From Daejeonella lutea (GTDB lineage: Bacteria > Bacteroidota > Bacteroidia > Sphingobacteriales > Sphingobacteriaceae): 64,000 nt of DNA. The position numbers and the translations under genes are program-made. Shown in pieces: positions 1 through 64,000 of the stretch. Numbering within the stretch: position 1 is the first letter of the stretch; each line of letters starts with the position of its first letter. The notes below the pieces were generated by a model that ran no database searches, was not told where the DNA came from, and was given only the letters and a program-made list of their open reading frames with translations. The stretch spans positions 1,176,943-1,240,942 of the forward strand of contig NZ_FUYR01000001.1 of NCBI RefSeq assembly GCF_900168015.1. The letters are read 5' to 3'.

Positions 1-211
1 TTAGAAGGTCGGAAGGGCCTAATTCTGTCCCAATGGCTATCACTTGATTAATAAAGTCCGGTTGATCGTTTTTACCCCAGGATGCTGTTTGATAAAGCGA
101 TGATGCTGAAGTAACTGCGCCCAGCCTCTGGGTAATCAATTTTGACGCATCTGACAGATATTTGATGCTATTCCCCAGATTACTTCCCAGTAATAAATAC
201 GCGATATTCAT
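1..211 (-). CDS. folK: HPPK (folate pathway), N-terminal part, cut by left edge
   Basis: The frame opens at an ATG on the minus strand (209-211) and leaves the window at its left edge, so only 70 codons are present. They show the family's opening order: GSNLG at residues 9-13, a TQRLG turn, a Y-x4-SWG segment, then DFINQV and a leucine-rich turn. The enzyme (6-hydroxymethyl-7,8-dihydropterin pyrophosphokinase) moves pyrophosphate from ATP to the pterin in cytosolic folate synthesis. The metal-binding and catalytic residues lie in the missing part. It is transcribed away from sppA across an 86-bp gap. The family call is firm for such a short piece; completeness cannot be judged. Confidence 0.9.
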   Translation of the reverse strand, partial: MNIAYLLLGSNLGNSIKYLSDASKLITQRLGAVTSASSLYQTASWGKNDQPDFINQVIAIGTELGPSDLL

Positions 212-297
212 GTTATTTTAGCTGGTTCTGTAACATTTAGTCAGGTACAGCATCTGTTATTTAGTATAATTGCATAGTTAAAACTTTTGACCCTTAT

Positions 298-2067
298 ATG
301 AAAGAATTTTTCAAATTTGTTTTCGCATCCATGGTTGGTGTAATACTTTCGTTTTTCGCGATTTTCATCCTTTTTATAATATTCATCACCGTTCTAGTTT
401 CTTCCGCGGGAAGCGACAAAAAGGTGGAAGTGTCGGCTAATAGCGTTATGCACATGAGTCTGGATTATCCAATTTCTGAACGCGCCGATAAAAACCCATT
501 TTCCGAGTTCAATTTTATGGGTTTTGAAAGCAAAAAAACACTTGGGCTAAAAGAGATTCTCGCCGGAATACAATCCGCTAAAACTGATGAAAATATCAAA
601 GGGATTTATCTCGATGCTTCCTCAGTTTCAGCAGGGTTTGCAACAATTGAAGAAATCAGAAACGCGTTGATAGACTTTAGAAAATCCGGCAAATTTGTTC
701 TGGCTTATAGTGAAGTATACACTCAGGGTGCCTATTACCTTGCTACCGCAGCAGACAAAATATATTTAAATCCTGAAGGGATGGTCGATTTCAGGGGTTT
801 GAGCTCAGAAAGTATGTTTTTCAAAGGCTCGCTTGACAAACTCGGTATCGAGGCGCAAATAATTAAAGTAGGCACTTATAAAAGTGCTGTTGAACCGTTC
901 ATTCTGGAAAAAATGAGTGAACCGAACCGCCGCCAGGTTACCTCATTCCTTGGCTCAATGTATGATCACTTCCTCAATAAAATTTCAGAAAGCCGCAAAA
1001 TTGCGAAGGCTGATTTATTCTCAATAGCTGACAGTGCGAAAGTCAGGGATCCAAAGGATGCAGTGTCTTTCAAAATGGTAGACGGTCTGCTTTATAAAGA
1101 TCAGGTCCTTGATGAATTAAAGAAACGTTCCGGAAGTGATAAAAAGAAAGACGTCAAATCCGTCAGCATTGAAGATTACGCAGGAAAGGACGAGAGAGAG
1201 AGTACCACATCATCCAATAGAATCGCCGTTATTTATGCTAACGGTGAGATCATCAGTGGAGAAGGAAATGATAATACCATGGGCTCAGAACGAATTTCCA
1301 GGGCTATTCGCAAAGCCCGGACCGACGATAAGATTAAAGCTGTTGTACTCAGAGTCAATTCTCCTGGTGGTAGTGCTTTAGCATCTGATGTAATGTGGAG
1401 AGAAGTCGTTCTGACTAAAAAAGTTAAGCCTGTGATCGTTTCCATGGGAGACGTAGCTGCTTCCGGAGGTTATTATATCGCATGTGCGGCCGACTCGATT
1501 TTTGCTCAACCAAATACAATTACAGGTTCTATTGGCGTTTTTGGCATCATTCCAAACATGCAGAAATTCTTTAATGATAAACTTGGGATCACATTTGATG
1601 GCGTAAAAACTGGTAAATATGCTGACCTGGGCGACGTTAGTCGTCCACTAACTGAAGACGAAAAATTGATTTTCCAGCAGGAAGTAAACAAAACCTATAA
1701 CACTTTTACTAAGAAGGTAGCTGACGGAAGAAAGAAGTCGCAGACATACATCGACAGCATCGGACAGGGCCGAGTATGGAGCGGAACAGAAGCACTGAAT
1801 AATGGACTGGTTGATCGATTGGGAGATATAAACGATGCGATAGCTTCTGCTGCGAAAAAAGCCAAACTAAGTGATTATAAGGTAGTGAGTTATCCTGCTC
1901 AGGTTGATCCATTCAAATCGTTTTTTGATAATTCGGCCGATAAAGTCAGGGTTTATTTTGCTAAAAGAGAGCTAGGGGACAATTTCACTTATTACGAGCA
2001 GCTGAAATCGGCATTGAGTATTTCCGGAATTCAAACGAGAATTCCTTATAATATCACGATCAGATAG
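298..2067 (+). CDS. sppA: signal peptide peptidase SppA, 67K long form
   Basis: This 589-residue membrane protease has an N-terminal transmembrane helix (about residues 12-36) and two tandem ClpP-like crotonase-fold halves. It cleaves leftover signal peptides in the membrane. The two catalytic residues sit in separate halves, as in the E. coli enzyme: Lys195 in VGTYKSAVEPF and Ser389 in GDVAASGGYY. The second half also has the NSPGGS oxyanion motif and the TGSIGV segment. Length is normal for the long form (E. coli about 618). The ATG at 298 starts directly before a classic MKEFFKF membrane anchor. It is transcribed divergently from folK. Confidence 0.96.
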   Translation: MKEFFKFVFASMVGVILSFFAIFILFIIFITVLVSSAGSDKKVEVSANSVMHMSLDYPISERADKNPFSEFNFMGFESKKTLGLKEILAGIQSAKTDENIKGIYLDASSVSAGFATIEEIRNALIDFRKSGKFVLAYSEVYTQGAYYLATAADKIYLNPEGMVDFRGLSSESMFFKGSLDKLGIEAQIIKVGTYKSAVEPFILEKMSEPNRRQVTSFLGSMYDHFLNKISESRKIAKADLFSIADSAKVRDPKDAVSFKMVDGLLYKDQVLDELKKRSGSDKKKDVKSVSIEDYAGKDERESTTSSNRIAVIYANGEIISGEGNDNTMGSERISRAIRKARTDDKIKAVVLRVNSPGGSALASDVMWREVVLTKKVKPVIVSMGDVAASGGYYIACAADSIFAQPNTITGSIGVFGIIPNMQKFFNDKLGITFDGVKTGKYADLGDVSRPLTEDEKLIFQQEVNKTYNTFTKKVADGRKKSQTYIDSIGQGRVWSGTEALNNGLVDRLGDINDAIASAAKKAKLSDYKVVSYPAQVDPFKSFFDNSADKVRVYFAKRELGDNFTYYEQLKSALSISGIQTRIPYNITIR

Positions 2068-2377
2068 CACTCTACTTGGGCTTAACACCTATTTACCCTC
2101 AAAGGAGGTAATATTTTCGCAAGGCCGCGAAGAAGCCAAACGAATATTTGAAACGCATTAATAGCATCATGCAGGCCCTGCGACACTTGGGGGGTTACCC
2201 TGCGATCTTTGCGCATGCCTGCCGCCAGGCAGGTTTAAGATAGCCCGTTCCTAACTGTTCTAAAAATTTCTAGACGGTAAAAAAAGTGGCGTAAGCGCGA
2301 GCTCCAATGCTTCATTAAAAATCACCAAACTAAAGTTTATTACATAGTTCTGCTTATTTTTGAACAGACCTTAGTCC
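2068..2377. repeat. intergenic spacer with GCGCAAAG-type words and a small hairpin
   Basis: No gene was found in these 310 bases. The left part holds a TTCGCAAGGCCGCGAAG word and the right part TGCGATCTTTGCGC, an approximate inverted pair of the GCGCAAAG-type word family also seen at 24605-24728 and 54848-55020. A GC-rich hairpin (CCTGCC, short loop, GGCAGG) lies at 2218-2233. It could end sppA transcription, but there is no T-run. A promoter for the PolX-like gene should lie in the right-hand AT-rich part; I could not place one. Confidence 0.45.
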
Positions 2378-4048
2378 ATGGAAAATAAAATAATCGCAAG
2401 AACCCTTCGCCTTCTTGGTCAGCTAATGGAGCTTCATGACGAAAATCCATTTAAAGTCAAATCGATCGCCAATGCTGCATTCAAAATTGACAAGCTGCCC
2501 TATCCTATCGCAGGGAAAAGCCTAACCGAAATGGAACAGATCGACGGTTTAGGTAAAAGCACTGCTTCAAAAGTATGGGCTCTTGTTCAAACTAATTCAA
2601 TCCCGGAATTAAGTGACCTGCTTGCCCAAACCCCGTCAGGAATCGTCGAAATGATGCGGATAAAAGGATTGGGGCCCAAAAAGATTGTTGTTATTTGGAA
2701 GGAGCTCGAAATTGAGAACGTCGGCGAGCTCTATTATGCCTGCAATGAAAACCGCCTGATAGAAGCAAAAGGTTTTGGCCTTAAGACCCAGGAGGAAATA
2801 AAAAAAGCAATTGAGTTCAGCATGGCAAGCAGTGGCCGCTTCATCTATGCTAGAATTGAACATTTTGCAGAGGGTCTCCTGCAAGAACTCCAAAGGCAAT
2901 TTAGAACTGATCAGGTATACGTAGTCGGACAATACCGCAGGAGATGTGAGATCATTGATTCCCTGGACATTTTAACGAGTTATTCCCTTACCAATGATAT
3001 TAAACAGTTGCTTGAAAATGCGGGACTGAATCCTGGCTCTTTCATTAACAATGCGATAGAATGTGAAGCGGAAATTGGGATAAAAGTGAACCTGATCTTC
3101 TGTACGTCCGAAAATATTGGATGGCAAAAGATATTGCATACGGGCAATAATGACCATGTTGATGAGCTAGCCTTGAAATTGGTAAACACTGATGTAAGTG
3201 GCAAAAGTGAATACGAAATTTACGCGCTTGCTGGCATTCCATTTATAGAGCCTGAATTGCGTGAAGGTTTAAACGAATTTCCTCTAGCAGCTGCCAATAA
3301 ATTGCCTGATCTGATTTCCTACACTGACCTTAAAGGAACTTTACATAATCACAGTACCTGGAGTGATGGCGTTCATTCTCTGGAAGAAATGGCTGTTTTT
3401 TGCCGCGATGAATTAAAACTAGCCTATCTCGGAATATGTGATCATTCCAAATCGGCGTTCTATGCAAACGGGCTAAATGAAATCAGGGTTGCAGCACAGC
3501 AGCGTGAAATTGAAGAACTAAATATTAAGCTTGCACCTTTTTATATATTTAAAGGCATAGAGTCTGATATATTGTATGATGGATCTCTGGACTATTCATC
3601 GGATGTTTTGGCATCTTTTGACTTTGTTGTTGCCTCAGTACATTCCATCTTGAAAATGACCGAAGATAAAGCAACCGAGCGCCTTATAAAAGCTGTGGAA
3701 AATCCATTTACCACAATTTTAGGGCACCCGACAGGCAGATTGCTTTTAAGTCGGGGCGGCTATCCAATAAATCACCGAAAAGTAATTGACGCCTGTGCTG
3801 CCAACAATGTGATTATTGAAATAAATGCAAATCCCTTGAGACTCGACCTCGATTGGAGATGGCAACAATATGCAATAGAAAAAGGGGTTCTTTTATCTAT
3901 AAACCCCGATGCACATCGGAAGGAAGGTTTTTATGATATGCATTACGGTACTCTTATAGCGCGCAAAGGAGGTGTGTCCCGAAATAACTGTCTTAACGCA
4001 ATGGATCTGGATCAGATCAAAACCTTGTTCACAAAAAAAAGAAGCTGA
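2378..4048 (+). CDS. polX: PolX-like protein: HhH, degenerate family X polymerase, PHP nuclease
   Basis: The 556 residues follow bacterial PolX order: helix-hairpin-helix motifs (DGLGKS near residue 55, KGLGPKK near 96, about residues 1-150), a family X nucleotidyltransferase region (about 160-310) and a C-terminal PHP phosphoesterase (from about 318). PHP metal ligands look complete: H323-N-H325, a CDH motif, GIESD, ASVHS, GHPTGR and PDAH. The polymerase site does not. The usual GS-x-RR is GQYRR (184-188), the first aspartate of the D-x-D pair is Ser195 (Asp197 stays), and the third catalytic aspartate is Asn238. Family members act in base excision repair. Here a 3'-5' exonuclease or AP-site role without polymerization seems more likely (inference). 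Confidence 0.85.
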   Translation: MENKIIARTLRLLGQLMELHDENPFKVKSIANAAFKIDKLPYPIAGKSLTEMEQIDGLGKSTASKVWALVQTNSIPELSDLLAQTPSGIVEMMRIKGLGPKKIVVIWKELEIENVGELYYACNENRLIEAKGFGLKTQEEIKKAIEFSMASSGRFIYARIEHFAEGLLQELQRQFRTDQVYVVGQYRRRCEIIDSLDILTSYSLTNDIKQLLENAGLNPGSFINNAIECEAEIGIKVNLIFCTSENIGWQKILHTGNNDHVDELALKLVNTDVSGKSEYEIYALAGIPFIEPELREGLNEFPLAAANKLPDLISYTDLKGTLHNHSTWSDGVHSLEEMAVFCRDELKLAYLGICDHSKSAFYANGLNEIRVAAQQREIEELNIKLAPFYIFKGIESDILYDGSLDYSSDVLASFDFVVASVHSILKMTEDKATERLIKAVENPFTTILGHPTGRLLLSRGGYPINHRKVIDACAANNVIIEINANPLRLDLDWRWQQYAIEKGVLLSINPDAHRKEGFYDMHYGTLIARKGGVSRNNCLNAMDLDQIKTLFTKKRS

Positions 4049-4049
4049 G

Positions 4050-5027
4050 TTGAAAACAGGGAATCTCAAAATTCTTATCATTCGATTCAGTTCGATCGGC
4101 GATATTGTATTGACCACTCCGGTTATTCGTTGTGTCAAAGAGCAACTGAGCAGTGTCGAAGTACATTATCTTACTAAAAAAGCTTTCGAACCGGTGCTTT
4201 CGGCGAATCCATACATCGATAAAATACATTTTCTTAAGGATTCTCTATCTGAAACTGTAGCAGATTTGAAGTTAGAAAATTTTGATCATGTTATTGATCT
4301 TCACCACAATATCCGAACTTTATACATTAAAAGAAGCTTAGGTAAACCAGTATCATCCTTTAATAAACTTAACTGGCAGAAATGGCTACTGGTTAGAATC
4401 AAGGTCAATTTTTTACCAAATGAGCACATTGTTGACCGATATTTGAAGACAGTTGAATTTCTTGGCGTCAAAAATGATGAAAAGGGACTGGATTATTTCT
4501 TGTTAAATAATCATAACCTTTCCCTCCTGCTTCCTCCTTCCCATCACCAATATATTGCGCTTGTTATTGGCGCGCAACATGCAACAAAGAGACTTCCTAC
4601 CGATAAATTAATTGAATTGTGCCAACTGCTGAAACACCCTGTTGTGTTGCTTGGTGGGCCTGAGGACACAGAGCGGGGTGAACAAATTGCTACGGCTGGA
4701 GGAGATCATGTTTTTAATGGGTGCGGTAAGTTCAAGCTGGATCAATCCGCCTTTCTCGTGAAGATGTCAGCAAGTGTAATAACTCACGACACGGGCCTGA
4801 TGCACATCGCTGCCGCATTTAAGAAAACTATTCATTCAGTCTGGGGTAATACTGTTCCCGAATTCGGGATGTATCCATATATGGCGGAAGAATCCAAAAT
4901 ACATGAAGTTAAAGGACTTTCATGCAGGCCGTGTTCTAAAATTGGATACCAAAAATGTCCGCTTGGGCACTTTAATTGCATGAACAAAATTGATCTCATA
5001 ACTATTAGTCAGCAAGCTCATGCCTAA
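4050..5027 (+). CDS. glycosyltransferase family 9 (heptosyltransferase-like)
   Basis: This is a 325-residue GT-B enzyme of the ADP-heptose:LPS heptosyltransferase family. The start shows the hallmark IIRFSSIGDIVLTTPVI, and the C-terminal half has the donor-site HDTGLMHIAAA motif followed by a VWGNT loop. A cysteine cluster (SCRPC, then C-P and C-M) near the end is common in Bacteroidota members. I use the TTG at 4050 as start, one base after the PolX stop. The in-frame ATG at 3972 would add 26 residues that read as a shadow of the polX 3' end. It overlaps the next gene by 8 bp, so the two are probably co-expressed. The sugar and acceptor cannot be read from sequence. Confidence 0.88.
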   Translation: MKTGNLKILIIRFSSIGDIVLTTPVIRCVKEQLSSVEVHYLTKKAFEPVLSANPYIDKIHFLKDSLSETVADLKLENFDHVIDLHHNIRTLYIKRSLGKPVSSFNKLNWQKWLLVRIKVNFLPNEHIVDRYLKTVEFLGVKNDEKGLDYFLLNNHNLSLLLPPSHHQYIALVIGAQHATKRLPTDKLIELCQLLKHPVVLLGGPEDTERGEQIATAGGDHVFNGCGKFKLDQSAFLVKMSASVITHDTGLMHIAAAFKKTIHSVWGNTVPEFGMYPYMAEESKIHEVKGLSCRPCSKIGYQKCPLGHFNCMNKIDLITISQQAHA

Positions 5028-5520
5028 ACAACTTTTACTGGTTCGACACGCCAAATCCGATTGGGATAACGCAAAATTATCTGATTTTGATCGTCCCTTG
5101 AACACCCGGGGAGAAAAAAGTGCACCTGAAATGGCTAACAGGCTGTTAAAAAAAAGGCTGATTCCTGAGCAGTTAGTAAGCAGCCCGGCTTTACGGGCTC
5201 TCTCAACCGCCCGTTTATTTGCCAAAGAACTTGGTATTGAGAAATCCTTAATTTTAACAGAACCTGAGATCTATGAGGCCCTTACATCTACATTGATGGC
5301 TGTTATAAATGACCTGGACAATCACTCTTCGTTCACTGCACTATTCGGACACAACCCGGGTATTACAAGTGTCGTTAGCAATCTCTGCAACAACGACTTG
5401 GTTAATATACCTACCTGTGGAATGGTACTGATTGAGTTCCCGTTCGATGACTGGTCAATGGTAAGCGCTGGAACCGGCGACCTAATCTTCTATGATTATC
5501 CAAAGAATGGACAGGATTAG
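5020..5520 (+). CDS. sixA: SixA-like phosphohistidine phosphatase
   Basis: This 166-residue protein belongs to the histidine phosphatase branch that lacks the second RHG glycine, the SixA type. LLVRHAKSDW (His10) gives the phosphorylated histidine. A second conserved histidine is in GHNPGIT, and the ATARL-like segment is present as ALSTARLF. SixA removes phosphate from histidine phosphotransfer proteins in proteobacteria; the target here is unknown, since no phosphorelay gene adjoins. It overlaps the GT9 gene by 8 bp. It meets dprA tail-to-tail with only 13 bases between stops. Confidence 0.85.
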   Translation: MPKQLLLVRHAKSDWDNAKLSDFDRPLNTRGEKSAPEMANRLLKKRLIPEQLVSSPALRALSTARLFAKELGIEKSLILTEPEIYEALTSTLMAVINDLDNHSSFTALFGHNPGITSVVSNLCNNDLVNIPTCGMVLIEFPFDDWSMVSAGTGDLIFYDYPKNGQD

Positions 5521-5533
5521 AGTAAATTATCCT

Positions 5534-6631
5534 TTAGGCAAGTTTATAAACTTTTCCTGGCATCCCTACAATGATACCTTTCATTTCCATCCCCAGGATG
5601 TGAACTGCTAATTTACTTTGGGGAAAACCAGTCATCAGCGCCAGGTCATCCACCATAACGTCTCCCTTGTTCATCAGAACATTTGCAATTAGATTTTCAT
5701 CATCCGACAGGTCCATTGGTAAGATCAGTTGTTGATTTGCTGGGGGTTTAACAGAGGATTTCATCCACCCTAATATATACTCAAGGTCTGCCAGTTTGGT
5801 GATTAAGTTTGCACGATTAGTTTTGATTAGGTGATTGCAGCCGGAACTGTACTCGTCATTTATCCTGCCCGGATAGGCAAAAACATCCCTATTGTACGAA
5901 TTCGCAAGTTCTGCCGTGATTAGTGCGCCACCCTTAATATTGGCTTCAACAACAATTGTTACATCTGCCAGTCCAGCAATAATGCGATTACGTTTCGGGA
6001 AATTTTCTCTGTCAGGAACAGTCCCCGAAATAAATTCTGTCAGCAATCCACCATCGGCAATCATCTTTTCAGCTAAAGACCTGTGTTGGGCAGGATAAAT
6101 TCTATCCAGCCCATGAGCCATGATCCCGACAGTAGCGAGAGAATTCTTCAATGCTTCTTTATGTGATAAAAAATCGATACCATATGCCAGGCCGCTTATA
6201 ATCAAAGGCTCGTGGATCTTTAAGCCAGCAAGTAATTCCCGGCAGATATCCTTTCCATACTCCGTTGACTTTCTGGTACCTACGATACTGATGACCTTTT
6301 CAGAATCCAGATTGGTATTTCCCTTAAAATACAGCATAACCGGAGCATCGCTACAATTCTTTAGTCGCTTTGGATACTTGTCATCAGTAATAAATAATGC
6401 GTTGATCTTGTATTTCTCGATGAAGGAAACTTCTTTCTCTGCACGGTCGAACACGGAGTGATTCCTTATTACTTCAACCGTTTTTGGGCCTATTCCTGGT
6501 ATTTTTCGCAGACGAGTTTCATTGATTTTAAAAACCTCTTCCGGACTACCACAATAACTAATTAGATTTCTTGCAAGAACAGGGCCTATACCCGGGAGGC
6601 AGGACAAAGCAATTTGATGCATTAATGACAT
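5534..6631 (-). CDS. dprA: DNA-processing protein DprA/Smf
   Basis: The 365-residue protein carries all three DprA parts: an N-terminal helix-hairpin-helix region (LPGIGPVLARNL and IPGIGPKTVEVI, about residues 1-70), the Rossmann-like core (VGTRKSTEYG, SGLAYGID, a HGLD-IYPAQH loop, FPKRNRIIAGL, GGALITAELA), and a C-terminal winged helix (about 305-365). DprA binds incoming single-stranded DNA and loads RecA during natural transformation. It lies downstream of rsmG in the same direction with about 120 bp between, so it may have its own promoter. No other competence gene is in the window. Confidence 0.96.
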   Translation of the reverse strand: MSLMHQIALSCLPGIGPVLARNLISYCGSPEEVFKINETRLRKIPGIGPKTVEVIRNHSVFDRAEKEVSFIEKYKINALFITDDKYPKRLKNCSDAPVMLYFKGNTNLDSEKVISIVGTRKSTEYGKDICRELLAGLKIHEPLIISGLAYGIDFLSHKEALKNSLATVGIMAHGLDRIYPAQHRSLAEKMIADGGLLTEFISGTVPDRENFPKRNRIIAGLADVTIVVEANIKGGALITAELANSYNRDVFAYPGRINDEYSSGCNHLIKTNRANLITKLADLEYILGWMKSSVKPPANQQLILPMDLSDDENLIANVLMNKGDVMVDDLALMTGFPQSKLAVHILGMEMKGIIVGMPGKVYKLA

Positions 6632-6750
6632 ATAGTCAAAGTCAGCATATTTTTACAGCGCGGCAAAAAAACGACTAATATGTGCGAAAGAAAAAGGGAA
6701 CGGTATGGAATCTGAGATTAGAACAACGAGAAGATGCTCGTCTCCCGACC

Positions 6751-7377
6751 TCACTGAGGTATATAAACCACGTATTTAGTTTCGAAATAATCTTCCTTGA
6801 AATAGTTGGTAAGGGGAATAAGTGTGACATCCAGTTTAGATTCTTTGATTTCATCAGTTAAATCGCCGCCTTTTAAATAAAGTATACCATTCTGAATGTC
6901 ATTTACGGAATCTTTGAGGAATTTCCCTTTAATCCATGGATAGAATTCGGATAGTCGGGTTACTGCGCGCGAAACAACAAAATTAAATTTATCATTTATC
7001 TGTTCAGCCCTTGCATGCGTGGACACTAAATTTTTCAAGTCGCTGGCTAAAGCTACCTCGTTGACTACTTTAACTTTCTTCCCGATGGAATCGACGAGGT
7101 GGAAATGAGTATCAGGAAATAGAATAGCAAGCGGAATACCTGGAAACCCTCCACCAGTCCCGACATCAAGAATCTTTTCCCCTGGGAGAAAACTTACTAC
7201 TTTAGCGATCGCCAGCGAATGGAGAATATGGTGAAGATATAGCATGTCTATATCCTTCCTGGAAATCAGATTGATACGAGAATTCCAGAACCGATAAAGG
7301 TCATCCAGTCCAGCGAACTGATCTTTCTGTTTCTGAGTCAAATCCGGGAAATAATGGAGTATTAGTTCAGAAGTCAC
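6751..7377 (-). CDS. rsmG: 16S rRNA (guanine-527-N7) methyltransferase
   Basis: This 208-residue Rossmann methyltransferase uses S-adenosylmethionine to methylate G527 of 16S rRNA. The SAM site ILDVGTGGGFPGIPLA is at residues 69-84, preceded by the family signature NLISRKD and LHH-LHSL, and followed by LVDSIGKKV and VSRAV. Length is typical. The start codon lies inside the 3' end of the ECF sigma gene (11-bp overlap), which suggests translational coupling. Loss of this enzyme gives low-level streptomycin resistance in other bacteria. It is the third gene of a minus-strand operon. Confidence 0.96.
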   Translation of the reverse strand: MTSELILHYFPDLTQKQKDQFAGLDDLYRFWNSRINLISRKDIDMLYLHHILHSLAIAKVVSFLPGEKILDVGTGGGFPGIPLAILFPDTHFHLVDSIGKKVKVVNEVALASDLKNLVSTHARAEQINDKFNFVVSRAVTRLSEFYPWIKGKFLKDSVNDIQNGILYLKGGDLTDEIKESKLDVTLIPLTNYFKEDYFETKYVVYIPQ

Positions 7378-7981
7378 TTCGAAGATTATTCTTTTTCCGG
7401 TTCATAATATTTGCCAATAAATCACGGGCGCGAAATAACTGTGCTTTAACGGTACCCAGTGGAAGATCCAGCTGCTGTGCAATTTCTTCATAGCTTTGTT
7501 CTTCAAAATATCGCAATACTATCAAGGTACGGTATCTCAATGGCAACTGCTCGACAATGTTTTTAAGCTTTTCGTTTTCCTGCTTCTTAATAGAATTTTC
7601 TTCTGGATTTAAGCTCTCAGACCGTACTTCAAAATGCCTCTCCTCGCCATCCTGGTCGGTTAAGGTATTTAATGAAACGACATTCAATCTTTTCTTTCGG
7701 ATGAAGTCGATACAATTGTTTGTAGCAATCCGAAAAAGCCAGGTGCTGAATGCAAAATCAGGTTTGTACTTCTCCAGGTTTTCAAATGCCTTACCAAAAG
7801 TTTCCACCGTAAGATCCATCGCATCGTCCTTATTATTGACCATTTTCAGTGCCATAAAGTATATCGAGTCTTTATAACGCTGCATAAGTTCTGCATATGC
7901 CTTTTGGTCGCCCTGTTTAGCCCTGGAAACTACATGAAAATCATTCTTCGCATTCGGCGAAAAGTTAGGATTTATTTCCAT
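7367..7981 (-). CDS. ECF-type RNA polymerase sigma factor
   Basis: The 204 residues show sigma region 2 (about 25-97, with STWLFRIATNNCIDFIRKKR) and region 4 (about 141-190, with LPLRYRTLIVLRYFEEQSYEEIA and LGTVKAQLFRAR), with a charged linker between and no region 3. It resembles the RpoE/SigW group. There is no anti-sigma factor next door, which is unusual for ECF sigmas. Instead it sits between a glycosyltransferase (10-bp overlap upstream) and rsmG (11-bp overlap downstream), so its level is tied to that operon. Target promoters cannot be predicted. Confidence 0.93.
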   Translation of the reverse strand: MEINPNFSPNAKNDFHVVSRAKQGDQKAYAELMQRYKDSIYFMALKMVNNKDDAMDLTVETFGKAFENLEKYKPDFAFSTWLFRIATNNCIDFIRKKRLNVVSLNTLTDQDGEERHFEVRSESLNPEENSIKKQENEKLKNIVEQLPLRYRTLIVLRYFEEQSYEEIAQQLDLPLGTVKAQLFRARDLLANIMNRKKNNLRSDF

Positions 7982-9087
7982 TCCAATCTTTTCTTAAACA
8001 AGGAAACAAAGCTAAGAACCATTATATAAAGGTAATAAATGAAATCTAGAATGGGCAACCACCAGATTAAGTCGGGGTAGCTCAGCTTTCTGAAGCAAGG
8101 TACATAAACAAATAACTGTACTGCAAGGCGAATCAAATAAATTGATAAAATCAGCCACCATTGTGCCTGAATAACTATCAGTGCGAAAAGAAGAATGTAG
8201 AAAAGAACTCCTGATCCAGCCTGCAAACTTAGAATCTGTTTATGCCTTAACTGATAGGCTTTACCAGCACCCTGGTGCCTGATCTTTTGATTAAAATATC
8301 CGCCGTAGGTATGCTTTGGTTCCGACCAGACTTGAGCATCCGGATGTATTTCAATGCTTGTATTTAAATCACTCGCATTCTGATTTACAAACAAGTCGTC
8401 ATCCCCTGAGAGAATATGCATATGGGAAGCGAAACCTTTCCCCCGAAAAAAAAGTGATTTTTTATATGCCAGGTTCCTTCCCACTCCCATGTATGGCATG
8501 CCTGATAACGCAAACGATATATAGTTTAAAGCAGTTGAAAATGTTTCAAAACGAATAATCTTGTTCAACAGGCCACCGGTAGACTCATAGGGGGAGTATC
8601 CAAGCACTATCTCTGTGTTATCTCTAAAGTGTCTTTGCATTCGCGAAAGCCAAAATTTGGAGGCAGGGCGACAATCGGCATCCGAAAAAATCATATTCTC
8701 GTTCTTACTTGCTTTTATACCAAGCGTAACGGCAAATTTTTTCCCATGCTTAAACCTGGGGTGATCACTGAGGGTAACAACTTTCAAATTCGGATGAACT
8801 GCAGAAAGATCCCGCAGATACCAGTCGGTGCCATCATTCGAGCAATCGTTTACAACGACGACCTCGAAATCGGGATGATCTTGTTCGAGAAATAGGATAA
8901 GGTTTTTCTGTAAATTGTTTAGTTCGTTTCGTGCACATATAATTACCGAAACCGGGCTTTCGATAAAGGATTCAGGCTCAGCAATTTTGTATGTTGCTAA
9001 CTTCCTGTTTATTACTATTAAATAATATAGTTGGATTAAAAAGCAAATTTGAAAGGCAATTAAAACAATTATATACAAATAGTCCAC
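7972..9087 (-). CDS. membrane glycosyltransferase family 2
   Basis: This 371-residue protein starts with a transmembrane helix (about residues 3-25), then a GT-A domain and two or more helices at the C-terminus (about 300-362). Domain motifs are VIICARNE, VVVVNDCSNDGT, the DxD-type FSDADCRP and a GDDDLFV segment. It likely moves a sugar from a nucleotide donor at the cytoplasmic face of the inner membrane; acceptor unknown. It is the first gene of the GT2/sigma/rsmG operon and is divergent from tgt across 112 bp. Confidence 0.88.
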   Translation of the reverse strand: MDYLYIIVLIAFQICFLIQLYYLIVINRKLATYKIAEPESFIESPVSVIICARNELNNLQKNLILFLEQDHPDFEVVVVNDCSNDGTDWYLRDLSAVHPNLKVVTLSDHPRFKHGKKFAVTLGIKASKNENMIFSDADCRPASKFWLSRMQRHFRDNTEIVLGYSPYESTGGLLNKIIRFETFSTALNYISFALSGMPYMGVGRNLAYKKSLFFRGKGFASHMHILSGDDDLFVNQNASDLNTSIEIHPDAQVWSEPKHTYGGYFNQKIRHQGAGKAYQLRHKQILSLQAGSGVLFYILLFALIVIQAQWWLILSIYLIRLAVQLFVYVPCFRKLSYPDLIWWLPILDFIYYLYIMVLSFVSLFKKRLEWK

Positions 9088-9171
9088 GCGAGAAAATATC
9101 TTTATTAAGGAGGTAAATTTAGATAAAAGAGATGAGAAATGAGATTCATCCAGTTACTCGCATCTATTTAC

Positions 9172-9179
9172 TATTTTTG
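9172..9179 (+). promoter_or_regulatory. candidate -7 element for tgt
   Basis: TATTTTTG matches the Bacteroidota -7 consensus TAnnTTTG exactly and lies 20 bases before the tgt start codon. No clear -33 TTTG was found at the usual distance, so this rests on one motif. Confidence 0.4.
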
Positions 9180-9199
9180 CCGGTCCTATAAACTATTGA

Positions 9200-10330
9200 A
9201 TGAAGTTCAAGCTTGAAGTTACCGATAGCCATACCAAGGCACGTGCGGGTGAGATCACAACTGATCACGGCGTAATTCAGACCCCGATTTTTATGCCCGT
9301 TGGTACGGCAGGTTCTGTGAAAGCGGTTCATCAGCGGGAACTGGAAAATGACATCAAAGCTCAGATAATTCTCGGCAATACTTATCACCTCTATTTAAGG
9401 CCTGGTCTGAGCACCTTGGAAATGGCAGGGGGTCTTCACAAATTTAATGGCTGGGAAAAACCAATCCTTACCGACAGCGGGGGTTACCAGGTTTATTCTT
9501 TATCTGGGGTTCGCAAGATAAAAGAGGAGGGTGTCACCTTCCGATCCCATATTGATGGCTCCAAACATTTGTTTACCCCCGAAGGTGTTATGGACACCCA
9601 GCGTATTATCGGGGCGGATATTATTATGGCTTTTGATGAATGTACTCCCTACCCATGCGAATATGGATACGCCCGACGCTCGATGGAGATGACGCACCGA
9701 TGGCTGAAACGCTGCTGCGACCATTTTGATCAAACTCAGCCCAAGTATGGTTATTCTCAAACCCTTTTCCCGATTGTACAGGGTTCAGTGTACAAAGATC
9801 TTCGAAAGCAGTCGGCAGAAATGATAGCCTCTTTTGAACGAGAGGGTAACGCAATTGGTGGTCTGTCTGTCGGTGAACCGGCAGAAGATATGTATGAAAT
9901 GACGGAAATAGTGTGTGATATCCTTCCGTCCGACAAACCCAGGTATTTAATGGGCGTAGGAACACCGGTAAATATCCTTGAGAATATCGCGCTCGGAATT
10001 GATATGTTCGATTGCGTAATGCCCACACGCAATGCCCGTAATGGAATGCTTTTTACTAAAAACGGCATTATCAATATAAAGAATGAACGATGGAAAAATG
10101 ACTTCTCACCTATCGAAGAAGACAGTGATTTATTTGCTGACAGAAATTACAGCAAAGCCTATCTCCGGCATCTTGCACATTCAAATGAGATTTTAGGCTC
10201 CCAGATAGCAACTTTGCATAACTTACACTTTTATATCTGGCTTGTTTCGGAAGCCCGGGCGAAAATCATTGAAGGAACATTCAACGAATGGAAAAATAAG
10301 ATGGTGAAACAGGTTGCTCAACGCTTGTAA
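9200..10330 (+). CDS. tgt: queuine/preQ1 tRNA-guanine transglycosylase lacking zinc cysteines
   Basis: The 376-residue TIM-barrel enzyme swaps guanine-34 of tRNAs with GUN anticodons for the queuosine precursor preQ1. Active-site landmarks are present: TDSGGYQVYSL (Asp92), GGLSVGEP, and FDCVMPTRNARNG (Asp271, aligned with the nucleophile). The zinc motif C-x-C-x2-C found in most family members is absent. In a gap-free alignment to the E. coli segment from memory, the three cysteines become Ser309, Leu311 and Asp314, while the fourth ligand His340 in LHNL remains. YSKAYLRHL next to it is intact. The gene reads straight into the LptF/G permease gene (2-bp gap). No other queuosine gene is in the window. 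Confidence 0.95.
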   Translation: MKFKLEVTDSHTKARAGEITTDHGVIQTPIFMPVGTAGSVKAVHQRELENDIKAQIILGNTYHLYLRPGLSTLEMAGGLHKFNGWEKPILTDSGGYQVYSLSGVRKIKEEGVTFRSHIDGSKHLFTPEGVMDTQRIIGADIIMAFDECTPYPCEYGYARRSMEMTHRWLKRCCDHFDQTQPKYGYSQTLFPIVQGSVYKDLRKQSAEMIASFEREGNAIGGLSVGEPAEDMYEMTEIVCDILPSDKPRYLMGVGTPVNILENIALGIDMFDCVMPTRNARNGMLFTKNGIINIKNERWKNDFSPIEEDSDLFADRNYSKAYLRHLAHSNEILGSQIATLHNLHFYIWLVSEARAKIIEGTFNEWKNKMVKQVAQRL

Positions 10331-10332
10331 GG

Positions 10333-11412
10333 ATGATTAAGATCATCGACTGGTACATCATAAAAAAGTACCTGGGGACATTCATTTTTACCCTGGGTAT
10401 CTTTACCGTGATCTTCGTCATTTTTGATGTTTCAGAAAAACTAGATGATTTCCTGAGGCACGAAGCACCTCTAAAAGAGATAATATTCAGCTATTACGCT
10501 GGGTTTATTCCGTATTACCTTAACTTCCTTTCTCCGCTTATAAACTTCATCGCAGTAATTTTTTTTACAGCCAAGATGGCGGATCAGACGGAAATCGTCC
10601 CTATTCTCAGTGGCGGTGTCAGTTTTCGTCGTTTCCTTTGGCCGTACTTTGTAGCCTCAACGGTAATCTTTATTGTGACCCTCGTTTTTAATCTCTTTAT
10701 AATACCCGAAACCAATGGCTTAAAGATCGATTTTGAAAATGTGTATGTAAATCCCAAATCGGATAATTCGAAGATGTACACACATATGCAAATTGATTCA
10801 AACACTTATGTTTATATTGAGAATTTCGATAATACTAATCGAGTCGGCTACAAATTTACCCTGGAAAAATATGAGGGTTTTAACCTGAAGGAAAAACTGA
10901 CAGCTGACAAGATCACCTGGGATTCCGTGAAAACCAAATGGGCTATCGAAAACTATTCTTTACGCACCATCCAAGGCCTGAAAGAAGAAATGAGTTCTGG
11001 TTTGAGGAAAGATACAACTCTTGATATGCGCCCCAAAGATTTCCAGATCTATGATAATATCTATCAGGCAATGAATATGCGGGAGTTGAACGTGCGTATT
11101 GATAAGGAAGAGACCCGCGGAACGGGTGTGATGGTTGATCTTCAGCTGGAGAAGTACAAGCGTTTCGTGTATCCATTGTCGGCCTATGTACTTACTTTGA
11201 TGGGCGTTTCACTATCCTCACGAAAAGTAAGAGGGGGTATTGGTCTTCCGCTAGGAATCGGGATATTTCTGAGTTTTGCCTATATTCTGTTCATACAGTT
11301 TTCCAATATGTTCGCCCTTAAAGGCGGACTTCCCCCTATTATTGCCGTATTCATTCCTAACATCATATTCGGAATATTGGGTGTTTATCTGTTAGCAAAA
11401 GCTCCAAAATAA
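10333..11412 (+). CDS. LptF/LptG family permease (YjgP/YjgQ)
   Basis: The 359-residue inner-membrane protein starts with MIKIIDWYIIKKYLGTF, the typical opening of LptF/LptG. It has three helices in the first 130 residues, a periplasmic beta-rich domain (about 135-275) and three helices at the end. Such proteins form the transmembrane part of the LptB2FG ABC transporter that extracts lipopolysaccharide from the inner membrane. The partner LptF/G and the LptB ATPase are elsewhere. It follows tgt by 2 bp, so it is probably cotranscribed. I cannot decide between LptF and LptG. Confidence 0.9.
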   Translation: MIKIIDWYIIKKYLGTFIFTLGIFTVIFVIFDVSEKLDDFLRHEAPLKEIIFSYYAGFIPYYLNFLSPLINFIAVIFFTAKMADQTEIVPILSGGVSFRRFLWPYFVASTVIFIVTLVFNLFIIPETNGLKIDFENVYVNPKSDNSKMYTHMQIDSNTYVYIENFDNTNRVGYKFTLEKYEGFNLKEKLTADKITWDSVKTKWAIENYSLRTIQGLKEEMSSGLRKDTTLDMRPKDFQIYDNIYQAMNMRELNVRIDKEETRGTGVMVDLQLEKYKRFVYPLSAYVLTLMGVSLSSRKVRGGIGLPLGIGIFLSFAYILFIQFSNMFALKGGLPPIIAVFIPNIIFGILGVYLLAKAPK

Positions 11413-11493
11413 GTTTAGTGCTCCAATGGACGGGAAGTCAAGAGTATCAATTTTGGAAGCTGACAATGGCTTTCGGAATAAAATCATTACAGC

Positions 11494-12381
11494 ATGTTAA
11501 ATAAAACTTTACCTCTCAATAAAAACCTGGTGATCCTGCACCTCACCGTTTTCGTGTGGGGCTTTACCGGGATATTAGGGGCTTTAATTTCTATCCCGGC
11601 CACCCAGCTCGTTTGGTACCGTGTTCTCATCGCCTTCGTCACACTATTTGCCTATTTCAAGGTGGCTGGAGTTCCACTTAAGGTTTCAAGAGTAGTGTTC
11701 CTGAAGCTATTCTTTACAGGGGCAATCGTGGGATTACACTGGATTCTATTCTTTCAATCAATTAAATCATCCACCGTTTCGGTAACTTTAGTATGCCTTT
11801 CATCACTCACCCTGTTTACGGCGATATTAGAACCACTGTTTAAAAAGCAGAAAATTTCACTCTTTGAAATCATAACGGGACTGATTATAATCTGCGGTAT
11901 TTACATGATATTCAAGTTTGAAGCGCGATATACTGAGGGTATAATCCTCGGTCTGTTGAGCGCCCTATGTGCCAGCATCTTCTCAATCATCAATTCAAAA
12001 CAGATCCAAAATAGGCCCGCACCGATTATAAGCTTCTATGAGCTCATAGGGGCCTGGGTTTGGATTTCTATCTATTTATTTATTTCAGACGGTTATACGG
12101 CTTCTATGGGCCTCAATTTTCAAGACTTAATGTATTTAGTCCTACTGGGAACGGTTTGCACGTCCCTTGCGTATGTAGCCGGCGTGGCGGTAATGAAAGA
12201 GTTATCGGCATTTAGAGTGGCACTAATCACGAATCTCGAACCGGTTTACGGGATTATTCTTGCTTTCATTTTCTTCGGAAAACGAGAACAAATGACTCCT
12301 GGATTTTATGCTGGTGCCGTCATAATCTTATGTGCCATCTTTATTTATCCGGTCATCAAAAACCGAAAGAAAACAAACTAA
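11494..12381 (+). CDS. DMT-family transporter (EamA)
   Basis: This 295-residue protein has about ten hydrophobic helices arranged as two EamA repeats. Each repeat opens with the WG-type signature (VWGFTGILGALIS near residue 22) and ends with a family-like PVYGIILAFIFFGKRE segment. Members of the drug/metabolite transporter group export amino acids, purines or other small metabolites; the substrate cannot be deduced. It lies 81 bp after the LptF/G gene in the same direction and may belong to the same transcript. The last residues are a lysine-rich tail, as expected for a cytoplasmic end. Confidence 0.88.
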   Translation: MLNKTLPLNKNLVILHLTVFVWGFTGILGALISIPATQLVWYRVLIAFVTLFAYFKVAGVPLKVSRVVFLKLFFTGAIVGLHWILFFQSIKSSTVSVTLVCLSSLTLFTAILEPLFKKQKISLFEIITGLIIICGIYMIFKFEARYTEGIILGLLSALCASIFSIINSKQIQNRPAPIISFYELIGAWVWISIYLFISDGYTASMGLNFQDLMYLVLLGTVCTSLAYVAGVAVMKELSAFRVALITNLEPVYGIILAFIFFGKREQMTPGFYAGAVIILCAIFIYPVIKNRKKTN

Positions 12382-12980
12382 CCTCAAACCTAAACGGTCA
12401 GAATAAAATCACAATTATACACTAAGGTTAATTTTAACTCCAGCAGATTTCAAGAAAAAAAACACAAAGATCTAGTAAATAGAATGGGCTGAATTACTTG
12501 GTTCTTATAAAATATTTTAATCAGTTCCCTGCCCGGATAACTTTCATTTCGATTATAAATTTTCTCGTGCATATGTTGTTTCATACTGGACATTACAATT
12601 CATGAAACAGATAAAAAAAATTAGGATTATCTCGGTCAATTAGCTGACCATTTTCGAGCCCATAAGATTAGCCTGACAAGCTCAAAAATCGAGTGGATGA
12701 ACGACGGTTTTTTCCAGCCAACAAATTCTCATCGACCAAGAAAATCTAGGTCGGAATAAAATCTCAGATAGAAGTCACCAATCAAAATTTTATCCGTTTA
12801 AGATTTCGTATTTTCATACAATGAGGATCGGTTAAGAAAAATCTCGTTTCCAAAATTTCAGAGTACATGCTTTGTCGAGATAAGCGCCCTTTTTGACATT
12901 ATTTTACAAATTTTAACGACTGGTCCAAAAACTTACATATTATATAAGTTATTAATAATGAGAAATTTAATATACTACTT
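12382..12980. other. long AT-rich intergenic region, no gene seen
   Basis: Together with the next 71 bases this is the longest gap in the window. I see only very short ATG frames (for example 13 codons at 12602) and no strong terminator hairpin. A/T-rich tracts thicken toward 12900-12980, where the promoter of the large outer-membrane gene should lie. A role as a long regulated 5' region is possible but nothing specific supports it. Confidence 0.5.
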
Positions 12981-13052
12981 ATGAAGTATAAATATATGAT
13001 TTCAATTGAACGGAAGAATATAAAAACTAATTTAATTAGCACCACCCTGTAA
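12981..13052 (+). CDS. possible 23-codon leader ORF coupled to the next gene
   Basis: An ATG at 12981 opens a 23-codon frame whose TAA shares one base with the ATG of the gluzincin/barrel gene (TAATG at 13050-13054). The peptide begins MKYKYMISIERKNIK: basic, no signal peptide, not recognised. The one-base stop/start overlap is the usual geometry of translational coupling, so it may set the translation rate of the next gene. It may also be chance, since short ORFs in AT-rich DNA are common. There is no clear Shine-Dalgarno, which is normal in this phylum. Confidence 0.25.
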   Translation: MKYKYMISIERKNIKTNLISTTL

Positions 13053-15901
13053 TGAGATTAAATAGATCATTTAAACAATTATTAATCAGTCTATTTACAA
13101 CGTCTATATTGTTAAGTAGTTCACCATGGGTAAACGCACAGATTTTTGATAGTGCACAAAACCGCCCTGGTATAAAATGGATGCAAATTAACACTCCTAA
13201 CTTCCAAATCCTCTACCCTTCTGAATTCAAAACCGAAGCCATGAGAGTGGCAAACACGGTCGAACATGTCATAAAAAGTGTCAGTAAAAGCATGGGCAAA
13301 AACCCGAGGAAAATCACAATCATTCTGCAAAATCAGGGTGTGGTTTCGAATGGCTTCGTCCAGCTTGCACCGCGTCGTTCGGAGTTCTTCACCGTACCTC
13401 CCCAGAACTTCGATATGCAGGATTGGCTTAACAGCCTGGCCATCCATGAACTGCGTCATGTGGTCCAGTTTGACAAGCTAACTGGCAACTTGAAAAGACC
13501 CCTATTCGAAGAACTTGCCCTGGCAATTTTTGGCATTACCCTCCCGCCCTGGTTCTTTGAAGGGGATGCTGTTGGTATCGAAACAGCCTTAAGCCATGCG
13601 GGTCGAGGCAGGCTCCCAGATTGGGAGATAATTTTCCGAACAAATACACTAAGTGGAAAGAACTTTTCGTACTCAAAAAATTATCTTGGCTCATTCAAGG
13701 ACCTTACTCCCGGCTATTACCAGCTCGGATATTTTATGACCAGTAAACTTAAACGCGACTTTGACAATGGCATAATTGACAGCCTGATGACCGACATGTC
13801 GCGACACCCCTTTCGTCCTTATAATCTAAGCCGGTCATTGAAGAAATATACTGGGAATACAAGTCGCAAGCTTCATGATATAACTGTAGCAGAATTAAAG
13901 CAGCTTTGGGGAGCTCAGGCCTATAAGGAAGATCGTGAGCAATATCCGGTACTCAACAGCCGTACAGGGATGGCACCCGCGGATTATTTATTGCCGGTAA
14001 AGATCAATGACGGTTCTATCTTGACGTTGAAAAAAAGCCTGGATAAAACTCCCGCCATAGTGAAGATTGCAGAGGGTGGGCAGGAAATTGAAGTAATAAA
14101 AATCGGCTACCAAACTGAAAGTAATTTTAGTTATCGAAATGGAAGGATTGTGTGGGACGAACTTCGGTATGATAAGCGCTACCAAAAAAGTTCATATAAT
14201 GTAATTAATAGCATTGACCTGTCGACAGGAAAATATAAGCAGCTTACCCATAAGAGCAGATTATTCTCCCCTACCCTCGCGCCTGACGCTAAACGTATCG
14301 CAGTCGTACGGGTCGACTTAAGTAATCGATCAGAAATTGTAGAAATTGATGCTGAGAGTGGAAAAGAACTTAAGGTCTTTACAAGCCCAGGTGATTACAT
14401 CTTGCAAACTCCTTCTTATAGCGAAGATGGAACAAAGTTGGTGTGCGTTGCAATAAATCAGACAGGTGCTTCATTGTTAGAATTTAACACGACTGACGAC
14501 TCTTTCCGGATACTCCTTGATTTTCATTATCAACAACTCAGCCGACCCGTGTATGCCGGGGATGACATTATTTTCAGAGCACATTACAATGGCATCAACA
14601 ACATTTACTCACTGCGCCCAGGAGGAAATACTGTACAGCTCACATCTGCCCAATACGGGGCGGCTAATCCATCTTACGATAAAGAAACCAATTCTATCCT
14701 ATTTAATACCTTTCAGAGCAAGGGTTATGATATTTCTTTAATTCCTCTTAGTGGTCCGACATTACCTCTTTCAACAATCAAGAATTCCTTTATTAATTAT
14801 GCCCAGCCTATCATCAAGCAGGAATCAGATTCAAGTATTCTTGATAAAATTCCCCAGAAAGAATACCCGATAAAAAGCTATAAAGAAATTAACAACCTTT
14901 TTTACTTTCACAGCCTTGCGCCTATCCTTGAAGACAACGAATTCAATAATGACCTAAATATCGGTATAAAACTAAAATCCAACAATCAACTGAACACCCT
15001 TGATTTCTTTACTGGCTATCAATTTAATTATGCCCTTAGAAAAAGTGAATACCTGGCTGGCCTAAAATACAGGCGCTTCTATCCGGAATTAGGGCTTAAG
15101 TACATCAATCGTGCGCGGCTTGCCTATTCCCCCCAAACATCGGGCGGAATAACCACCCTAATACCGGTCAATTGGAGAGAGAATTTCGCTGAAATGGAGG
15201 TAAGGATCCCCGTTGTTGCCAATCGCCTGAACAAGACATATGCTATGGGTGTCAGCGCACTCAGCAGCTACACCTCCAGGTACGAGGTAAGCAACCGTCC
15301 TCCCCGCTTTGCCGATAAAATCAGATTTCCCTTACAATATCAATTTTACTTCAGCCATAACACACAACGCAGTTTAAGGGATCTGGCTCCCCGGTGGGGC
15401 CAAAATATTAACATCTCTTACCAGTCACTACCATTTGACAAAAATTTAAGCGGTGACGTTCTCCGCCTGCAAACCTCTTTCTTCACGCCTGGACTGGCAA
15501 CAAATCACTCGATACAAGCCAGCTTTAACTATCAAAACACAAGTGGCATATACCAGTTCAACAACGACATTCCAAGAGTGAGTGGATATACCCATCTCAG
15601 GACCCAATTTGTTAGAAACACGCTTCTTTTCGATTACCGGCTCCCACTTTTTTATCCTGATGCCGAGATTGCTACCTTGGCTTATATCAAGCGCCTCCGG
15701 GGTGACATTTTTGCAGATTTTGAGAATGTAGGAAAAGGCAATCCGTTCAGACCAGCATCTTATGGTTTCGAATTAAATGCAGATATGAATATCTTACGAT
15801 TCTACCTTCCAGATTTCGCTCTTAGCGGGAAAGTGATTCTTATTAACAGCCAAACTCGCCCCTCGACGATATTAGAGTTTGGGTTTAATTATAACTTGTA
15901 G
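13052..15901 (+). CDS. predicted outer-membrane protein: gluzincin + beta-propeller + barrel
   Basis: The 949-residue protein has a signal peptide (about 1-30, ending VNAQ). A domain at about 40-300 resembles peptidase MA-type gluzincins: HELRH at 132-136 fits the zinc motif HExxH, and Glu170 in WFFEGDAV sits where the third ligand is expected. Next come repeated TolB-like propeller blades (about 310-575; for example LAPDAKRIAVV and YSEDGTKLVCV). The C-terminal part (about 635-949) is rich in alternating amphipathic strands, as in an outer-membrane barrel, and ends in an aromatic-rich strand. Function is unknown; a surface or periplasmic protease tethered to a barrel is one reading. It stands alone between long gaps. 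Confidence 0.7.
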   Translation: MRLNRSFKQLLISLFTTSILLSSSPWVNAQIFDSAQNRPGIKWMQINTPNFQILYPSEFKTEAMRVANTVEHVIKSVSKSMGKNPRKITIILQNQGVVSNGFVQLAPRRSEFFTVPPQNFDMQDWLNSLAIHELRHVVQFDKLTGNLKRPLFEELALAIFGITLPPWFFEGDAVGIETALSHAGRGRLPDWEIIFRTNTLSGKNFSYSKNYLGSFKDLTPGYYQLGYFMTSKLKRDFDNGIIDSLMTDMSRHPFRPYNLSRSLKKYTGNTSRKLHDITVAELKQLWGAQAYKEDREQYPVLNSRTGMAPADYLLPVKINDGSILTLKKSLDKTPAIVKIAEGGQEIEVIKIGYQTESNFSYRNGRIVWDELRYDKRYQKSSYNVINSIDLSTGKYKQLTHKSRLFSPTLAPDAKRIAVVRVDLSNRSEIVEIDAESGKELKVFTSPGDYILQTPSYSEDGTKLVCVAINQTGASLLEFNTTDDSFRILLDFHYQQLSRPVYAGDDIIFRAHYNGINNIYSLRPGGNTVQLTSAQYGAANPSYDKETNSILFNTFQSKGYDISLIPLSGPTLPLSTIKNSFINYAQPIIKQESDSSILDKIPQKEYPIKSYKEINNLFYFHSLAPILEDNEFNNDLNIGIKLKSNNQLNTLDFFTGYQFNYALRKSEYLAGLKYRRFYPELGLKYINRARLAYSPQTSGGITTLIPVNWRENFAEMEVRIPVVANRLNKTYAMGVSALSSYTSRYEVSNRPPRFADKIRFPLQYQFYFSHNTQRSLRDLAPRWGQNINISYQSLPFDKNLSGDVLRLQTSFFTPGLATNHSIQASFNYQNTSGIYQFNNDIPRVSGYTHLRTQFVRNTLLFDYRLPLFYPDAEIATLAYIKRLRGDIFADFENVGKGNPFRPASYGFELNADMNILRFYLPDFALSGKVILINSQTRPSTILEFGFNYNL

Positions 15902-15962
15902 AATTATTGCAATTGCAATTGATGCAGTAAAAAACGATATTAGAAGCATCTAACTTATCCTA

Positions 15963-16250
15963 ATGAGTTTCAAGACCATCATCATAGTCATAATTTCAGT
16001 ATTAGTTACCCTTGTTCTAATGAATAACACCGACGAAGTAGATTTCTGGTTGTTTGGCGACGCGCGTATTCCCAAATTAGCAATCCTGGGATCCATGTTC
16101 GGTTTAGGTCTTATTGTAGGTTTTATTCTTGGTAGGCCGAAGAAGAAAGTGGTTGAGGAAACATATGACGATAACCAAAATGATATCAAAATTATCCGGG
16201 ACAATAATCACAACGATTTAAGTGATGAGGATCGGGAATACATCAGGTAA
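15963..16250 (+). CDS. LapA-domain (DUF1049-like) small membrane protein
   Basis: The 95-residue protein has two transmembrane helices (about 3-20 and 40-58). An NNTDEVDFWLFGDARIP segment lies between them, matching the pattern of LapA/DUF1049 proteins (a short N-x-V-F loop, then a glycine-rich second helix GLGLIVGFILG). The tail is very acidic and cytosolic. In E. coli LapA helps control lipopolysaccharide synthesis; in Bacteroidota the role is not established. It lies 61 bp after the gluzincin/barrel gene and is followed by a good terminator at 16305-16329. Confidence 0.75.
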   Translation: MSFKTIIIVIISVLVTLVLMNNTDEVDFWLFGDARIPKLAILGSMFGLGLIVGFILGRPKKKVVEETYDDNQNDIKIIRDNNHNDLSDEDREYIR

Positions 16251-16304
16251 TCAAGCCTCTTCAACAACTTATAAGCTATTATGATAAAATAAGATGCGAA
16301 ATTA

Positions 16305-16329
16305 GTGTATAATAAAGTATACACTTTTT
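16305..16329 (+). terminator. intrinsic terminator after the LapA-like gene
   Basis: GTGTATA (16305-16311) pairs perfectly with TATACAC (16318-16324) around a 6-nt loop, followed by TTTTT. AT-rich, so moderate strength. Confidence 0.65.
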
Positions 16330-16460
16330 ACCCGGAATACTAAAAATAATAGCCGTAAGCGTACAACTCTCTGTTTATAAACCCACAAATGGGTAATTTC
16401 CGTCCAAACGAACAGTTGGTTCATAAATTGTATACTTCTCATCATTGAAACTAACTAATT

Positions 16461-16583
16461 ATGAAAAGGGCGTATACACGAGTTAAAAGGTCATCAAATT
16501 TTAAAATGAGATTATTCTGGGTCTTCTCATTTTTGATCCTATTATCAGTATTTATCAATTCATGCAACCCAGCAAGTTTATAA
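16461..16583 (+). CDS. very small putative lipoprotein (40 aa; 25 aa from an internal start)
   Basis: An ATG at 16461 gives 40 codons; an internal ATG at 16506 gives 25. The short form reads as a lipoprotein signal peptide: a basic start (MRLFW), a hydrophobic core FSFLILLSVF, then INSC, leaving a mature peptide of just CNPASL. No family is recognised. Tiny lipoproteins of this size occur as entericidin or lysis-type peptides elsewhere, so a membrane-active role is possible (inference). It is followed at once by a branched hairpin (16593-16654), then susC. The lipobox is weak, and coding status is unproven. Confidence 0.45.
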   Translation: MKRAYTRVKRSSNFKMRLFWVFSFLILLSVFINSCNPASL

Positions 16584-16592
16584 AAATTAGCG

Positions 16593-16654
16593 GCGCACAT
16601 CAGGCTTTGAAACAGGAAAAATCCTGCATCTAAATTCAAAGCCTGCATAAGCGC
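16593..16654 (+). other. branched hairpin downstream of the small lipoprotein
   Basis: CAGGCTTTGAA (16601-16611) pairs perfectly with TTCAAAGCCTG (16635-16645). Inside is a second hairpin, CAGGA/TCCTG (16613-16626), and outside are GCGC/GCGC arms (16593-16596, 16651-16654). There is no T-run, so it is either an atypical terminator or a structured RNA element. The remaining 215 bases before susC must hold its promoter; I could not fix its position. Confidence 0.5.
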
Positions 16655-16869
16655 GCACCACTCTTTCAAAGGGGATAAAGATAATTTAGTCCGAGAAGAT
16701 CTTCTTTCTCACTCCCATTTTCCCGCATAAAGTCTTCAGAACGAAAATTATTGGGTAACACTCTCAACTAATTCTGTCCATTCTCGCACATATATTTTTT
16801 GCAGTAATTCTTTATTTCTGCAACATTTGTGTAAATTACCTCATCATTAACATTTAAATCCTGTTTTAT

Positions 16870-19800
16870 ATGAAAAAAATCTCTACTCTTTTTTTACCCA
16901 TCCTGCTATTCATAGCCTTTGCAGCAAATGCTCAGGTTAGGGATATCAGCGGTAAAGTTACCGTAGCGGAAGACGGATCAACTCTTCCAGGGGTGAGCGT
17001 AAGGCTTAAGGGTACAACTGCCGGCGCAACTACAGATGCAAATGGTATGTATCGTATCCAGGTGCCCAATAGCGGCGCAGTATTAGTATTTTCCTTTATC
17101 GGTTTTACACCCAAGGAAGTTACTGTCGGCGGACAATCTGTAGTCAATGTTGCGCTTTCTGCGGATAGTAAAGCACTTGAAGAAGTTGTTGTTACTACCC
17201 AGCTTGGAATTGCAAGGCAATCAAAATCCTTGGGTTATGCTGCACAGGGAGTCAATTCAGAGGAATTGAACGTAAATCGCCAGTCTAACCTATTGAATGC
17301 ACTTCAAGGTAAGGTTGCGGGAGCAACAATCTCAAGTGTAGGTGGCGGTCCGGGTCAAGGTGCTAACATTCGTATACGGGGTATCAACTCCATCGATGCA
17401 TCAGCATCTAACGAACCTTTATACGTAATTGACGGAGTTCAAGTAGATAACTCAACGAACTTATCCGGAGCTGGCTCTGGTGCGAATGTTCGTTCTGTCG
17501 GTAACCGTATCTCGGATATCAACCCTGATGAAATTGAATCCATCAACATCCTTAAAGGAGGTGCAGCAACTGCACTTTACGGACTCCGCGGAGCAAACGG
17601 TGTTGTGGTAATCACTACCAAAAAAGGAACTGGTACAGGTATCCGTACAAACTTCACCAGTACTTACGGATTTGAAAATGTGAACAAGACTCCGGCGGTT
17701 CAAACAGAATACACTGCTGGTATCCTTGGTGTTTATACTCCGATAGGTTTAGGCCCGGCTTGGGGACCAACTATTGCAGAAGCGAAAGCAATCGACCCTA
17801 CACACCCTGACAAATTGTTTGAAAATTACAAAAATGCTTTTGATACTGGCTCTCAGATCAGAAATACACTTTCGTTTACCGGTGGTTCAGAAAATGTGAA
17901 ATTCTTTTCTTCATTGTCGCAATTCCATCATGACGGGATGCTTCCGTTCACAGATTACAAAAATCTGGGAGCACGTCTGAATACTGATATTACAATCAGC
18001 CCGAAATTGAAAGCAGGCGTAAATATGAGTTTTACTAACTCAGGAGGTTATCGTTTTGATGCCGACCGGTTCGGAGAGAGCTTAACATATTATTCTGGCC
18101 GCTGGGATGTACGTGACTACATCACCCCTGAAGGTATCCAAAGATATCGGGGAACGAACAACCCCATATTTGGTGCAGCAACAAACCGTATGAAGGATAA
18201 TGTAAACCGTTATATTGCTGGCGCTAACTTTACCTACACCCCCGCTAGCTGGCTGAACTTTAATTACAGACTAGGGGTTGACACTTATACCGATAACCGC
18301 TTCAGAACCGCTCCTGGAAGGACAGGCTTACCTGGTGAACAAGTATACGACAATGGAGATGGTATCGTTGGAGAATACAATACTGGTTACCGCGCGATAA
18401 ACTCAACTTTCCTCGCTAATGCAAGCACGAAACTTACTTCGGATATTACCGGAACTTTAAGACTAGGTTTTGAACTATATGACAGGAGCCAGAAAAACTC
18501 AGGTATTCTTGGTACAAACCTGAGTATTTATAATGATTTTAGACTGACAAACGCGAAGGTTCTTGATCCTTCGCAAAGCAGAACTGATTATCGTTCGAAC
18601 GGCTTTTTTGGAGAAGCTAACTTTGATTACAAAGATTTCCTTTTCTTGTCACTTACGGGAAGACAGGACATCACTTCGACCCTTTCACCAGAAAACCGCT
18701 CATTCTTCTATCCATCAGCAAGTTTGAGTTATGTATTCTCGGATAATGTCAAGCTCCCTGAATTTATTGGACAAAGTAAACTAAGATTATCGTACGCCAG
18801 AATAGGTAAAGATGCTTCTCCTTACTCAACATCTACAGGTTTCGGAAACTATGGTAGTTTACCTACAGGTACTACCGGTTTAACTATAGCTTCGAATCTT
18901 GGCGATATCAATCTTAAACCAGAGTTTACTGACACATATGAGGCAGGGTTAGAAATGGCTTTCTTCAATAACCGTCTAAGTTTTGATGTTACGTATTATA
19001 ACTCTTTGAGTAAGGATCAAATCACTCGTGCTCAGATCACGTCTGCCACTGGCTATGTGACAGCATCAATTAATGCGGGAAGTATAAGAAACAGGGGTAT
19101 CGAATTAGTTTTGGGTGGAACTCCAATTCAGACTACAAACTTTAGTTGGGATGCCTCACTCAATTTCTCAGCGAACAGAAACAAGGTTATGAGCCTGAAA
19201 GAAGGTTTAACTGAGATCGTTTACGGTGCAGGTACTGGGGGTTACATCAACTCCCCAGTTACTTTTAAGCTGATACCTGGACAACCTTACGGTAACATCT
19301 ACGGTTCTTACTACCTGAGATATTATGGAACTGATAAAGAAGATCCTGTTTATACAGATAAAAATCGTCCTTTACTTATTGGAGCAAATGGGTTCCCTAT
19401 CTCTTCGTTGACAAAACAAAAACTGTTGGGAAACTCACAACCAGACTGGATTGGTGGTTTGACTAATAATTTTACTTACAAACGTCTTACGCTCTCCACC
19501 ATCGTGGATGCTCGCTGGGGATTTGAGAAATTCAACAGGCTTGAAAACTTCAATTCTGCATTCGGAATTGCTGACTATACCAGAAACAGAAGAGAGTTCA
19601 AAGTTTTTGAGGGTCGTTTAGCCGATGGTACGCCAAATACTAAACAAGTTTGGTTAGGCCAGGCAACTGGTCCGGATGGGGTTAACTATGGTGAAGGTTA
19701 TTACAGGTTATATCACAGGTCGTTGTCAGAACCGTTCGTACAAGATGCATCCTGGGTTCGCCTGCGCTCTGCAAGCTTACAATATAACTTACCGACAAGC

Positions 19801-19992
19801 TGGTTGCCGTCGAAAGCTATCCGTAATGCCTCTCTTTCTGTTACAGGAAACAATCTTTGGCTGCACACCGATTACTATGGTTTAGATCCGGAATCACTTT
19901 CAGCTGATAGCGGAAGCAACGTGGATGGTTCTGCGGGTATGACTTATCCTGCTGCGAGAACCTTCTTATTTACTTTAAATGTTGGATTTTAA
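16870..19992 (+). CDS. SusC/RagA-type TonB-dependent outer-membrane transporter
   Basis: The 1040-residue protein starts with a signal peptide (cleavage after NAQ, residue 21). It is followed by a carboxypeptidase-regulatory-like domain (about 24-105), a TonB box region (EEVVVT near 104), a plug (about 115-240) and a 22-strand type barrel. The SusC signature LYGLRGANGVVVITTKKG is present at about residues 236-253. It imports a large nutrient with help from TonB/ExbBD energy and its SusD lid, encoded 11 bp downstream. There is no N-terminal signalling (STN) domain, so it is not itself a transcriptional sensor. The nearby S9 peptidase hints at a peptide rather than glycan substrate. Confidence 0.96.
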   Translation: MKKISTLFLPILLFIAFAANAQVRDISGKVTVAEDGSTLPGVSVRLKGTTAGATTDANGMYRIQVPNSGAVLVFSFIGFTPKEVTVGGQSVVNVALSADSKALEEVVVTTQLGIARQSKSLGYAAQGVNSEELNVNRQSNLLNALQGKVAGATISSVGGGPGQGANIRIRGINSIDASASNEPLYVIDGVQVDNSTNLSGAGSGANVRSVGNRISDINPDEIESINILKGGAATALYGLRGANGVVVITTKKGTGTGIRTNFTSTYGFENVNKTPAVQTEYTAGILGVYTPIGLGPAWGPTIAEAKAIDPTHPDKLFENYKNAFDTGSQIRNTLSFTGGSENVKFFSSLSQFHHDGMLPFTDYKNLGARLNTDITISPKLKAGVNMSFTNSGGYRFDADRFGESLTYYSGRWDVRDYITPEGIQRYRGTNNPIFGAATNRMKDNVNRYIAGANFTYTPASWLNFNYRLGVDTYTDNRFRTAPGRTGLPGEQVYDNGDGIVGEYNTGYRAINSTFLANASTKLTSDITGTLRLGFELYDRSQKNSGILGTNLSIYNDFRLTNAKVLDPSQSRTDYRSNGFFGEANFDYKDFLFLSLTGRQDITSTLSPENRSFFYPSASLSYVFSDNVKLPEFIGQSKLRLSYARIGKDASPYSTSTGFGNYGSLPTGTTGLTIASNLGDINLKPEFTDTYEAGLEMAFFNNRLSFDVTYYNSLSKDQITRAQITSATGYVTASINAGSIRNRGIELVLGGTPIQTTNFSWDASLNFSANRNKVMSLKEGLTEIVYGAGTGGYINSPVTFKLIPGQPYGNIYGSYYLRYYGTDKEDPVYTDKNRPLLIGANGFPISSLTKQKLLGNSQPDWIGGLTNNFTYKRLTLSTIVDARWGFEKFNRLENFNSAFGIADYTRNRREFKVFEGRLADGTPNTKQVWLGQATGPDGVNYGEGYYRLYHRSLSEPFVQDASWVRLRSASLQYNLPTSWLPSKAIRNASLSVTGNNLWLHTDYYGLDPESLSADSGSNVDGSAGMTYPAARTFLFTLNVGF

Positions 19993-20003
19993 TCATAACG
20001 ATA

Positions 20004-21449
20004 ATGCAAAAAATATATAAATACACATTCATACTAGCAACTGCTGCAGCTTTAGTATTTCAAAGTTGCGGTAAGGAATATTTTGACGAATTGAGTGCTA
20101 ATCCCAATCAGGTCAATGTTCCCACGCTACCAGCACTTCTGGCAACTGCCACGAGCAAAGCCGGCTTACGTACCTACGACGCAGGAAGCGTTATTAATCC
20201 ATATGTACAATATACAGCCAACCCAACTGCTGGCGCTGCCAGTGATATTTATGAAACAATAGATTTCACAGGCACCTGGGATGGAATGTATTTCGCTATG
20301 GCCGATATCAACGAGATGAAAAAGCTTGCAATGGCTCAGGGATCAAGTGAGTACCTTGGAGTTGCAAACCTTTTAATCGCTTACCACCTGATCATAGTGA
20401 ACAACTTCTGGGGGGCTGCACCCTTTTCTGAGGCATTCAACCCAAGTAATTTCACTCCCAAATATGATACAGATCAGGAAATCTATGCAACGACAGTCAA
20501 GCTTGTTGATGATGCAATCACAGAGTTGACGAAAACGACTGCTACGGTAAAATTAGCAGCAGGAAGTGATCTTATTCACCAGGGCGACAGAGCGAAATGG
20601 CTAAAGACTGCTTATGCTATCAAAGCCCGCCTTTTAATCAAGACCAGTAAGACACCAACCTTCAACGCAGCGGCGGTTTTAACGGCATTAGGGAATTCTT
20701 ATACTTCAAACGCTGATGATGCTGGAATGGCAACATTTCAAACTCGGAATAACTGGGCAACAGTTTCAAGAAATAATGCCAGTCTTACGTTAGGGGGATG
20801 GTTGTCTGAACAATTCATCGATCATTTGAACGGAACGACTTATGGTTTATTTGACCCAAGACTCCCAAAAATTACGGAAGCAACTACAGTTCCTAATAAT
20901 GCAACCTATCCTAAATGGATCGGAACTGTTAATGGTGCTGGAAACAGAAACAATCCGCCTCATAACAACACAGTGAAAGATGAAAACTACATTTCTTTCC
21001 TTTCGCCGTGGACAAATGATACGGCACCGATCCTGCTGGTTACCTACGCTGAGCTAAAATTCATTGAGGCTGAAGCTGCTTTCGCAACTGACAAGCCAAG
21101 AGCATACGCAGCTTACCTTGCCGGGATTAGAGCTAACATGGATAAACTACAGGTTGCCACTGCCGACCGTGATGCATACGTTGCAGACCCACGGGTTTCT
21201 GTTGGTGCAACGAACTTAACTTTGGCACTAATATTTAAAGAGAAATATGTAGCTACATACCTCAATCCGGAAGCATGGAATGATGCCAGAAGACACAATT
21301 ATGGCTACAAAGATTTCGGGATGCCTTTAAATGCTGTATTACCTACATTCATCAGAAGATTGGATTACCCAATTGGTGAAAGAAGCAAAAATGGGACACA
21401 GGTTCCAGCGGCAACAGTTCGTACTACCAGACTTTGGTGGGATTTATAA
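20004..21449 (+). CDS. SusD/RagB-like outer-membrane lipoprotein
   Basis: The 481-residue lipoprotein has a signal peptide with lipid-acceptor Cys22 (VFQSCGKEYFDELSANPNQ), the usual opening of the SusD-like type 2 group. The body is the tetratricopeptide-like helical fold, with MADINEMKKLA, AYHLIIVNNFWGAAPFSEAF and the YAELKFIEAEAAF helix typical of this group. SusD proteins close over the SusC pore and capture the ligand. The gene follows susC by 11 bp, so they share a transcript that ends at the terminator 21470-21500. No glycan-active enzyme adjoins; the next gene is a peptidase. Confidence 0.95.
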   Translation: MQKIYKYTFILATAAALVFQSCGKEYFDELSANPNQVNVPTLPALLATATSKAGLRTYDAGSVINPYVQYTANPTAGAASDIYETIDFTGTWDGMYFAMADINEMKKLAMAQGSSEYLGVANLLIAYHLIIVNNFWGAAPFSEAFNPSNFTPKYDTDQEIYATTVKLVDDAITELTKTTATVKLAAGSDLIHQGDRAKWLKTAYAIKARLLIKTSKTPTFNAAAVLTALGNSYTSNADDAGMATFQTRNNWATVSRNNASLTLGGWLSEQFIDHLNGTTYGLFDPRLPKITEATTVPNNATYPKWIGTVNGAGNRNNPPHNNTVKDENYISFLSPWTNDTAPILLVTYAELKFIEAEAAFATDKPRAYAAYLAGIRANMDKLQVATADRDAYVADPRVSVGATNLTLALIFKEKYVATYLNPEAWNDARRHNYGYKDFGMPLNAVLPTFIRRLDYPIGERSKNGTQVPAATVRTTRLWWDL

Positions 21450-21469
21450 ACGTGCTATTATAAAATTAC

Positions 21470-21500
21470 AAGCCTCCCGAACTCTCGGGGGGCTTTTTTA
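21470..21500 (+). terminator. strong intrinsic terminator after susD
   Basis: AGCCTCCCGA pairs with TCGGGGGGCT (one G-T wobble) around a 4-nt loop, followed by TTTTT. It ends the susCD transcript, so the S9 peptidase gene probably has its own promoter or depends on readthrough. Confidence 0.9.
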
Positions 21501-21551
21501 TGTACCAGATACTTATATTCGATCTTTTAACATATTCTAAACCTGTTTCTA

Positions 21552-23651
21552 ATGATAAAAAATGCATCGTTCCTGGTGTTACTGTGCTTCAATATTTTAA
21601 GTTCCAAAGTATTCGCACAGACATTTTCCGTTGAATCCGTCCTGGCCTACCCTTTCCCTACTGAGCTTATCAGCAGTCCTTCAGGATCTAAAATTGCCTG
21701 GGCTCTGAATGAGCAGGGACGACGGAATATTTATGTTGCCGAAGCGCCGGAATTCACTCCCAGAAAGATAACTGAGTATAATAAAGATGATGGGCAGGAG
21801 CTCACCAGCTTAAGCATCTCAGCGGATGGAAAATGGGTAATTTATGTCCGCGGCGGCGACCATAGTGGCAGTAACTCTTCAATGCCTGTAAATGCAGCAT
21901 TCGACCCGGTTGCACCAAAAGTACAGATCATGAGCATTCCTTTTGAAGGAGGAAAGACAAACATACTTGCTGAAGCAGACGACCCAATTATCTCACCATC
22001 CAGCGATAAGGTGCTGTTCTCCCGAGGTAGTCAGGTGATGTCTGTTCCTATAAATGGTTCAGCAGGTGCTAAACCCTTATTCTATGCGCGAGGCACGACC
22101 GGCTCCCTCAGCTACTCTCCCGATGGATCTAAAATAGCATTTGTATCGTCCAGGGGCGATCACTCATTTATCGGTATTTATTCCGACGAACAAACACCTA
22201 TCAACTGGATTTTGCCTGCGTTTTCACGGGACAACTCCCCGCGCTGGTCGCCAGACGGCAAAAGCATTGCGTTTGTCAGGATGCCAGGACAGGGTGGAAA
22301 AACAGACTCAATTTTCGCAAGGAGGCATCAGCCCTGGACCATTTGGACCGCCGATATTACAACCGGAAAAGGGAACCCGATCTGGAAAGCACCCGAAACT
22401 CTTGAAGGTTCAGTACCACAGACTCAAGGAGGAACAAACCTGCATTGGGCAGGGGGAAACAGAATTGTTTTTGTTTCTTACCAGGATGGCTGGCCTCACC
22501 TGTATTCTGTAGATGCTAAAGGAGGAAAAGAATTACTGTTAACCCCTGGAAATTTTATGGTTGAACAGATTCGCCTCAGCAATGATGGAAAATGGCTGGT
22601 ATTTGCTGCAAACACTGGACGTGATCCATCAGATATTGATCGACGTCACATTGTTCGGGTTCCTGTTGATAAGCCAGCAATGGAGATCCTTACCCCCGGC
22701 GCCGGCATAGAGGCGTACCCGGTTATAACTGCTGATAATTCTACGATAGCTTTTTTAAGTTCTACTGCGCAGCGTCCTCTATTACCTGCTGTCATGAGTT
22801 TCAATAAAGGACCGGTCAAACTCATTGGCGAGAATCTGATACCATCAAGTTTCCCTACATCACAGCTTGTAACACCAAAACACGTTACTTTCAAAGCACC
22901 TGACGGGCAAACGGTTTACGGTCAGTTATTTGAGCCTAAAAATGCAGGGTCGGGTAAAAGGCCGGCTATAGTCTATGTTCATGGCGGACCACAACGCCAG
23001 ATGGTTTTGGGCTGGCACTTCATGGATTACTATTCCATTGATTATGGTTTGAATCAATATTTAGCCAATCTCGGATTTACGGTTTTATCGGTTAACTACC
23101 GGCTGGGAATAGGCTACGGTTATAAATTTCAGAGGGCTGTCAATGCAGGTGCACAGGGAGCTTCAGAATATCAGGACATTAAAGCCGCAGGAGAGTGGCT
23201 GGCTAAACAACCAAATATCGATGCAACAAAGATCGGCATATATGGGGGATCTTACGGCGGGTATCTGGTGGCGCTCGCCCTCGGTCATGATTCCAAGCTT
23301 TTCGCTGCCGGAGTCGATATCCACGGAGTAAATAACCGTTTCGCCGGATCTGCACAAAGCACCCGCGAGCCCGCGCCTGATGCAGATCTCTATGAGAAAG
23401 CTGTTATTAAGTCTTCGCCGGTTACCTATTTGGATACCTGGACCTCACCTACCCTCATCATCCATGCAGATGACGACAGGAATGTGAACTTCAGCCAGAG
23501 TGTTGACCTTGCACGTCGATTTGAAGACAAGAAGTTTGATTTTGAGTACCTGGCTATCCCGGACGATACCCATCACTGGATGAAATACTCAAATGGAGTG
23601 AAAGTTAGCGAGGTGACAGCGGACTTTTTGAAGAGAAAACTTATGAAATAG
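21552..23651 (+). CDS. secreted S9-family prolyl oligopeptidase-like peptidase
   Basis: The 699-residue protein has a signal peptide (about 1-23, ending VFAQ). A TolB/DPP-type beta-propeller follows (about 30-420, repeated SPDGSKIAF, SPDGKSIAF and SNDGKWLVF blades), then an alpha/beta-hydrolase domain (about 440-699). The catalytic triad can be read: Ser567 in GGSYGGY, Asp642 in HADDDRNV, and His674 or His675 in DDTHHW. Members cleave short peptides, often after proline or at acylated N-termini. Placed beside SusC/SusD, it probably trims imported peptides in the periplasm (inference). The stop codon's last base is also the first base of an inverted heptamer array. Confidence 0.92.
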   Translation: MIKNASFLVLLCFNILSSKVFAQTFSVESVLAYPFPTELISSPSGSKIAWALNEQGRRNIYVAEAPEFTPRKITEYNKDDGQELTSLSISADGKWVIYVRGGDHSGSNSSMPVNAAFDPVAPKVQIMSIPFEGGKTNILAEADDPIISPSSDKVLFSRGSQVMSVPINGSAGAKPLFYARGTTGSLSYSPDGSKIAFVSSRGDHSFIGIYSDEQTPINWILPAFSRDNSPRWSPDGKSIAFVRMPGQGGKTDSIFARRHQPWTIWTADITTGKGNPIWKAPETLEGSVPQTQGGTNLHWAGGNRIVFVSYQDGWPHLYSVDAKGGKELLLTPGNFMVEQIRLSNDGKWLVFAANTGRDPSDIDRRHIVRVPVDKPAMEILTPGAGIEAYPVITADNSTIAFLSSTAQRPLLPAVMSFNKGPVKLIGENLIPSSFPTSQLVTPKHVTFKAPDGQTVYGQLFEPKNAGSGKRPAIVYVHGGPQRQMVLGWHFMDYYSIDYGLNQYLANLGFTVLSVNYRLGIGYGYKFQRAVNAGAQGASEYQDIKAAGEWLAKQPNIDATKIGIYGGSYGGYLVALALGHDSKLFAAGVDIHGVNNRFAGSAQSTREPAPDADLYEKAVIKSSPVTYLDTWTSPTLIIHADDDRNVNFSQSVDLARRFEDKKFDFEYLAIPDDTHHWMKYSNGVKVSEVTADFLKRKLMK

Positions 23652-23710
23652 TTGAGAATGGAGAGTGGAGAATTGACTGAGCAGCATATTCTCCACTCTC
23701 AATTCTCAAC
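23651..23710. repeat. inverted heptamer array between convergent genes
   Basis: Left arm 23651-23673 and right arm 23688-23710 are 23-nt inverted copies with one mismatch and a 14-nt loop. Each arm is a row of 7-nt words (GTTGAGA, ATGGAGA, GTGGAGA on the left). It fills the gap between the S9 peptidase and ispE and would fold into a hairpin on either strand, so a bidirectional terminator is the simplest role. Confidence 0.85.
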
Positions 23711-23713
23711 TTA

Positions 23714-24517
23714 TCAGACCCCATAAAAAACCCTATTCCCCTCCTCCAGCTCCTCCAGTTTTACCGGAGCATTAAATATCCCATATACGGAAGATCCACT
23801 GCCGCTCATCGAAGCATATACCGCCCCTGCATCGTATAATGATTCTTTGATGGACAGTATTTCAGGGAAGTGTTTCATAATACCTGGCTCAAAATCGTTG
23901 GAGATGGAGTCCTTCCATTCAGAAATATTATTTTTGATCAGGTCCTTTAAGCTTTTAGTCGAAGGAGATGGGGATATATCTCTAAACGCCGCTGAAGTAG
24001 GGATGTGGATGTCTGGCATCACCAGAACGAGTTGATAACCGCTCAGGTCTAAACGGACGTTCTCAAATTTGTCGCCTTTTTCAATTGCGTACACTGGCTG
24101 ATTCCGGATAAAGAAAGGACAGTCTGCTCCCAATTGTGACGCATAGTTCTCCATCTTTTCAATACTTAGCCCCAATGTAAATTTTTCGTTCATTAGCTTG
24201 ATGAAAAACGAGGCATCGGCTGAGCCTCCTCCCAGGCCTGCACCAATTGGAATATTTTTATGTAAGTGAATCTTAACCGGCGGGAGTTTTATATCATGTG
24301 ATAACAACTTATAGGCCTTTAGGCAAATATTATCTTCTGGCCGGCCCGGAACGGCTATCCCACTTGAATTAAACGACAGTTCCCGATCTTCCACCACCTC
24401 TAGCACGTCTTTTATCATAACTGGATAAAACACGGTTTCCAAATCGTGATAGCCATCGCTCCTCTTTCTGACGATATTCAGTCCAATATTGATTTTCGCA
24501 TTAGGAAAAGCTATCAT
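23714..24517 (-). CDS. ispE: 4-diphosphocytidyl-2-C-methyl-D-erythritol kinase
   Basis: This 267-residue GHMP kinase phosphorylates CDP-methylerythritol at the 2-OH in the non-mevalonate isoprenoid pathway. It starts MIAFPNAKINIGLNI with the substrate-binding NAKIN motif, has the ATP loop PIGAGLGGGSADA (about residues 90-102) and a C-terminal SGSGSSVYGIF motif. I use the ATG at 24515-24517. A longer frame upstream (to 24808) reads through the repeat region with no family similarity. TATTTTTG -7-like elements on the minus strand at 24546-24553 and 24560-24567 fit this start. It is convergent with the S9 peptidase. Confidence 0.95.
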   Translation of the reverse strand: MIAFPNAKINIGLNIVRKRSDGYHDLETVFYPVMIKDVLEVVEDRELSFNSSGIAVPGRPEDNICLKAYKLLSHDIKLPPVKIHLHKNIPIGAGLGGGSADASFFIKLMNEKFTLGLSIEKMENYASQLGADCPFFIRNQPVYAIEKGDKFENVRLDLSGYQLVLVMPDIHIPTSAAFRDISPSPSTKSLKDLIKNNISEWKDSISNDFEPGIMKHFPEILSIKESLYDAGAVYASMSGSGSSVYGIFNAPVKLEELEEGNRVFYGV

Positions 24518-24604
24518 ATTCTTCACATCCTGATTTAGTTTTGAACAAAAATAGGATGCCAAAAATACATTTATTTTATTTGCAAGAGGAAGAGCGCTTC
24601 GAGC

Positions 24605-24728
24605 TTGCAAGCGACATCTTTTTACCGCAGACGGGGCAAACTGTATGCAAAGATCGCAAAGCTTGAATATTGCCTGATAAGCATTAGCAAGCGTCCGACA
24701 TGTTACTTTGCGCCCTTTGGGATTAAAA
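24605..24728. repeat. GCGCAAAG-type palindromic intergenic repeat
   Basis: In the divergent ispE/thyA gap, GCAAAGATCGCAAAG (24647-24661) faces an inverted relative ACTTTGCGCCCTTTGGG (24705-24721). GAGCTTGCAAGC (24601-24612) is a short palindrome. The same word family occurs at 2100-2230 and 54848-55020. It is non-coding. Confidence 0.6.
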
Positions 24729-24767
24729 CCCGGGTGGTACGCTTTAAAAAACCTGAGACGCCAGTAT

Positions 24768-25562
24768 ATGAAACAATATCTCGATTTAATGCAGCATGTA
24801 CTGGACAACGGTACTCAAAAACACGATCGCACCGGCACCGGAACTATCAGTGTTTTCGGATATCAAATGCGCTTTAATCTTCAGGAAGGATTTCCACTGG
24901 TAACTACCAAAAAAGTTCACCTGAGATCGATCATTCATGAACTAATATGGTTTTTAAAGGGAGAAACTAACATAAAATATTTAAAGGATAATAGGGTTAG
25001 CATTTGGGACGAGTGGGCCGATGAGAATGGTGAGTTAGGTCCTGTTTATGGCTCCCAATGGCGTTCATGGCCTACACCGGATGGCGGACATATTGATCAG
25101 ATCACCGGTATCATAAAACAGATAAAAACCAACCCCGATTCAAGAAGAATTATAGTATCGGCATGGAACGTGGCAGAAATAGAGAACATGGCTCTTCCGC
25201 CATGCCATAGTTTCTTCCAGTTTTATGTCGCTGATGGCAAACTTAGTTGCCAGCTTTACCAACGAAGCGCTGACATATTTCTCGGAGTACCGTTTAATAT
25301 CGCATCTTATGCTTTGCTTACGATGATGGTAGCCCAGGTATGCGATCTGCAACCTGGCGATTTTGTTCATACGCTGGGTGATGCTCATCTGTATAATAAT
25401 CACCTGGATCAAACGAGGCTGCAGTTAAGCCGCGAACCACGCCCGCTTCCGCAAATGAAATTGAACCGGGACGTAAAAGACATTTTCGGGTTTAAGTTCG
25501 AAGACTTTACCCTCGAAAATTACGATCCGCATCCACACATTAAAGGAGCTGTTGCCATATGA
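24768..25562 (+). CDS. thyA: thymidylate synthase
   Basis: The 264-residue enzyme converts dUMP to dTMP with methylene-tetrahydrofolate; its length equals the E. coli protein. Key motifs are HDRTGTGT (phosphate loop), the catalytic cysteine in [29 protein letters not shown], and [12 protein letters not shown]. The start at 24768 ([12 protein letters not shown]) matches the family start; an in-frame ATG at 24708 lies in the upstream repeat. The stop overlaps the folA start by 4 bp (ATGA), so the two are translationally coupled. This fits the metabolic link: ThyA makes dihydrofolate, which FolA recycles. Confidence 0.97.
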
Positions 25563-26044
25563 CAATCAGTCTTATTGTTGCTACGGATGAGAATAACGGA
25601 ATAGGGAAAAATAACCAACTGCCCTGGCACCTCCCGGCTGATCTGAAACATTTCAAAACACTTACAACAGGGCATCCCATTATAATGGGCAGAAAGACGT
25701 TCGAGTCTATCGGAAAAGCACTTCCTAACCGTACTAATATTGTAATTACCCGGCAGAATAATTATGCTGCTGAAGGTGCAATTGTTGTGTCTTCGCTGCA
25801 GGATGCTTATGACCTTTGTGATGATGAAATGGAGGCATTTGTTATTGGCGGTGCCCAGATCTTTGAACAAGCATTAACTCAGGCAGACATCTTATATCTG
25901 ACGGTTATACACCATGCGTTTGACGCTGATACATTCTTCCCGCAAATCAACCAATCTCAGTGGCTTAAGGCCGAAAGCAGCACCCACGAGCCCGATGAAA
26001 AGAATATTTATTCTTATACATTTATCAAATATATTAGGGCCTGA
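25559..26044 (+). CDS. folA: dihydrofolate reductase
   Basis: The 161-residue enzyme reduces dihydrofolate with NADPH. It begins [33 protein letters not shown], the full substrate-loop signature. It then has the NADPH-binding [19 protein letters not shown] and a late [13 protein letters not shown] motif. Length and layout are those of chromosomal, trimethoprim-sensitive type enzymes; nothing suggests a resistance variant. The start codon overlaps the thyA stop by 4 bp. Confidence 0.97.
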
Positions 26045-26095
26045 ATTAATACGGATATTTCTGCTTTAAAGAATTTTTAAAAACAAAAATTTAAT

Positions 26096-26103
26096 TAGCT
26101 TTG
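26096..26103 (+). promoter_or_regulatory. candidate -7 element for secDF
   Basis: TAGCTTTG matches TAnnTTTG exactly, 52 bases before the secDF start and after the folA stop. An AT-rich stretch precedes it, but no clear -33 TTTG. Confidence 0.4.
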
Positions 26104-26155
26104 CCGTCTTAACCAAAACAGGCTTAAATCAATATTAGTATACAATTAAAATAAA

Positions 26156-29122
26156 ATGCAAGGTAAAGGACTAGTAAAATTCGCCGCAATAGCATTAACG
26201 CTTGCGTGTTTATATTCACTCTCATTTACGTGGATAGCGAATAAAGTTGAAAAGGATGCGCAAGAATTTGCTAAAGGAAATCCGGCAAAAGAAAAGGCGT
26301 ATCTAGATTCTGTAGCTTCAGTACCTGTTTTCAGCAGCCTAAGTTATATCACCTACGAATACGCAAAACAGCGTGAGATTCCACTGGGTCTGGATTTAAA
26401 AGGTGGTATGAACGTGACTATGGAGATCGCTCTAAGTGACATGATCCGTAACCTCGCCAATAAAAATCCGGATGCAAACTTCAATGCAGCAATAAGAAAT
26501 GCTGAGGCAGCGGTTGTAAAAGGCGACAATGATCTAATTGTTGCGTTCGCCAAGGAATATGAGAAACTCGTTCCTAACGGAAAACTTGCCCCCTTATTTG
26601 CTACAAAAGAAAATTCAGCAAATGTTAAGATCGATGCCAGCAATCAGGATGTTGTAAATTTCCTGAAGAAAGAAGCGGACGGCGCAATTGACCGGTCTTT
26701 TAACATTCTCCGTACTCGTATCGATAAGTTTGGTGTAACCTCCCCTAATATTCAAAAACAACAGGGAACGAACAGGATACTTATCGAACTTCCAGGAGTT
26801 AAAGACCAGGACCGAGTTCGTAATTTATTACAGGGATCAGCTAAACTTGAATTCTGGGAGACTTACGACAACAGTGAGATCTTTGCTCTTTTGCAGAATG
26901 TTAACAGCATTTTAGCTTCAACAAATAAGGCTGGAGACACTACAGCTAGCCCTGCAGCCGCTCAGGATACTGCAAAAAGCAAACTTGCCGCTCTTGGCAA
27001 AAAAGATACTACGGGTAAGGTCGACAGCGCTGCCGCTTTAAATAAAGTGCAGGCTGAGCAGGCTAAGCTTAATCCACTATTCTCCATCCTTAACCCTGCT
27101 ACTTTCAAGGGAGAAAACGGACAGCCAAGCTTGCGTCCTGGACCAGTAGTTGGTTATGCGGCATTAAAAGATACAGCACGGGTGAATGCTTATTTGTCTT
27201 CACCTCAAGTAAAATCAGTCATCCCATCTAACATCAGGTTATTCTGGGGTGTTAAGCCAATTACACCAGAAAGCAAGGTATTCGAATTATACGCATTAAA
27301 AACAAGCAATCTTGCTGGTGGTCCGGCATTGGAAGGTGATGTCATCTCTGATGCACGTTCTGATTATGATCAGCGCGGAAACGCTGAAGTTGTGATGGTC
27401 ATGAATACTGAAGGTGCCCGCGCCTGGAGAACATTGACAGCTAATGCATCTGCCGATCCAAATAATAAGAAAAGTGTTGCCATAGTACTTGATAACCTTG
27501 TTTATTCGGCTCCAACGGTACAGGGTGAAATTCCAAATGGTGTATCATCGATCAGCGGTAACTTCAAAATTGAAGATACTCAGGATCTTGCCAACGTTCT
27601 TAAAGCCGGAAGGTTACCAGCACCCGCAAAAATTGTAAGTGAGTATGTTGTAGGTCCTTCTCTTGGAGCCGATTCTATCTCTGCCGGATTGATCTCAACC
27701 ATCGCAGGTATCGTGGTGATCCTGTTATTTATGGCCATGTACTACAGTACAGCTGGTTTAGTGGCAAATATTGCTCTCCTTGTTAACTTATTCTTCCTGA
27801 TGGGTGTACTTGCATCACTGGGCGCTGTGTTAACACTTCCAGGTATTGCAGGTATCGTACTTTCCCTGGGTATGTCGGTTGATGCTAACGTGCTTATATA
27901 TGAACGGATCCGTGAGGAGCTTTCGGAGGGCAAGTCTATACGACTTGCAATTGCTGAAGGATTCACTAAGGCGATGCCATCGATTCTCGATTCGAACATT
28001 ACAACCTTCTTAACGGGTGTGATCCTTTACATCTTCGGCCAGGGTCCCATTGTCGGCTTCGCAACGACATTGATGATCGGTATTATCACATCTCTGTTCG
28101 CAGCTATCTTCATTTCGCGATTGGTATTCGAATGGATGCTTGATAGAAAGAAACCTATCAGCTTCTCGATAAAAGCAACTCAAAACCTGTTTAAGGATTC
28201 TAAATTTGACTTTATCTCAGGACGTAGAAAGTTCTATATTCTATCTTCAGCTATTATCCTGGCCGGAATTATCTCCGCCTTTACACAAGGATTCAGCCTC
28301 GGTGTTGATTTCTCTGGTGGACGTTCTTACTTTGTAGCGTTTGATAAACCAGTAGATATAGAGGATGCACGTGAGATTTTAACAAATACATTTGAAACAC
28401 CTGTAGAGGTCAAGACTTTTGGTTCTTCCAACCAGGTTAAAATCACTACAGCTTACATGATCAACGACAATTCGCTTGCCGCTGATGATAACGTTAAAGT
28501 AAAGCTTGCAGAAGGTCTGAAAAAGATAAGTCCGGTTTATGAGATTAAAGATTCTCAGAAGGTTGGTCCGACTATGGCAGACGACATCAAAACCTCAGCA
28601 ATTTATGCCGTTGGTTTCTCTATCCTGGTGATCTTCCTGTATATCATCATCCGCTTTAAGCGAATGGCATTTGGTTTTGCAGCGATTCTGGCACTTGTAC
28701 ACGACGTGCTTGTTTTGCTCGCGATATTTACCATATTCAACGGATGGCTTCCATTCTCGCTGGATATCGACCAGGCTTTTGTCGCTGCAATATTAACGGT
28801 CATGGGTTATTCTATTAACGATACGGTTGTTGTATTTGACCGTGTCCGTGAGTACATCGGACAACACCATTCGAAAGAAGAAAACCTGCCTACTGTTATT
28901 AACAATGCTCTTAACAGCACGCTGAGCCGTACCGTTATTACCGGTTTATGTACAATGGCTGTATTGATTATCATCTTCATCTTTGGTGGTGAAATCCTTA
29001 GAGGTTTCTCTTTCGCCATGCTGATTGGTGTGATCTTCGGAACCTACTCTTCCCTGTTCGTGGCTACGCCTTTCGTGGTGGAGTTCATCAAGGAAAAAGG
29101 CGATGAAGTAAAGAAAAGCTAA
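26156..29122 (+). CDS. secDF: fused protein translocase subunit SecDF
   Basis: The 988-residue protein joins SecD and SecF in one chain, as is usual in Bacteroidota. The SecD half (about 1-670) has the first helix, the GLDLKGGMNVTMEI motif, a large periplasmic P1 domain (about 90-500) and the helices with GIAGIVLSLGMSVDANVLIYERIREEL. The SecF half has GVDFSGGRSYFV and VMGYSINDTVVVFDRVRE. SecDF uses the proton gradient to pull secreted proteins through SecYEG. An alanine/lysine-rich, low-complexity insert lies at about 265-300. A clean terminator follows at 29149-29175. Confidence 0.97.
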   Translation: MQGKGLVKFAAIALTLACLYSLSFTWIANKVEKDAQEFAKGNPAKEKAYLDSVASVPVFSSLSYITYEYAKQREIPLGLDLKGGMNVTMEIALSDMIRNLANKNPDANFNAAIRNAEAAVVKGDNDLIVAFAKEYEKLVPNGKLAPLFATKENSANVKIDASNQDVVNFLKKEADGAIDRSFNILRTRIDKFGVTSPNIQKQQGTNRILIELPGVKDQDRVRNLLQGSAKLEFWETYDNSEIFALLQNVNSILASTNKAGDTTASPAAAQDTAKSKLAALGKKDTTGKVDSAAALNKVQAEQAKLNPLFSILNPATFKGENGQPSLRPGPVVGYAALKDTARVNAYLSSPQVKSVIPSNIRLFWGVKPITPESKVFELYALKTSNLAGGPALEGDVISDARSDYDQRGNAEVVMVMNTEGARAWRTLTANASADPNNKKSVAIVLDNLVYSAPTVQGEIPNGVSSISGNFKIEDTQDLANVLKAGRLPAPAKIVSEYVVGPSLGADSISAGLISTIAGIVVILLFMAMYYSTAGLVANIALLVNLFFLMGVLASLGAVLTLPGIAGIVLSLGMSVDANVLIYERIREELSEGKSIRLAIAEGFTKAMPSILDSNITTFLTGVILYIFGQGPIVGFATTLMIGIITSLFAAIFISRLVFEWMLDRKKPISFSIKATQNLFKDSKFDFISGRRKFYILSSAIILAGIISAFTQGFSLGVDFSGGRSYFVAFDKPVDIEDAREILTNTFETPVEVKTFGSSNQVKITTAYMINDNSLAADDNVKVKLAEGLKKISPVYEIKDSQKVGPTMADDIKTSAIYAVGFSILVIFLYIIIRFKRMAFGFAAILALVHDVLVLLAIFTIFNGWLPFSLDIDQAFVAAILTVMGYSINDTVVVFDRVREYIGQHHSKEENLPTVINNALNSTLSRTVITGLCTMAVLIIIFIFGGEILRGFSFAMLIGVIFGTYSSLFVATPFVVEFIKEKGDEVKKS

Positions 29123-29148
29123 ATCCTAAATTGATTTTATAAGATGAG

Positions 29149-29175
29149 AGTCCCGCAATAGCGGGACTTTTTTTG
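29149..29175 (+). terminator. intrinsic terminator after secDF
   Basis: AGTCCCGC and GCGGGACT form a perfect 8-bp stem with an AATA loop, followed by a run of six T. Confidence 0.93.
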
Positions 29176-29223
29176 TTTAATTCATTTTATATTCAGATAT
29201 TTGTTGTCATACTAACAATATGT

Positions 29224-29658
29224 ATGGCAACAGAACTATTTAGTACTTATTCTTACCTGCTCGATCGTACGGCACGAAAGGTAAAGCAATATGCCCAGCG
29301 GAGATTCAATGCGGAGAATTATGACATTACCGTTGACCAGTGGATAATTATCAAACGACTAAATCAGAATAACGACCTAAACCAGACCCAACTTGCTGAG
29401 ATTACCGGCAAGGACACTCCTACTCTTACGCGGATCATCGACATACTTTGCAAAAAGGGCCTCACCGAACGGCGGATCCACGCGACCGATCGCCGATGTT
29501 TTACGGTCCATTTGACTGAACTGGGAACACAAACAGTGGCGGAATGGACCCCAAAAATGGCAGAAATTAGAATGAAAGCCTGGGAGAACCTGACGGAAGA
29601 AGACTACATAAATCTTAAGCGGATCCTTGACACCATTTACAATAACCTGGACGACTAA
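29224..29658 (+). CDS. MarR-family transcriptional regulator
   Basis: The 144-residue protein has the MarR winged-helix layout: N-terminal dimer helices, the helix-turn-helix NQTQLAEITGKDTPTLTRIIDILCKKGL (about residues 57-84), and the wing TERRIHATDRRCFTVHLTELG with the usual D-R-R. I use the ATG at 29224 (MATELFSTY); the frame stays open to 29173, but that start lies in the secDF terminator and adds a hydrophobic stretch. It precedes the ferredoxin reductase and ferredoxin genes and may regulate them. The ligand is unknown. Confidence 0.9.
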   Translation: MATELFSTYSYLLDRTARKVKQYAQRRFNAENYDITVDQWIIIKRLNQNNDLNQTQLAEITGKDTPTLTRIIDILCKKGLTERRIHATDRRCFTVHLTELGTQTVAEWTPKMAEIRMKAWENLTEEDYINLKRILDTIYNNLDD

Positions 29659-29673
29659 GCGCCCAGTCCTGAA

Positions 29674-29746
29674 ACCTGATACCTAAAACCTAACACCTAA
29701 TACCTAATACCTATTACCTACTACCTGATACCTATTACCTAACACC
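29674..29746 (+). repeat. direct heptamer array (ACCTNNN) before fnr
   Basis: Ten consecutive 7-nt units of the form ACCTNNN (ACCTAAT, ACCTAAC, ACCTATT, ACCTGAT and similar) plus a final ACC run in exact register. They end 6 bases before the reductase start codon, so they occupy the ribosome-binding region. Confidence 0.95.
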
Positions 29747-29752
29747 AAAAAA

Positions 29753-30757
29753 ATGATAACAACAGATATATGCATAATTGGAGCCGGCCCGGTCGGCCTG
29801 TTCTCTGTCTTCGAAGCTGGCCTATTAAAAATGAGATGCCACCTGATCGACACATTACCACAGGTAGGTGGACAACTCTCGGAGATATACCCGCACAAAC
29901 CTATTTACGATATTCCCGGATACCCCGACATTAAAGCACAGGAACTCGTTGATCGCCTGATGGAACAAATTGCCCCTTTCGATCCAGGTTTTACCCTTGG
30001 AGAGCGTGTAGAAACCCTTGTAAAGCAGGATGATGGATCTTACCTGGTTGGCACGAATGATGGGACAATCGTTCACGCGCAGGTAATCGTAATAGCTGGT
30101 GGCCTGGGCTGCTTTGAACCACGTAAGCCAGAAATTGACGGATTACTTGATTTCGAAGGCAAAGGCGTGGAATATATGGTGAAAAACCCGGAACATTTCC
30201 GAAATAAGAAGGTGATCCTGGCGGGTGGTGGTGATTCTGCGTTGGACTGGACCATCTTCCTTTCAGATATCGCAGAACATGTAACGCTGATTCACCGGGG
30301 CGACACATTCCGCGGAGCACCGGATTCGGCTGAGAAAGTCCACGAACTGGCAAGCAGCGGGAAAATCGACCTTGTTCTGCAATCTAATCTCTTAAGCGTA
30401 TCCGGCAACGGCCATCTAAAAGAAGTAAGCTACGTTGGTCGGGATAAGGTTAATATCACACAGAAAACGGATTACCTGATCCCTCTCTTCGGGTTAAGCC
30501 CTAAACTGGGTCCAATTGGCGGCTGGGGGTTGAATATCGACAAATCGGCTATTGAAGTTAACACGTTCGACTACTCCACAAATGTGGACCGTATTTACGC
30601 TATTGGAGACATTAACACCTATCCCGGTAAACTGAAACTTATCCTTTGCGGATTTCACGAAGCAGCTTTAATGGTTCAAAGCGCCTTCAAACATGTTTAC
30701 CCTGACCAAAAACTTAGCTTTAAATACACAACTGTTTACGGTGTAAATGCATTTTAA
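29753..30757 (+). CDS. thioredoxin-reductase-like ferredoxin-NADP+ reductase
   Basis: This 334-residue flavoprotein binds FAD through IIGAGPVGLFSVFEAG (residues 7-22) and NADP(H) through VILAGGGDSALDW (about 155-167), with the VGGQLSEIYP signature and a C-terminal GDI-TYPGKLKLI FAD motif. It lacks the CxxC of thioredoxin reductases, which fits the FNR type 2 (YumC-like) group. It probably passes electrons between NADPH and the [2Fe-2S] ferredoxin encoded 2 bp downstream. The start codon follows a heptamer array and six A residues, with no Shine-Dalgarno. Confidence 0.93.
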   Translation: MITTDICIIGAGPVGLFSVFEAGLLKMRCHLIDTLPQVGGQLSEIYPHKPIYDIPGYPDIKAQELVDRLMEQIAPFDPGFTLGERVETLVKQDDGSYLVGTNDGTIVHAQVIVIAGGLGCFEPRKPEIDGLLDFEGKGVEYMVKNPEHFRNKKVILAGGGDSALDWTIFLSDIAEHVTLIHRGDTFRGAPDSAEKVHELASSGKIDLVLQSNLLSVSGNGHLKEVSYVGRDKVNITQKTDYLIPLFGLSPKLGPIGGWGLNIDKSAIEVNTFDYSTNVDRIYAIGDINTYPGKLKLILCGFHEAALMVQSAFKHVYPDQKLSFKYTTVYGVNAF

Positions 30758-30759
30758 AA

Positions 30760-31080
30760 ATGATTAATATTATTGTCGAAGACCGGGATGGAGAGCAGCA
30801 GCCGGTTGAAATACCAGAAGATATAAGCTTGAGCCTGATGGAGGTATTAAAAGCCTCGGAATATAATGTTTTGGCAACCTGTGGCGGCATGGCACTATGT
30901 GCCACCTGCCACGTACAGGTGCTCGAGGGATTGGATCTGTTGCCCGCTCCTGCGGATGCAGAAATGGACATGCTCGACACCTTGCCGGATGCGGGCTTTG
31001 ACAGCAGACTTGCCTGCCAGATCAGAATCGATGAACGCCTTAACGGGATGATATTCCGCATCCGTGGTGATGAGCAATAA
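30760..31080 (+). CDS. [2Fe-2S] ferredoxin, adrenodoxin type
   Basis: The 106-residue protein has cluster ligands Cys41, Cys47, Cys50 and Cys86 (C-x5-C-x2-C-x35-C) in TCGGMALCATC and LACQI. That is the vertebrate/Isc-type ferredoxin pattern rather than the plant type. The loop has GLDLLPAPADAEMDMLD, and the C-terminus LNGMIFRI fits too. It is 2 bp after its likely reductase, so the pair form an NADPH electron-transfer chain. The acceptor enzyme is not encoded nearby; candidates in this family include fatty acid desaturases, P450s and Fe-S assembly. Confidence 0.93.
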   Translation: MINIIVEDRDGEQQPVEIPEDISLSLMEVLKASEYNVLATCGGMALCATCHVQVLEGLDLLPAPADAEMDMLDTLPDAGFDSRLACQIRIDERLNGMIFRIRGDEQ

Positions 31081-31135
31081 GAGATGAGCTCAGAACTCCT
31101 TTTAATGTTACTTTTTTTTATCCGAACTTGTGTAG

Positions 31136-31177
31136 ACCTAAAGCCTAAAGCCTATACCCAATGCCCAATGCCCAAAG
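31136..31177 (+). repeat. direct heptamer array before NDH-2
   Basis: Six 7-nt units in register (ACCTAAA, GCCTAAA, GCCTATA, then CCCAATG twice and CCCAAAG). It belongs to the same broad family as the arrays at 29674 and 32553 but is shorter and more diverged. It lies 47 bases before the start codon. Confidence 0.85.
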
Positions 31178-31224
31178 CAAATTCACCCTTTAATTGTTAA
31201 CCTTTACATACCCAAATAAATAAC

Positions 31225-32532
31225 ATGGACCATCAGACGAATAATTCAACGAAGTTTCCTAAAATAGTTATTGTAGGTGGTGGTTTTGGCGGGATAGAGC
31301 TTACAAAACGGTTAAAAAACAAAGAGGTCGAAGTTCTTATGCTCGACCGGCATAATTATCACACGTTCCAGCCATTGCTGTACCAGGTAGCAACCGGCGG
31401 ACTTGAAGCCGATTCGATCGCATTCCCGCTGAGGAAAATATTTAAAAACCAGAAAAACTTCACATTCAGAGTAACCGATGTTGAAAGTGTCGATCCGTCA
31501 AGGAATACAGTTCACACGTCAATTGGGGAAATCAGCTATGACTTTCTGGTCATGGCGACTGGCTCCGACACCAATTTCTTCGGCCAAAAGGAAATAGAGC
31601 ATTTTTCAATGGCGATGAAAACCATTCCGGAAGCGCTAAATCTGCGGAGCATGATCTTGCAGAACCTTGAAGAAGCTCTCGTTGTCACTGACCCGGTTGC
31701 CAAAAGCTCATTGTTGAATTTTGTAGTAGTCGGTGGAGGCCCAACTGGCGTAGAGCTTTCCGGATCACTCGCAGAGCTTAAAAAGCACATACTACCGAAA
31801 GATTACCCCGAACTGAGTATTGAAGATATTAATGTCTATCTGATCGAAGGATCGGATGAGTTGCTAGGTGTGATGTCTGATCAGGCTTCTGCCAAGTCAA
31901 AGCAATTTCTGGAAGAAATGGGTGTGAGAGTGTTTACAAATCTTCGGGTGGAAGCCTACGATGGAAATGTAATCAAGCTGTCCGACGGTCAAGCGATCAA
32001 TACAAAGAACGTATTATGGTCTGCAGGCGTAAAAGGTGCAGTCTTGGATGGCCTTCCTACAGAGTCAATAGCCCGGGGAAACAGGGTTATTGTAGATGAA
32101 TTTAACCGGGTGTCCGGCCAGGCCAACATCTTCGCTATTGGTGATGTAGCAGCACAAATTACTCCGGAAACACCAAATGGCTTACCTGGAGTGGCTCCTG
32201 TCGCCATACAGCAGGGGACACAGCTGGCAAAGAATATTATCAGGTTCATAAACAACGAGCAGCCCGAGGCCTTTAAATATTTTGACAAAGGTTCGATGGC
32301 AACCGTTGGACGCAATAAAGCAGTTGTTGATATCGGCAAGATCCGCTTTCAGGGCGTTTTCGCCTGGTTCGTATGGATGTTTGTACACCTGATGTCATTG
32401 GTTGGATTTCGGAATAAGGTCGTTACTTTTGTAAATTGGGTATGGAGCTATTTTAGTTACGATCGCGGAACTCGTTTGATCATCAGAAGGTTTAGCCGCC
32501 AATCAATGACCGAAGACCCGCTTGCAAAATAA
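31225..32532 (+). CDS. ndh: type II NADH:quinone oxidoreductase
   Basis: The 435-residue protein has two Rossmann dinucleotide motifs: GGGFGGIELTKRL near residue 13 (FAD) and VVGGGPTGVELSGSLAE near 168 (NADH). It also has the AIGDVAA FAD motif and the quinone-site segment GVAPVAIQQGTQLAKNI. The C-terminal 90 residues contain hydrophobic helices (FVWMFVHLMSLVGF, then VNWVWSYF) that anchor it to the inner membrane. NDH-2 feeds electrons from NADH to menaquinone without pumping protons. It stands after, but not clearly in an operon with, the ferredoxin pair. Confidence 0.95.
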   Translation: MDHQTNNSTKFPKIVIVGGGFGGIELTKRLKNKEVEVLMLDRHNYHTFQPLLYQVATGGLEADSIAFPLRKIFKNQKNFTFRVTDVESVDPSRNTVHTSIGEISYDFLVMATGSDTNFFGQKEIEHFSMAMKTIPEALNLRSMILQNLEEALVVTDPVAKSSLLNFVVVGGGPTGVELSGSLAELKKHILPKDYPELSIEDINVYLIEGSDELLGVMSDQASAKSKQFLEEMGVRVFTNLRVEAYDGNVIKLSDGQAINTKNVLWSAGVKGAVLDGLPTESIARGNRVIVDEFNRVSGQANIFAIGDVAAQITPETPNGLPGVAPVAIQQGTQLAKNIIRFINNEQPEAFKYFDKGSMATVGRNKAVVDIGKIRFQGVFAWFVWMFVHLMSLVGFRNKVVTFVNWVWSYFSYDRGTRLIIRRFSRQSMTEDPLAK

Positions 32533-32552
32533 AGCTACCTTATTCGCCCATT

Positions 32553-32612
32553 ACCTAACACCTAATCCCTAAAACCTAATACCTAATACCTAACACCTAA
32601 TACCTAATACCC
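32553..32612 (+). repeat. direct heptamer array (ACCTAAY) before mvaB
   Basis: Eight units in exact 7-nt register (mostly ACCTAAT and ACCTAAC, one CCCTAAA), ending with ACCC two bases before the mvaB ATG. Same family as 29674-29746. Confidence 0.95.
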
Positions 32613-32614
32613 AA

Positions 32615-33463
32615 ATGCCAAAACTCATCGAATGCCCCCGCGATGCCATGCAAGGCCTTCACGATTATATACCAGCCGAACTGAAAGCTGAGTATATAAA
32701 CTTGTTGTTAAAAGTGGGCTTTGACACGATAGATTTCGGCAGCTTTGTGTCTCCTAAGGCTGTTCCCCAGCTCAGGGATACTAGCGAAGTATTGGACATG
32801 CTTGATCTCAATTCTTCAGCGTCAAAATTACTGGCCATTGTCGCGAATGTCAGAGGTGCTGAAGAAGCTGCACGCCATGAACAGATAAGTTATCTCGGGT
32901 TTCCCTTCTCCATATCAGAAACATTTCAGCAGCGTAACACAAACTCAAGTATTGAACAGTCGCTCGCCACAGTTACAGAGCTTCTTAATTTATGTGATCG
33001 AACAAATAAGAAAGCGGTGATCTATCTATCAATGGCTTTCGGGAATCCTTATGGCGACGAGTGGAATAATGAAATAGCGGAGCATTGGACGCACGAGCTG
33101 GTGAAAGCCGGCGCCCAGATCATTTCCCTTGCTGACACAACCGGAGTTTCAAGCCCTGAAAAAATCAACTACCTCTTCCCTCATTTGCAACAGCAGTTTC
33201 CGGGTATTGAACTTGGAGTCCATTTACATAGTACACCCGAACTCTCCCTGGAGAAACTGGAGGCCGCGTGGAATAGCGGCTGCAGAAGGTTCGATTCAGC
33301 CCTGAGAGGTTACGGAGGATGTCCCATGGCCACAGATTCCCTAACCGGAAATATTGCCACTGAGGGGCTTATTTCATTCCTGGAACGACAAAAAGAGCCG
33401 CTAAACCTGAATATGGAAAAATGGCAGGAGGCATTGCGCTTTTCTCCGAGGATTTTTAATTGA
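32615..33463 (+). CDS. mvaB: hydroxymethylglutaryl-CoA lyase
   Basis: The 282-residue TIM-barrel enzyme cleaves HMG-CoA to acetyl-CoA and acetoacetate, the last step of leucine degradation. Motifs are CPRDAMQGLHDYIPA (catalytic Arg and Asp near the start), VSPKAVPQLRD, GVHLHSTPE (metal histidines), and GCPMATDSLTGNIATE with the conserved cysteine and asparagine. Length is slightly short but complete. It lies tail-to-tail with the sulfatase gene, 14 bp apart. The leucine dehydrogenase at 49304-50392 could feed the same pathway. Confidence 0.93.
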   Translation: MPKLIECPRDAMQGLHDYIPAELKAEYINLLLKVGFDTIDFGSFVSPKAVPQLRDTSEVLDMLDLNSSASKLLAIVANVRGAEEAARHEQISYLGFPFSISETFQQRNTNSSIEQSLATVTELLNLCDRTNKKAVIYLSMAFGNPYGDEWNNEIAEHWTHELVKAGAQIISLADTTGVSSPEKINYLFPHLQQQFPGIELGVHLHSTPELSLEKLEAAWNSGCRRFDSALRGYGGCPMATDSLTGNIATEGLISFLERQKEPLNLNMEKWQEALRFSPRIFN

Positions 33464-33477
33464 TCAGGAATTGATAA

Positions 33478-34908
33478 TTATGGTCGATTCACATTTGACA
33501 TAAACGGATAATCTGCGTTCTCCACACGCGCATCTTTCATAATTTCACTGATCCTTTTTACGATATCAGGATGTGCCGCAGCTATATTTTTAACTTCGGC
33601 AATATCATTATCGAGATCATAAAGCTCTACTGATGAGTCGAAGTTGGTCCGGGCATTTAGCTTGACACCTTTCCACCTTCCCATTCTAACAGCCTGTCTG
33701 CCGCCGTTCTCATGGAATTCCCAATACAGATATTCATGACCTGGCTGTTTTCCTTTTCCCTTAATCTCCGGCAATATCGATAGCCCATCAAGATTTCGGG
33801 GAGTGGGCTTACCAGTCATCTCAGAAAATGTGGGCATAAAATCCCAGAACGCGCCAATATAGCCGGAAATCCGTGCTTTTTTTATTACAGCCGGCCATGA
33901 AACTATCATAGGAACACGTATCCCGCCTTCGTACAGATCGCGCTTTACACCCCGGAAACCGGCGGCGCTATTAAAAAACTGGGGATCATTACCCCCCTCA
34001 ACATGCGGTCCGTTATCACTTGTGAAAACTATGACAGTATTTTTCTCGATCCTTAGCTTCTTAAGCTTTGCTACGACTTCTCCAACATAATTGTCCAAAC
34101 GTGTAACCATTGCGGCATATGCAGCGTGTGGATAAGGCTGTCCTTTGTAAAGAGATGGTTCAGTTTTAACGGTCTCAACAGTTTTTGGCACCTCATTGAA
34201 TATTTTACGATAGTGGGAAAACAAACTGTCATTTTCAGGTAGTTCAAGACCTGCGTGCGGCAAAGTATACGATAGAAATGCAAAGAAAGGGCGGTTTTTA
34301 TGCGTTTCGAGAAACTCGAGAGCCTTCCTTTGAATCAAATCGGGCGCGTATATCTCGGAAACTGTCAGCGTATTAGGCAGTGCGACCCGAATGTGGTTAT
34401 CCCAAAGGTGATCCGGGAAGTAATCATGCGCCAGACGCTGGCAATTATAACCGTAAAATTGTGTGAAGCCTTGCTTGTTCGGGTCCCCCTCGGTTCCAAT
34501 AAAACCCAGTCCCCATTTTCCGAAATTTCCCGTTGCATAACCAGCATCCTTAAACAATTCTGCAATGGTATATGCTGATGCTTGCAATGGGAACTGTCCT
34601 TCTGGTAGAACTTCCTTATTTCCACGAATTGGCGTGTGACCAGTATGCTGCCCGGTCATTAATGAAGAACGTGATGGAGCACAAACAGAGCTTCCTGCAT
34701 AGAATTGCGTAAATCTGATTCCCTGTTTGGCCAGTGCATCAATATGAGGTGTCTTTATTAGTTTTTGTCCGTAAGCCCCAATATCACCATACCCCAGGTC
34801 ATCTGCGATTATAAATATTACGTTCGGCTTATCCTTCGCATATCCCCTCGAACTACCTGATATCAGGATGATAGAAAATATCAAAAAGGTTCTGATGCAT
34901 CTCGTCAT
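33478..34908 (-). CDS. secreted sulfatase (arylsulfatase family)
   Basis: The 476-residue protein has a signal peptide (about 1-24), metal ligands IIADDLG (Asp36, Asp37) and the sulfatase signature CAPSRSSLMTG. Cys76 is the residue a maturase would turn into formylglycine. A TSDNGPH motif supplies later metal ligands, and FGKWGLG is the second signature. It hydrolyses sulfate esters, probably from polysaccharides or aryl sulfates in the periplasm. No anaerobic maturase or SusCD pair adjoins. It follows the GNAT gene by 20 bp on the same strand. Confidence 0.93.
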   Translation of the reverse strand: MTRCIRTFLIFSIILISGSSRGYAKDKPNVIFIIADDLGYGDIGAYGQKLIKTPHIDALAKQGIRFTQFYAGSSVCAPSRSSLMTGQHTGHTPIRGNKEVLPEGQFPLQASAYTIAELFKDAGYATGNFGKWGLGFIGTEGDPNKQGFTQFYGYNCQRLAHDYFPDHLWDNHIRVALPNTLTVSEIYAPDLIQRKALEFLETHKNRPFFAFLSYTLPHAGLELPENDSLFSHYRKIFNEVPKTVETVKTEPSLYKGQPYPHAAYAAMVTRLDNYVGEVVAKLKKLRIEKNTVIVFTSDNGPHVEGGNDPQFFNSAAGFRGVKRDLYEGGIRVPMIVSWPAVIKKARISGYIGAFWDFMPTFSEMTGKPTPRNLDGLSILPEIKGKGKQPGHEYLYWEFHENGGRQAVRMGRWKGVKLNARTNFDSSVELYDLDNDIAEVKNIAAAHPDIVKRISEIMKDARVENADYPFMSNVNRP

Positions 34909-34928
34909 AGCAGTAATGACAATTCAAA

Positions 34929-35357
34929 CTAACTTTTTTTCACCATTTTAAAATGTTGAATTCCCGCTTCTTCAAATTGTGGACCTTCCTTAACAAAGCC
35001 AAATTTCTCATATAATCCAATCGCGGTCAATTGCGCATTTAAATAGATATATCCTGCTTCCTCAGGCAGATTATCTAAAACTGTTTGTACCAAAGCCCTT
35101 CCCATACCCTTCCCGCGAAACTCCTGCAAAACAGCAAAACGCTCCAGCTTATATCCTTTGTCAGTTTTACGCCACCGTGCGGCACCTGCGGGAACGTCGC
35201 CGACTGTACCCAGGAAATGCGTGGATTCATCTTCAAATTCCCATTCCAGTTCCGGCGGACAATTTTGCTCATCGACAAATACCTTTCTTCTTATTGCAAA
35301 GACTTGTTCAAGGTCTTCCGGATCCGTAACTCGCTTTACTTCTACTTTATTTTGCAT
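34929..35357 (-). CDS. GNAT-family N-acetyltransferase
   Basis: The 142-residue protein has the acetyl-CoA signature EFRGKGMGRALVQTVL (about residues 78-93) after a beta strand with LERFAVL, then a late LYEKFGFVKEG motif. The VFAIRRKVFVDEQNCP opening matches ElaA/YjcF-type GNATs. The substrate is unknown. The start overlaps the end of the LAIP gene by 11 bp, and the sulfatase follows by 20 bp, so three unrelated-looking genes share a minus-strand operon. Confidence 0.9.
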   Translation of the reverse strand: MQNKVEVKRVTDPEDLEQVFAIRRKVFVDEQNCPPELEWEFEDESTHFLGTVGDVPAGAARWRKTDKGYKLERFAVLQEFRGKGMGRALVQTVLDNLPEEAGYIYLNAQLTAIGLYEKFGFVKEGPQFEEAGIQHFKMVKKS

Positions 35358-35898
35358 TTCGCTTTATTACAGGTTTTTTAGATTTGCCTGTTGCATCAGA
35401 CAACATGTCTTCCTTCTTGCCCGTCAGGCCAACTTTTTTTACCGGGCTGCTTTTTTTAGCTTTCTTAATCTGATCTACTTTTTCCGCCGCGTCAATTGAA
35501 TGAGATGTATGAATATCATCCTCTTTCTCGGCAAGATCCGACAACTTCTCATAAAATTTATGAAGCTTGTCTAGTTCTTCCTCCGTCATATCTTCCAGGT
35601 CAACCATACGGTTACTGGCGCGTTCATCAGCGGCAATAAGCTCGTTTAACTTCAGCTGTATGGCCTTACTGTCCTTGTTCTGAGCTTTTTGGATCAGAAA
35701 TACCATCAGGAAGGTAATTATAGTGGTACCCGTATTAATTACAAGCTGCCAGGTCTCAGAAAAATTAAAGAATGGCCCGGAGGCTGCCCAGGCCAGTATT
35801 ACAAGGAAAGCTCCAGAAAAAGCATACGAACTCCCCGCCCATGAGGTCACTTTATTCGAAAAACGTTCAAAGAAACTTAGCTGTTTTTTGTTGCTCAT
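35347..35898 (-). CDS. low-affinity iron permease-family membrane protein
   Basis: The 183-residue protein starts with FERFSNKVTSWAGSSYAF, then two transmembrane helices (about 25-47 and 50-70, with SGPFFNFSETWQLVINTGTT between), then IQKAQNKDSKAIQLKLNEL. This is the hallmark of the LAIP family named after yeast Fet4-like permeases. The tail (from about 85) is charged, probably coiled-coil, and ends in a lysine-rich stretch. Iron transport by bacterial members is not proven. Confidence 0.88.
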   Translation of the reverse strand: MSNKKQLSFFERFSNKVTSWAGSSYAFSGAFLVILAWAASGPFFNFSETWQLVINTGTTIITFLMVFLIQKAQNKDSKAIQLKLNELIAADERASNRMVDLEDMTEEELDKLHKFYEKLSDLAEKEDDIHTSHSIDAAEKVDQIKKAKKSSPVKKVGLTGKKEDMLSDATGKSKKPVIKRNAK

Positions 35899-36007
35899 AT
35901 AGGGGTGGTTTTACACTGGTACGCTGTTGCTTTGGGTTTTGGGCTATGATCTCATAAATCTAAAGATTCTCTTTATTACACTGGAGCCGGATTCTCCTGC
36001 TTCTTTC

Positions 36008-36042
36008 TTCCTACCTCCTACTTCTTACATTCTACCTCATTC
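36008..36042. repeat. direct heptamer array downstream of fbaA
   Basis: Five 7-nt units in register (TTCCTAC, CTCCTAC, TTCTTAC, ATTCTAC, CTCATTC). It lies next to the perfect hairpin at 36048-36085 and downstream of fbaA on the minus strand. Confidence 0.8.
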
Positions 36043-36047
36043 CTCTT

Positions 36048-36085
36048 AACCAACAAATCCAACCTTCTGGTTGGATTTGTTGGTT
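36048..36085 (-). terminator. perfect 17-bp hairpin after fbaA
   Basis: Positions 36048-36064 and 36069-36085 are exact inverted copies with a 4-nt loop, 5 bases beyond the fbaA stop. It lacks a proper T-run on the minus strand, so it may end transcription by another mechanism or protect the mRNA 3' end. Confidence 0.7.
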
Positions 36086-36090
36086 AGAAT

Positions 36091-37170
36091 TTAAAGCTTA
36101 TCATTTACGTTGATACAATTCAGGTCATCAAAAGCCTGGGTAAGACGTTTAACAAAACTTTCCTCTCCTTTCCTGAGCCAAACACGTGGGTCATAGTGTT
36201 TTTTATTCGGAGAATCTTCGCCGTCAGGGTTTCCAATCTGAGTTTGAAGATAGCCTTCCTTAGATTTATAATAATCCTTGATGCCTTCCCAGAATGCCCA
36301 CTGCATATCGGTATCAATATTCATTTTAATTGCTCCATAAGATATTGCCTCACGAATTTCCTCTTTCGAAGATCCAGATCCGCCATGGAATACGAAGTTC
36401 ACTGGCTTTTCTGCTTCCTTATTAAACTCCTTACGGACAAAATCCTGTGAATTCTTCAGAATGACAGGCTGTAGCTTTACGTTTCCTGGCTTGTAAACGC
36501 CATGGACGTTTCCAAACGCTGCAGCAACAGTGAATTTATCACTGACAGTACTTAATTCTTTATAAGCATACGCTACTTCTGAAGGCTGGGTATAAAGCTT
36601 AGAACTATCCACATCACTGTTATCCACTCCATCTTCCTCGCCGCCTGTTACTCCCAACTCTATTTCGAGAGTCATACCCATTGCTTTCATACGGGCAAGG
36701 TATTTCTTACTGATTTCGATGTTCTCTTCGATTGATTCTTCTGAAAGATCAAGCATGTGAGATGAAAACAAGGGCTTGCCATATTGTGCGAAGAACTTCT
36801 CGCCATGGTCAAGCAGTCCGTCTATCCATGGCAGCAATTTCTTTGCGGCATGATCTGTATGAAGTATAACGGCAACCCCATAGTGTTCAGCAAGCAAATG
36901 CACGTGGTGTGCAGCTGAAACTGCACCCAGAATAAATCCCTGCATGTTGTCGTTATTCAGCGATTTTCCAGCGTAAAACTGGGCTCCGCCGTTTGATAAT
37001 TGTATAATGACCGGAGAATTGACAGCCTTCGCTGTTTCCATTACGGCATTTATTGAATTTGTACCAATAACGTTCACTGCTGGCAGAGCAAACTGATGTT
37101 TTTTGGCAGCTTCAAATAATTCCTGCACTGCATCACCATGTAGTACTCCTTTTAATTGCTTTAAGTCCAT
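36091..37170 (-). CDS. fbaA: class II fructose-1,6-bisphosphate aldolase
   Basis: The 359-residue zinc enzyme splits fructose-1,6-bisphosphate into dihydroxyacetone phosphate and glyceraldehyde-3-phosphate. It has the zinc/catalytic motif LHTDHAAKKLLPW, the second signature LEIELGVTGGEEDGVDNS, the zinc histidine in GNVHGVY, and FHGGSGSSKEEI with the phosphate loop KMNIDTD. Length equals the E. coli class IIA enzyme. It is a single-gene unit divergent from accD and ends at a strong hairpin. Confidence 0.97.
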   Translation of the reverse strand: MDLKQLKGVLHGDAVQELFEAAKKHQFALPAVNVIGTNSINAVMETAKAVNSPVIIQLSNGGAQFYAGKSLNNDNMQGFILGAVSAAHHVHLLAEHYGVAVILHTDHAAKKLLPWIDGLLDHGEKFFAQYGKPLFSSHMLDLSEESIEENIEISKKYLARMKAMGMTLEIELGVTGGEEDGVDNSDVDSSKLYTQPSEVAYAYKELSTVSDKFTVAAAFGNVHGVYKPGNVKLQPVILKNSQDFVRKEFNKEAEKPVNFVFHGGSGSSKEEIREAISYGAIKMNIDTDMQWAFWEGIKDYYKSKEGYLQTQIGNPDGEDSPNKKHYDPRVWLRKGEESFVKRLTQAFDDLNCINVNDKL

Positions 37171-37335
37171 TCGTTTAGATTAATGTTTAGTGCCCCGAAA
37201 TTAGGAAAATTCAAATCAGGATCAAGCAAATCATCATAGAATTCCATTGTTTATCCTAACATTTCAGGCATTGAGTTTGTGTGACCTTGCTTTCTTAAAA
37301 TTTTTGTTTCTTTGTACGTTATACAGATATCCAAA

Positions 37336-38178
37336 ATGGCCTGGTTTAAGAGAGAAAAAAAGGGGATAATTACTTCTACCGAAGAAAAAAAAGAAACACC
37401 TGATGGCATGTGGAACAAATGTCCATCGTGTAAGAAGCCCCTGCATTACGCAGAGCAGGTTGAAAACAAATACGTTTGTCATTACTGCGGTTACCACCTT
37501 AGAATAGGTTCAAAAGAGTATTTCGAGATCCTTTTCGATAATAATAAGTTCACCGAGCTTTTCGCGAATATCCGCTCAGGCGATCCTCTGAATTTCACTG
37601 ACACTAAAAAATATACGGAGCGACTCGAAGAGAGTTATGCAAAAACAGGTTTAAACGATGCTATCCGTGCGGCTACCGGTACTTTAGGTGAACAAGAGCT
37701 TGTAATTGCCTGTATGGATTTCAATTTCATCGGTGGCTCAATGGGTTCGGTTGTTGGTGAAAAGATCGCCAGGTCGATTGATTACAGTATAGAACACAAG
37801 ATCCCTTTCCTGATGATCTCGAAGTCAGGTGGTGCCCGAATGATGGAAGCAGCATTCTCACTTATGCAAATGGCTAAAACCTCAGCCAAACTTGCCCTTT
37901 TGAGCAAAGCCAAAATACCATACATTTCATTGCTTACCGATCCTACTACCGGCGGTGTTACAGCATCGTATGCTATGCTTGGTGACATCAATATTTCGGA
38001 ACCTGGTGCCCTGATTGGCTTCGCCGGACCTCGTGTGATCAAGGAGACAATCAAAAAGGACCTTCCAAAAGGCTTCCAGACTTCCGAATTTGTACTCGAA
38101 CACGGATTTCTTGATTTTATAGTCGACAGAAGGCAGATGAAAGCCAAATTGACGTCGTTTTTAAAAATGGTAAAATAG
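37336..38178 (+). CDS. accD: acetyl-CoA carboxylase carboxyltransferase beta subunit
   Basis: The 280-residue subunit starts with a four-cysteine zinc ribbon (KCPSC, then [10 protein letters not shown], about residues 27-52). A crotonase-fold carboxyltransferase domain follows, with [43 protein letters not shown] and IGFAGPRVI. With AccA it moves carboxyl from biotin to acetyl-CoA to make malonyl-CoA. I use the ATG at 37336 (MAWFKREKK, the family start) over an ATG 8 codons upstream. A heptamer array begins right after its stop. Confidence 0.96.
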
Positions 38179-38180
38179 AG

Positions 38181-38250
38181 GGAAATGGAGAATGGGAAAT
38201 AGAACAATAAAGTATTAACTCAATTCTCCACTGTCCATTCTCAATTCTCT
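38181..38250. repeat. inverted heptamer array between accD and MBL gene
   Basis: Left units GGAAATG, GAGAATG, GGAAATA (38181-38201) face right units ATTCTCC, ACTGTCC, ATTCTCA, ATTCTCT (38223-38250), the inverse sense of the same word family. It starts 2 bases after the accD stop and overlaps the MBL stop codon. Convergent-gap position; likely a bidirectional hairpin, though less perfect than 23651-23710. Confidence 0.8.
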
Positions 38251-39145
38251 AAGCCGAAAGTTCCTCGTAAGCTGCGGTTAGACTCCGTTCAATGCCCTGA
38301 CCTTTATAATCTTCTGCGCCCGGGATAGAAGTAGCTTTTAATATCTCTTCCTTTGATTTACCGGCTTTTTTCTCATTTCCAACAAAGAGCAAAAGCTTCT
38401 CAAGATAGTTTTGCATTGCTCTCAGATCTTCCTTCTTACCGGTAACTTTTTCCGGATCCAAGGAGTGCCCAAATATAAATAGGGTATCGGAGTCAAATTT
38501 ATTCACAGCCTTATCAAGTACCTGGATCCAGCTTTTAATGTTAGCACCCGCCGCCCTGTCAATGAAGGGAAAGCGTCTGTTAAACATCAGATCGCCCATA
38601 TGAGCAATATTTGCATCTTCGAAATGAATGATCGCATCCCCGTTTGTATGGCCAGCACCAAAATATTGAGCATGTATGCCCTGCGATCCGACCTTGGTCT
38701 TCCACTGATCGTTAAACACGGTATCGGCGAATAATTGCTTGTCTTCCGATTTTTGGGCCGCAGCGGTAGCCCTTTGATTGATCAGGCAGTTTGCATGGCC
38801 TATCACGTGCTCAGCAAGACCCTTGAATGCAATATTACCTCCGGTATGATCACCATGATGGTGAGTGTTAATTAAATATTTAAAAGGCTTTTGCGATTTC
38901 TTTTTCAATTCCTCTATTAGATGGGCGGCTGTGTTGGCGAATTGAGTATCTACTACTACCACACCTTCGTTGTTTACCATCCATCCAATAGTTCCACCCT
39001 GTTCAGTGAAAATCCCGACATCTTTCCTAAGCAGCGTCATTTTGTACGGCGCCTGCATAATAAGATTTGCGAATCCTTTGTTTTGCAAAAGGGCAAGCAT
39101 ACCGATCGACATGCCGGCGCTTTGAATGAATGTTCTGCGTTTCAT
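38249..39145 (-). CDS. exported MBL-fold metallo-hydrolase
   Basis: The 298-residue protein begins MKRRTFIQSAGMSIGMLALL, a twin-arginine-type signal with RRTFIQ. The metallo-beta-lactamase fold follows, with the binuclear zinc motif INTHHHGDHTGGN (about residues 93-105), GAGHTNGDAIIHF and GHSLDP. It is probably a periplasmic hydrolase of the glyoxalase/quinoprotein-relay type; nothing indicates beta-lactam specificity. No neighbours explain a substrate. Confidence 0.87.
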   Translation of the reverse strand: MKRRTFIQSAGMSIGMLALLQNKGFANLIMQAPYKMTLLRKDVGIFTEQGGTIGWMVNNEGVVVVDTQFANTAAHLIEELKKKSQKPFKYLINTHHHGDHTGGNIAFKGLAEHVIGHANCLINQRATAAAQKSEDKQLFADTVFNDQWKTKVGSQGIHAQYFGAGHTNGDAIIHFEDANIAHMGDLMFNRRFPFIDRAAGANIKSWIQVLDKAVNKFDSDTLFIFGHSLDPEKVTGKKEDLRAMQNYLEKLLLFVGNEKKAGKSKEEILKATSIPGAEDYKGQGIERSLTAAYEELSA

Positions 39146-39182
39146 AAATATATTTTAACTAAAGTAGTGAATATCGGATAAA

Positions 39183-39206
39183 TTAAAAATCCCGCTTGCG
39201 CGGGAT
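39183..39206 (-). terminator. intrinsic terminator of the 71-aa gene
   Basis: ATCCCGC (39189-39195) pairs with GCGGGAT (39200-39206) around a TTGC loop. On the minus strand the stem is followed by TTTTTAATT, so it stops transcription of the small gene at 39237-39452 before the MBL gene. Confidence 0.8.
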
Positions 39207-39236
39207 ATGATCTATACTTTTTGTTCTTATTCTGAT

Positions 39237-39452
39237 TTACACCGTTCCGGGCTCATGGTCCGGCCCCAGGGAGTCGTGAGTCCTGCCATGCTTGCGATCG
39301 GCAAAATTTGCTTTATCCAGATCAACAGAGGTGCTGTTCTGATCATCCTCCGCAGGATTAATTTTGCTCTGCTTATGTGTAGGGTTCTGACTTACATTCG
39401 ACGGGTCAGTATTTCTTTTTGTCTGATTTTTATTTACTGGTTCCATAGCCAT
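39237..39452 (-). CDS. small, highly hydrophilic protein (71 aa), function unknown
   Basis: A 71-residue frame with an ATG at 39450-39452 and a good terminator 31 bases after its stop. It is almost free of hydrophobic residues, rich in Asn, Asp, Lys, Pro and Gln (for example PSNVSQNPTHKQSKINPAEDD), and ends HGRTHDSLGPDHEPGTV. This looks like the disordered stress-type small proteins common in Bacteroidota, but I cannot name a family. The flanking terminator and biased composition argue that it is real. It sits alone in a 440-bp gap. Confidence 0.65.
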   Translation of the reverse strand: MAMEPVNKNQTKRNTDPSNVSQNPTHKQSKINPAEDDQNSTSVDLDKANFADRKHGRTHDSLGPDHEPGTV

Positions 39453-39585
39453 AGGTTTTGATACATATGGATAATGAACAAGCGGGGCGTTTTGTTTCAG
39501 GAAATGTCAATTTCTTAACCGAAGGCGAAGGGTGCTGACTGCGGTAAGCAGGAGGGCCGGAAGCTATCAGGATCTCACATAGTTA

Positions 39586-40725
39586 TCAAGCAACAGGCAC
39601 CTTACAAATCTCCTTCACCTTTCCAACAACAAAGTCCACCTCTTCTTTTGTATTGTACTTACTAAATGAAAAACGAACTGCGGGGCGGTCTGGGTTTGCC
39701 TGTATGCCATTAAGAACATGGGAACCGATATTGGTCCCCGAACTGCATGCACTTCCCCCTGAAGCAGAAATACCGGCAATATCAAGACTGAAAAGCAGCA
39801 TCTCGGCCATATCCATTGCAGGGAATGAAACATTCAGCACAGTGTACAGGCTCTTCTCCGGCTCAGTCTCTCCATTGAAGGCAATTCCTGGGATATTCTC
39901 CTGGAGCTGCTCAATCATGTACGATTTCAAACCCTGTATGTATTGTTGATGCTGATCCATTTCCGCGTAAGCGATCTCAAGTGCCTTTGCTAAGCCCACA
40001 ATGCCATACACGTTTTCGGTCCCGCCCCTCATATTCCGCTCCTGCGAGCCACCGAAGATCATCGGATTAATTTTAATTTTATGATTGATATACAGGAAAC
40101 CAACACCTTTCGGTCCGTGAAGTTTATGCGCCGCGCACACCAGGAAGTGCACTTTGAGCTTGCTCAGATCGTGGACATAGTGTCCCATAGTCTGCACGGT
40201 GTCACAGTGGAAAATCGCATTATATTGCTCGCAAATTTCACCGACCGCCGCGATATCTGTAATAGTTCCTAACTCATTATTGGCATGCATCAGTGAAACG
40301 AAACTCCGGTCCGCTGATTTCAGCAATTCCTCCAAATGGGCGAGATCTACATTGCCCTTTTTGTCGATGTTTACATAGCTCAGCTTAATTACCCCACTCT
40401 TTTCAAGTGATTGCAGCGTGTGCACAACTGCATGATGCTCTATCGCAGAAGTAATTGCGTGCTTAATCCCATGGTCAATAATTCCGCTACGAATGGCCAT
40501 ATTATCAGCTTCGGTACCACCCGACGTAAAGAAAAATTCAGCAGGCGAAGCATGAAGTAGTCCCGAAACGGTTTTTCGGGCCTTTTCTATGATAGTACGC
40601 ACTTCCCTCCCATGTGCATGAATAGATGATGGATTGCCGTACTGGGTCTCCATCACTTCATACATCGCCTTCAAAACATCCTTATCTACCGGGGTTGTGG
40701 CAGCATTATCAAAGTATACACGCAT
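39586..40725 (-). CDS. cysteine desulfurase (IscS/NifS type)
   Basis: The 379-residue PLP enzyme takes sulfur from cysteine for Fe-S clusters or tRNA thiolation. It has the cofactor lysine Lys201 in AAHKLHGPKG, the FTSGGTEADN loop, an HCDTVQT motif, and the persulfide cysteine Cys327 in SGGSACSSGT, which marks a group I enzyme. No scaffold IscU or regulator is next to it. It lies 9 bp after the phosphohexomutase gene on the minus strand, so they likely share a transcript. Confidence 0.93.
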   Translation of the reverse strand: MRVYFDNAATTPVDKDVLKAMYEVMETQYGNPSSIHAHGREVRTIIEKARKTVSGLLHASPAEFFFTSGGTEADNMAIRSGIIDHGIKHAITSAIEHHAVVHTLQSLEKSGVIKLSYVNIDKKGNVDLAHLEELLKSADRSFVSLMHANNELGTITDIAAVGEICEQYNAIFHCDTVQTMGHYVHDLSKLKVHFLVCAAHKLHGPKGVGFLYINHKIKINPMIFGGSQERNMRGGTENVYGIVGLAKALEIAYAEMDQHQQYIQGLKSYMIEQLQENIPGIAFNGETEPEKSLYTVLNVSFPAMDMAEMLLFSLDIAGISASGGSACSSGTNIGSHVLNGIQANPDRPAVRFSFSKYNTKEEVDFVVGKVKEICKVPVA

Positions 40726-40734
40726 TGGTATGAA

Positions 40735-42123
40735 TTAACTAAGTCTAAGTATCTCCTGGATATCAGAAATTATCTTCTGAGCAAGGTTGTTGGCTACGGT
40801 TTCCGAATCACCTTCAGAATAGATCCGAATGATTGGTTCTGTATTTGACCGTCTGAGATGAACCCATTGCTTGTCAAATTCAATCTTTAATCCATCTATT
40901 GTGCTGTATGGCTGATTATTATAGCGCTTCTCCACTTCTTTCAGCAAGGCATCGATATCCATTTCCGGAGTGAGCGCAATCTTATTCTTCGAGATAAAAT
41001 AAGCTGGATAACCAGAACGCAAAACAGATACGGTTTTGCCGCTTTTAGCAAGATGGGTTAGAAACAAGGCAATTCCAACCAAAGCGTCTCTGCCATAATG
41101 CGATTCCGGGTAAATTACCCCGCCATTACCTTCGCCGCCGATAATGGCATTGGTTTCCTTCATCTTATTAACCACGTTCACCTCACCTACTGCAGCAGCA
41201 TGATAAACACCCTTATTGTGCTCCGTAACATCGCGTAAGGCACGTGTGGATGATAAGTTAGACACCGTATTCCCTGGTGTGTTTTGAAGCACATAGTCAG
41301 CTACAGCAACAAGGGTATATTCTTCACCGAACATCGTTCCATCCTCAGATACAAAGCATAAGCGATCCACATCCGGGTCAACCGCAATACCCAGATCGGC
41401 ATTTTTGGCAACAACCTCTTTTGAGAGAGCTACCAGGTTTTCAGGAAGTGGCTCCGGGTTGTGCGGGAATTGACCATCCGGTTCGCAGTAAAGTTCATAA
41501 ATTGTTTCCACACCCAGGGCGCGAAGCAGGGCTGGAACAAAAATCCCGCCTGATGAATTAACACAATCTATGGCTATCTTAAAATTTGCCTTTTTGATTA
41601 GCTCAGCATCGACCAGTGGTAATGCCAAAACTTTATCAATATGCCTTTGCAGGTAACCGTCATCGTAAGTAACCTTGCCCAGCGCATTCACTTCAGCGTA
41701 TTCAATTCCTGGCTCTTCAGCCATAGTAAGAACCAGCTGACCGTCTGCGTCGGTAATAAATTCACCTTTGTCGTTCAGGAGCTTTAACGCATTCCATTGT
41801 TTAGGGTTATGGCTTGCTGTTAAAATGATGCCCCCGCCGGCATTTTCATCCGGAACAGCAACTTCAACAGTAGGGGTGGTTGAAAGGCCGATATCAACCA
41901 CATCAATGCCGATACTCTGCAAGGTACCCACCACCAGGTTCCTCACCATTTCACCCGAGATACGGGCATCCCGGCCGATAACGATCTTGTTCTTGCCGGT
42001 TTTTTGAACAACCCAACGTCCGTAAGCTGCCGTAAACTTGATTATATCGGGCGGAGTTAAGCCATCGCCGGCTATGCCTCCTATTGTACCCCTTATTCCT
42101 GATATTGATTTGATTAAAGTCAT
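40735..42123 (-). CDS. glmM: phosphoglucosamine/phosphohexo-mutase
   Basis: The 462-residue alpha-D-phosphohexomutase has phosphoserine Ser104 in LTASHNPKQWN, the metal loop DPDVDRLCFVSEDG (about 240-255), the sugar loop GGEGNGGV, and the C-terminal phosphate loop RRSNTEPIIRIY. GlmM makes glucosamine-1-phosphate for cell-wall and LPS synthesis; some relatives act on mannose or glucose phosphates, so the sugar is not certain. I use the start at 42121-42123 (MTLIKSISGIRGTIGG). An upstream ATG at 42147 adds 8 residues and would precede the candidate -7 element. Confidence 0.9.
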   Translation of the reverse strand: MTLIKSISGIRGTIGGIAGDGLTPPDIIKFTAAYGRWVVQKTGKNKIVIGRDARISGEMVRNLVVGTLQSIGIDVVDIGLSTTPTVEVAVPDENAGGGIILTASHNPKQWNALKLLNDKGEFITDADGQLVLTMAEEPGIEYAEVNALGKVTYDDGYLQRHIDKVLALPLVDAELIKKANFKIAIDCVNSSGGIFVPALLRALGVETIYELYCEPDGQFPHNPEPLPENLVALSKEVVAKNADLGIAVDPDVDRLCFVSEDGTMFGEEYTLVAVADYVLQNTPGNTVSNLSSTRALRDVTEHNKGVYHAAAVGEVNVVNKMKETNAIIGGEGNGGVIYPESHYGRDALVGIALFLTHLAKSGKTVSVLRSGYPAYFISKNKIALTPEMDIDALLKEVEKRYNNQPYSTIDGLKIEFDKQWVHLRRSNTEPIIRIYSEGDSETVANNLAQKIISDIQEILRLS

Positions 42124-42129
42124 GAAGGG

Positions 42130-42186
42130 CAAAAATAACAATTCCATTCTATACCCATACTGTAAAACACTAAATGTCTATCTTTG
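42130..42186. promoter_or_regulatory. divergent promoter region with two TAnnTTTG elements
   Basis: On the minus strand TATTTTTG (42130-42137) lies 6 bases before the chosen glmM ATG. On the plus strand TATCTTTG (42179-42186) lies 22 bases before the methyltransferase ATG. Both match TAnnTTTG exactly. The minus element is very close to the ATG, so that transcript would be nearly leaderless or start further upstream. Confidence 0.4.
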
Positions 42187-42208
42187 AATCTAAATCCAGA
42201 AATCGTAT

Positions 42209-42946
42209 ATGCCTAAAAAGTGGTTTCAAAACTGGTTCAACTCTCCCTATTATCATATCTTATATCACCAGAGAAATGATGAGGAAGCTGAATTTTTTAT
42301 TGACAACCTCTGCGCGTATTTAAAGCCAGGAACAGATTCCCGACTTTTAGACATCGCATGCGGCCGCGGCAGGCACGCTGTTTACCTCAATAAAAAGGGT
42401 TATGACGTAACCGGTATCGACCTCTCCTTTTCCAGTATCCGTTTTGCACAACAGTTTGAAAATGAGAAGCTGCATTTCTACGTGCATGACATGCGATACC
42501 TTTTCTACATCAATTATTTCGATATCGCGTTTAACCTTTTTACCAGTTTCGGATATTTCGAAACTGAAAAAGATCATGTAAATGCCTTAAAAACATTCCG
42601 GAAATCCCTTAAGAAGGATGGCATCCTGGTACTGGATTACTTCAATACCGAGAAGATACTGCGTAACCTCACCCAGCAGGAAGTAAAGCATGTTGATGGA
42701 ATCGACTTCTATATCAGCAAAAAAGTTGCTGCAGGTAAAATAATCAAGAGTATATCATTTGAACATAAGAATAAAGATTTCTCCTTTAAAGAAGAAGTAA
42801 AAGCGTTTACCTTTGCCGACTTTCAAACGATGTTTGAGAAAAGCGGGTTCAAGATCCTTAATCATTTTGGAGACCATTCACTGAATGCTTTTGATGAAAC
42901 CCGATCCGATCGCCTAATTTTTATATGCAGCAAAGCCGATGCTTGA
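42209..42946 (+). CDS. SAM-dependent methyltransferase, class I
   Basis: The 245-residue protein has the SAM-binding motif LLDIACGRGRHAVYLNKKGYDVTGIDLS (about residues 46-73), motif II FNLFTSFGYFETEKD, and a motif III-like DGILVLDYFN. The opening WFQNWFNSPYYHILYHQRNDEEAEFFID is shared with Bacteroidota homologues of unknown target. It overlaps the PAP2 gene by 8 bp, which in turn overlaps the ZIP gene, so the three are translated from one mRNA. The substrate is unknown. Confidence 0.9.
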   Translation: MPKKWFQNWFNSPYYHILYHQRNDEEAEFFIDNLCAYLKPGTDSRLLDIACGRGRHAVYLNKKGYDVTGIDLSFSSIRFAQQFENEKLHFYVHDMRYLFYINYFDIAFNLFTSFGYFETEKDHVNALKTFRKSLKKDGILVLDYFNTEKILRNLTQQEVKHVDGIDFYISKKVAAGKIIKSISFEHKNKDFSFKEEVKAFTFADFQTMFEKSGFKILNHFGDHSLNAFDETRSDRLIFICSKADA

Positions 42947-43520
42947 ACAAATTAATCAGCTGGATCAGAATATCTTCTTCTTCATCAACAACGGCCTTTC
43001 AAATCCTTTCTTTGACTGGCTAATGCCTTATTTGCGCAACAGGTATTTCTGGACTCCGCTGTACCTGTTCATGGCCGTATTCTTTGTCAGGAATTATAGC
43101 AAACAAGGCTGGCTCATCCTGTTGTTTATGGGCCTGACATTTGGATTCACCGACTATTTCTCTTCTTCTATCCTCAAACCATCATTCGAACGACTCCGGC
43201 CATGCAATGACCCGTCGATCAAGGCTGAAGTTAACAACCTGATCCCTTGCGGCACAGGGTTCAGTCTCCCATCGTCCCACGCCGCGAACCATTTTGCACT
43301 GGCTTTCTTCCTGATCACTATTTTCTATAGTCGCTGGAAAGCTATTCTCCCGCTTGCTGTCCTCTGGGCTTTTTCGATATCCTTTGCACAGGTTTATGTG
43401 GGGGTGCATTATCCATTCGACGTAACAGCGGGCGGTATAATCGGCGGAATGATCGGCTATGTCTTCGCAATACTATTACTTAATACAAAAGGCTTTAAAG
43501 AATGGAAATCTGGGAACTAA
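42939..43520 (+). CDS. PAP2-family membrane phosphatase
   Basis: The 193-residue protein has five or six helices and the three-part PAP2 signature: KPSFERLRP, PSSHAANHF (near residue 108), and S-x-AQVYVGVHYPFDV with the catalytic histidine and aspartate. Such enzymes remove phosphate from lipid pyrophosphates at the outer face of the inner membrane, for example undecaprenyl pyrophosphate or phosphatidylglycerophosphate. It overlaps both neighbours (8 and 19 bp). Confidence 0.93.
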   Translation: MLEQINQLDQNIFFFINNGLSNPFFDWLMPYLRNRYFWTPLYLFMAVFFVRNYSKQGWLILLFMGLTFGFTDYFSSSILKPSFERLRPCNDPSIKAEVNNLIPCGTGFSLPSSHAANHFALAFFLITIFYSRWKAILPLAVLWAFSISFAQVYVGVHYPFDVTAGGIIGGMIGYVFAILLLNTKGFKEWKSGN

Positions 43521-44215
43521 TTCTATTGTTTAGCAGCGCTTTCCTGGGCGGGCTAAGTGTGTTCTTTTTCAAAAGCGAGAATACAAACAGGCTAAAACTG
43601 GTTTTATCATTCAGCGGAGCTTACCTTTTTGCTATAACTGTCTTGCACCTGATGCCGGACGTGTATAGCAGTGGTGAGGCTCAAATCGGGCTTTTCATCC
43701 TGGGCGGCTTCCTGCTGCAAATACTGATGGAGCAGTTCTCCGAAGGTATTGAGCATGGGCACATCCATAAACACAATCATGAACATTATGTATTCCCTTT
43801 GGGGATAATGCTTAGTCTCTGCCTGCACGCCTTTCTGGAAGGGATGCCACTTGCGCAGGGGCAGCATACCGAACTCGTTTACGGAATTGCCCTTCATCAT
43901 ATTCCCGCAGCCTTTGCCCTTGGCAGTGTCCTGCTGCATGCCCATCAGCCGAAAGGAAAAACGATAGCCATGCTGGTACTATTTGCCCTCATGAGCCCGC
44001 TCGGCTACCTATTAAGTGTCAGAATTGGCGAAGGAACTTTTGGTAATATCGATATGTATTTTGGAAGCATTATGGGTGTTGTCATCGGAATCTTCCTGCA
44101 CATCTCAACAACGATACTTTTTGAATCAAGCGTCGATCATAAGTTCAATCTGAAGAAGTTTGTTGCGGTTTTACTGGGTGTTGGGATTGCTTTAGTAGGG
44201 TATTTTATGCACTAA
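43502..44215 (+). CDS. ZIP-family metal transporter
   Basis: The 237-residue protein has about seven helices, a histidine-rich loop (EHGHIHKHNHEHY, about residues 83-95), and the metal-path motifs LHLMPDVY, HAFLEGMPLAQ and HHIPAAFALGSVLLHAHQ. ZIP proteins bring zinc or other divalent metals into the cytoplasm. It is short for the family but complete. It overlaps the PAP2 gene by 19 bp. Its stop is followed immediately by the GTTNTAC heptamer array. No zinc-uptake-regulator site was recognised. Confidence 0.9.
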   Translation: MEIWELILLFSSAFLGGLSVFFFKSENTNRLKLVLSFSGAYLFAITVLHLMPDVYSSGEAQIGLFILGGFLLQILMEQFSEGIEHGHIHKHNHEHYVFPLGIMLSLCLHAFLEGMPLAQGQHTELVYGIALHHIPAAFALGSVLLHAHQPKGKTIAMLVLFALMSPLGYLLSVRIGEGTFGNIDMYFGSIMGVVIGIFLHISTTILFESSVDHKFNLKKFVAVLLGVGIALVGYFMH

Positions 44216-44361
44216 GTTGTACGTTTTACGTTATACGTTATACGTCTTGGCGGATATTGCACAGCGTTTAGAAAACGTATGACGTATCACTTACAAACGT
44301 ATTACGTACAACTTTAAAGAGCGTTTAGAAAACGTACAACGTAAAACGTACGACGTATAAC
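44216..44361. repeat. inverted heptamer array, GTTNTAC family
   Basis: It begins at the base after the ZIP stop. Left: four units of GTTNTAC in exact register (44216-44243). Right: four units of the inverse form GTANNAC (44334-44361). Between are further units (44277-44312), one single-base phase slip, and a 17-bp direct repeat (44263-44279 and 44320-44336). It fills the convergent gap to the marR gene. Confidence 0.93.
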
Positions 44362-44366
44362 TCCCC

Positions 44367-44816
44367 TTACCCTCGCATTCTATCCAACAACCCACTCAAC
44401 ACTCCCGCCTCTTCATCACTAATATTCCCGCCTAATATATCCTTCGACGAAAGCTCGCTATCCAGCTTCTTTAAAATGTCCAGTCCGGTCTGACTGATAC
44501 GGATGTCGACAGCGCGCCGGTCCTTGTCATTGACGCAGCGCTGTACCAGGTCTTTTTGTACCAGACGCTCGACAATTCGGGAAGCATCGGACATTTTATC
44601 GAGCATACGTTCCTTAAGCAGGTTTATGGTTGCCGGCTTTGGACTTTGCCCGCGCAGGATCCTCAGAATATTGTACTGCTGCAAAGTGATCTTATGTTTA
44701 TTGAGCTTCCGCTTCAGCAAATTCGTGATCCATCCATAGGTATAGATCAGGTTCACAATCGCCTTCTGATGATTGTCTTCAAACTTATTGCTGAATATTT
44801 CTTTTTCTATTTCCAT
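44367..44816 (-). CDS. MarR-family transcriptional regulator
   Basis: The 149-residue protein has MarR dimer helices, a winged helix with LRILRGQSPKPATINLLKERMLDKMSDASRIVERLVQKDLVQR (about residues 47-90), and the wing NDKDRRAVDIRIS. It lies 10 bp after the DUF5522 gene at the end of a long minus-strand run and may be co-expressed with it. Target and ligand are unknown; with the other MarR gene (29224) it shares only the family fold. Confidence 0.9.
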   Translation of the reverse strand: MEIEKEIFSNKFEDNHQKAIVNLIYTYGWITNLLKRKLNKHKITLQQYNILRILRGQSPKPATINLLKERMLDKMSDASRIVERLVQKDLVQRCVNDKDRRAVDIRISQTGLDILKKLDSELSSKDILGGNISDEEAGVLSGLLDRMRG

Positions 44817-44826
44817 ATGTTAATGG

Positions 44827-44985
44827 TCACTTTTCAGGTGACTTAGCTTCCTTTTCCTGACCGTATTTCCACGGACAGTGCCTGCATTTATTCTTACAGC
44901 AATATCCTCTTTTCAAATGATATTTTTCAGTAAAAACAAGATTTCCGTGCTCATCAAGATAATAATCTACATTCTCAATCAACAT
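44827..44985 (-). CDS. DUF5522 small cysteine-rich protein (52 aa)
   Basis: A 52-codon frame opens at ATG 44983-44985, overlapping the 3' end of the MBL exonuclease gene by 7 bp. The peptide has YYLDEHGNLVFTEKYHLKRG followed by CCKNKCRHCPW, four clustered cysteines (29, 30, 34 and 37) and a histidine. This matches DUF5522 proteins, which are widespread in Bacteroidota and plausibly bind zinc or a cluster; function unknown. Tight coupling to the exonuclease upstream and marR downstream suggests one transcript. Confidence 0.85.
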   Translation of the reverse strand: MLIENVDYYLDEHGNLVFTEKYHLKRGYCCKNKCRHCPWKYGQEKEAKSPEK

Positions 44986-45926
44986 GCGTTCAACAATTTA
45001 ACGGGTATTTGGTTTATGAAATGCTCACGAAGATATTTGCCATTGCCGTGCAGGGTCCATACCTCCTTTGGTTTAACCTGACCCATCATATAAAGAATAT
45101 CGTTCCAGTCAACATGGTCCGATATTAAAAGCTCCAGGCCATTATTTACCTGCAAGCGCTTCCATCCCGATGCAAAAGCCCTGACCACATTCTTCGCACG
45201 GATATAACTGTCAAATGTTAGTGGCGGCACAATATAAACGAGATTTTGCCCCGCTTGCTTCATCGACTTACGAGTGTAGAGCTCATATTTACCGGGATGA
45301 TAACCGAATGACTCATATATCTTATTGAGCGGAAGAATAGAATGGTGCACCAGCACTGAACGCTGCGGACAATGTTCCGTTATGAGACTGATCAGTCTTT
45401 GGGCTTTGCCAAGGGAATATGATCCCAGAAGAACGTTGTGATTAAAGTCGTTTAACTTCCGGATTTCTTCGCCGGCATCAGGATGCTGAACGGCGGGATC
45501 CGCAAAGGTAGTTTCGGTGATCAGTACATCTGCGGGGACAAACTCCATTTTTTCGCAGGTTGGGTCATCCTGAAGCTTATAATCTCCGGTATACAGGTAC
45601 CTCACATTTTCGTACTCCATCAACACCTGGGCGGAACCAATAATATGACCGGCCGGAATGAAAGTGATCTTCACCCCTCCCAGCACAAATGGCGTATTAA
45701 AGGAATAATTAATAAAATCATTGCCCGCGTTCTTCTGATAACGATGGCGCATAATAGCCTCGGTAGGCGCCGTGCAATAAACGGTATCGTTACCCTTAAC
45801 AGCGTGATCCCCGTGGGCATGAGAGATAACAGCATGTGTGACTGGTTTTACCGGATCAAGGTAGAACTTACCGGTCCTGCAATATAAGCCGTTCTCATTC
45901 AACACCAGGAAATCGTCAATGATCAT
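44979..45926 (-). CDS. MBL-fold exonuclease-like protein (CPSF/SNM1 type)
   Basis: The 315-residue protein has the metal motif SHAHGDHAVKG (about residues 35-45) and the second histidine/aspartate set IPAGHIIGSAQVLMEY and LYTGDYKLQDDPTCE. An ITETTFADPAVQHP segment follows, as in bacterial relatives of mRNA 3'-end processing factor and SNM1 nucleases. Those are often encoded with an ATP-dependent DNA ligase; no ligase is here. It overlaps coaE (11 bp) and the DUF5522 gene (7 bp). Confidence 0.87.
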   Translation of the reverse strand: MIIDDFLVLNENGLYCRTGKFYLDPVKPVTHAVISHAHGDHAVKGNDTVYCTAPTEAIMRHRYQKNAGNDFINYSFNTPFVLGGVKITFIPAGHIIGSAQVLMEYENVRYLYTGDYKLQDDPTCEKMEFVPADVLITETTFADPAVQHPDAGEEIRKLNDFNHNVLLGSYSLGKAQRLISLITEHCPQRSVLVHHSILPLNKIYESFGYHPGKYELYTRKSMKQAGQNLVYIVPPLTFDSYIRAKNVVRAFASGWKRLQVNNGLELLISDHVDWNDILYMMGQVKPKEVWTLHGNGKYLREHFINQIPVKLLNAC

Positions 45927-46515
45927 CAGATAGACTTAAAAAATGCTGATGAAGTTCCAGTACCTGCGGAATCAAAAGCAGATCTTCATCATTTATAATA
46001 ATATGATCGGCCAGCTTCTCTTTCTTTTCATCAGAGAACTGCCTGTTCATTCTCAATCGTACTTCTTCTGCTGTTATATTATCCCGTGCAATAATGCGGG
46101 CAATTCTTAATGCTTCGGGGGATTTCACCAGGATGGAGCGATCACACATTTTATAGGACTCGCTTTCAAACAGCAGCGCAGCTTCCTTTAAAACATAGGG
46201 CACATTACTCTGCAGGGCCACCCACGTATCAAATGTCCTGAACACGGCCGGATGGACAAGCGCGTTTAGCCTCGCAAGCTGCTCGGCATCGTTGAAAACG
46301 ATCGAAGAAATATGCTTCCGGTTCAGCTCGCCGGTCTCGAAATACGACTCCTGGCCGAAACCTTTAATGATATCCTGGCGGAGCAAGGCATCCGAATGCA
46401 TCACCGACTTTGCTGCATTATCCGCATAAAAAACAGGAATGCCCAATACCTCAAAAATCCGGCATATGGTGGTCTTGCCGCTTCCTATTCCACCAGTTAT
46501 ACCTATCTTCAACAT
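45916..46515 (-). CDS. coaE: dephospho-CoA kinase
   Basis: The 199-residue P-loop kinase carries out the last step of coenzyme A synthesis. It has GITGGIGSGKTTICRIFEVLG at the start, then VFYADNAAK, and a lid region with LRIARIIARDN. I use the ATG at 46513-46515, which shares one base with the stop of the YbbR gene (TAATG), a coupled arrangement. The frame is open further upstream, but those residues belong to the YbbR region. It overlaps the MBL exonuclease gene by 11 bp. Confidence 0.95.
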   Translation of the reverse strand: MLKIGITGGIGSGKTTICRIFEVLGIPVFYADNAAKSVMHSDALLRQDIIKGFGQESYFETGELNRKHISSIVFNDAEQLARLNALVHPAVFRTFDTWVALQSNVPYVLKEAALLFESESYKMCDRSILVKSPEALRIARIIARDNITAEEVRLRMNRQFSDEKKEKLADHIIINDEDLLLIPQVLELHQHFLSLSDDH

Positions 46516-47462
46516 TACTTCTGAATAATAAAATCTACCGCCTGGGGCTCTATACTGATCAGCCTGCAAAAATCTGGAAATTTGGCAATCTTCAAGGGCA
46601 GCTGATTGTAGGATTTCTGCGTCCAGTTATCCAGGTCGACAACCACTTCAAAATAATCACGGTCTATTTTAGAATAATTGCTCAGCGCCGTCATGAACCT
46701 GATTTTCGCCTTTTCAGGAAGTAATTTAACATCCTGGTAATTCCGGTTATTCTGCACTTTGATCGTGACCTCAACCATCTTCTCTGTAAATTCCTCAACC
46801 GGGATCTTCACATCTGCATATGAAGGATATATGTTAATATTCGCCATCGAAGGATGCTTAAATGCCAGCTTTGAGCTGATGCTTCGGGAAATATTCTTGG
46901 CTGTCAGCGTATCAGTTTTCCACACGGTGATTTTGGAAAGGTCTTCCTTAGGACCAGTAACCGTAACATATGAAGGATTTATTTTGACATCATCTGATAT
47001 TCCGTATTGCTTTACAAACTTGATATCGCTAACCAGTTCCACCGGAACCTTCTTAATCGCTCGCGACGAGAAATCAAAATAAAGGGTATCCGGCTGCACA
47101 TAGACAATCTTTTGCGTGGAGCTGAACTGCCGGTTTATATACCCTAACTGGTCAGATAAATTGATAAAAGTTTGCTTATTGAGGTCCTTGAGGTCAATAT
47201 CAACCGACCGGGGATTAATACGCATTTTCGAGAACAACAATTGCCATCCGGTCCCCTCTATCTGTAGTTTTACAGTATCCGACTGCAGGGAATGAAAAGC
47301 CTTGTTCTGCGGAAAATTGACAAATCGAACCACTGTACGCGCCTGATACACGTAGCTGTTGGATAATGCAAAAAACAGCCATGCCCCCAGGGCAACCGCC
47401 AGGCAAATAAAGAATAATGAAATTCGCCGCCGCTCGCTTTGGCTGAATTTAATAAAGGGCAT
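46515..47462 (-). CDS. YbbR-like domain protein
   Basis: The 315-residue protein has an N-terminal membrane anchor (about residues 13-35, SLFFICLAVALGAWLFFAL) and extracytoplasmic YbbR-type beta repeats. The clearest is VKINPSYVTVTGPKEDLSKITVWKT, with the VTGP signature and VPVELVSDI before it. In Firmicutes the YbbR protein CdaR controls the diadenylate cyclase CdaA; no cyclase is next to this gene. It is coupled to coaE. It starts 83 bp after the yajC gene end, past the terminator at 47493-47522. Confidence 0.85.
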   Translation of the reverse strand: MPFIKFSQSERRRISLFFICLAVALGAWLFFALSNSYVYQARTVVRFVNFPQNKAFHSLQSDTVKLQIEGTGWQLLFSKMRINPRSVDIDLKDLNKQTFINLSDQLGYINRQFSSTQKIVYVQPDTLYFDFSSRAIKKVPVELVSDIKFVKQYGISDDVKINPSYVTVTGPKEDLSKITVWKTDTLTAKNISRSISSKLAFKHPSMANINIYPSYADVKIPVEEFTEKMVEVTIKVQNNRNYQDVKLLPEKAKIRFMTALSNYSKIDRDYFEVVVDLDNWTQKSYNQLPLKIAKFPDFCRLISIEPQAVDFIIQK

Positions 47463-47492
47463 ACCAGATTTATATCCTCAAATTTAGTCAAA

Positions 47493-47522
47493 TAAAAACG
47501 CCGCCTCAAAATGAAGCGGCGC
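47493..47522 (-). terminator. intrinsic terminator after yajC
   Basis: CGCCGC (47499-47504) pairs with GCGGCG (47516-47521). On the minus strand the stem is followed by a TTTTTAT tract. It separates nusB/DUF1573/yajC from the YbbR/coaE group. Confidence 0.85.
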
Positions 47523-47544
47523 CATTCAATATTTATGAGCCTGA

Positions 47545-47829
47545 CTATTTAACAGAAGGCGTATTTAATGCCCGAGATGCTTCCAAAGAAATTGACGACT
47601 TCTCAAAGCGAATTTTCGTTCCGCCGTCTACATCAATCAAAAAAGTAGTGTCGTTCATATCTACGATCTTGCCATGAATTCCGGAAGTCGTGATAACCTT
47701 ATCCCCTTTTTTTAATTCTTCAACATATTTTTTATGATCTTTTGCCTTTTTCATTTGTGGTCTTATCATAAAGAAATAAAATACCACAATGATGAGGATC
47801 ATTGGTAAAAATTGCCCGACTTGTTGCAT
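47545..47829 (-). CDS. yajC: preprotein translocase subunit YajC
   Basis: The 94-residue protein has one N-terminal helix (FLPMILIIVVFYFFMIRPQMKKAKDHKKY, about residues 7-35) and the family core LKKGDKVITTSGIHGKIVDMND. YajC associates with the SecDF complex and with AcrB in E. coli. It follows the DUF1573 lipoprotein gene by 27 bp and ends at a strong terminator. Confidence 0.96.
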   Translation of the reverse strand: MQQVGQFLPMILIIVVFYFFMIRPQMKKAKDHKKYVEELKKGDKVITTSGIHGKIVDMNDTTFLIDVDGGTKIRFEKSSISLEASRALNTPSVK

Positions 47830-47856
47830 AGTATAATTGTCTAAATAAAAATATAA

Positions 47857-48318
47857 TTACTTGGCTGTGGTGGCATTAACCACGTTCCCTAAAATATTAA
47901 GCTGGGTAATTTCAGGTACAGTGTTAGCAGTTATCGTGATCACCTTATTTTGCATGCCTAATTTACCTGAACTATCAAATACTACGCGGATTACACCTTC
48001 TGCACCCGGAGCAACCGGCTCCTTCGGATAATCCGGAACGGTACATCCGCAAGTCGCTGTTGCGCTGGTAATGATCAGCGGGCTTTTGCCTGTATTACTG
48101 AATTTAAAGTCATAAGACACTTTTTCACCATCAGTGATCTGGCCAAAATCGTACGACTCCTTTACGAATTTAAAAACCGGAGCATCTGCAGGGGCAGTTT
48201 CTGTTGTTGCTGCTGTGGTTACGGCTGGTGTTTCTGTTGTTGCTGCGGTTTGCTTTTCCTGATTGCTGCATGATGCCAATACGGCCACGCAAGCCAGGGA
48301 TAAAATGATCTTCTTCAT
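47857..48318 (-). CDS. DUF1573-domain lipoprotein
   Basis: The 153-residue protein has a lipoprotein signal peptide with LASC (lipid Cys17), a low-complexity Thr/Ala-rich linker (about 20-48), and a DUF1573 immunoglobulin-like domain: FVKESYDFGQITDGEKVSYDFKFSNTGKSPLIITSATATCGCT. The conserved GCT after the two cysteines is present. The function of DUF1573 is unknown. It lies 7 bp after nusB. Confidence 0.9.
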   Translation of the reverse strand: MKKIILSLACVAVLASCSNQEKQTAATTETPAVTTAATTETAPADAPVFKFVKESYDFGQITDGEKVSYDFKFSNTGKSPLIITSATATCGCTVPDYPKEPVAPGAEGVIRVVFDSSGKLGMQNKVITITANTVPEITQLNILGNVVNATTAK

Positions 48319-48325
48319 GTTTAAT

Positions 48326-49273
48326 TTATTCTATAAGTCCTCTGCCAACCTTTCGAACTTTTCCTTTTGCTTTGAGATCGGCTAAAATTTTATCTAAAAT
48401 ACCGTTTATAAACGAATTACTTTTCGGGGTACTAAATTCTTTTGCTATTTCAATGTATTCGTTCATCGTTACCTTTACCGGAACGGACGAAAAGTGAACC
48501 AGTTCAACAATGGCCATACGCATCAGGAGGATATCCATCACCGCAATCCGCTCAGCTTCCCAGTTTTTTGTCTTTTGTGAAATCAGCTCCTGATATTCAT
48601 TCTCAAAGGCTATTACCTTATGGAACAGGTCGACAATGAAGGGCCGGTCTTCATCCCAGTTCGGACAGGTTTGAGCCAGTTCGTTCTGTGAAGGATCCTC
48701 ACTTGAAAAATTCTTGAATGTTTTAGCAACCAGCGCCTGCAGCACGTCCTTATCTACCGGCCAGTTGATGAATTTTTCTTCAAAGACCTGCTCAATTCCC
48801 GGCGACTTAAGGATCAGCTTCTTAAAGATGTATTTGATTACATCCTTGTCGGATTTAATGGTATGCTCCGGCAGCGCCATAAAATCTTTGTATTCAGCGC
48901 TGGTTTTCAGGCTGGAAAATATCGACTTTGCGATTTCCGGATCGAAATCCCAGGATATCTTATACTTCTTAACAGCCGCGATATATTCCTGATTCTGCTG
49001 TAGCGAGGCAATGAAAAGATTGTTCTTTAGCATATCGCTTGCATTCAGATCATCCTCAGATGGTAAATGCTTGTTCGCTCGCTCCTCCACATCAATAACA
49101 CTGTAATCAGCTACTTCAATCAGCAAAGAAAGCAACCATACGTACATTTCATATACCTTATCCACACTTTGAAGCAAAGCCTTTTCAAAAGGCTTCACAT
49201 CTTTCACTTCCGACTGCTGGTAGGAATATAATACCTGTAACGCTTTCACCCGCAGGTGCCTTCTATTTAACAT
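48326..49273 (-). CDS. nusB: transcription antitermination factor NusB, long form
   Basis: The protein has 315 residues, about twice the E. coli NusB. It begins MLNRRHLRVKALQVLYSYQ, the first NusB helix. The classical NusB fold continues in the C-terminal part, with NWEAERIAVMDILLMRMAIVELVHFSSVPVKVTMNEYIEIAKEFSTPKSNSFINGILDKI (about residues 235-297). The extra ~150 residues between are helical and charged. NusB with NusE promotes rRNA antitermination. The long form is known in Bacteroidota. It starts 30 bp downstream of leucine dehydrogenase. Confidence 0.93.
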   Translation of the reverse strand: MLNRRHLRVKALQVLYSYQQSEVKDVKPFEKALLQSVDKVYEMYVWLLSLLIEVADYSVIDVEERANKHLPSEDDLNASDMLKNNLFIASLQQNQEYIAAVKKYKISWDFDPEIAKSIFSSLKTSAEYKDFMALPEHTIKSDKDVIKYIFKKLILKSPGIEQVFEEKFINWPVDKDVLQALVAKTFKNFSSEDPSQNELAQTCPNWDEDRPFIVDLFHKVIAFENEYQELISQKTKNWEAERIAVMDILLMRMAIVELVHFSSVPVKVTMNEYIEIAKEFSTPKSNSFINGILDKILADLKAKGKVRKVGRGLIE

Positions 49274-49303
49274 GTATAAGAACGATTTATTAATTTGGCC
49301 TGA

Positions 49304-50392
49304 TTACCAGGCAGCTTTTATTTTTCTAATATCCTCAATCCGCTTTTCAGCGATCTTATTCGCCGCTTCGTTGGTGGGGATATTATCTTCTTTTGATTTC
49401 TTTAGTACTCTTCGCGTCGCCTCGTAAATATTCTCAGCCATCTGGAGCGTCTTCTTTTTATTGAACCCAGCTATTTCCGAATAACAATTGATCAAACCGC
49501 CGGCATTGATCAGGTAATCCGGAGCATATAAAATACCTTTTTCAAGCAGCATCCTACCATGAACCTCCTCATCCGCCAGCTGATTATTTGCCGATCCTGC
49601 GATAATGGAACATTTCAGCCTGTTAATAGTTTCAGTATTTACCGTTGCACCAAGTGCACATGGTGAATAAATATCGATATCCAGATCAAAGAGTTTGTTT
49701 GTCGATATCGCCTCAGCGCCATATTTCTGCGCTACCTGCCCCAGTCGCTCCTCGTTAATATCGCTGATGTAAACCTTAGCATTCTCATTCCTCAGCAAAC
49801 CAACCAGGATCTCTCCCACATGCCCGATACCCTGCACGGCAACCGATTTCCCTGCCAGGCTATCATTACCGAAAAACTCCTTTACCGAAGCCTTAATTCC
49901 CATAAATACCCCGCGGGCAGTTACCGGTGAAGGATCTCCGCTGCCTCCTATGGATTCAGGAATACCCGTAACATATTTCGTTTCCATCCGGATGTATTCC
50001 ATGTCTTTCGGACTGGTACCTACATCCTCAGCCGTTATAAATGAGCCGTTGAGGTTTTCAATAAAACGTCCAAACCTGCGCATCAAAGCCTCACTTTTCT
50101 GAAGCCTGCTGTCGCCGATAATAACTGCTTTACCCCCGCCAAGGTTTAAGCCGGTAATGGCTGCCTTGTAAGTCATGCTCCGCGATAGACGCAAAACATC
50201 GTTCAATGCCTCTGTTTCAGTTTTATAAGCGAACATCCTCGTCCCACCCAATGCAGGCCCAAGTGTTGTATCATGTATGGCAATAATCGCTTTCAGTCCC
50301 GTGCCCGGATCACTGCAATAAACGATTTTCTGATGCCCTGATTGTTCAAGCTTACTAAAGACGGATTGTTCATCAAACTGAGATAACGCCAT
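49304..50392 (-). CDS. leucine dehydrogenase-type Glu/Leu/Phe/Val dehydrogenase
   Basis: The 362-residue enzyme deaminates a branched-chain amino acid with NAD+. It has the substrate loop AIHDTTLGPALGGTRMF, catalytic lysines in RSMTYKAAITGLNLGGGKAVI, ITAEDVGTSPKDM, and the NAD site VQGIGHVGEIL. I use the ATG at 50390-50392 (MALSQFDEQSVF); a longer frame to 50479 adds 29 residues that read as spacer. A TACTTTTG -7-like element at 50415-50422 on the minus strand supports this start. Leucine is the best guess for substrate. Confidence 0.9.
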   Translation of the reverse strand: MALSQFDEQSVFSKLEQSGHQKIVYCSDPGTGLKAIIAIHDTTLGPALGGTRMFAYKTETEALNDVLRLSRSMTYKAAITGLNLGGGKAVIIGDSRLQKSEALMRRFGRFIENLNGSFITAEDVGTSPKDMEYIRMETKYVTGIPESIGGSGDPSPVTARGVFMGIKASVKEFFGNDSLAGKSVAVQGIGHVGEILVGLLRNENAKVYISDINEERLGQVAQKYGAEAISTNKLFDLDIDIYSPCALGATVNTETINRLKCSIIAGSANNQLADEEVHGRMLLEKGILYAPDYLINAGGLINCYSEIAGFNKKKTLQMAENIYEATRRVLKKSKEDNIPTNEAANKIAEKRIEDIRKIKAAW

Positions 50393-50479
50393 ACGGATTG
50401 CTTGCTTTATGGGACAAAAGTAGTAAAAATTCCATATTAAGGTGGGACAAGAGAATTTAGGTGGCCACATGTGCATCAT

Positions 50480-50953
50480 TTTTTTTCATTCGACCGCCTT
50501 CGGAGTCGGGAGGACGGTTATATGTGATGGCTATAAACATACGACCACCTTCGGGTCTTGCGGGTTTTTAAATGTTCGGTCAGGCGGGAAGCAATGGCTA
50601 ACGTATAGGTTCCTCCCTTCGGCAGGCCGACAAGCAAGCAATGAAGAATATATAGGTTCCTCCCTTCGGTCGGAATGACGAACCCCGTGTTTAAAAGAGA
50701 GATTTCTCCTCGCAGCACGTATCCCCTAAATTTATTGAGACGGGTCGCTCGTCGAAATACGGCTCCAACGTTAATTTTAGGGCATTTCGACGAGCCAGCA
50801 CACATCAATTTTATCTTTAAAAGTCACAGCGAGGAGAAATCTCTTATTTCTAAACCAGACATCGTCATTCCGACCGAAGGGAGGAACCTCTTCTAATGCG
50901 GAGCGAAGCAACCACAATCTCACAAATTCTCTCTAATTTTGCTTAACAATCAC
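50480..50953. repeat. spacer with CTTCGG-type repeats and a triple nested inverted repeat
   Basis: No gene was seen. At 50480-50653 several related words with a CCTTCGG core occur, including two direct copies of ATAGGTTCCTCCCTTCGG (about 50612 and 50652). At 50654-50889 three perfect inverted repeats are nested: 50654-50680/50863-50889 (27 bp), 50698-50713/50829-50844 (16 bp) and 50747-50758/50784-50795 (12 bp). The outer arm resembles dispersed GTCATTCCGACC-type palindromes. The gap is divergent (leucine dehydrogenase / ABC exporter), so it must also carry both promoters. Confidence 0.9.
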
Positions 50954-50954
50954 A

Positions 50955-52739
50955 ATGAAGGATCTCGCCTACCTTAATAAGTTTTTCTACAAGTATCGCT
51001 GGAGGTTTATTCCTGGGATCCTTTTCGTGATAATTTCCAATATTTTCGGCGTACTTCCTGCGCAGGTAATTCAAATTTCGTTCGACCTCGTCAGCGAAAA
51101 TATTACCGTTTACAGGCTGTTCAGCGGTTTCGACCGCCAGGATGTGATCAACGAAATTTTTGGTTACACCCTCATGCTCTTTGGCGCCATTGTGTTGATG
51201 CTTGCCTTGCTGCGCGGGATATTCCTTTTCTTTATGCGGCAGACCATCATACTGATGTCCCGGCATATTGAATACGATCTCAAGAACGAGATCTATAACC
51301 ACTACCAAAAGCTTTCCATGGCCTTCTACCGACGGAATAATACCGGCGATTTGATGAACCGTGTCACAGAAGATGTCAGCCGGGTGCGCATGTACCTCGG
51401 CCCGGCAATCATGTATACCATTAATACTGTGGTACTTTTTATCATGATTGTGGCCTTCATGTTTAGCGTCAACGCCAAACTGGCGCTGTACTCCCTTCTT
51501 CCTTTACCTCTCCTTGCTATCACTATTTACTTTGTGAACACGATGATCAACAACCGCAGCGAGAAGATCCAGGAGCAGCTGTCAGCACTATCCAACTTTG
51601 TACAGGAAACCTTTTCTGGAATACGGGTAATTAAGGCCTATGTCCGCGAAGACGATGTCCGCGAAAAGTTTGATGTGGAAAGCGAAAATTACAAATCCCA
51701 GTCGATGGCTCTCGTACAAGTACAGGCATTATTTTTTCCCTTGATATTACTGCTCGTCGGACTAAGCACCATCATCACAGTTTATATTGGCGGCATCGAA
51801 GTCATGAACGGTACCATCAGTTCGGGTAACATCGCCGAGTTTATTGTTTACGTCAACCAATTGACTTTTCCTGTGATGTCGCTGGGCTGGGTAACTTCAC
51901 TCATCCAAAGGGCTGCAGCATCCCAGAAGCGGATCAATGAATTCCTGCATACCAAACCAGAAATTACCTCGCCGCGCTCTCAAGCGGCAGCGATCAGCGG
52001 ACATATTGAATTTAAAAATGTCAGTTTTACCTATCCCGATACTGGAATACAGGCCATCAAGAACATATCCTTTGAAGTCAAACCCGGGGAATTTGTCGCA
52101 ATCATTGGACGCACAGGCTCGGGGAAGTCAACCATCGCCAACCTGCTCATGCGCATGTACGATACCGATAGCGGCGAGATTCTTATCGACGGCAAACCGC
52201 TGCGGGAACTTGACCTGAACAGTTTCCGCCAACAGATCGGCTTTGTTCCGCAGGAAGTATTCCTTTTCTCCGACAGTATTAAGAATAATATTGCCTTCGG
52301 CATCTCCGCCCCGGATCAGGAAACAATAGAAGCCGCTGCGAAAAATGCCGCTGTGTACCAGAATATCGTGGAGTTCGAAAAAGGATTTGAAACCCTGATC
52401 GGTGAAAGGGGAATTACTTTGTCTGGCGGACAGAAACAACGCCTGTCTATTGCCAGGGCCATTATCAAAGAACCTCAGATCCTTGTTTTTGATGATTGTC
52501 TTTCAGCTGTAGATACCCGCACCGAAGAGCAGATCCTTAATAACCTCGGGCGCGTAATGAAAAATAAGACCAGTATACTCATCGCCCACCGCGTTTCTAC
52601 CATTAAGAACGCCGACAAGATCCTAGTCATCGAAGGTGGTGAGATCATGGAACAAGGCAGTCACCGGTCGCTGATGTCAAAAAAAGGCATCTACTTCGAG
52701 CTCTACGAAAAGCAGCTGCTGGAGGAACAGGTGGTTTAG
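50955..52739 (+). CDS. MsbA-like ABC exporter (fused permease-ATPase)
   Basis: The 594-residue half-transporter has six helices (about residues 20-320) and an ATPase domain (about 345-590). Walker A is GRTGSGKST (near 386), the ABC signature LSGGQKQRLSIARA, Walker B ILVFDDCLSAVD (near 507) and the switch histidine in LIAHRVSTI. It would act as a homodimer. The MsbA/lipid A flippase group is the closest type, but drug exporters look alike. It is a single gene divergent from leucine dehydrogenase, and its stop is followed one base later by a heptamer array. Confidence 0.9.
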   Translation: MKDLAYLNKFFYKYRWRFIPGILFVIISNIFGVLPAQVIQISFDLVSENITVYRLFSGFDRQDVINEIFGYTLMLFGAIVLMLALLRGIFLFFMRQTIILMSRHIEYDLKNEIYNHYQKLSMAFYRRNNTGDLMNRVTEDVSRVRMYLGPAIMYTINTVVLFIMIVAFMFSVNAKLALYSLLPLPLLAITIYFVNTMINNRSEKIQEQLSALSNFVQETFSGIRVIKAYVREDDVREKFDVESENYKSQSMALVQVQALFFPLILLLVGLSTIITVYIGGIEVMNGTISSGNIAEFIVYVNQLTFPVMSLGWVTSLIQRAAASQKRINEFLHTKPEITSPRSQAAAISGHIEFKNVSFTYPDTGIQAIKNISFEVKPGEFVAIIGRTGSGKSTIANLLMRMYDTDSGEILIDGKPLRELDLNSFRQQIGFVPQEVFLFSDSIKNNIAFGISAPDQETIEAAAKNAAVYQNIVEFEKGFETLIGERGITLSGGQKQRLSIARAIIKEPQILVFDDCLSAVDTRTEEQILNNLGRVMKNKTSILIAHRVSTIKNADKILVIEGGEIMEQGSHRSLMSKKGIYFELYEKQLLEEQVV

Positions 52740-52741
52740 GG

Positions 52742-52823
52742 TTTAGGCATTAGGTGCGTGCGTACCTAACGCCTAAGGCCTGATACCTCAAACCCTAATA
52801 CCTAAAGCCTAATCCCTAATCCT
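52742..52823. repeat. mixed-orientation heptamer array after the ABC exporter
   Basis: TTTAGGC and ATTAGGT (52742-52755) face ACCTAAC and GCCTAAG (from 52764), giving an 11-bp inverted repeat with one mismatch (52745-52755 / 52764-52774). More units in the CCTAA sense continue to 52823 with one single-base slip. It is between two codirectional genes. Confidence 0.9.
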
Positions 52824-52897
52824 CCCCCTATCAAAAAAAAATCAATTTGTTACTTTGCGAATATCTATTATATTTACCCCAACATAAAAAATAAACA

Positions 52898-53227
52898 ATG
52901 GGAGATTTCGACAACAAAGAAAGAGAAGAGGTTTTTTCAAAAAAGGTAAGAGCGGGGAAGCGCACCTATTTTTTCGATGTTAAAGCTACACGCTCAAACG
53001 ACTATTATGTTACTGTAACAGAAAGTAAAAAACGTTTAGAAGACGGAGTATTTATTAAACACAAGATCTTCCTTTACAAAGAAGACTTCGAAAAATTCGC
53101 TGAGGGCTTGAAAGAAACCATTGATTATATCAAAGCAAATCAGGAAGTTGTTGAAAAACGTTACGAATATTCAGATCATCACCCTGAAACCGCGAAAATA
53201 GAAGACGACTTCTCCTTCGAGGTATAA
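52898..53227 (+). CDS. DUF3276 (PUR-alpha-like) protein
   Basis: The 109-residue protein has the single PUR repeat layout: KVRAGKRTYFFDVKATRSNDYYVTVTESKKR (beta strands), then FIKHKIFLYKEDFEKFAEGLKETIDYIK (last strand and helix). It ends in an acidic tail. Bacterial PUR-alpha-like proteins bind single-stranded DNA or RNA in vitro; the cellular role is open. It is monocistronic and closed by a terminator at 53251-53279. Confidence 0.9.
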   Translation: MGDFDNKEREEVFSKKVRAGKRTYFFDVKATRSNDYYVTVTESKKRLEDGVFIKHKIFLYKEDFEKFAEGLKETIDYIKANQEVVEKRYEYSDHHPETAKIEDDFSFEV

Positions 53228-53250
53228 GACATTTAACAAACTATATACTG

Positions 53251-53279
53251 AGCTGTCCACTAACATGGATGGCTTTTTT
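53251..53279 (+). terminator. intrinsic terminator after the DUF3276 gene
   Basis: AGCTGTCCA and TGGATGGCT form a 9-bp stem (two G-T wobbles) with a 6-nt loop, followed by TTTTT. Confidence 0.85.
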
Positions 53280-53324
53280 ATTGCCCAAAACTCAGGCGTA
53301 TTTAAAAAGATCGGAATTGATTTC

Positions 53325-53332
53325 TATCTTTG
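53325..53332 (+). promoter_or_regulatory. candidate -7 element upstream of ychF
   Basis: TATCTTTG matches TAnnTTTG exactly, right after the DUF3276 terminator. It would place the whole heptamer region 53341-53513 in the ychF 5' untranslated region (about 175 nt). Confidence 0.45.
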
Positions 53333-53340
53333 CGGGAAAT

Positions 53341-53513
53341 TAGGCGTTAGGTCTTAGGCAATAGGTCCAACCTAAGCGCTTAAACCTAATACTCAATAAG
53401 CATAAGGCATTAGGTGCTAGGTAATAGGCTATAAGTGGACCTAACGCCTAAAGCCTAAAGCCCAACAAGTAATCAACTTTCAGTCACTTTCAACTTTCAA
53501 CTCTCAACTCAAA
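53341..53513 (+). repeat. long two-family heptamer array ending at the ychF start
   Basis: At 53341-53462 seventeen units stay in 7-nt register while switching sense between TAGGNNN and NNCCTAA. TTAGGCGTTAGGTC (53340-53353) is a perfect inverse of 53438-53451. A second family, ACTTTCA/ACTCTCA (53476-53513), follows and ends one base before the ychF ATG. Confidence 0.93.
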
Positions 53514-53514
53514 T

Positions 53515-54615
53515 ATGGCATTACAGTGCGGAATAGTTGGCCTCCCAAACGTAGGCAAATCAACATTGTTTAATTGTTTATCAAATGCGAAAGCGCAGGC
53601 GGCGAATTTCCCGTTCTGTACCATCGAACCAAATATAGGTGTAATCACTGTCCCTGATCCGCGTTTAACCAAGCTGGCTGAACTCGTTCAACCGCAAAAG
53701 GTTCAACCGAATACAATCGAGATCGTTGATATAGCTGGACTGGTAAAAGGTGCGAGCAAGGGTGAAGGACTAGGGAACCAGTTCCTTGGAAATATCCGTG
53801 CAACCAGCGCAATCATTCATGTTTTGCGTTGTTTTGATGATGATAACGTGATACATGTGGATGGCTCTGTTGATCCGATCCGCGATAAGGAAATCATTGA
53901 TACCGAGCTGCAGCTGAAAGACCTTGATGCCATCATTAAAAGGATTCAGAAGGTTGAGAAGATGGCTAAGACCGGCAGCGATAAAGATGCAAAGAAGACC
54001 TTCGAGGTATGTACCATTGTAAAGGCTCACCTGGAGTCTGGCAAATCGGTACGCACCGCTCCTATCAGTCCTGAAGACCGCGAATTTATCGCAGACCTCT
54101 GGCTCCTCACTGAAAAACCGGTGCTGTATGTTTGTAATGTAGACGAAAAGTCTGTTGTTTCCGGCAATAGCTATGTAGACAAAGTGCGCGAAGCGGTGAA
54201 AGAAGAAAATGCTGAAGTGCTTGTCATCTCAGCACAGATCGAGGCTGAAATTGCTTCTCTTGATAGCTATGAAGAACGTCAGATGTTCCTCGAGGACCTT
54301 GGCTTAACCGAATCGGGTGTTACCAAGCTCATCCGTGCTGCTTACAAGCTATTAAACCTTGCAACTTACTTCACAGCAGGTGTTCAGGAGGTGCGGGCAT
54401 GGACAATCACTCAGGGATTTACTGCACCACAGGCAGCCGGAGTGATCCACTCCGACTTTGAAAAAGGCTTCATCCGCGCTGAAGTAATTAAGTACGATGA
54501 TTTTGTGAACCTCGGATCGGAAGCAGCCTGTAAGGAAGCTGGTAAACTAGGCGTGGAAGGCAAAACCTACATCGTGCAGGACGGAGATATTATGCATTTC
54601 AGGTTTAATGTCTAG
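53515..54615 (+). CDS. ychF: redox-regulated ATPase YchF (Obg family)
   Basis: The 366-residue protein is an Obg-like P-loop enzyme: G1 GLPNVGKS (8-15), G3 in VDIAGLVKGASKGEGLGNQFL, and NVDE in place of the usual GTPase NKxD, which fits its preference for ATP. A coiled coil occupies about 130-165, and the C-terminal TGS domain has TWTITQGFTAPQAAGVIHSDFEKGFI. It binds ribosomes and is linked to stress responses. The start follows heptamer repeats by one base, leaving no room for a Shine-Dalgarno. Confidence 0.97.
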   Translation: MALQCGIVGLPNVGKSTLFNCLSNAKAQAANFPFCTIEPNIGVITVPDPRLTKLAELVQPQKVQPNTIEIVDIAGLVKGASKGEGLGNQFLGNIRATSAIIHVLRCFDDDNVIHVDGSVDPIRDKEIIDTELQLKDLDAIIKRIQKVEKMAKTGSDKDAKKTFEVCTIVKAHLESGKSVRTAPISPEDREFIADLWLLTEKPVLYVCNVDEKSVVSGNSYVDKVREAVKEENAEVLVISAQIEAEIASLDSYEERQMFLEDLGLTESGVTKLIRAAYKLLNLATYFTAGVQEVRAWTITQGFTAPQAAGVIHSDFEKGFIRAEVIKYDDFVNLGSEAACKEAGKLGVEGKTYIVQDGDIMHFRFNV

Positions 54616-54672
54616 GTAAAGCATTTCTTTCGCCTTTCCTTCTTTTTTCCTAAGTTTGCACACCAAATAACC

Positions 54673-54744
54673 GCACCCTTAGTTCAACGGATAGAATTTT
54701 GGTTTCCGGTACCAAAGATAGGGGTTCGAATCCCTTAGGGTGCA
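54673..54744 (+). tRNA. tRNA-Arg (anticodon CCG)
   Basis: A full 72-nt cloverleaf: acceptor GCACCCT/AGGGTGC, D arm GTTC/GAAT, anticodon stem TTGGT/ACCAA with loop TTCCGGT (anticodon CCG at loop positions 3-5), T arm AGGGG/CCCTT with loop TTCGAAT, discriminator A. CCA is not encoded. A terminator follows 8 bases later. Confidence 0.95.
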
Positions 54745-54751
54745 CAAAAGA

Positions 54752-54786
54752 AAAGCCCTCCTGAAAAATCGGGAGGGCTTTTTTTG
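54752..54786 (+). terminator. intrinsic terminator after tRNA-Arg
   Basis: AGCCCTCC and GGGAGGGCT form an 8-bp stem around an A-rich loop, followed by seven T. Confidence 0.93.
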
Positions 54787-55065
54787 GAGGTCAGAAGTCG
54801 GAGGTCGGAAGTATGAGGTCTGAGGTCTGACTGGATTTCCGACAAGGTTTAAACGCAGAGGGCGCAAAGGTTAACGCGGAGAACGCTGATTAAAATGCAC
54901 AGCGAATTAAAACCACAGAGGACGAGTTTTTCGCAGAGAACGCAAAGTGCGACCCGTGATAACATTGATTCCCCGATATGCCTCTTCGATCTTTGCGCGT
55001 ACTCTGCGCTAAAGTTATCACAGCGTTTAGTCTCCGACTTCAGACCTCCGACTTCAGTCTCAATT
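54786..55065. repeat. composite repeat: heptamer outer arms, GCGCAAAG-type core
   Basis: Left outer arm 54786-54834 is seven units of GGAGGTC/TGAGGTC type in register. Right outer arm 55031-55065 is five units in the inverse sense (TCTCCGA, CTTCAGA and so on), overlapping the chitinase stop. 54794-54806 and 55043-55055 are a perfect 13-bp inverse pair. The core (54848-55020) has GCAGAGGGCGCAAAGG-like words facing ATCTTTGCGCGTACTCTGCG, the same family as 24605-24728. Confidence 0.88.
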
Positions 55066-56634
55066 CCCTACATCATCAATAAACGCCGTCCACTGAATAG
55101 AGGTATTAGCCTGCTCAAGAATGATCGCATCAACCGTGACATTAATTGCGTCAACCACGTTATTGCCAGTGCTGACAGGAGTACCGCCGAAGTTGTTCAG
55201 GTTCCATGCATAGCGGTGCCATGCTCCGTCGTTGATGACGGCGATGGCCGGAGACTGTAAAGTGCCGTCACTATCGTCTATCCATACCCGAACAGTTGCT
55301 CCCGGACGTGCAGTACTGGTTTTAAGCCAGAAATAAACGATGCCATTTTTTGCTGTGGCGATATTGTTTGCCGGAGTTCCGTCGCCGGAAAGCAAACGTA
55401 CCTTCCAGGGGGTGGTGATTGAAGTATTGTCGTTAAGAGTTGCTTTAAGGGTGCCTGTGCCGCCATGCGCAGAACCGGTAGCCTGCGCAAGTGTCGAGGT
55501 AGTCGCCAGTCCTACTGTAGTGCCGCTATAGGTAGGGGCACGTGTAAAACGACCCACACCACTTTCAAAGCCATCAAATATCCCGACCGGGTTATTCCCG
55601 ATACCTAGCGCAGTTTTGGCAGCCTGCAACAGATTGGTACCGCCATTCGAATCCTGGAACAATTCCCAAATCATTACCCCATTACCTACGCTTTTCGCCA
55701 GGTTTGATTTGTTGGTAATGGTTGTCGTTCCATTGTATCCATAAGGAAAGCCATTATACGTGAAGTAATCTCCGCTGGTACTCGCACCCGCAGCTACCAG
55801 GTCTTTGTAGGTAGCCGATGCTGAAGTCGCATTGCTTCTTCCGTAAGCCGGAAATCCCAATATTACTTTCTCTTTAGGCATCGCCCGCGTAGTAGCCCAG
55901 TAGTTTAAACTGGCAACCGCCATATTATACGAGGCATGCTGGTTAGGCTCTGCCGGATCCCAGCCGAGGCCATCATAGCTCATGATATTAAAGAAATCGG
56001 CATACCCGAATACCTCTGTGCGGATCGCATCACGCACAGCACCCGCATAAACACCCGCAGTAAGGGCTGCGCTCAGGTATTTACCCTGTGCATGAAGTGC
56101 TGTCGATAACTCCTGCATGAGAGCCGAATAAGTCAGGTCGGTTCCGTCGGTGGTCCGCGGAAATTCCCAGTCCATATCCAGCCCGTCGAGGTTATTCGTT
56201 GTCACAAAGTTCACCAGGTTTGTCACCAGTGTGCTCCGCGTACCAGCATTTGCACAGGCAAGTTTCAGGTTGGCGGCTCCTGCGACAGAGATCCCCACTT
56301 TCACACCGTTCGCACGGGCTGTAGCAATTACACTGTTAAAATAGGCCGGGTTAGGCAGGGCCTGGAGCGTGCCATCGGCATTCGGACTAAGAAAAGCATA
56401 ATACAGGTGAGTGATGAGCTGGTATTTACTTGCTGCCACGCCTGCCGGATCGCGGTAGGAAGGAAAGTAAGCAACAATCTTCATGTTGTTATCGCCAAGC
56501 GCGGAAATCTTGGTTTCTGTGCTTTGGCTTTTGGATCCGGCCTCAAGGATCGGTTCAGCCGGGGTAAAGTCTTTCTGACAGGACGAGATGATGAGCAGAC
56601 ACAGTATGCCATAGGTAATGTTTTTTAGTTTCAT
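55060..56634 (-). CDS. GH18 chitinase-type lipoprotein with C-terminal module
   Basis: The 524-residue protein has a lipoprotein signal (IISSC, Cys19) and a GH18 TIM barrel (about 52-345). The full catalytic motif DGLDMDWE (150-157, acid Glu157), SYDGLGW (Asp221) and the late W of IWELF are present. Residues 352-524 form a separate beta-rich module (FDGFESGVGRF to the end) that resembles carbohydrate-binding sandwich domains without a clear family. GH18 enzymes cut chitin or other N-acetylglucosamine polymers. It probably sits on the outer membrane; no SusCD adjoins. Confidence 0.92.
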   Translation of the reverse strand: MKLKNITYGILCLLIISSCQKDFTPAEPILEAGSKSQSTETKISALGDNNMKIVAYFPSYRDPAGVAASKYQLITHLYYAFLSPNADGTLQALPNPAYFNSVIATARANGVKVGISVAGAANLKLACANAGTRSTLVTNLVNFVTTNNLDGLDMDWEFPRTTDGTDLTYSALMQELSTALHAQGKYLSAALTAGVYAGAVRDAIRTEVFGYADFFNIMSYDGLGWDPAEPNQHASYNMAVASLNYWATTRAMPKEKVILGFPAYGRSNATSASATYKDLVAAGASTSGDYFTYNGFPYGYNGTTTITNKSNLAKSVGNGVMIWELFQDSNGGTNLLQAAKTALGIGNNPVGIFDGFESGVGRFTRAPTYSGTTVGLATTSTLAQATGSAHGGTGTLKATLNDNTSITTPWKVRLLSGDGTPANNIATAKNGIVYFWLKTSTARPGATVRVWIDDSDGTLQSPAIAVINDGAWHRYAWNLNNFGGTPVSTGNNVVDAINVTVDAIILEQANTSIQWTAFIDDVGN

Positions 56635-56929
56635 GTTTGAGTAGGTGGTTTAGTTTAATTCGTTTAACATTCTTGCAAATTCATGCAGAGAAGCGCGTTA
56701 ATTTCGTGGTTCCTTGGGTTCAACTCATAGGCCGGGGTTTAAGGTTTAACTGGAAATAACTGATAGATAAATAAATATACAATGAACGCAGGGGAAATTC
56801 CTATAGGTGCGGGAATAAAAAAACAGCAGGTTGTTGCAGGGAGCTTTCATTTCCTTGGAGTATCTGATCAATTTCAATAATTCCCGCTAAATCCATAATT
56901 TTGATTTTTGCTCAATACGATTTCACCTT
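56635..56929. other. divergent gap, possible promoters only
   Basis: Between the chitinase and PAS-kinase starts. TAATTTTG at 56896-56903 matches the -7 consensus for the kinase. A 32-codon frame at 56782-56880 was considered and not accepted. No repeat or hairpin stands out. Confidence 0.4.
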
Positions 56930-58771
56930 TTGACAACTCTGATTAAAGAACAGGAGGCCATGCTGGCCATTATTAAAAACCTGCCCGGAAATTACCTGAT
57001 CTTATTACCCAATACACCGCATTACACCATAGCTGAAGTAAGTGCAGCTTATAATGTCGCAACGTATAGCAGAAGAGAAGATTTGATCGGAGTGAGTGTA
57101 TTCGAAGCCTTTCCTGACGATCCAAACGATCCTGCTGCTGATGGGGTATTGAATTTATCCAATTCGTTCGCGGAAGTTCTCGAGACCAAAAGAAATCATG
57201 AGATGCCGGTTCAACGTTACCCAGTTCCCGCTGCAGGGCGTGATAGTTTTATCGAAAAGTTCTGGGTTCCTGTGAACACACCCGTTATCGTAAATGATCA
57301 GGTTCTGTACATTATACATTCGGTAACCGATGTTACCCAAAGTAAACAGCTAAAATCCCGGGAGGAATACTTTAAGGCTTTGGCTGATGAATCTCCTTTT
57401 ATGATCTGGCGGAGTGCGGGACCTTCCTGCATTTACGTAAACAGGGCTTGGATTGAAACTACAGGAATTAGTTTCGAGAATAGCCTCGGCTCAGGATACT
57501 TTAATGCTTTTCACCCTGAAGATGCCGCCTTGCAGAAATCCTTATTAAAGCAGGCCGTAAATAATAATGAATCGTATGAAAGCACTTTCAGGATTCTGGA
57601 TCACAAAGGCGATATAAGATGGGTATTTATGCGGGCATCGCCTAGCCAGGTACACGGTGCTACCGTTGAGTATATCGGCAGCATGATTGATGTAACCACT
57701 CAGGAACTTGCTGCCCAACGCATTCGTGAAAGTGAAAAACAATTCAGACAGCTGGCCGATTCTATCATTCAGATGATCTGGGTAACGGACGCCGAAGGGA
57801 TGCACGAATACTATAACCAGCGATGGTACGATTTCACTGGCACTACTCACGAAGAAACTGAGGGTGAGGGATGGAATCATGTATTTCATCCTGATGATCG
57901 GGAAAGAGCATGGAAGGTATGGCGACATTCCCTGCAAACAGGAACACCCTACGAGATCGAATATCGCCTGCGGAAGTATACTGGTGAGTATATATGGGTA
58001 CTTGGCAGGGCTGCACCTTATTTTGACAATGACGGTAACATCATTAAATGGTTTGGCACATGCACTGACATAAATGAGCAGAAGATCTTACAACAACAAA
58101 AAGATGAGTTTATCAATATTGCCAGCCATGAATTGAAGACCCCTTTAACGGGATTGAGTGCTAATATTCAATTCATGGAAAAGATGCTTCATAAACGTCA
58201 GGACCCAGATCCGCTTTTTGTCAAACTTGTGGGTGCGTCATACACCAATGTGCGCAAATTAAATAAACTCGTAGATGAACTGCTCAACGCGAACAGCATC
58301 GGAACAGGTGAACTCGCAGTTAAAAAGGATTGGTTTGAACTGATCGGTCTGATCAGTGAGGCAATAGCCTATCTCAATACCGGGGAAATCGCAATCAGGC
58401 AGACCGGTTTAAAGGCTATAGATGTCCATGCCGACGCAGGTAAGATTGAACAAGTTGTGGTGAACTATGTAAATAACGCCCTCAAATATGCCAGTGAGTC
58501 TGAATTCATTGAGATCAATGTCAGCGAGTCAGACAAAGATGTAAAAGTAAGTGTAATAGATCGCGGTAAAGGTATAGCCGAAGAAAAACTGAAATATTTG
58601 TTTGACCGATATTACCAGGTGGAAAGCAAGTCAGAACGCTACTCGGGAATGGGTTTAGGCCTTTATATCTGTGCGAGTATCATTAATAATCATGGAGGCA
58701 AGATTGGTGTCGAAAGCACATTAAGCAAAGGCAGTACGTTCTGGTTCACCATCCCAAAAGACGAACGGTAG
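56930..58771 (+). CDS. multi-PAS sensor histidine kinase
   Basis: The 613-residue protein has no transmembrane helix. An N-terminal PAS-like domain (about 10-140), PAS 2 (about 145-262) and PAS 3 (about 268-393, with WNHVFHPDDRERAW and an LGRAAPYFDNDGNIIKWFGTCTDI core) precede the kinase. HisKA has IASHELKTPLTGL with His400, and HATPase_c has NYVNNALKYAS, DRGKGIA and GMGLGLYICASII. It is therefore a cytosolic sensor. I use the TTG at 56930, 27 bases after a -7 motif; ATG at 56957 is the alternative. Its stop codon directly touches that of the convergent DUF892 gene. No response regulator is encoded on this strand. Confidence 0.9.
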   Translation: MTTLIKEQEAMLAIIKNLPGNYLILLPNTPHYTIAEVSAAYNVATYSRREDLIGVSVFEAFPDDPNDPAADGVLNLSNSFAEVLETKRNHEMPVQRYPVPAAGRDSFIEKFWVPVNTPVIVNDQVLYIIHSVTDVTQSKQLKSREEYFKALADESPFMIWRSAGPSCIYVNRAWIETTGISFENSLGSGYFNAFHPEDAALQKSLLKQAVNNNESYESTFRILDHKGDIRWVFMRASPSQVHGATVEYIGSMIDVTTQELAAQRIRESEKQFRQLADSIIQMIWVTDAEGMHEYYNQRWYDFTGTTHEETEGEGWNHVFHPDDRERAWKVWRHSLQTGTPYEIEYRLRKYTGEYIWVLGRAAPYFDNDGNIIKWFGTCTDINEQKILQQQKDEFINIASHELKTPLTGLSANIQFMEKMLHKRQDPDPLFVKLVGASYTNVRKLNKLVDELLNANSIGTGELAVKKDWFELIGLISEAIAYLNTGEIAIRQTGLKAIDVHADAGKIEQVVVNYVNNALKYASESEFIEINVSESDKDVKVSVIDRGKGIAEEKLKYLFDRYYQVESKSERYSGMGLGLYICASIINNHGGKIGVESTLSKGSTFWFTIPKDER

Positions 58772-59314
58772 CTAATTTTTTGAGGTAATATATTTCGCAG
58801 TGATCAGTAAAAGTAATGTTCGGTCGGCTTTTGCTTCATCATAATTCTCTTTGATCAGCTGCTTGATCTGTTTGTTTTTCAATTTAACAGAAGCCATCTC
58901 CAGGACTTGAAACGAGGCCATCTCTACGCTCTCAATATTCTGCATATAGAATGCTATGGCCAGGTCACGGAGCTCAGGATTCTTACTGTGCTGTTTGATA
59001 TCGCTGAAAGCATCATTAACCAGACCTACAAGGCCGTTGCAGTTGCCTTTTGCTGGTTCAACATCCAGAATCGCATAGATGATATCCATCCTGGCAATCT
59101 GCTTTTCTACATCATGAAAGGTTTCAAAAATAGCATCACGGAGGTCTGAAAAATGAATTTCATCGGCAATGATTGGAAGATTCGCCACCAGATGAGTTTT
59201 GGCGGCATAAATCTTATCTAAATTATTAATAAAGTAAGCACGTAATTTCTCAGGTCCAAGGTTGATTTTTCCTGACTTGCGTTCATTTGATCGTTCTTCC
59301 ATTAGCAGCGGCAA
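58772..59314 (-). CDS. YciF-like (DUF892) ferritin-like stress protein
   Basis: The 180-residue all-helical protein fits DUF892: KLRAYFINNLDKIYAAKTHLVANLPIIADEIHFSDLRDAIFETFHDVEKQIARMD (about residues 24-77), then NPELRDLAIAFYMQNIESVEMASFQVLEMA and a final LLLLITAKYI helix. E. coli YciF is a stress-induced ferritin-like protein of unclear role. It is the last gene of the LOV-kinase run, and its stop touches that of the PAS kinase. ATGs at residues 1 and 5 are both possible starts. Confidence 0.85.
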   Translation of the reverse strand: MPLLMEERSNERKSGKINLGPEKLRAYFINNLDKIYAAKTHLVANLPIIADEIHFSDLRDAIFETFHDVEKQIARMDIIYAILDVEPAKGNCNGLVGLVNDAFSDIKQHSKNPELRDLAIAFYMQNIESVEMASFQVLEMASVKLKNKQIKQLIKENYDEAKADRTLLLLITAKYITSKN

Positions 59315-59365
59315 AATCCAAATATATTATTTATGACGTAAAAACATCATATCCTATTGGAACCC

Positions 59366-59728
59366 TTAAGTTAAGCATTTTTGCACCTGTTTCACCATCT
59401 CATATATGTCAAATGGTTTTCTGATAAAGAAATCTGCACCGCACTCATTAGCCAGAATGTCCAGATTGGATTCGGCAGATACCAAAACTACGGGATATCT
59501 GTTGTCAGGGTATTGAGCTTTAATTTCCGCGCAGATTTCGTCCCCTCTTTTAGGAGAACCTTCAATACGGACGTCAAGTAAAATGACATCGGGATGGATG
59601 ATGTGTATTTGGCTTGCGGCGTCGCTCGTATTGGAAACAACAACGTCATAACCCTCATCGCGGAATATCATATCAAGAATATCCAAGATGTCATCATCGT
59701 CATCAATGATGAGTATCCTTTTCTTCAT
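59366..59728 (-). CDS. stand-alone response regulator receiver (second)
   Basis: The 120-residue protein is a bare CheY-like receiver: acidic pocket IIDDDDD (9-12), phospho-acceptor Asp52 in ILLDVRIEGSPKRGD, VLVSAES and the lysine of IRKPFD. It has no output domain, so it must act by protein contact or phosphate relay. The EGSPKRGDE loop after Asp52 replaces the usual MPGM. It is 51 bp upstream of DUF892 and about 135 bp after the first receiver. Confidence 0.92.
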   Translation of the reverse strand: MKKRILIIDDDDDILDILDMIFRDEGYDVVVSNTSDAASQIHIIHPDVILLDVRIEGSPKRGDEICAEIKAQYPDNRYPVVLVSAESNLDILANECGADFFIRKPFDIYEMVKQVQKCLT

Positions 59729-59864
59729 AAAGTATGTTACGCAATTTCCGTTCCGCTATTACATATAAACATGAACTGTTATGCATTATTTGATTGGAAA
59801 GCCTTAATCACAACTTAAGTCGGATACCAGATCTTATGAAATGACCATTTTAAGTAAGCCGTTC

Positions 59865-60239
59865 CTAAGCACTTAATGGTTTGCTTAAATTTTTCTTAAC
59901 GGTATCGATGAGAATATCAATGTCGTATGGCTTTTCCAGAAAATCATCCGCACCTGCAGCAAGCGCAATTTCCTTCCCGTCGCGACTCGCCGATATCACA
60001 ACAATAGGCGTATGATTTATTTTAATGTTTAGCCGTAAGCTTTTAATCACCTGATCGCCTGACATACCGGGCATCCAAAGATCGATGAGCAAAATATCAG
60101 GTTTTTGTTCTTCAATCAATTTCTCCACTTTCAGACTGTCAATCACTGCCGTAACCTCAAAGCCTGCATCTTCCAGGATCATTTGTGTAATGTCGAGAAT
60201 CTCCTGTTCATCGTCACAAACCAATATTTTTGCGCTCAT
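59865..60239 (-). CDS. stand-alone response regulator receiver (first)
   Basis: The 124-residue CheY-like receiver has VCDDEQE (9-12), phospho-acceptor Asp53 in LLIDLWMPGMSGD, VVISASRD and EKPYD, with no output domain. Its ATG is immediately after the LOV kinase stop (no spacer), so it is the kinase's most likely partner. Confidence 0.94.
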   Translation of the reverse strand: MSAKILVCDDEQEILDITQMILEDAGFEVTAVIDSLKVEKLIEEQKPDILLIDLWMPGMSGDQVIKSLRLNIKINHTPIVVISASRDGKEIALAAGADDFLEKPYDIDILIDTVKKNLSKPLSA

Positions 60240-61772
60240 CTATTTCTTTTTAATGGGTATTGTGAAATTAAATACGGACCCTTTCCCCTCCTCACTTTCC
60301 ACCCAGAGTGTCCCTTTATGCTCCTTAATAATCTGACTACTGACATACAGTCCAATTCCCACACCGGGAAATTTTTCAGTGATCTGCTCAGCCCGGTAAA
60401 ATCGCTCAAATATCCGCTTATGATCACGCTGGTGGATACCCACTCCCGAGTCGGTAATGGCAACTTTTACATAATCCGAAACCCTGCTGATATGGATCTT
60501 AACTTCATCAGCAGAGGGCGAATACTTGACAGCGTTATTCAGCAGGTTGATAAGAACTTGCTCTAATCGACCATAGTCTCCAGCAATCTCAGTATTGCTG
60601 CTGCCTGTTATATTTAGTTTGTGAGTCTGGGTGGCGGCCTGCACCCCACTCACAGCTTCAGTTACGAGGTCATCGAACTGGAAATCGGTAAAGTGAAATT
60701 CAATTTTGCCAGACTGTATTTTAGAGACATCCAATAGATCATCGATGAGCCGTTCAAGGCGCTCAATCGACTTGGCCGCCTTGGTAAAACCCACCATATA
60801 TTCCGAATCGTTATTTCGCTGCGCCTTACGTTCAAGCAATTGGATGTTGCCCTTAATACTTGTGAGTGGAGTTTTCATCTCATGACTTGCAATACTGATG
60901 AAGTCCTCTTTTCGCTGCTCGATCTCCCTTCTTTCAGTAATATCCTCAATCGCCAGTAGAATCCTTTCCTGATATTTTCCTTTTAGCATAACCTGCCGGG
61001 CATTAAGGACTAATAATTTCCTTCCGATCCTGGGAAATTCATTTTCCAGTTCAAAGCCCTCGAAAGGATTATTATGTGGCAGAATTTTAAGCAGCAGATC
61101 CTTTAGCTCCGGAATATCCCACTGACCGTTATCGCCAATTGAAAACAAAACCTGCCCAATGATTTCCTTGCTCTTTAATTTAAAAAACTTGCAAAAATGT
61201 TCGTTAACACTCAACACTTTCATTTCTTTGTCAAGCACCACCAGACTCTCCCGGATAGTTTCAATGATACTAGCCTGATATGCTTCGCTCAGCTCCAGAT
61301 CGCGTGTACGTTCCACAACCCGCTCTTCCAAATATTCCTTTTCTTTAGCGAGCTCGGTTTCAGCAGCTTTACGACGGCTAACATCATTCTGTATACCGAT
61401 AAAATGAGTGATCTGCCCCTCGTTATTTGTTACTGGCGAAATCATCAGTTCATTCCAGATCATCTCCCCGTTCTTTTTATAATTGCGGATTTCTACCTGG
61501 CAATTTTTCCCGTTTTCTATTGCCTCGCGAATTTCAGAACGGGCATCCTGATCACGGTCCCCACTTTGCAGAAAGCGGCAATTATGTCCAATGATCTCAT
61601 CCCTATCATATCCGGTTAACTGTTCGAAAGCACGGTTACAATAAATGATTGGCTGATCAGGAAGTAAGTTGTCTGTAATAACAACACCATTGCTTGAAGC
61701 ATCAAGGGCCGCTTCAAATAGCCTTGATTCGGAGTGACTTGGATTCGGCAGCTGGTCTTGAGAGTCGCGCAT
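60240..61772 (-). CDS. LOV-domain (predicted blue-light) histidine kinase
   Basis: The 510-residue soluble kinase starts with a PAS domain (about 15-135) that carries the full LOV photoreceptor signature. GHNCRFLQ has the flavin-adduct Cys65, Asn97 and Asn107 lie in RNYKKNG and MIWNEL, and Gln128 in FIGIQND. Then come a linker helix, a second PAS (about 165-282), HisKA with IASHEMKTPLTSIKGN (His297) and HATPase_c with NLLNNAVKYSP, DSGVGI and GVGIGLYVSSQII. In known LOV proteins blue light makes a cysteinyl-flavin bond that shifts kinase activity. It heads the run of two receivers and DUF892. Confidence 0.9.
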   Translation of the reverse strand: MRDSQDQLPNPSHSESRLFEAALDASSNGVVITDNLLPDQPIIYCNRAFEQLTGYDRDEIIGHNCRFLQSGDRDQDARSEIREAIENGKNCQVEIRNYKKNGEMIWNELMISPVTNNEGQITHFIGIQNDVSRRKAAETELAKEKEYLEERVVERTRDLELSEAYQASIIETIRESLVVLDKEMKVLSVNEHFCKFFKLKSKEIIGQVLFSIGDNGQWDIPELKDLLLKILPHNNPFEGFELENEFPRIGRKLLVLNARQVMLKGKYQERILLAIEDITERREIEQRKEDFISIASHEMKTPLTSIKGNIQLLERKAQRNNDSEYMVGFTKAAKSIERLERLIDDLLDVSKIQSGKIEFHFTDFQFDDLVTEAVSGVQAATQTHKLNITGSSNTEIAGDYGRLEQVLINLLNNAVKYSPSADEVKIHISRVSDYVKVAITDSGVGIHQRDHKRIFERFYRAEQITEKFPGVGIGLYVSSQIIKEHKGTLWVESEEGKGSVFNFTIPIKKK

Positions 61773-61906
61773 CGTAACTGGAGAAAGTGATATTTAGGGA
61801 GGAACAACAATCCATATCTTTTGTTCCGGACAATTTATTTTAATTTAAATAATTTCACATGTGGGCTGATCATATCAAGCAATCGGATCAGACTATTTAA
61901 CTCAGT

Positions 61907-63160
61907 CTAGTCCGGTTCCTTCTCCTTCGGTATTTCCCGTTTCAGATAGTTCATTACCGGCGTGGCCGTCATCCCGTGAATTAGAACCGAGATGAGTATG
62001 GTAAATGCCACAATCGCCCATAGTTCCTCCTCGTTACCGAAAAAGGCCTCCTGAAATGCGAAGGCCAGGTAAAACACCGACCCCATTCCACGGATACCAA
62101 AGAATGAGATCGCCAGCTTCTCCTTCACGTGTACATCCGATCCTGCCAGGCTCAGGAGAGCTGCACCTGGTCGGATGAGGAAAAGGAAAATAAAAGTAAA
62201 CAGACACATCTGCCAGGTAAGCGGAGCGAGTATTCCGCCCACCAGTGCACCACCAAATAGAATCAGCAGCATAGCCACCAATAAGCGTTCAGTCTGATCA
62301 GCAAAGGAATGAAGCTCATCGTGGTAATCATGTTTTTTATCAAAATGCCGTAAGGTGATTGAACTAATAAACACAGCGACAAACCCATACACATGAAGCA
62401 ATTCAGACACACCATACACCATTAAGGTCAGTGAAATTGCCAGGAAACCATCCCTCGTTTTCAGAGCTGGGAATTTTGCAGAAACCTTAAATACCAGGTA
62501 CCCTACCACCCTACCGAAAATATAGCCCACTGCGATGGCTGCTATAATTTTGTATATAAGGTGATACCCAAACCATGACAAAAGATTACCCTGTTCAATA
62601 TCGCCCAGCCTGCTTACTGCAAATAAAATAGCTAGCCAGGTAAAGGGAAAAGCCATGCCATCATTCAGCCCCGCCTCCGCGGTCAGTGAAAACCTGGTTT
62701 CAGATTTAATTCGCTCGTTCGGGGGACCGACCTGCACATCCGACGCTAAAACAGGATCAGTTGGTGCTAGTGCCGCTCCTAAAAGCAAAGCGGAACCAAT
62801 GTTTAGGCTCAATAATGTGTAGCCGAGCAAAGCTGCAAAAGCAATGCAGATGATCATGGCAACAAAAATGAGCCGTAAGGGTGATGACCAGTTTTTCAAT
62901 GAAAACGACCGGTCGATTTTAATGCCGGTGCCCATCAATGCAACTATTACAACTAATTCCGTCAGACGGATCGTGAGCTGACCATTAGTCATCACATCAG
63001 GTTTAGGAAGCAAGTTTGGAAAGAGTAAATAAATAATCACTCCGGCAGCCAGATAAATGATTGAGTAAGATATTCCTGTTATTCTGGAAATGGCAGGCAT
63101 CCATGCCATGCCGAATGCGGCCAGACCCACGAGGGATAATAACAGGAAATATTCATTCAT
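61907..63160 (-). CDS. CPA1-type cation:proton antiporter
   Basis: The 417-residue protein has about twelve helices. The CPA core is present: LGAALAPTDPVLASDVQVGPP and SLTAEAGLNDGMAFPF with the paired Asn-Asp of electroneutral antiporters, then ISFFGIRGMGSVFYLAFAF near the end. It likely exchanges Na+ or K+ for protons across the inner membrane. The acidic-site pattern is NhaP-like. It lies 134 bp upstream of the LOV kinase on the same strand, too far to assume one transcript. Confidence 0.92.
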   Translation of the reverse strand: MNEYFLLLSLVGLAAFGMAWMPAISRITGISYSIIYLAAGVIIYLLFPNLLPKPDVMTNGQLTIRLTELVVIVALMGTGIKIDRSFSLKNWSSPLRLIFVAMIICIAFAALLGYTLLSLNIGSALLLGAALAPTDPVLASDVQVGPPNERIKSETRFSLTAEAGLNDGMAFPFTWLAILFAVSRLGDIEQGNLLSWFGYHLIYKIIAAIAVGYIFGRVVGYLVFKVSAKFPALKTRDGFLAISLTLMVYGVSELLHVYGFVAVFISSITLRHFDKKHDYHDELHSFADQTERLLVAMLLILFGGALVGGILAPLTWQMCLFTFIFLFLIRPGAALLSLAGSDVHVKEKLAISFFGIRGMGSVFYLAFAFQEAFFGNEEELWAIVAFTILISVLIHGMTATPVMNYLKREIPKEKEPD

Positions 63161-63302
63161 CGACCATCCATTGCAAGTACTATACCATAATAAATTCGCC
63201 TATTGAGAGAATAGTAAGTGATTAAGCGACAAGTTGCACAACCGTCGATCCTTTCACTGCCTGATGTACTGTTTCAAACCAGCCATCCAGTCATCCAAAC
63301 AA

Positions 63303-63332
63303 AAAAAGAGTGATCTTCCGACCACTCTTTTT
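63303..63332 (-). terminator. intrinsic terminator after the DUF3606 gene
   Basis: AAAGAGTG (63305-63312) pairs with CACTCTTT (63323-63330) around a 10-nt loop. On the minus strand it is followed by seven T. The rest of 63161-63360 shows nothing further. Confidence 0.85.
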
Positions 63333-63360
63333 CAGTTTGTTAACCACTAACAAATAAAAT

Positions 63361-63537
63361 TTACTTTTTCAGATAAGCTTCAACAGCCTCCCGGGTATTT
63401 CCTACTGCCTGTATTGCTTCTCTGATCTGCTCCCGCGAAACTCCATGCTTCTGAGCAACATAATCTAATTCATAATCTGAATTCCCGTCAATCTGTGCCC
63501 TATCGCGGCCATCCTGAACATTTTTATCGTCTGCCAT
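63361..63537 (-). CDS. DUF3606 small protein (58 aa)
   Basis: A 58-codon frame from ATG 63535-63537 reads MADDKNVQDGRDRAQIDGNS, then YELDYVAQKHGVSREQIREAI and a closing VGNTREAVEAYL. This is the DUF3606 pattern (GRDR, Y-x-V-x2-hydrophobic, HGV/FGV, VG-x6-VE-YL), a small helical protein common in proteobacteria and Bacteroidota with unknown function. A terminator follows its stop. It is near the LOV/DUF892 stress-type genes but is separately transcribed. Confidence 0.88.
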   Translation of the reverse strand: MADDKNVQDGRDRAQIDGNSDYELDYVAQKHGVSREQIREAIQAVGNTREAVEAYLKK

Positions 63538-63690
63538 TTTTGTTTGGTTTTAGTTTAGTACATGTAATGGCAACATCGTTCAGGCGGGGATTGTTTGAAG
63601 AATTATTGTAAAGAGTTTTCCCTGGTTTGATCCCGGGTCCTCAGAGGGAACGAAGGTCGTGGAGGTCCTTCCTCACATGAAATCATAACC

Positions 63691-64000
63691 TCATTTCCCA
63701 ATCACCTTTTTCACCTCCTCACCAATAGCCTCCGCTAACCTCATAAATCCCACATCTGTTAAGTGAGTCCCATCAATCGTGGCCTCATGATCATTGCCAA
63801 TCAGGTCTTTTGAAAAAATATAATGGAGGTTCTTATCACTATCTCCCATGGCCCGCTGATAAGCATTCCGGAATTCCATATTTTGCTGCGTGGTTCGCGC
63901 TCCTATCTGCGAATCCCAGTTACCCGTCTCCCGGAAAATACTCTCAACCATAATTATCGGTGTATTGGGTCTCAGCGTACGTAGCTTCTTAACGAATCCG
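63691..64000 (-). CDS. SGNH/GDSL hydrolase, C-terminal part, cut by right edge
   Basis: The frame stays open from the right edge (codons from 63999 down) to the stop at 63691, giving about 102 C-terminal residues. The segment LRPNTPIIMVESIF, upstream of the first visible ATG (63951), is the conserved block before the insert in GDSL_3-type lipases. DGTHLTDVGFMRLAEAIG supplies the catalytic Asp-x-x-His. So the ATG at 63951 is internal, not a start. The nucleophile serine lies outside the window. Substrate is unknown; family members deacylate esters, often on glycans. Confidence 0.87.
   Translation of the reverse strand, partial: GFVKKLRTLRPNTPIIMVESIFRETGNWDSQIGARTTQQNMEFRNAYQRAMGDSDKNLHYIFSKDLIGNDHEATIDGTHLTDVGFMRLAEAIGEEVKKVIGK

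Follow-up and report, generated by a model that had tools for sequence, protein, structure and literature searches.

Degenerate heptanucleotide arrays in intergenic gaps of Daejeonella lutea: recurring word families, common loop motifs and one-sided arm order

The STRR heptamers of heterocystous cyanobacteria have a period of 7, are intergenic and are dispersed, and REP and REPIN elements are dispersed intergenic palindromes that occur with RAYT transposases. In a survey by Mrazek et al. (2007), as cited by MacGregor (2015; PMC4679880), most genomes had more heptanucleotides than any other class of long simple repeat, and the contact length of polymerase was proposed as the reason. The TAACTGA direct repeats that MacGregor describes, frequently placed immediately ahead of start codons, are found in Beggiatoaceae, cyanobacteria and some Bacteroidetes, and 169 direct sets versus one indirect set are reported for the BOGUAY genome. 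Heptamer repeats of Xanthomonas and Nostoc, GGGAATC / GGGGATT, are reported to form inverted pairs (70 cases in Xcc and 75 in Xac), with Xanthomonas heptamers at 16% for convergent versus 7-8% for divergent arrangements (Rehm et al., 2015; PMC4692102).

The arrays of the Daejeonella lutea genome studied here (G000) are a richer version of this known, poorly understood kind of bacterial repeat, in which places are often kept and words change. Like the Xanthomonas and Nostoc heptamers as described (PMC4692102), they are degenerate intergenic heptads with inverted pairs, a stop-codon bias and, as in Xanthomonas, a preference for convergent over divergent gaps, and positions are mostly kept between species while length and sequence change. 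Unlike those repeats, which in the same description have one G-quadruplex word, they comprise several families per genome with a loop motif that crosses words, word replacement and a measured order of arms. With the TAACTGA repeats, in the published account (PMC4679880), they have in common intergenic heptads, Bacteroidetes included, that often stand immediately before start codons, but those are one word and nearly all direct. The word AACTGAT of a farther relative, G010, is a rotation of TAACTGA. To judge by the description of the STRR alone, period 7, intergenic location and dispersal are common to both, and the parallel drawn in the original prediction is supported in the sense of a period-7 process like that of heptamers in cyanobacteria and other bacteria. 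REP and REPIN elements, as generally described, are likewise dispersed intergenic palindromes, but here the arms are heptad arrays, and REP/RAYT identity was rejected as G000 has 0 matches to the Y1 transposase (Y1_Tnp, PF01797), a control search being positive in 5 of 14 genomes.

In the 64-kb window, the whole stretch of DNA analysed, ten gaps had been named as holding arrays whose period is always 7, and this was confirmed. In all ten, a lag-7 segment exceeded 500 of 500 dinucleotide shuffles of its own gap, with scores of 10-47 against shuffle maxima of 9-13, and lags 5, 6, 8 and 9 scored just 2-6. The excess of period 7 over 6 or 8 extends to 1.26 Mb of G000, the basis also of the word cluster, arm pair, arm order and orthologue counts below: at a score of 13, arrays are present in 90 of 764 gaps of at least 30 nt, one shuffle of these gaps left 0/764, and at other lags 0-4 gaps pass (4-6, 8-10, 12, 13, 15), lag 11 (16 gaps) and lag 14, a harmonic of 7 (66 gaps), being higher. 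The same scan found arrays in 3 of 1054 coding ORFs; the claim that genes are free of arrays needs a slight qualification, because the array at 52733 covers the end of the upstream ORF and its stop codon. As in heptamer SSRs or STRRs, tandem 7-nt units exceed other unit lengths, are intergenic and have many copies per genome.

Arrays in the window are either direct or built of inverted arms. The weakest of the ten (score 10 versus a shuffle maximum of 9; 0/500 shuffles) has the inverted heptad arms TTGAGAATGGAGAGTGGAGAA / TTCTCCACTCTCAATTCTCAA and fills the convergent gap between the S9 peptidase and GHMP kinase (ispE-like) genes at 23652..23713 (MFE -31.8, z -6.84). Direct CCTAA-type arrays reach nearly to the next start codon at 29668..29749 and extend to it at 32553..32614 (CCTAATA), and these fold barely at all (MFE -0.9 and 0, respectively); in the orthologue of the latter gap in the sister species, G003, inverted GGGAATA / CCTATTT arms take the place of direct CCTAATA. 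The lag-7 test also gives a direct CCTAAAG / CCCAATG array in a codirectional gap (31137..31178), and a degenerate TCCTACC array in another (35995..36045) adjoins a separate perfect 18-bp stem. Inverted GGAGAAT / ATTCTCC arms with a weak fold (z -1.48) occupy 38179..38248, the convergent gap between the accD-like and metallo-beta-lactamase superfamily genes. In the ZIP/MarR gap, a 5' arm of GTTNTAC heptads begins directly after the ZIP transporter stop codon (44216..44245), followed on the plus strand by the GTTATAC element loop (44246..44271, CTTGGCGGATATTGCA + CAGCGTTTAG, core at 44262-44271), to which the loops of dispersed copies and of G003 are similar, and by a second core with one mismatch (GAGCGTTTAG, 44319..44328, plus strand), and then by a 3' arm of AACGTAN heptads (44331..44357; fold of 44216-44363, MFE -46.4, z -3.91). 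Inverted TTAGGNN / CCTAANN arms lie at 52733..52822 (z -4.58), with the stop codon TAG (52737-52739) inside a heptad, and the same words with ACTTTCA heptads lie between a TATCTTTG motif and the ychF start codon at 53340..53511 (z -5.49 for 53336-53470). The last array has a 5' arm of GAGGTCT heptads (54787..54830) directly behind the hairpin with a T-tract that follows a tRNA (54673-54744), the GAGGTCT-family loop motif GGATTTCCGACA, here ACTGGATTTCCGACA, at 54833..54844 on the plus strand, the core CAGCGTTTAG (55021..55030, plus strand) and, immediately after it, a 3' arm of CCGACTTCAGACCT heptads (55031..55065). Known structured RNA families were considered and rejected, since no array scores above the Rfam gathering score; the single match above it in the window is the tRNA, and at 44214-44316 two miRNA rows fall far under it.

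The words had been described as gap-specific, which was rejected, and a new word at each site is not supported: families recur across gaps, and some arrays are copied from a single dispersed element whose loop is conserved. Half of the ten named gaps contain CCTAA words, and genome-wide (1.26 Mb) the arms form 29 word clusters versus 56.8 from unit-shuffled arms, the largest with 25 arms versus 8.6; seven clusters of 6-25 arms each cover 103 of 142 arms. The loop motif AGCGTTTAG, flanked by arms of several word families in both G000 and G003, has 18 exact intergenic matches in 1.26 Mb, of which five form one tandem cluster and two lie in one gap, giving about 11 independent supporting places. 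A lag-7 run lies within 45 nt after 16 of the matches, and control words (reversed and three others) gave 0, 0, 1 and 1 matches, none near heptads. Exact CAGCGTTTAG occurs 41 times in the genome (contexts of 30 of these places were listed together) versus 3 for the reversed word, and the GAGGTCT-family form GATGGATTTCCG has 19 copies versus 0. Tandem copies of units exist, and G003 GTTATAC units align to copies in G000 with 75-88% match over stretches of 65-155 bp. The core was found in G000 and G003 alone; it has no link to arms in G010, where they accompany one of six intergenic near-matches.

In a typical unit, degenerate heptads form a 5' arm, a loop of 12-172 nt (median about 54) follows, and a heptad 3' arm, usually complementary to the 5' arm, closes the unit. 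In 34 gaps of the first 0.46 Mb of G000, arms of the same gap match inverted with a mean of 14.35 versus 8.77 when permuted (maximum of 300, 11.2), and of 74 neighbouring arm pairs in 1.26 Mb, 43 are inverted, 13 direct and 18 neither. Own arms match better than swapped arms in the GTTATAC family (n=16, 18.31 versus 16.65, p 0.003) and the AACTGTC family (n=6, p 0.05), whereas the AAGTATC (n=4) and AATCAGT (n=5) families gave p 0.29 and 0.64, respectively. Unmatched arms, among the neighbouring pairs and in the ZIP/MarR gap of congeners, make it less probable that a hairpin is strictly required. The G-richer arm stands on the 5' side 60 times and on the 3' side 3 times (1.26 Mb), although some of the 24 single segments scored (e.g. 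880383) may be one self-complementary word rather than two arms; without the GTTATAC family, for which GC skew is a poor label, the ratio is 23:1. Terminators found in this genome have no such order (97 G-first, 128 C-first and 44 equal). Transcription-driven polarity through R-loops was rejected as the sole cause because divergent gaps order their arms alike (6/6 pairs, 2/3 single segments). Slippage alone does not predict an order of 60:3. A wider generalization, for now speculative, is that the heptad palindromes of Bacteroidota may follow a polarity law, the 5' arm being G-richer on either strand with any word or gene orientation, and that their arms may be rewritten in concert round a conserved loop.

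Comparison of orthologous gaps in the genus, over 1.26, 0.4 and 0.4 Mb, answers the question posed with the original prediction of whether words are conserved: they are replaced at kept positions. Word families were the same or different in 8 and 4 gaps, respectively, for G000-G003, in 1 and 7 for G000-G010 and in 1 and 3 for G003-G010. Stratified odds ratios for shared array positions were 6.1 for G000-G003 and 3.3 for G000-G010, and position sharing was absent for G003-G010 (0.8). At four loci picked for having arrays in G000, the 20 congeners compared carry between 0 and 560 bp of array per 10 kb, five of them having no lag-7 array there, and this range counts against an essential role. Arms of the ZIP/MarR gap come from different families in 8 of 11 array-bearing congeners (by eye, with G010 scored), a weak segment in G005 not being scored as an array. 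The reading by eye excludes three loci that could not be framed: the ZIP gap of G012, the ychF locus of G017 and the accD locus of G009.

The best reading, which we give about an even chance, is that the arrays are dispersed, non-coding palindromes, grown by slippage, corrected through their hairpins and tolerated at gene ends, and not independent inventions of words. We infer slippage from the strict period of 7 together with degeneracy; in 7-nt steps it would make the arms grow and homogenize, and hairpin-templated copying from arm to arm would be the main means of holding both in one word family, possibly helped by selection for the stem. Sequence comparison shows copies of units, loop included, in other gaps and in tandem, and the units would settle where least harmful, just past stop codons, between convergent genes and in leaders, their places being partly kept and their words rewritten over species time. 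Points against palindromes grown by slippage are the arm order of 60:3, the absence of a REP-type transposase that could copy them, the odds ratio of 0.8 for G003-G010, the mismatched ZIP/MarR arms and the restriction of the core to G000 and G003.

The location of the arrays bears on a doubtful but serious rival, namely that the palindromes are bidirectional 3'-end elements, either terminators lacking a U-tract or protective caps at the 3' ends of mRNAs. As predicted, convergent gaps are richer than divergent ones (19/108 versus 7/139 gaps of 30-400 nt, Fisher p 0.0017), and among gap classes in 1.26 Mb array frequency is highest in the former and lowest in the latter, though divergent gaps are not array-free (12 of 162 gaps of at least 30 nt). 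All four convergent gaps named in the prediction have inverted arms, but a fifth in the window, at about 16251-16450 between small ORFs found by our own gene caller, has no array. The predicted gene names agreed with Pfam wherever they were given among ten flanking proteins scanned (S9 peptidase, GHMP kinase, carboxyl transferase for accD-like, metallo-beta-lactamase superfamily, ZIP, MarR and GH18). Arrays often begin at stop codons, 69 of 127 arms (first 0.46 Mb) lying within 15 nt of one. Both locations favour 3'-end elements, as do strong stems in 4 of 5 inverted window stretches folded, a convergent gap at contig position 1045838 with an ordinary terminator in G000 and an array in G003, and the accD-like/MBL gap, where several congeners have an ordinary hairpin (by eye) in place of the G000 array. 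The arm order fits too: with a G/purine-rich arm on the 5' side and a C/pyrimidine-rich one on the 3' side, the RNA:DNA hybrid would be weak in either direction as the stem forms.

However, the proposal that arrays are kept where hairpins can end transcription went unsupported in the tests made here. Intrinsic terminators are also hairpins at gene ends, but the arrays do not have their GC-rich stem followed by a U-tract, and a stem with T-tract of the type searched, counted anywhere in the gap, is absent from 79 of 94 array gaps; in at least one of the other 15 (g3 375541) the match is the array itself. In scans of the first 0.46 Mb and of 1.26 Mb of G000, ordinary terminators were not significantly scarcer in array gaps, either convergent (10/41 versus 30/81 without array, p 0.22) or convergent and codirectional together (15/94 versus 94/444, p 0.32), and they occur in just 4 of 58 array-less orthologues of array gaps versus 47 of 298 gaps array-free in both species; replacement of terminators by arrays thus has no measurable support in either comparison. 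Unmatched arms, direct CCTAA arrays that hardly fold, and arrays in 5' leaders and behind the hairpin and T-tract of the tRNA also speak against 3'-end elements. Backup stop codons were considered as well: at offsets of +7, +14, +21 and +28 from the stop of the gene, 23-28% of 80 gene ends with arrays have a further stop, versus 3-12% at nearby offsets outside the multiples of 7. The word of the largest family, GTTATAC, contains no stop codon on the strand concerned (by eye), and at the stop codon itself the lag-7 match reaches 0.36-0.53, versus 0.29-0.36 elsewhere, so backup stops are at most a partial explanation and were rejected as the explanation.

It is improbable that a putative transposase moves the GTTATAC/AGCGTTTAG unit as a MITE-like mobile element and that the other arrays are decayed or recombined forms related to it. 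The unit has the terminal inverted repeats and dispersed copies of a MITE, with a common loop and enrichment in two sister species only, but the Y1 transposase, the one family searched for, is absent from the genome, the loop core is common to arms of unrelated words and in codirectional gaps occurs in one orientation 3 times and in the other 8 times, and the handful of comparable loci gave no recognisable target-site duplication, array-side flanks diverging. That the heptads are evenly spaced, selected sites for a nucleic-acid-binding protein of the Csp, Rho or nucleoid type is very unlikely, for although a fixed period with several words, barely structured C-rich arrays immediately before start codons and the Csp binding to heptamers discussed by MacGregor (PMC4679880) are in its favour, the words differ between orthologous gaps and a quarter of the congeners have no array at the loci compared.

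Within this one genus, word families are numerous, positions are partly kept and words replaced, a loop is shared and the order of the arms is one-sided, which makes old questions testable: whether slippage alone can lead to 60:3, whether one arm templates the other and whether transcripts end there. If the polarity law is true, it would imply a directional process, either strand-preferring, hairpin-templated writing or a tract-less bidirectional terminator that acts via weak pyrimidine-RNA hybrids.

The original prediction, that ten intergenic gaps carry degenerate tandem arrays of 7-nt words (heptads), was borne out in all ten when runs of matches at a 7-nt offset were scored (+1 per match, −1 per mismatch). 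The window comes from contig 10 of the Daejeonella lutea genome G000 (4.03 Mb); the YchF protein encoded in it shares 86% identity with its Pedobacter rhodius counterpart, on which ground the genome was placed in the Sphingobacteriaceae. The scan covered 1.26 Mb of this contig and 0.4 Mb each of two congeners, the nearer G003 and the farther G010, with genes called by a dicodon caller made for this analysis. In the 1.26 Mb of G000 a score of 13 was reached at lag 7 in 90 of 764 gaps, in none after one round of shuffling the gaps, and in 0–4 gaps at lags 4–6, 8–10, 12, 13 and 15, while the 66 gaps at lag 14 are a harmonic of 7. Arrays occupied 37/283 gaps in an initial 0.46-Mb stretch of G000, 40/223 in G003 and 23/242 in G010, and were found in 3/1054 (G000, 1.26 Mb), 4/306 and 0/330 ORFs, respectively. 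The 16 gaps scoring 13 at lag 11 in the same 1.26 Mb form a separate class; eight are divergent, and examples on contig 10 lie at 88950, 398567, 529805 (AACGTAGGATA), 616209 and 745967 (TCACCCTGAGA), and 342849 and 1022756 (TTCGGTAGCGC type).

The arms of these arrays tend to be paired, and the order within a pair is strongly biased. Neighbouring arms at most 200 nt apart (n = 74) matched in inverted orientation in 43 pairs, directly in 13 and neither way in 18, with inverted matching above that of within-genome permutation. The 5′ arm was G-richer in 39 of the 43 inverted pairs (C-richer in one, equal in three) and in 21 of 24 single segments holding both arms (two C-richer, one equal), and the order was still 23:1 G-first when the GTTATAC family was removed and 6/6 in divergent gaps. 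Perfect stems within heptad arrays were G-first in 20 cases, C-first in 3 and equal in 7, as against 97, 128 and 44 for ordinary terminators and 37, 39 and 28 for other perfect stems.

Among G000 gaps of 30–400 nt (three length bins summed), arrays occurred in 19/108 convergent, 48/452 codirectional and 7/139 divergent gaps (convergent versus divergent, p 0.0017). On contig 10, codirectional array gaps were more frequent in forward (43/286) than in reverse orientation (15/198). When the initial 0.46 Mb of G000 was pooled with G003 and G010, 69 out of 127 arms had a stop codon within 15 nt and 10 had a start codon within 15 nt; on the sense strand the stop-adjoining arms were G-richer in 54 cases, C-richer in 8 and equal in 7. 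Single arms (n = 56) were G-richer in 18, C-richer in 4 and equal in 3 cases within 15 nt of a stop, and C-richer in 8 and G-richer in 1 within 50 nt of a start; leaders without arrays are likewise C-richer, and 3′ flanks without arrays are near zero. Upstream of ychF, 11 of 17 readable congeners have heptads within 230 nt 5′ of the ATG, with words varying from species to species, and in the seven where a TATCTTTG-like motif, presumably the promoter, is visible, the heptads follow it. Although a role as terminators agrees with array positions and arm order, replacement tests did not bear it out, and a 3′-end function of the palindromes is considered rather unlikely.

Heptad words fell into 29 clusters versus 56.8 for shuffled units, the biggest being the AACGTAT, AACTGTC, AATCAGT, AAGTATC and AATGCCT types. 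Many GTTATAC arms enclose a loop CTGGGCGGATA..CACAGCGTTTAG and several AATCAGT arms a loop GC..ACGTACCATA..ACAGCGTTTAG, and the core AGCGTTTAG precedes 3′ arms from at least four word families. Its exact intergenic matches precede 3′ arms in 16 of 18 cases (control words, none), which amount to about 11 independent places, as five matches at 617643–618004 form one tandem cluster and two share a gap. With at most one mismatch, CAGCGTTTAG was near arms in 25/36 intergenic matches in G000 (versus 14% of random intergenic points), 5/8 in G003 and 1/6 in G010. For GATGGATTTCCG, 19 copies were counted as against none for its reversed control; CACAGCGTTTAG has 17 copies in G000, 9 in G003 and 0–2 in the remaining 119 genomes of the family sample. 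Whole units are tandemly copied in G003; near-perfect copies of the complete arm-plus-loop unit, ~60 and ~100 bp, were seen at its loci L362 and L363. Further repeats were noted: an inverted repeat of CGCAGAGGGCGCAAAGG ... CTTTGCGCGTACTCTGCG type between GAGGTCT arms at 54866–55018 of the window, repeats of this type adjoining CAGCGTTTAG at other loci (L299, L300, L306), and repeated GGGCGAAGCCACT-GATTACTGATTAC units intermixed with AATCAGT heptads at ~585800–632300 of contig 10.

Among congeners, array places are partly kept. Orthologous gaps of G000 and G003 (n = 95) had arrays in both in 12 cases, in G000 only in 8 and in G003 only in 11; for G000 and G010 (n = 137) the counts were 8, 14 and 9. 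Odds ratios for sharing, stratified by gap type, were 6.1 and 3.3, and the value of 0.8 for G003–G010 means that position sharing is not a general rule. Where both had arrays, the word family was the same in 8/12 gaps for G000–G003 versus 1/8 for G000–G010 (Fisher p 0.028), and in 1/4 for G003–G010. The S9/ispE gap has TTGAGAR arms in G000 and TTGAAAG in both arms of G003, one clear case of a concerted change of both arms. Of the 19 congeners readable at the ZIP/MarR gap, 11 have arrays there, with arms judged by eye to match in three and not to match in eight. Over four loci picked for having arrays in G000, array density was zero in congeners G001, G005, G012, G013 and G014 and rose to 560 bp per 10 kb in G009; for G017 and G018 not all four loci were available.

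The sequences show the 7-nt period, the matching and the order of the arms, loops held in common, copies both dispersed and in tandem, and places partly kept with words changed. About an even chance is given to a mutational origin of the palindromes, in which arms would grow by slippage, one arm may be copied from the other by hairpin templating, and some agent would copy units from locus to locus. Most of the probability left over by this reading and by a 3′-end function goes to binding sites and mobility. Heptamer repeats have precedents in studies of Xanthomonas and Nostoc (Rehm et al., 2015; PMC4692102) and of Beggiatoaceae (MacGregor, 2015; PMC4679880); the arm-order rule, a loop common to word families and word replacement at kept gaps were not found in the accessible parts of the open-access literature on heptamer repeats, palindromes or Pedobacter. 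Outside the genus, a set of 80 named Bacteroidota loci contained ten inverted pairs, 9:1 G-first, and two further single segments, both G-first. The same loci held 38 lag-7 segments of score at least 15, in 23 of the 80, versus 1–7 at each of seven other lags tried, and thus the array class extends far into the phylum.
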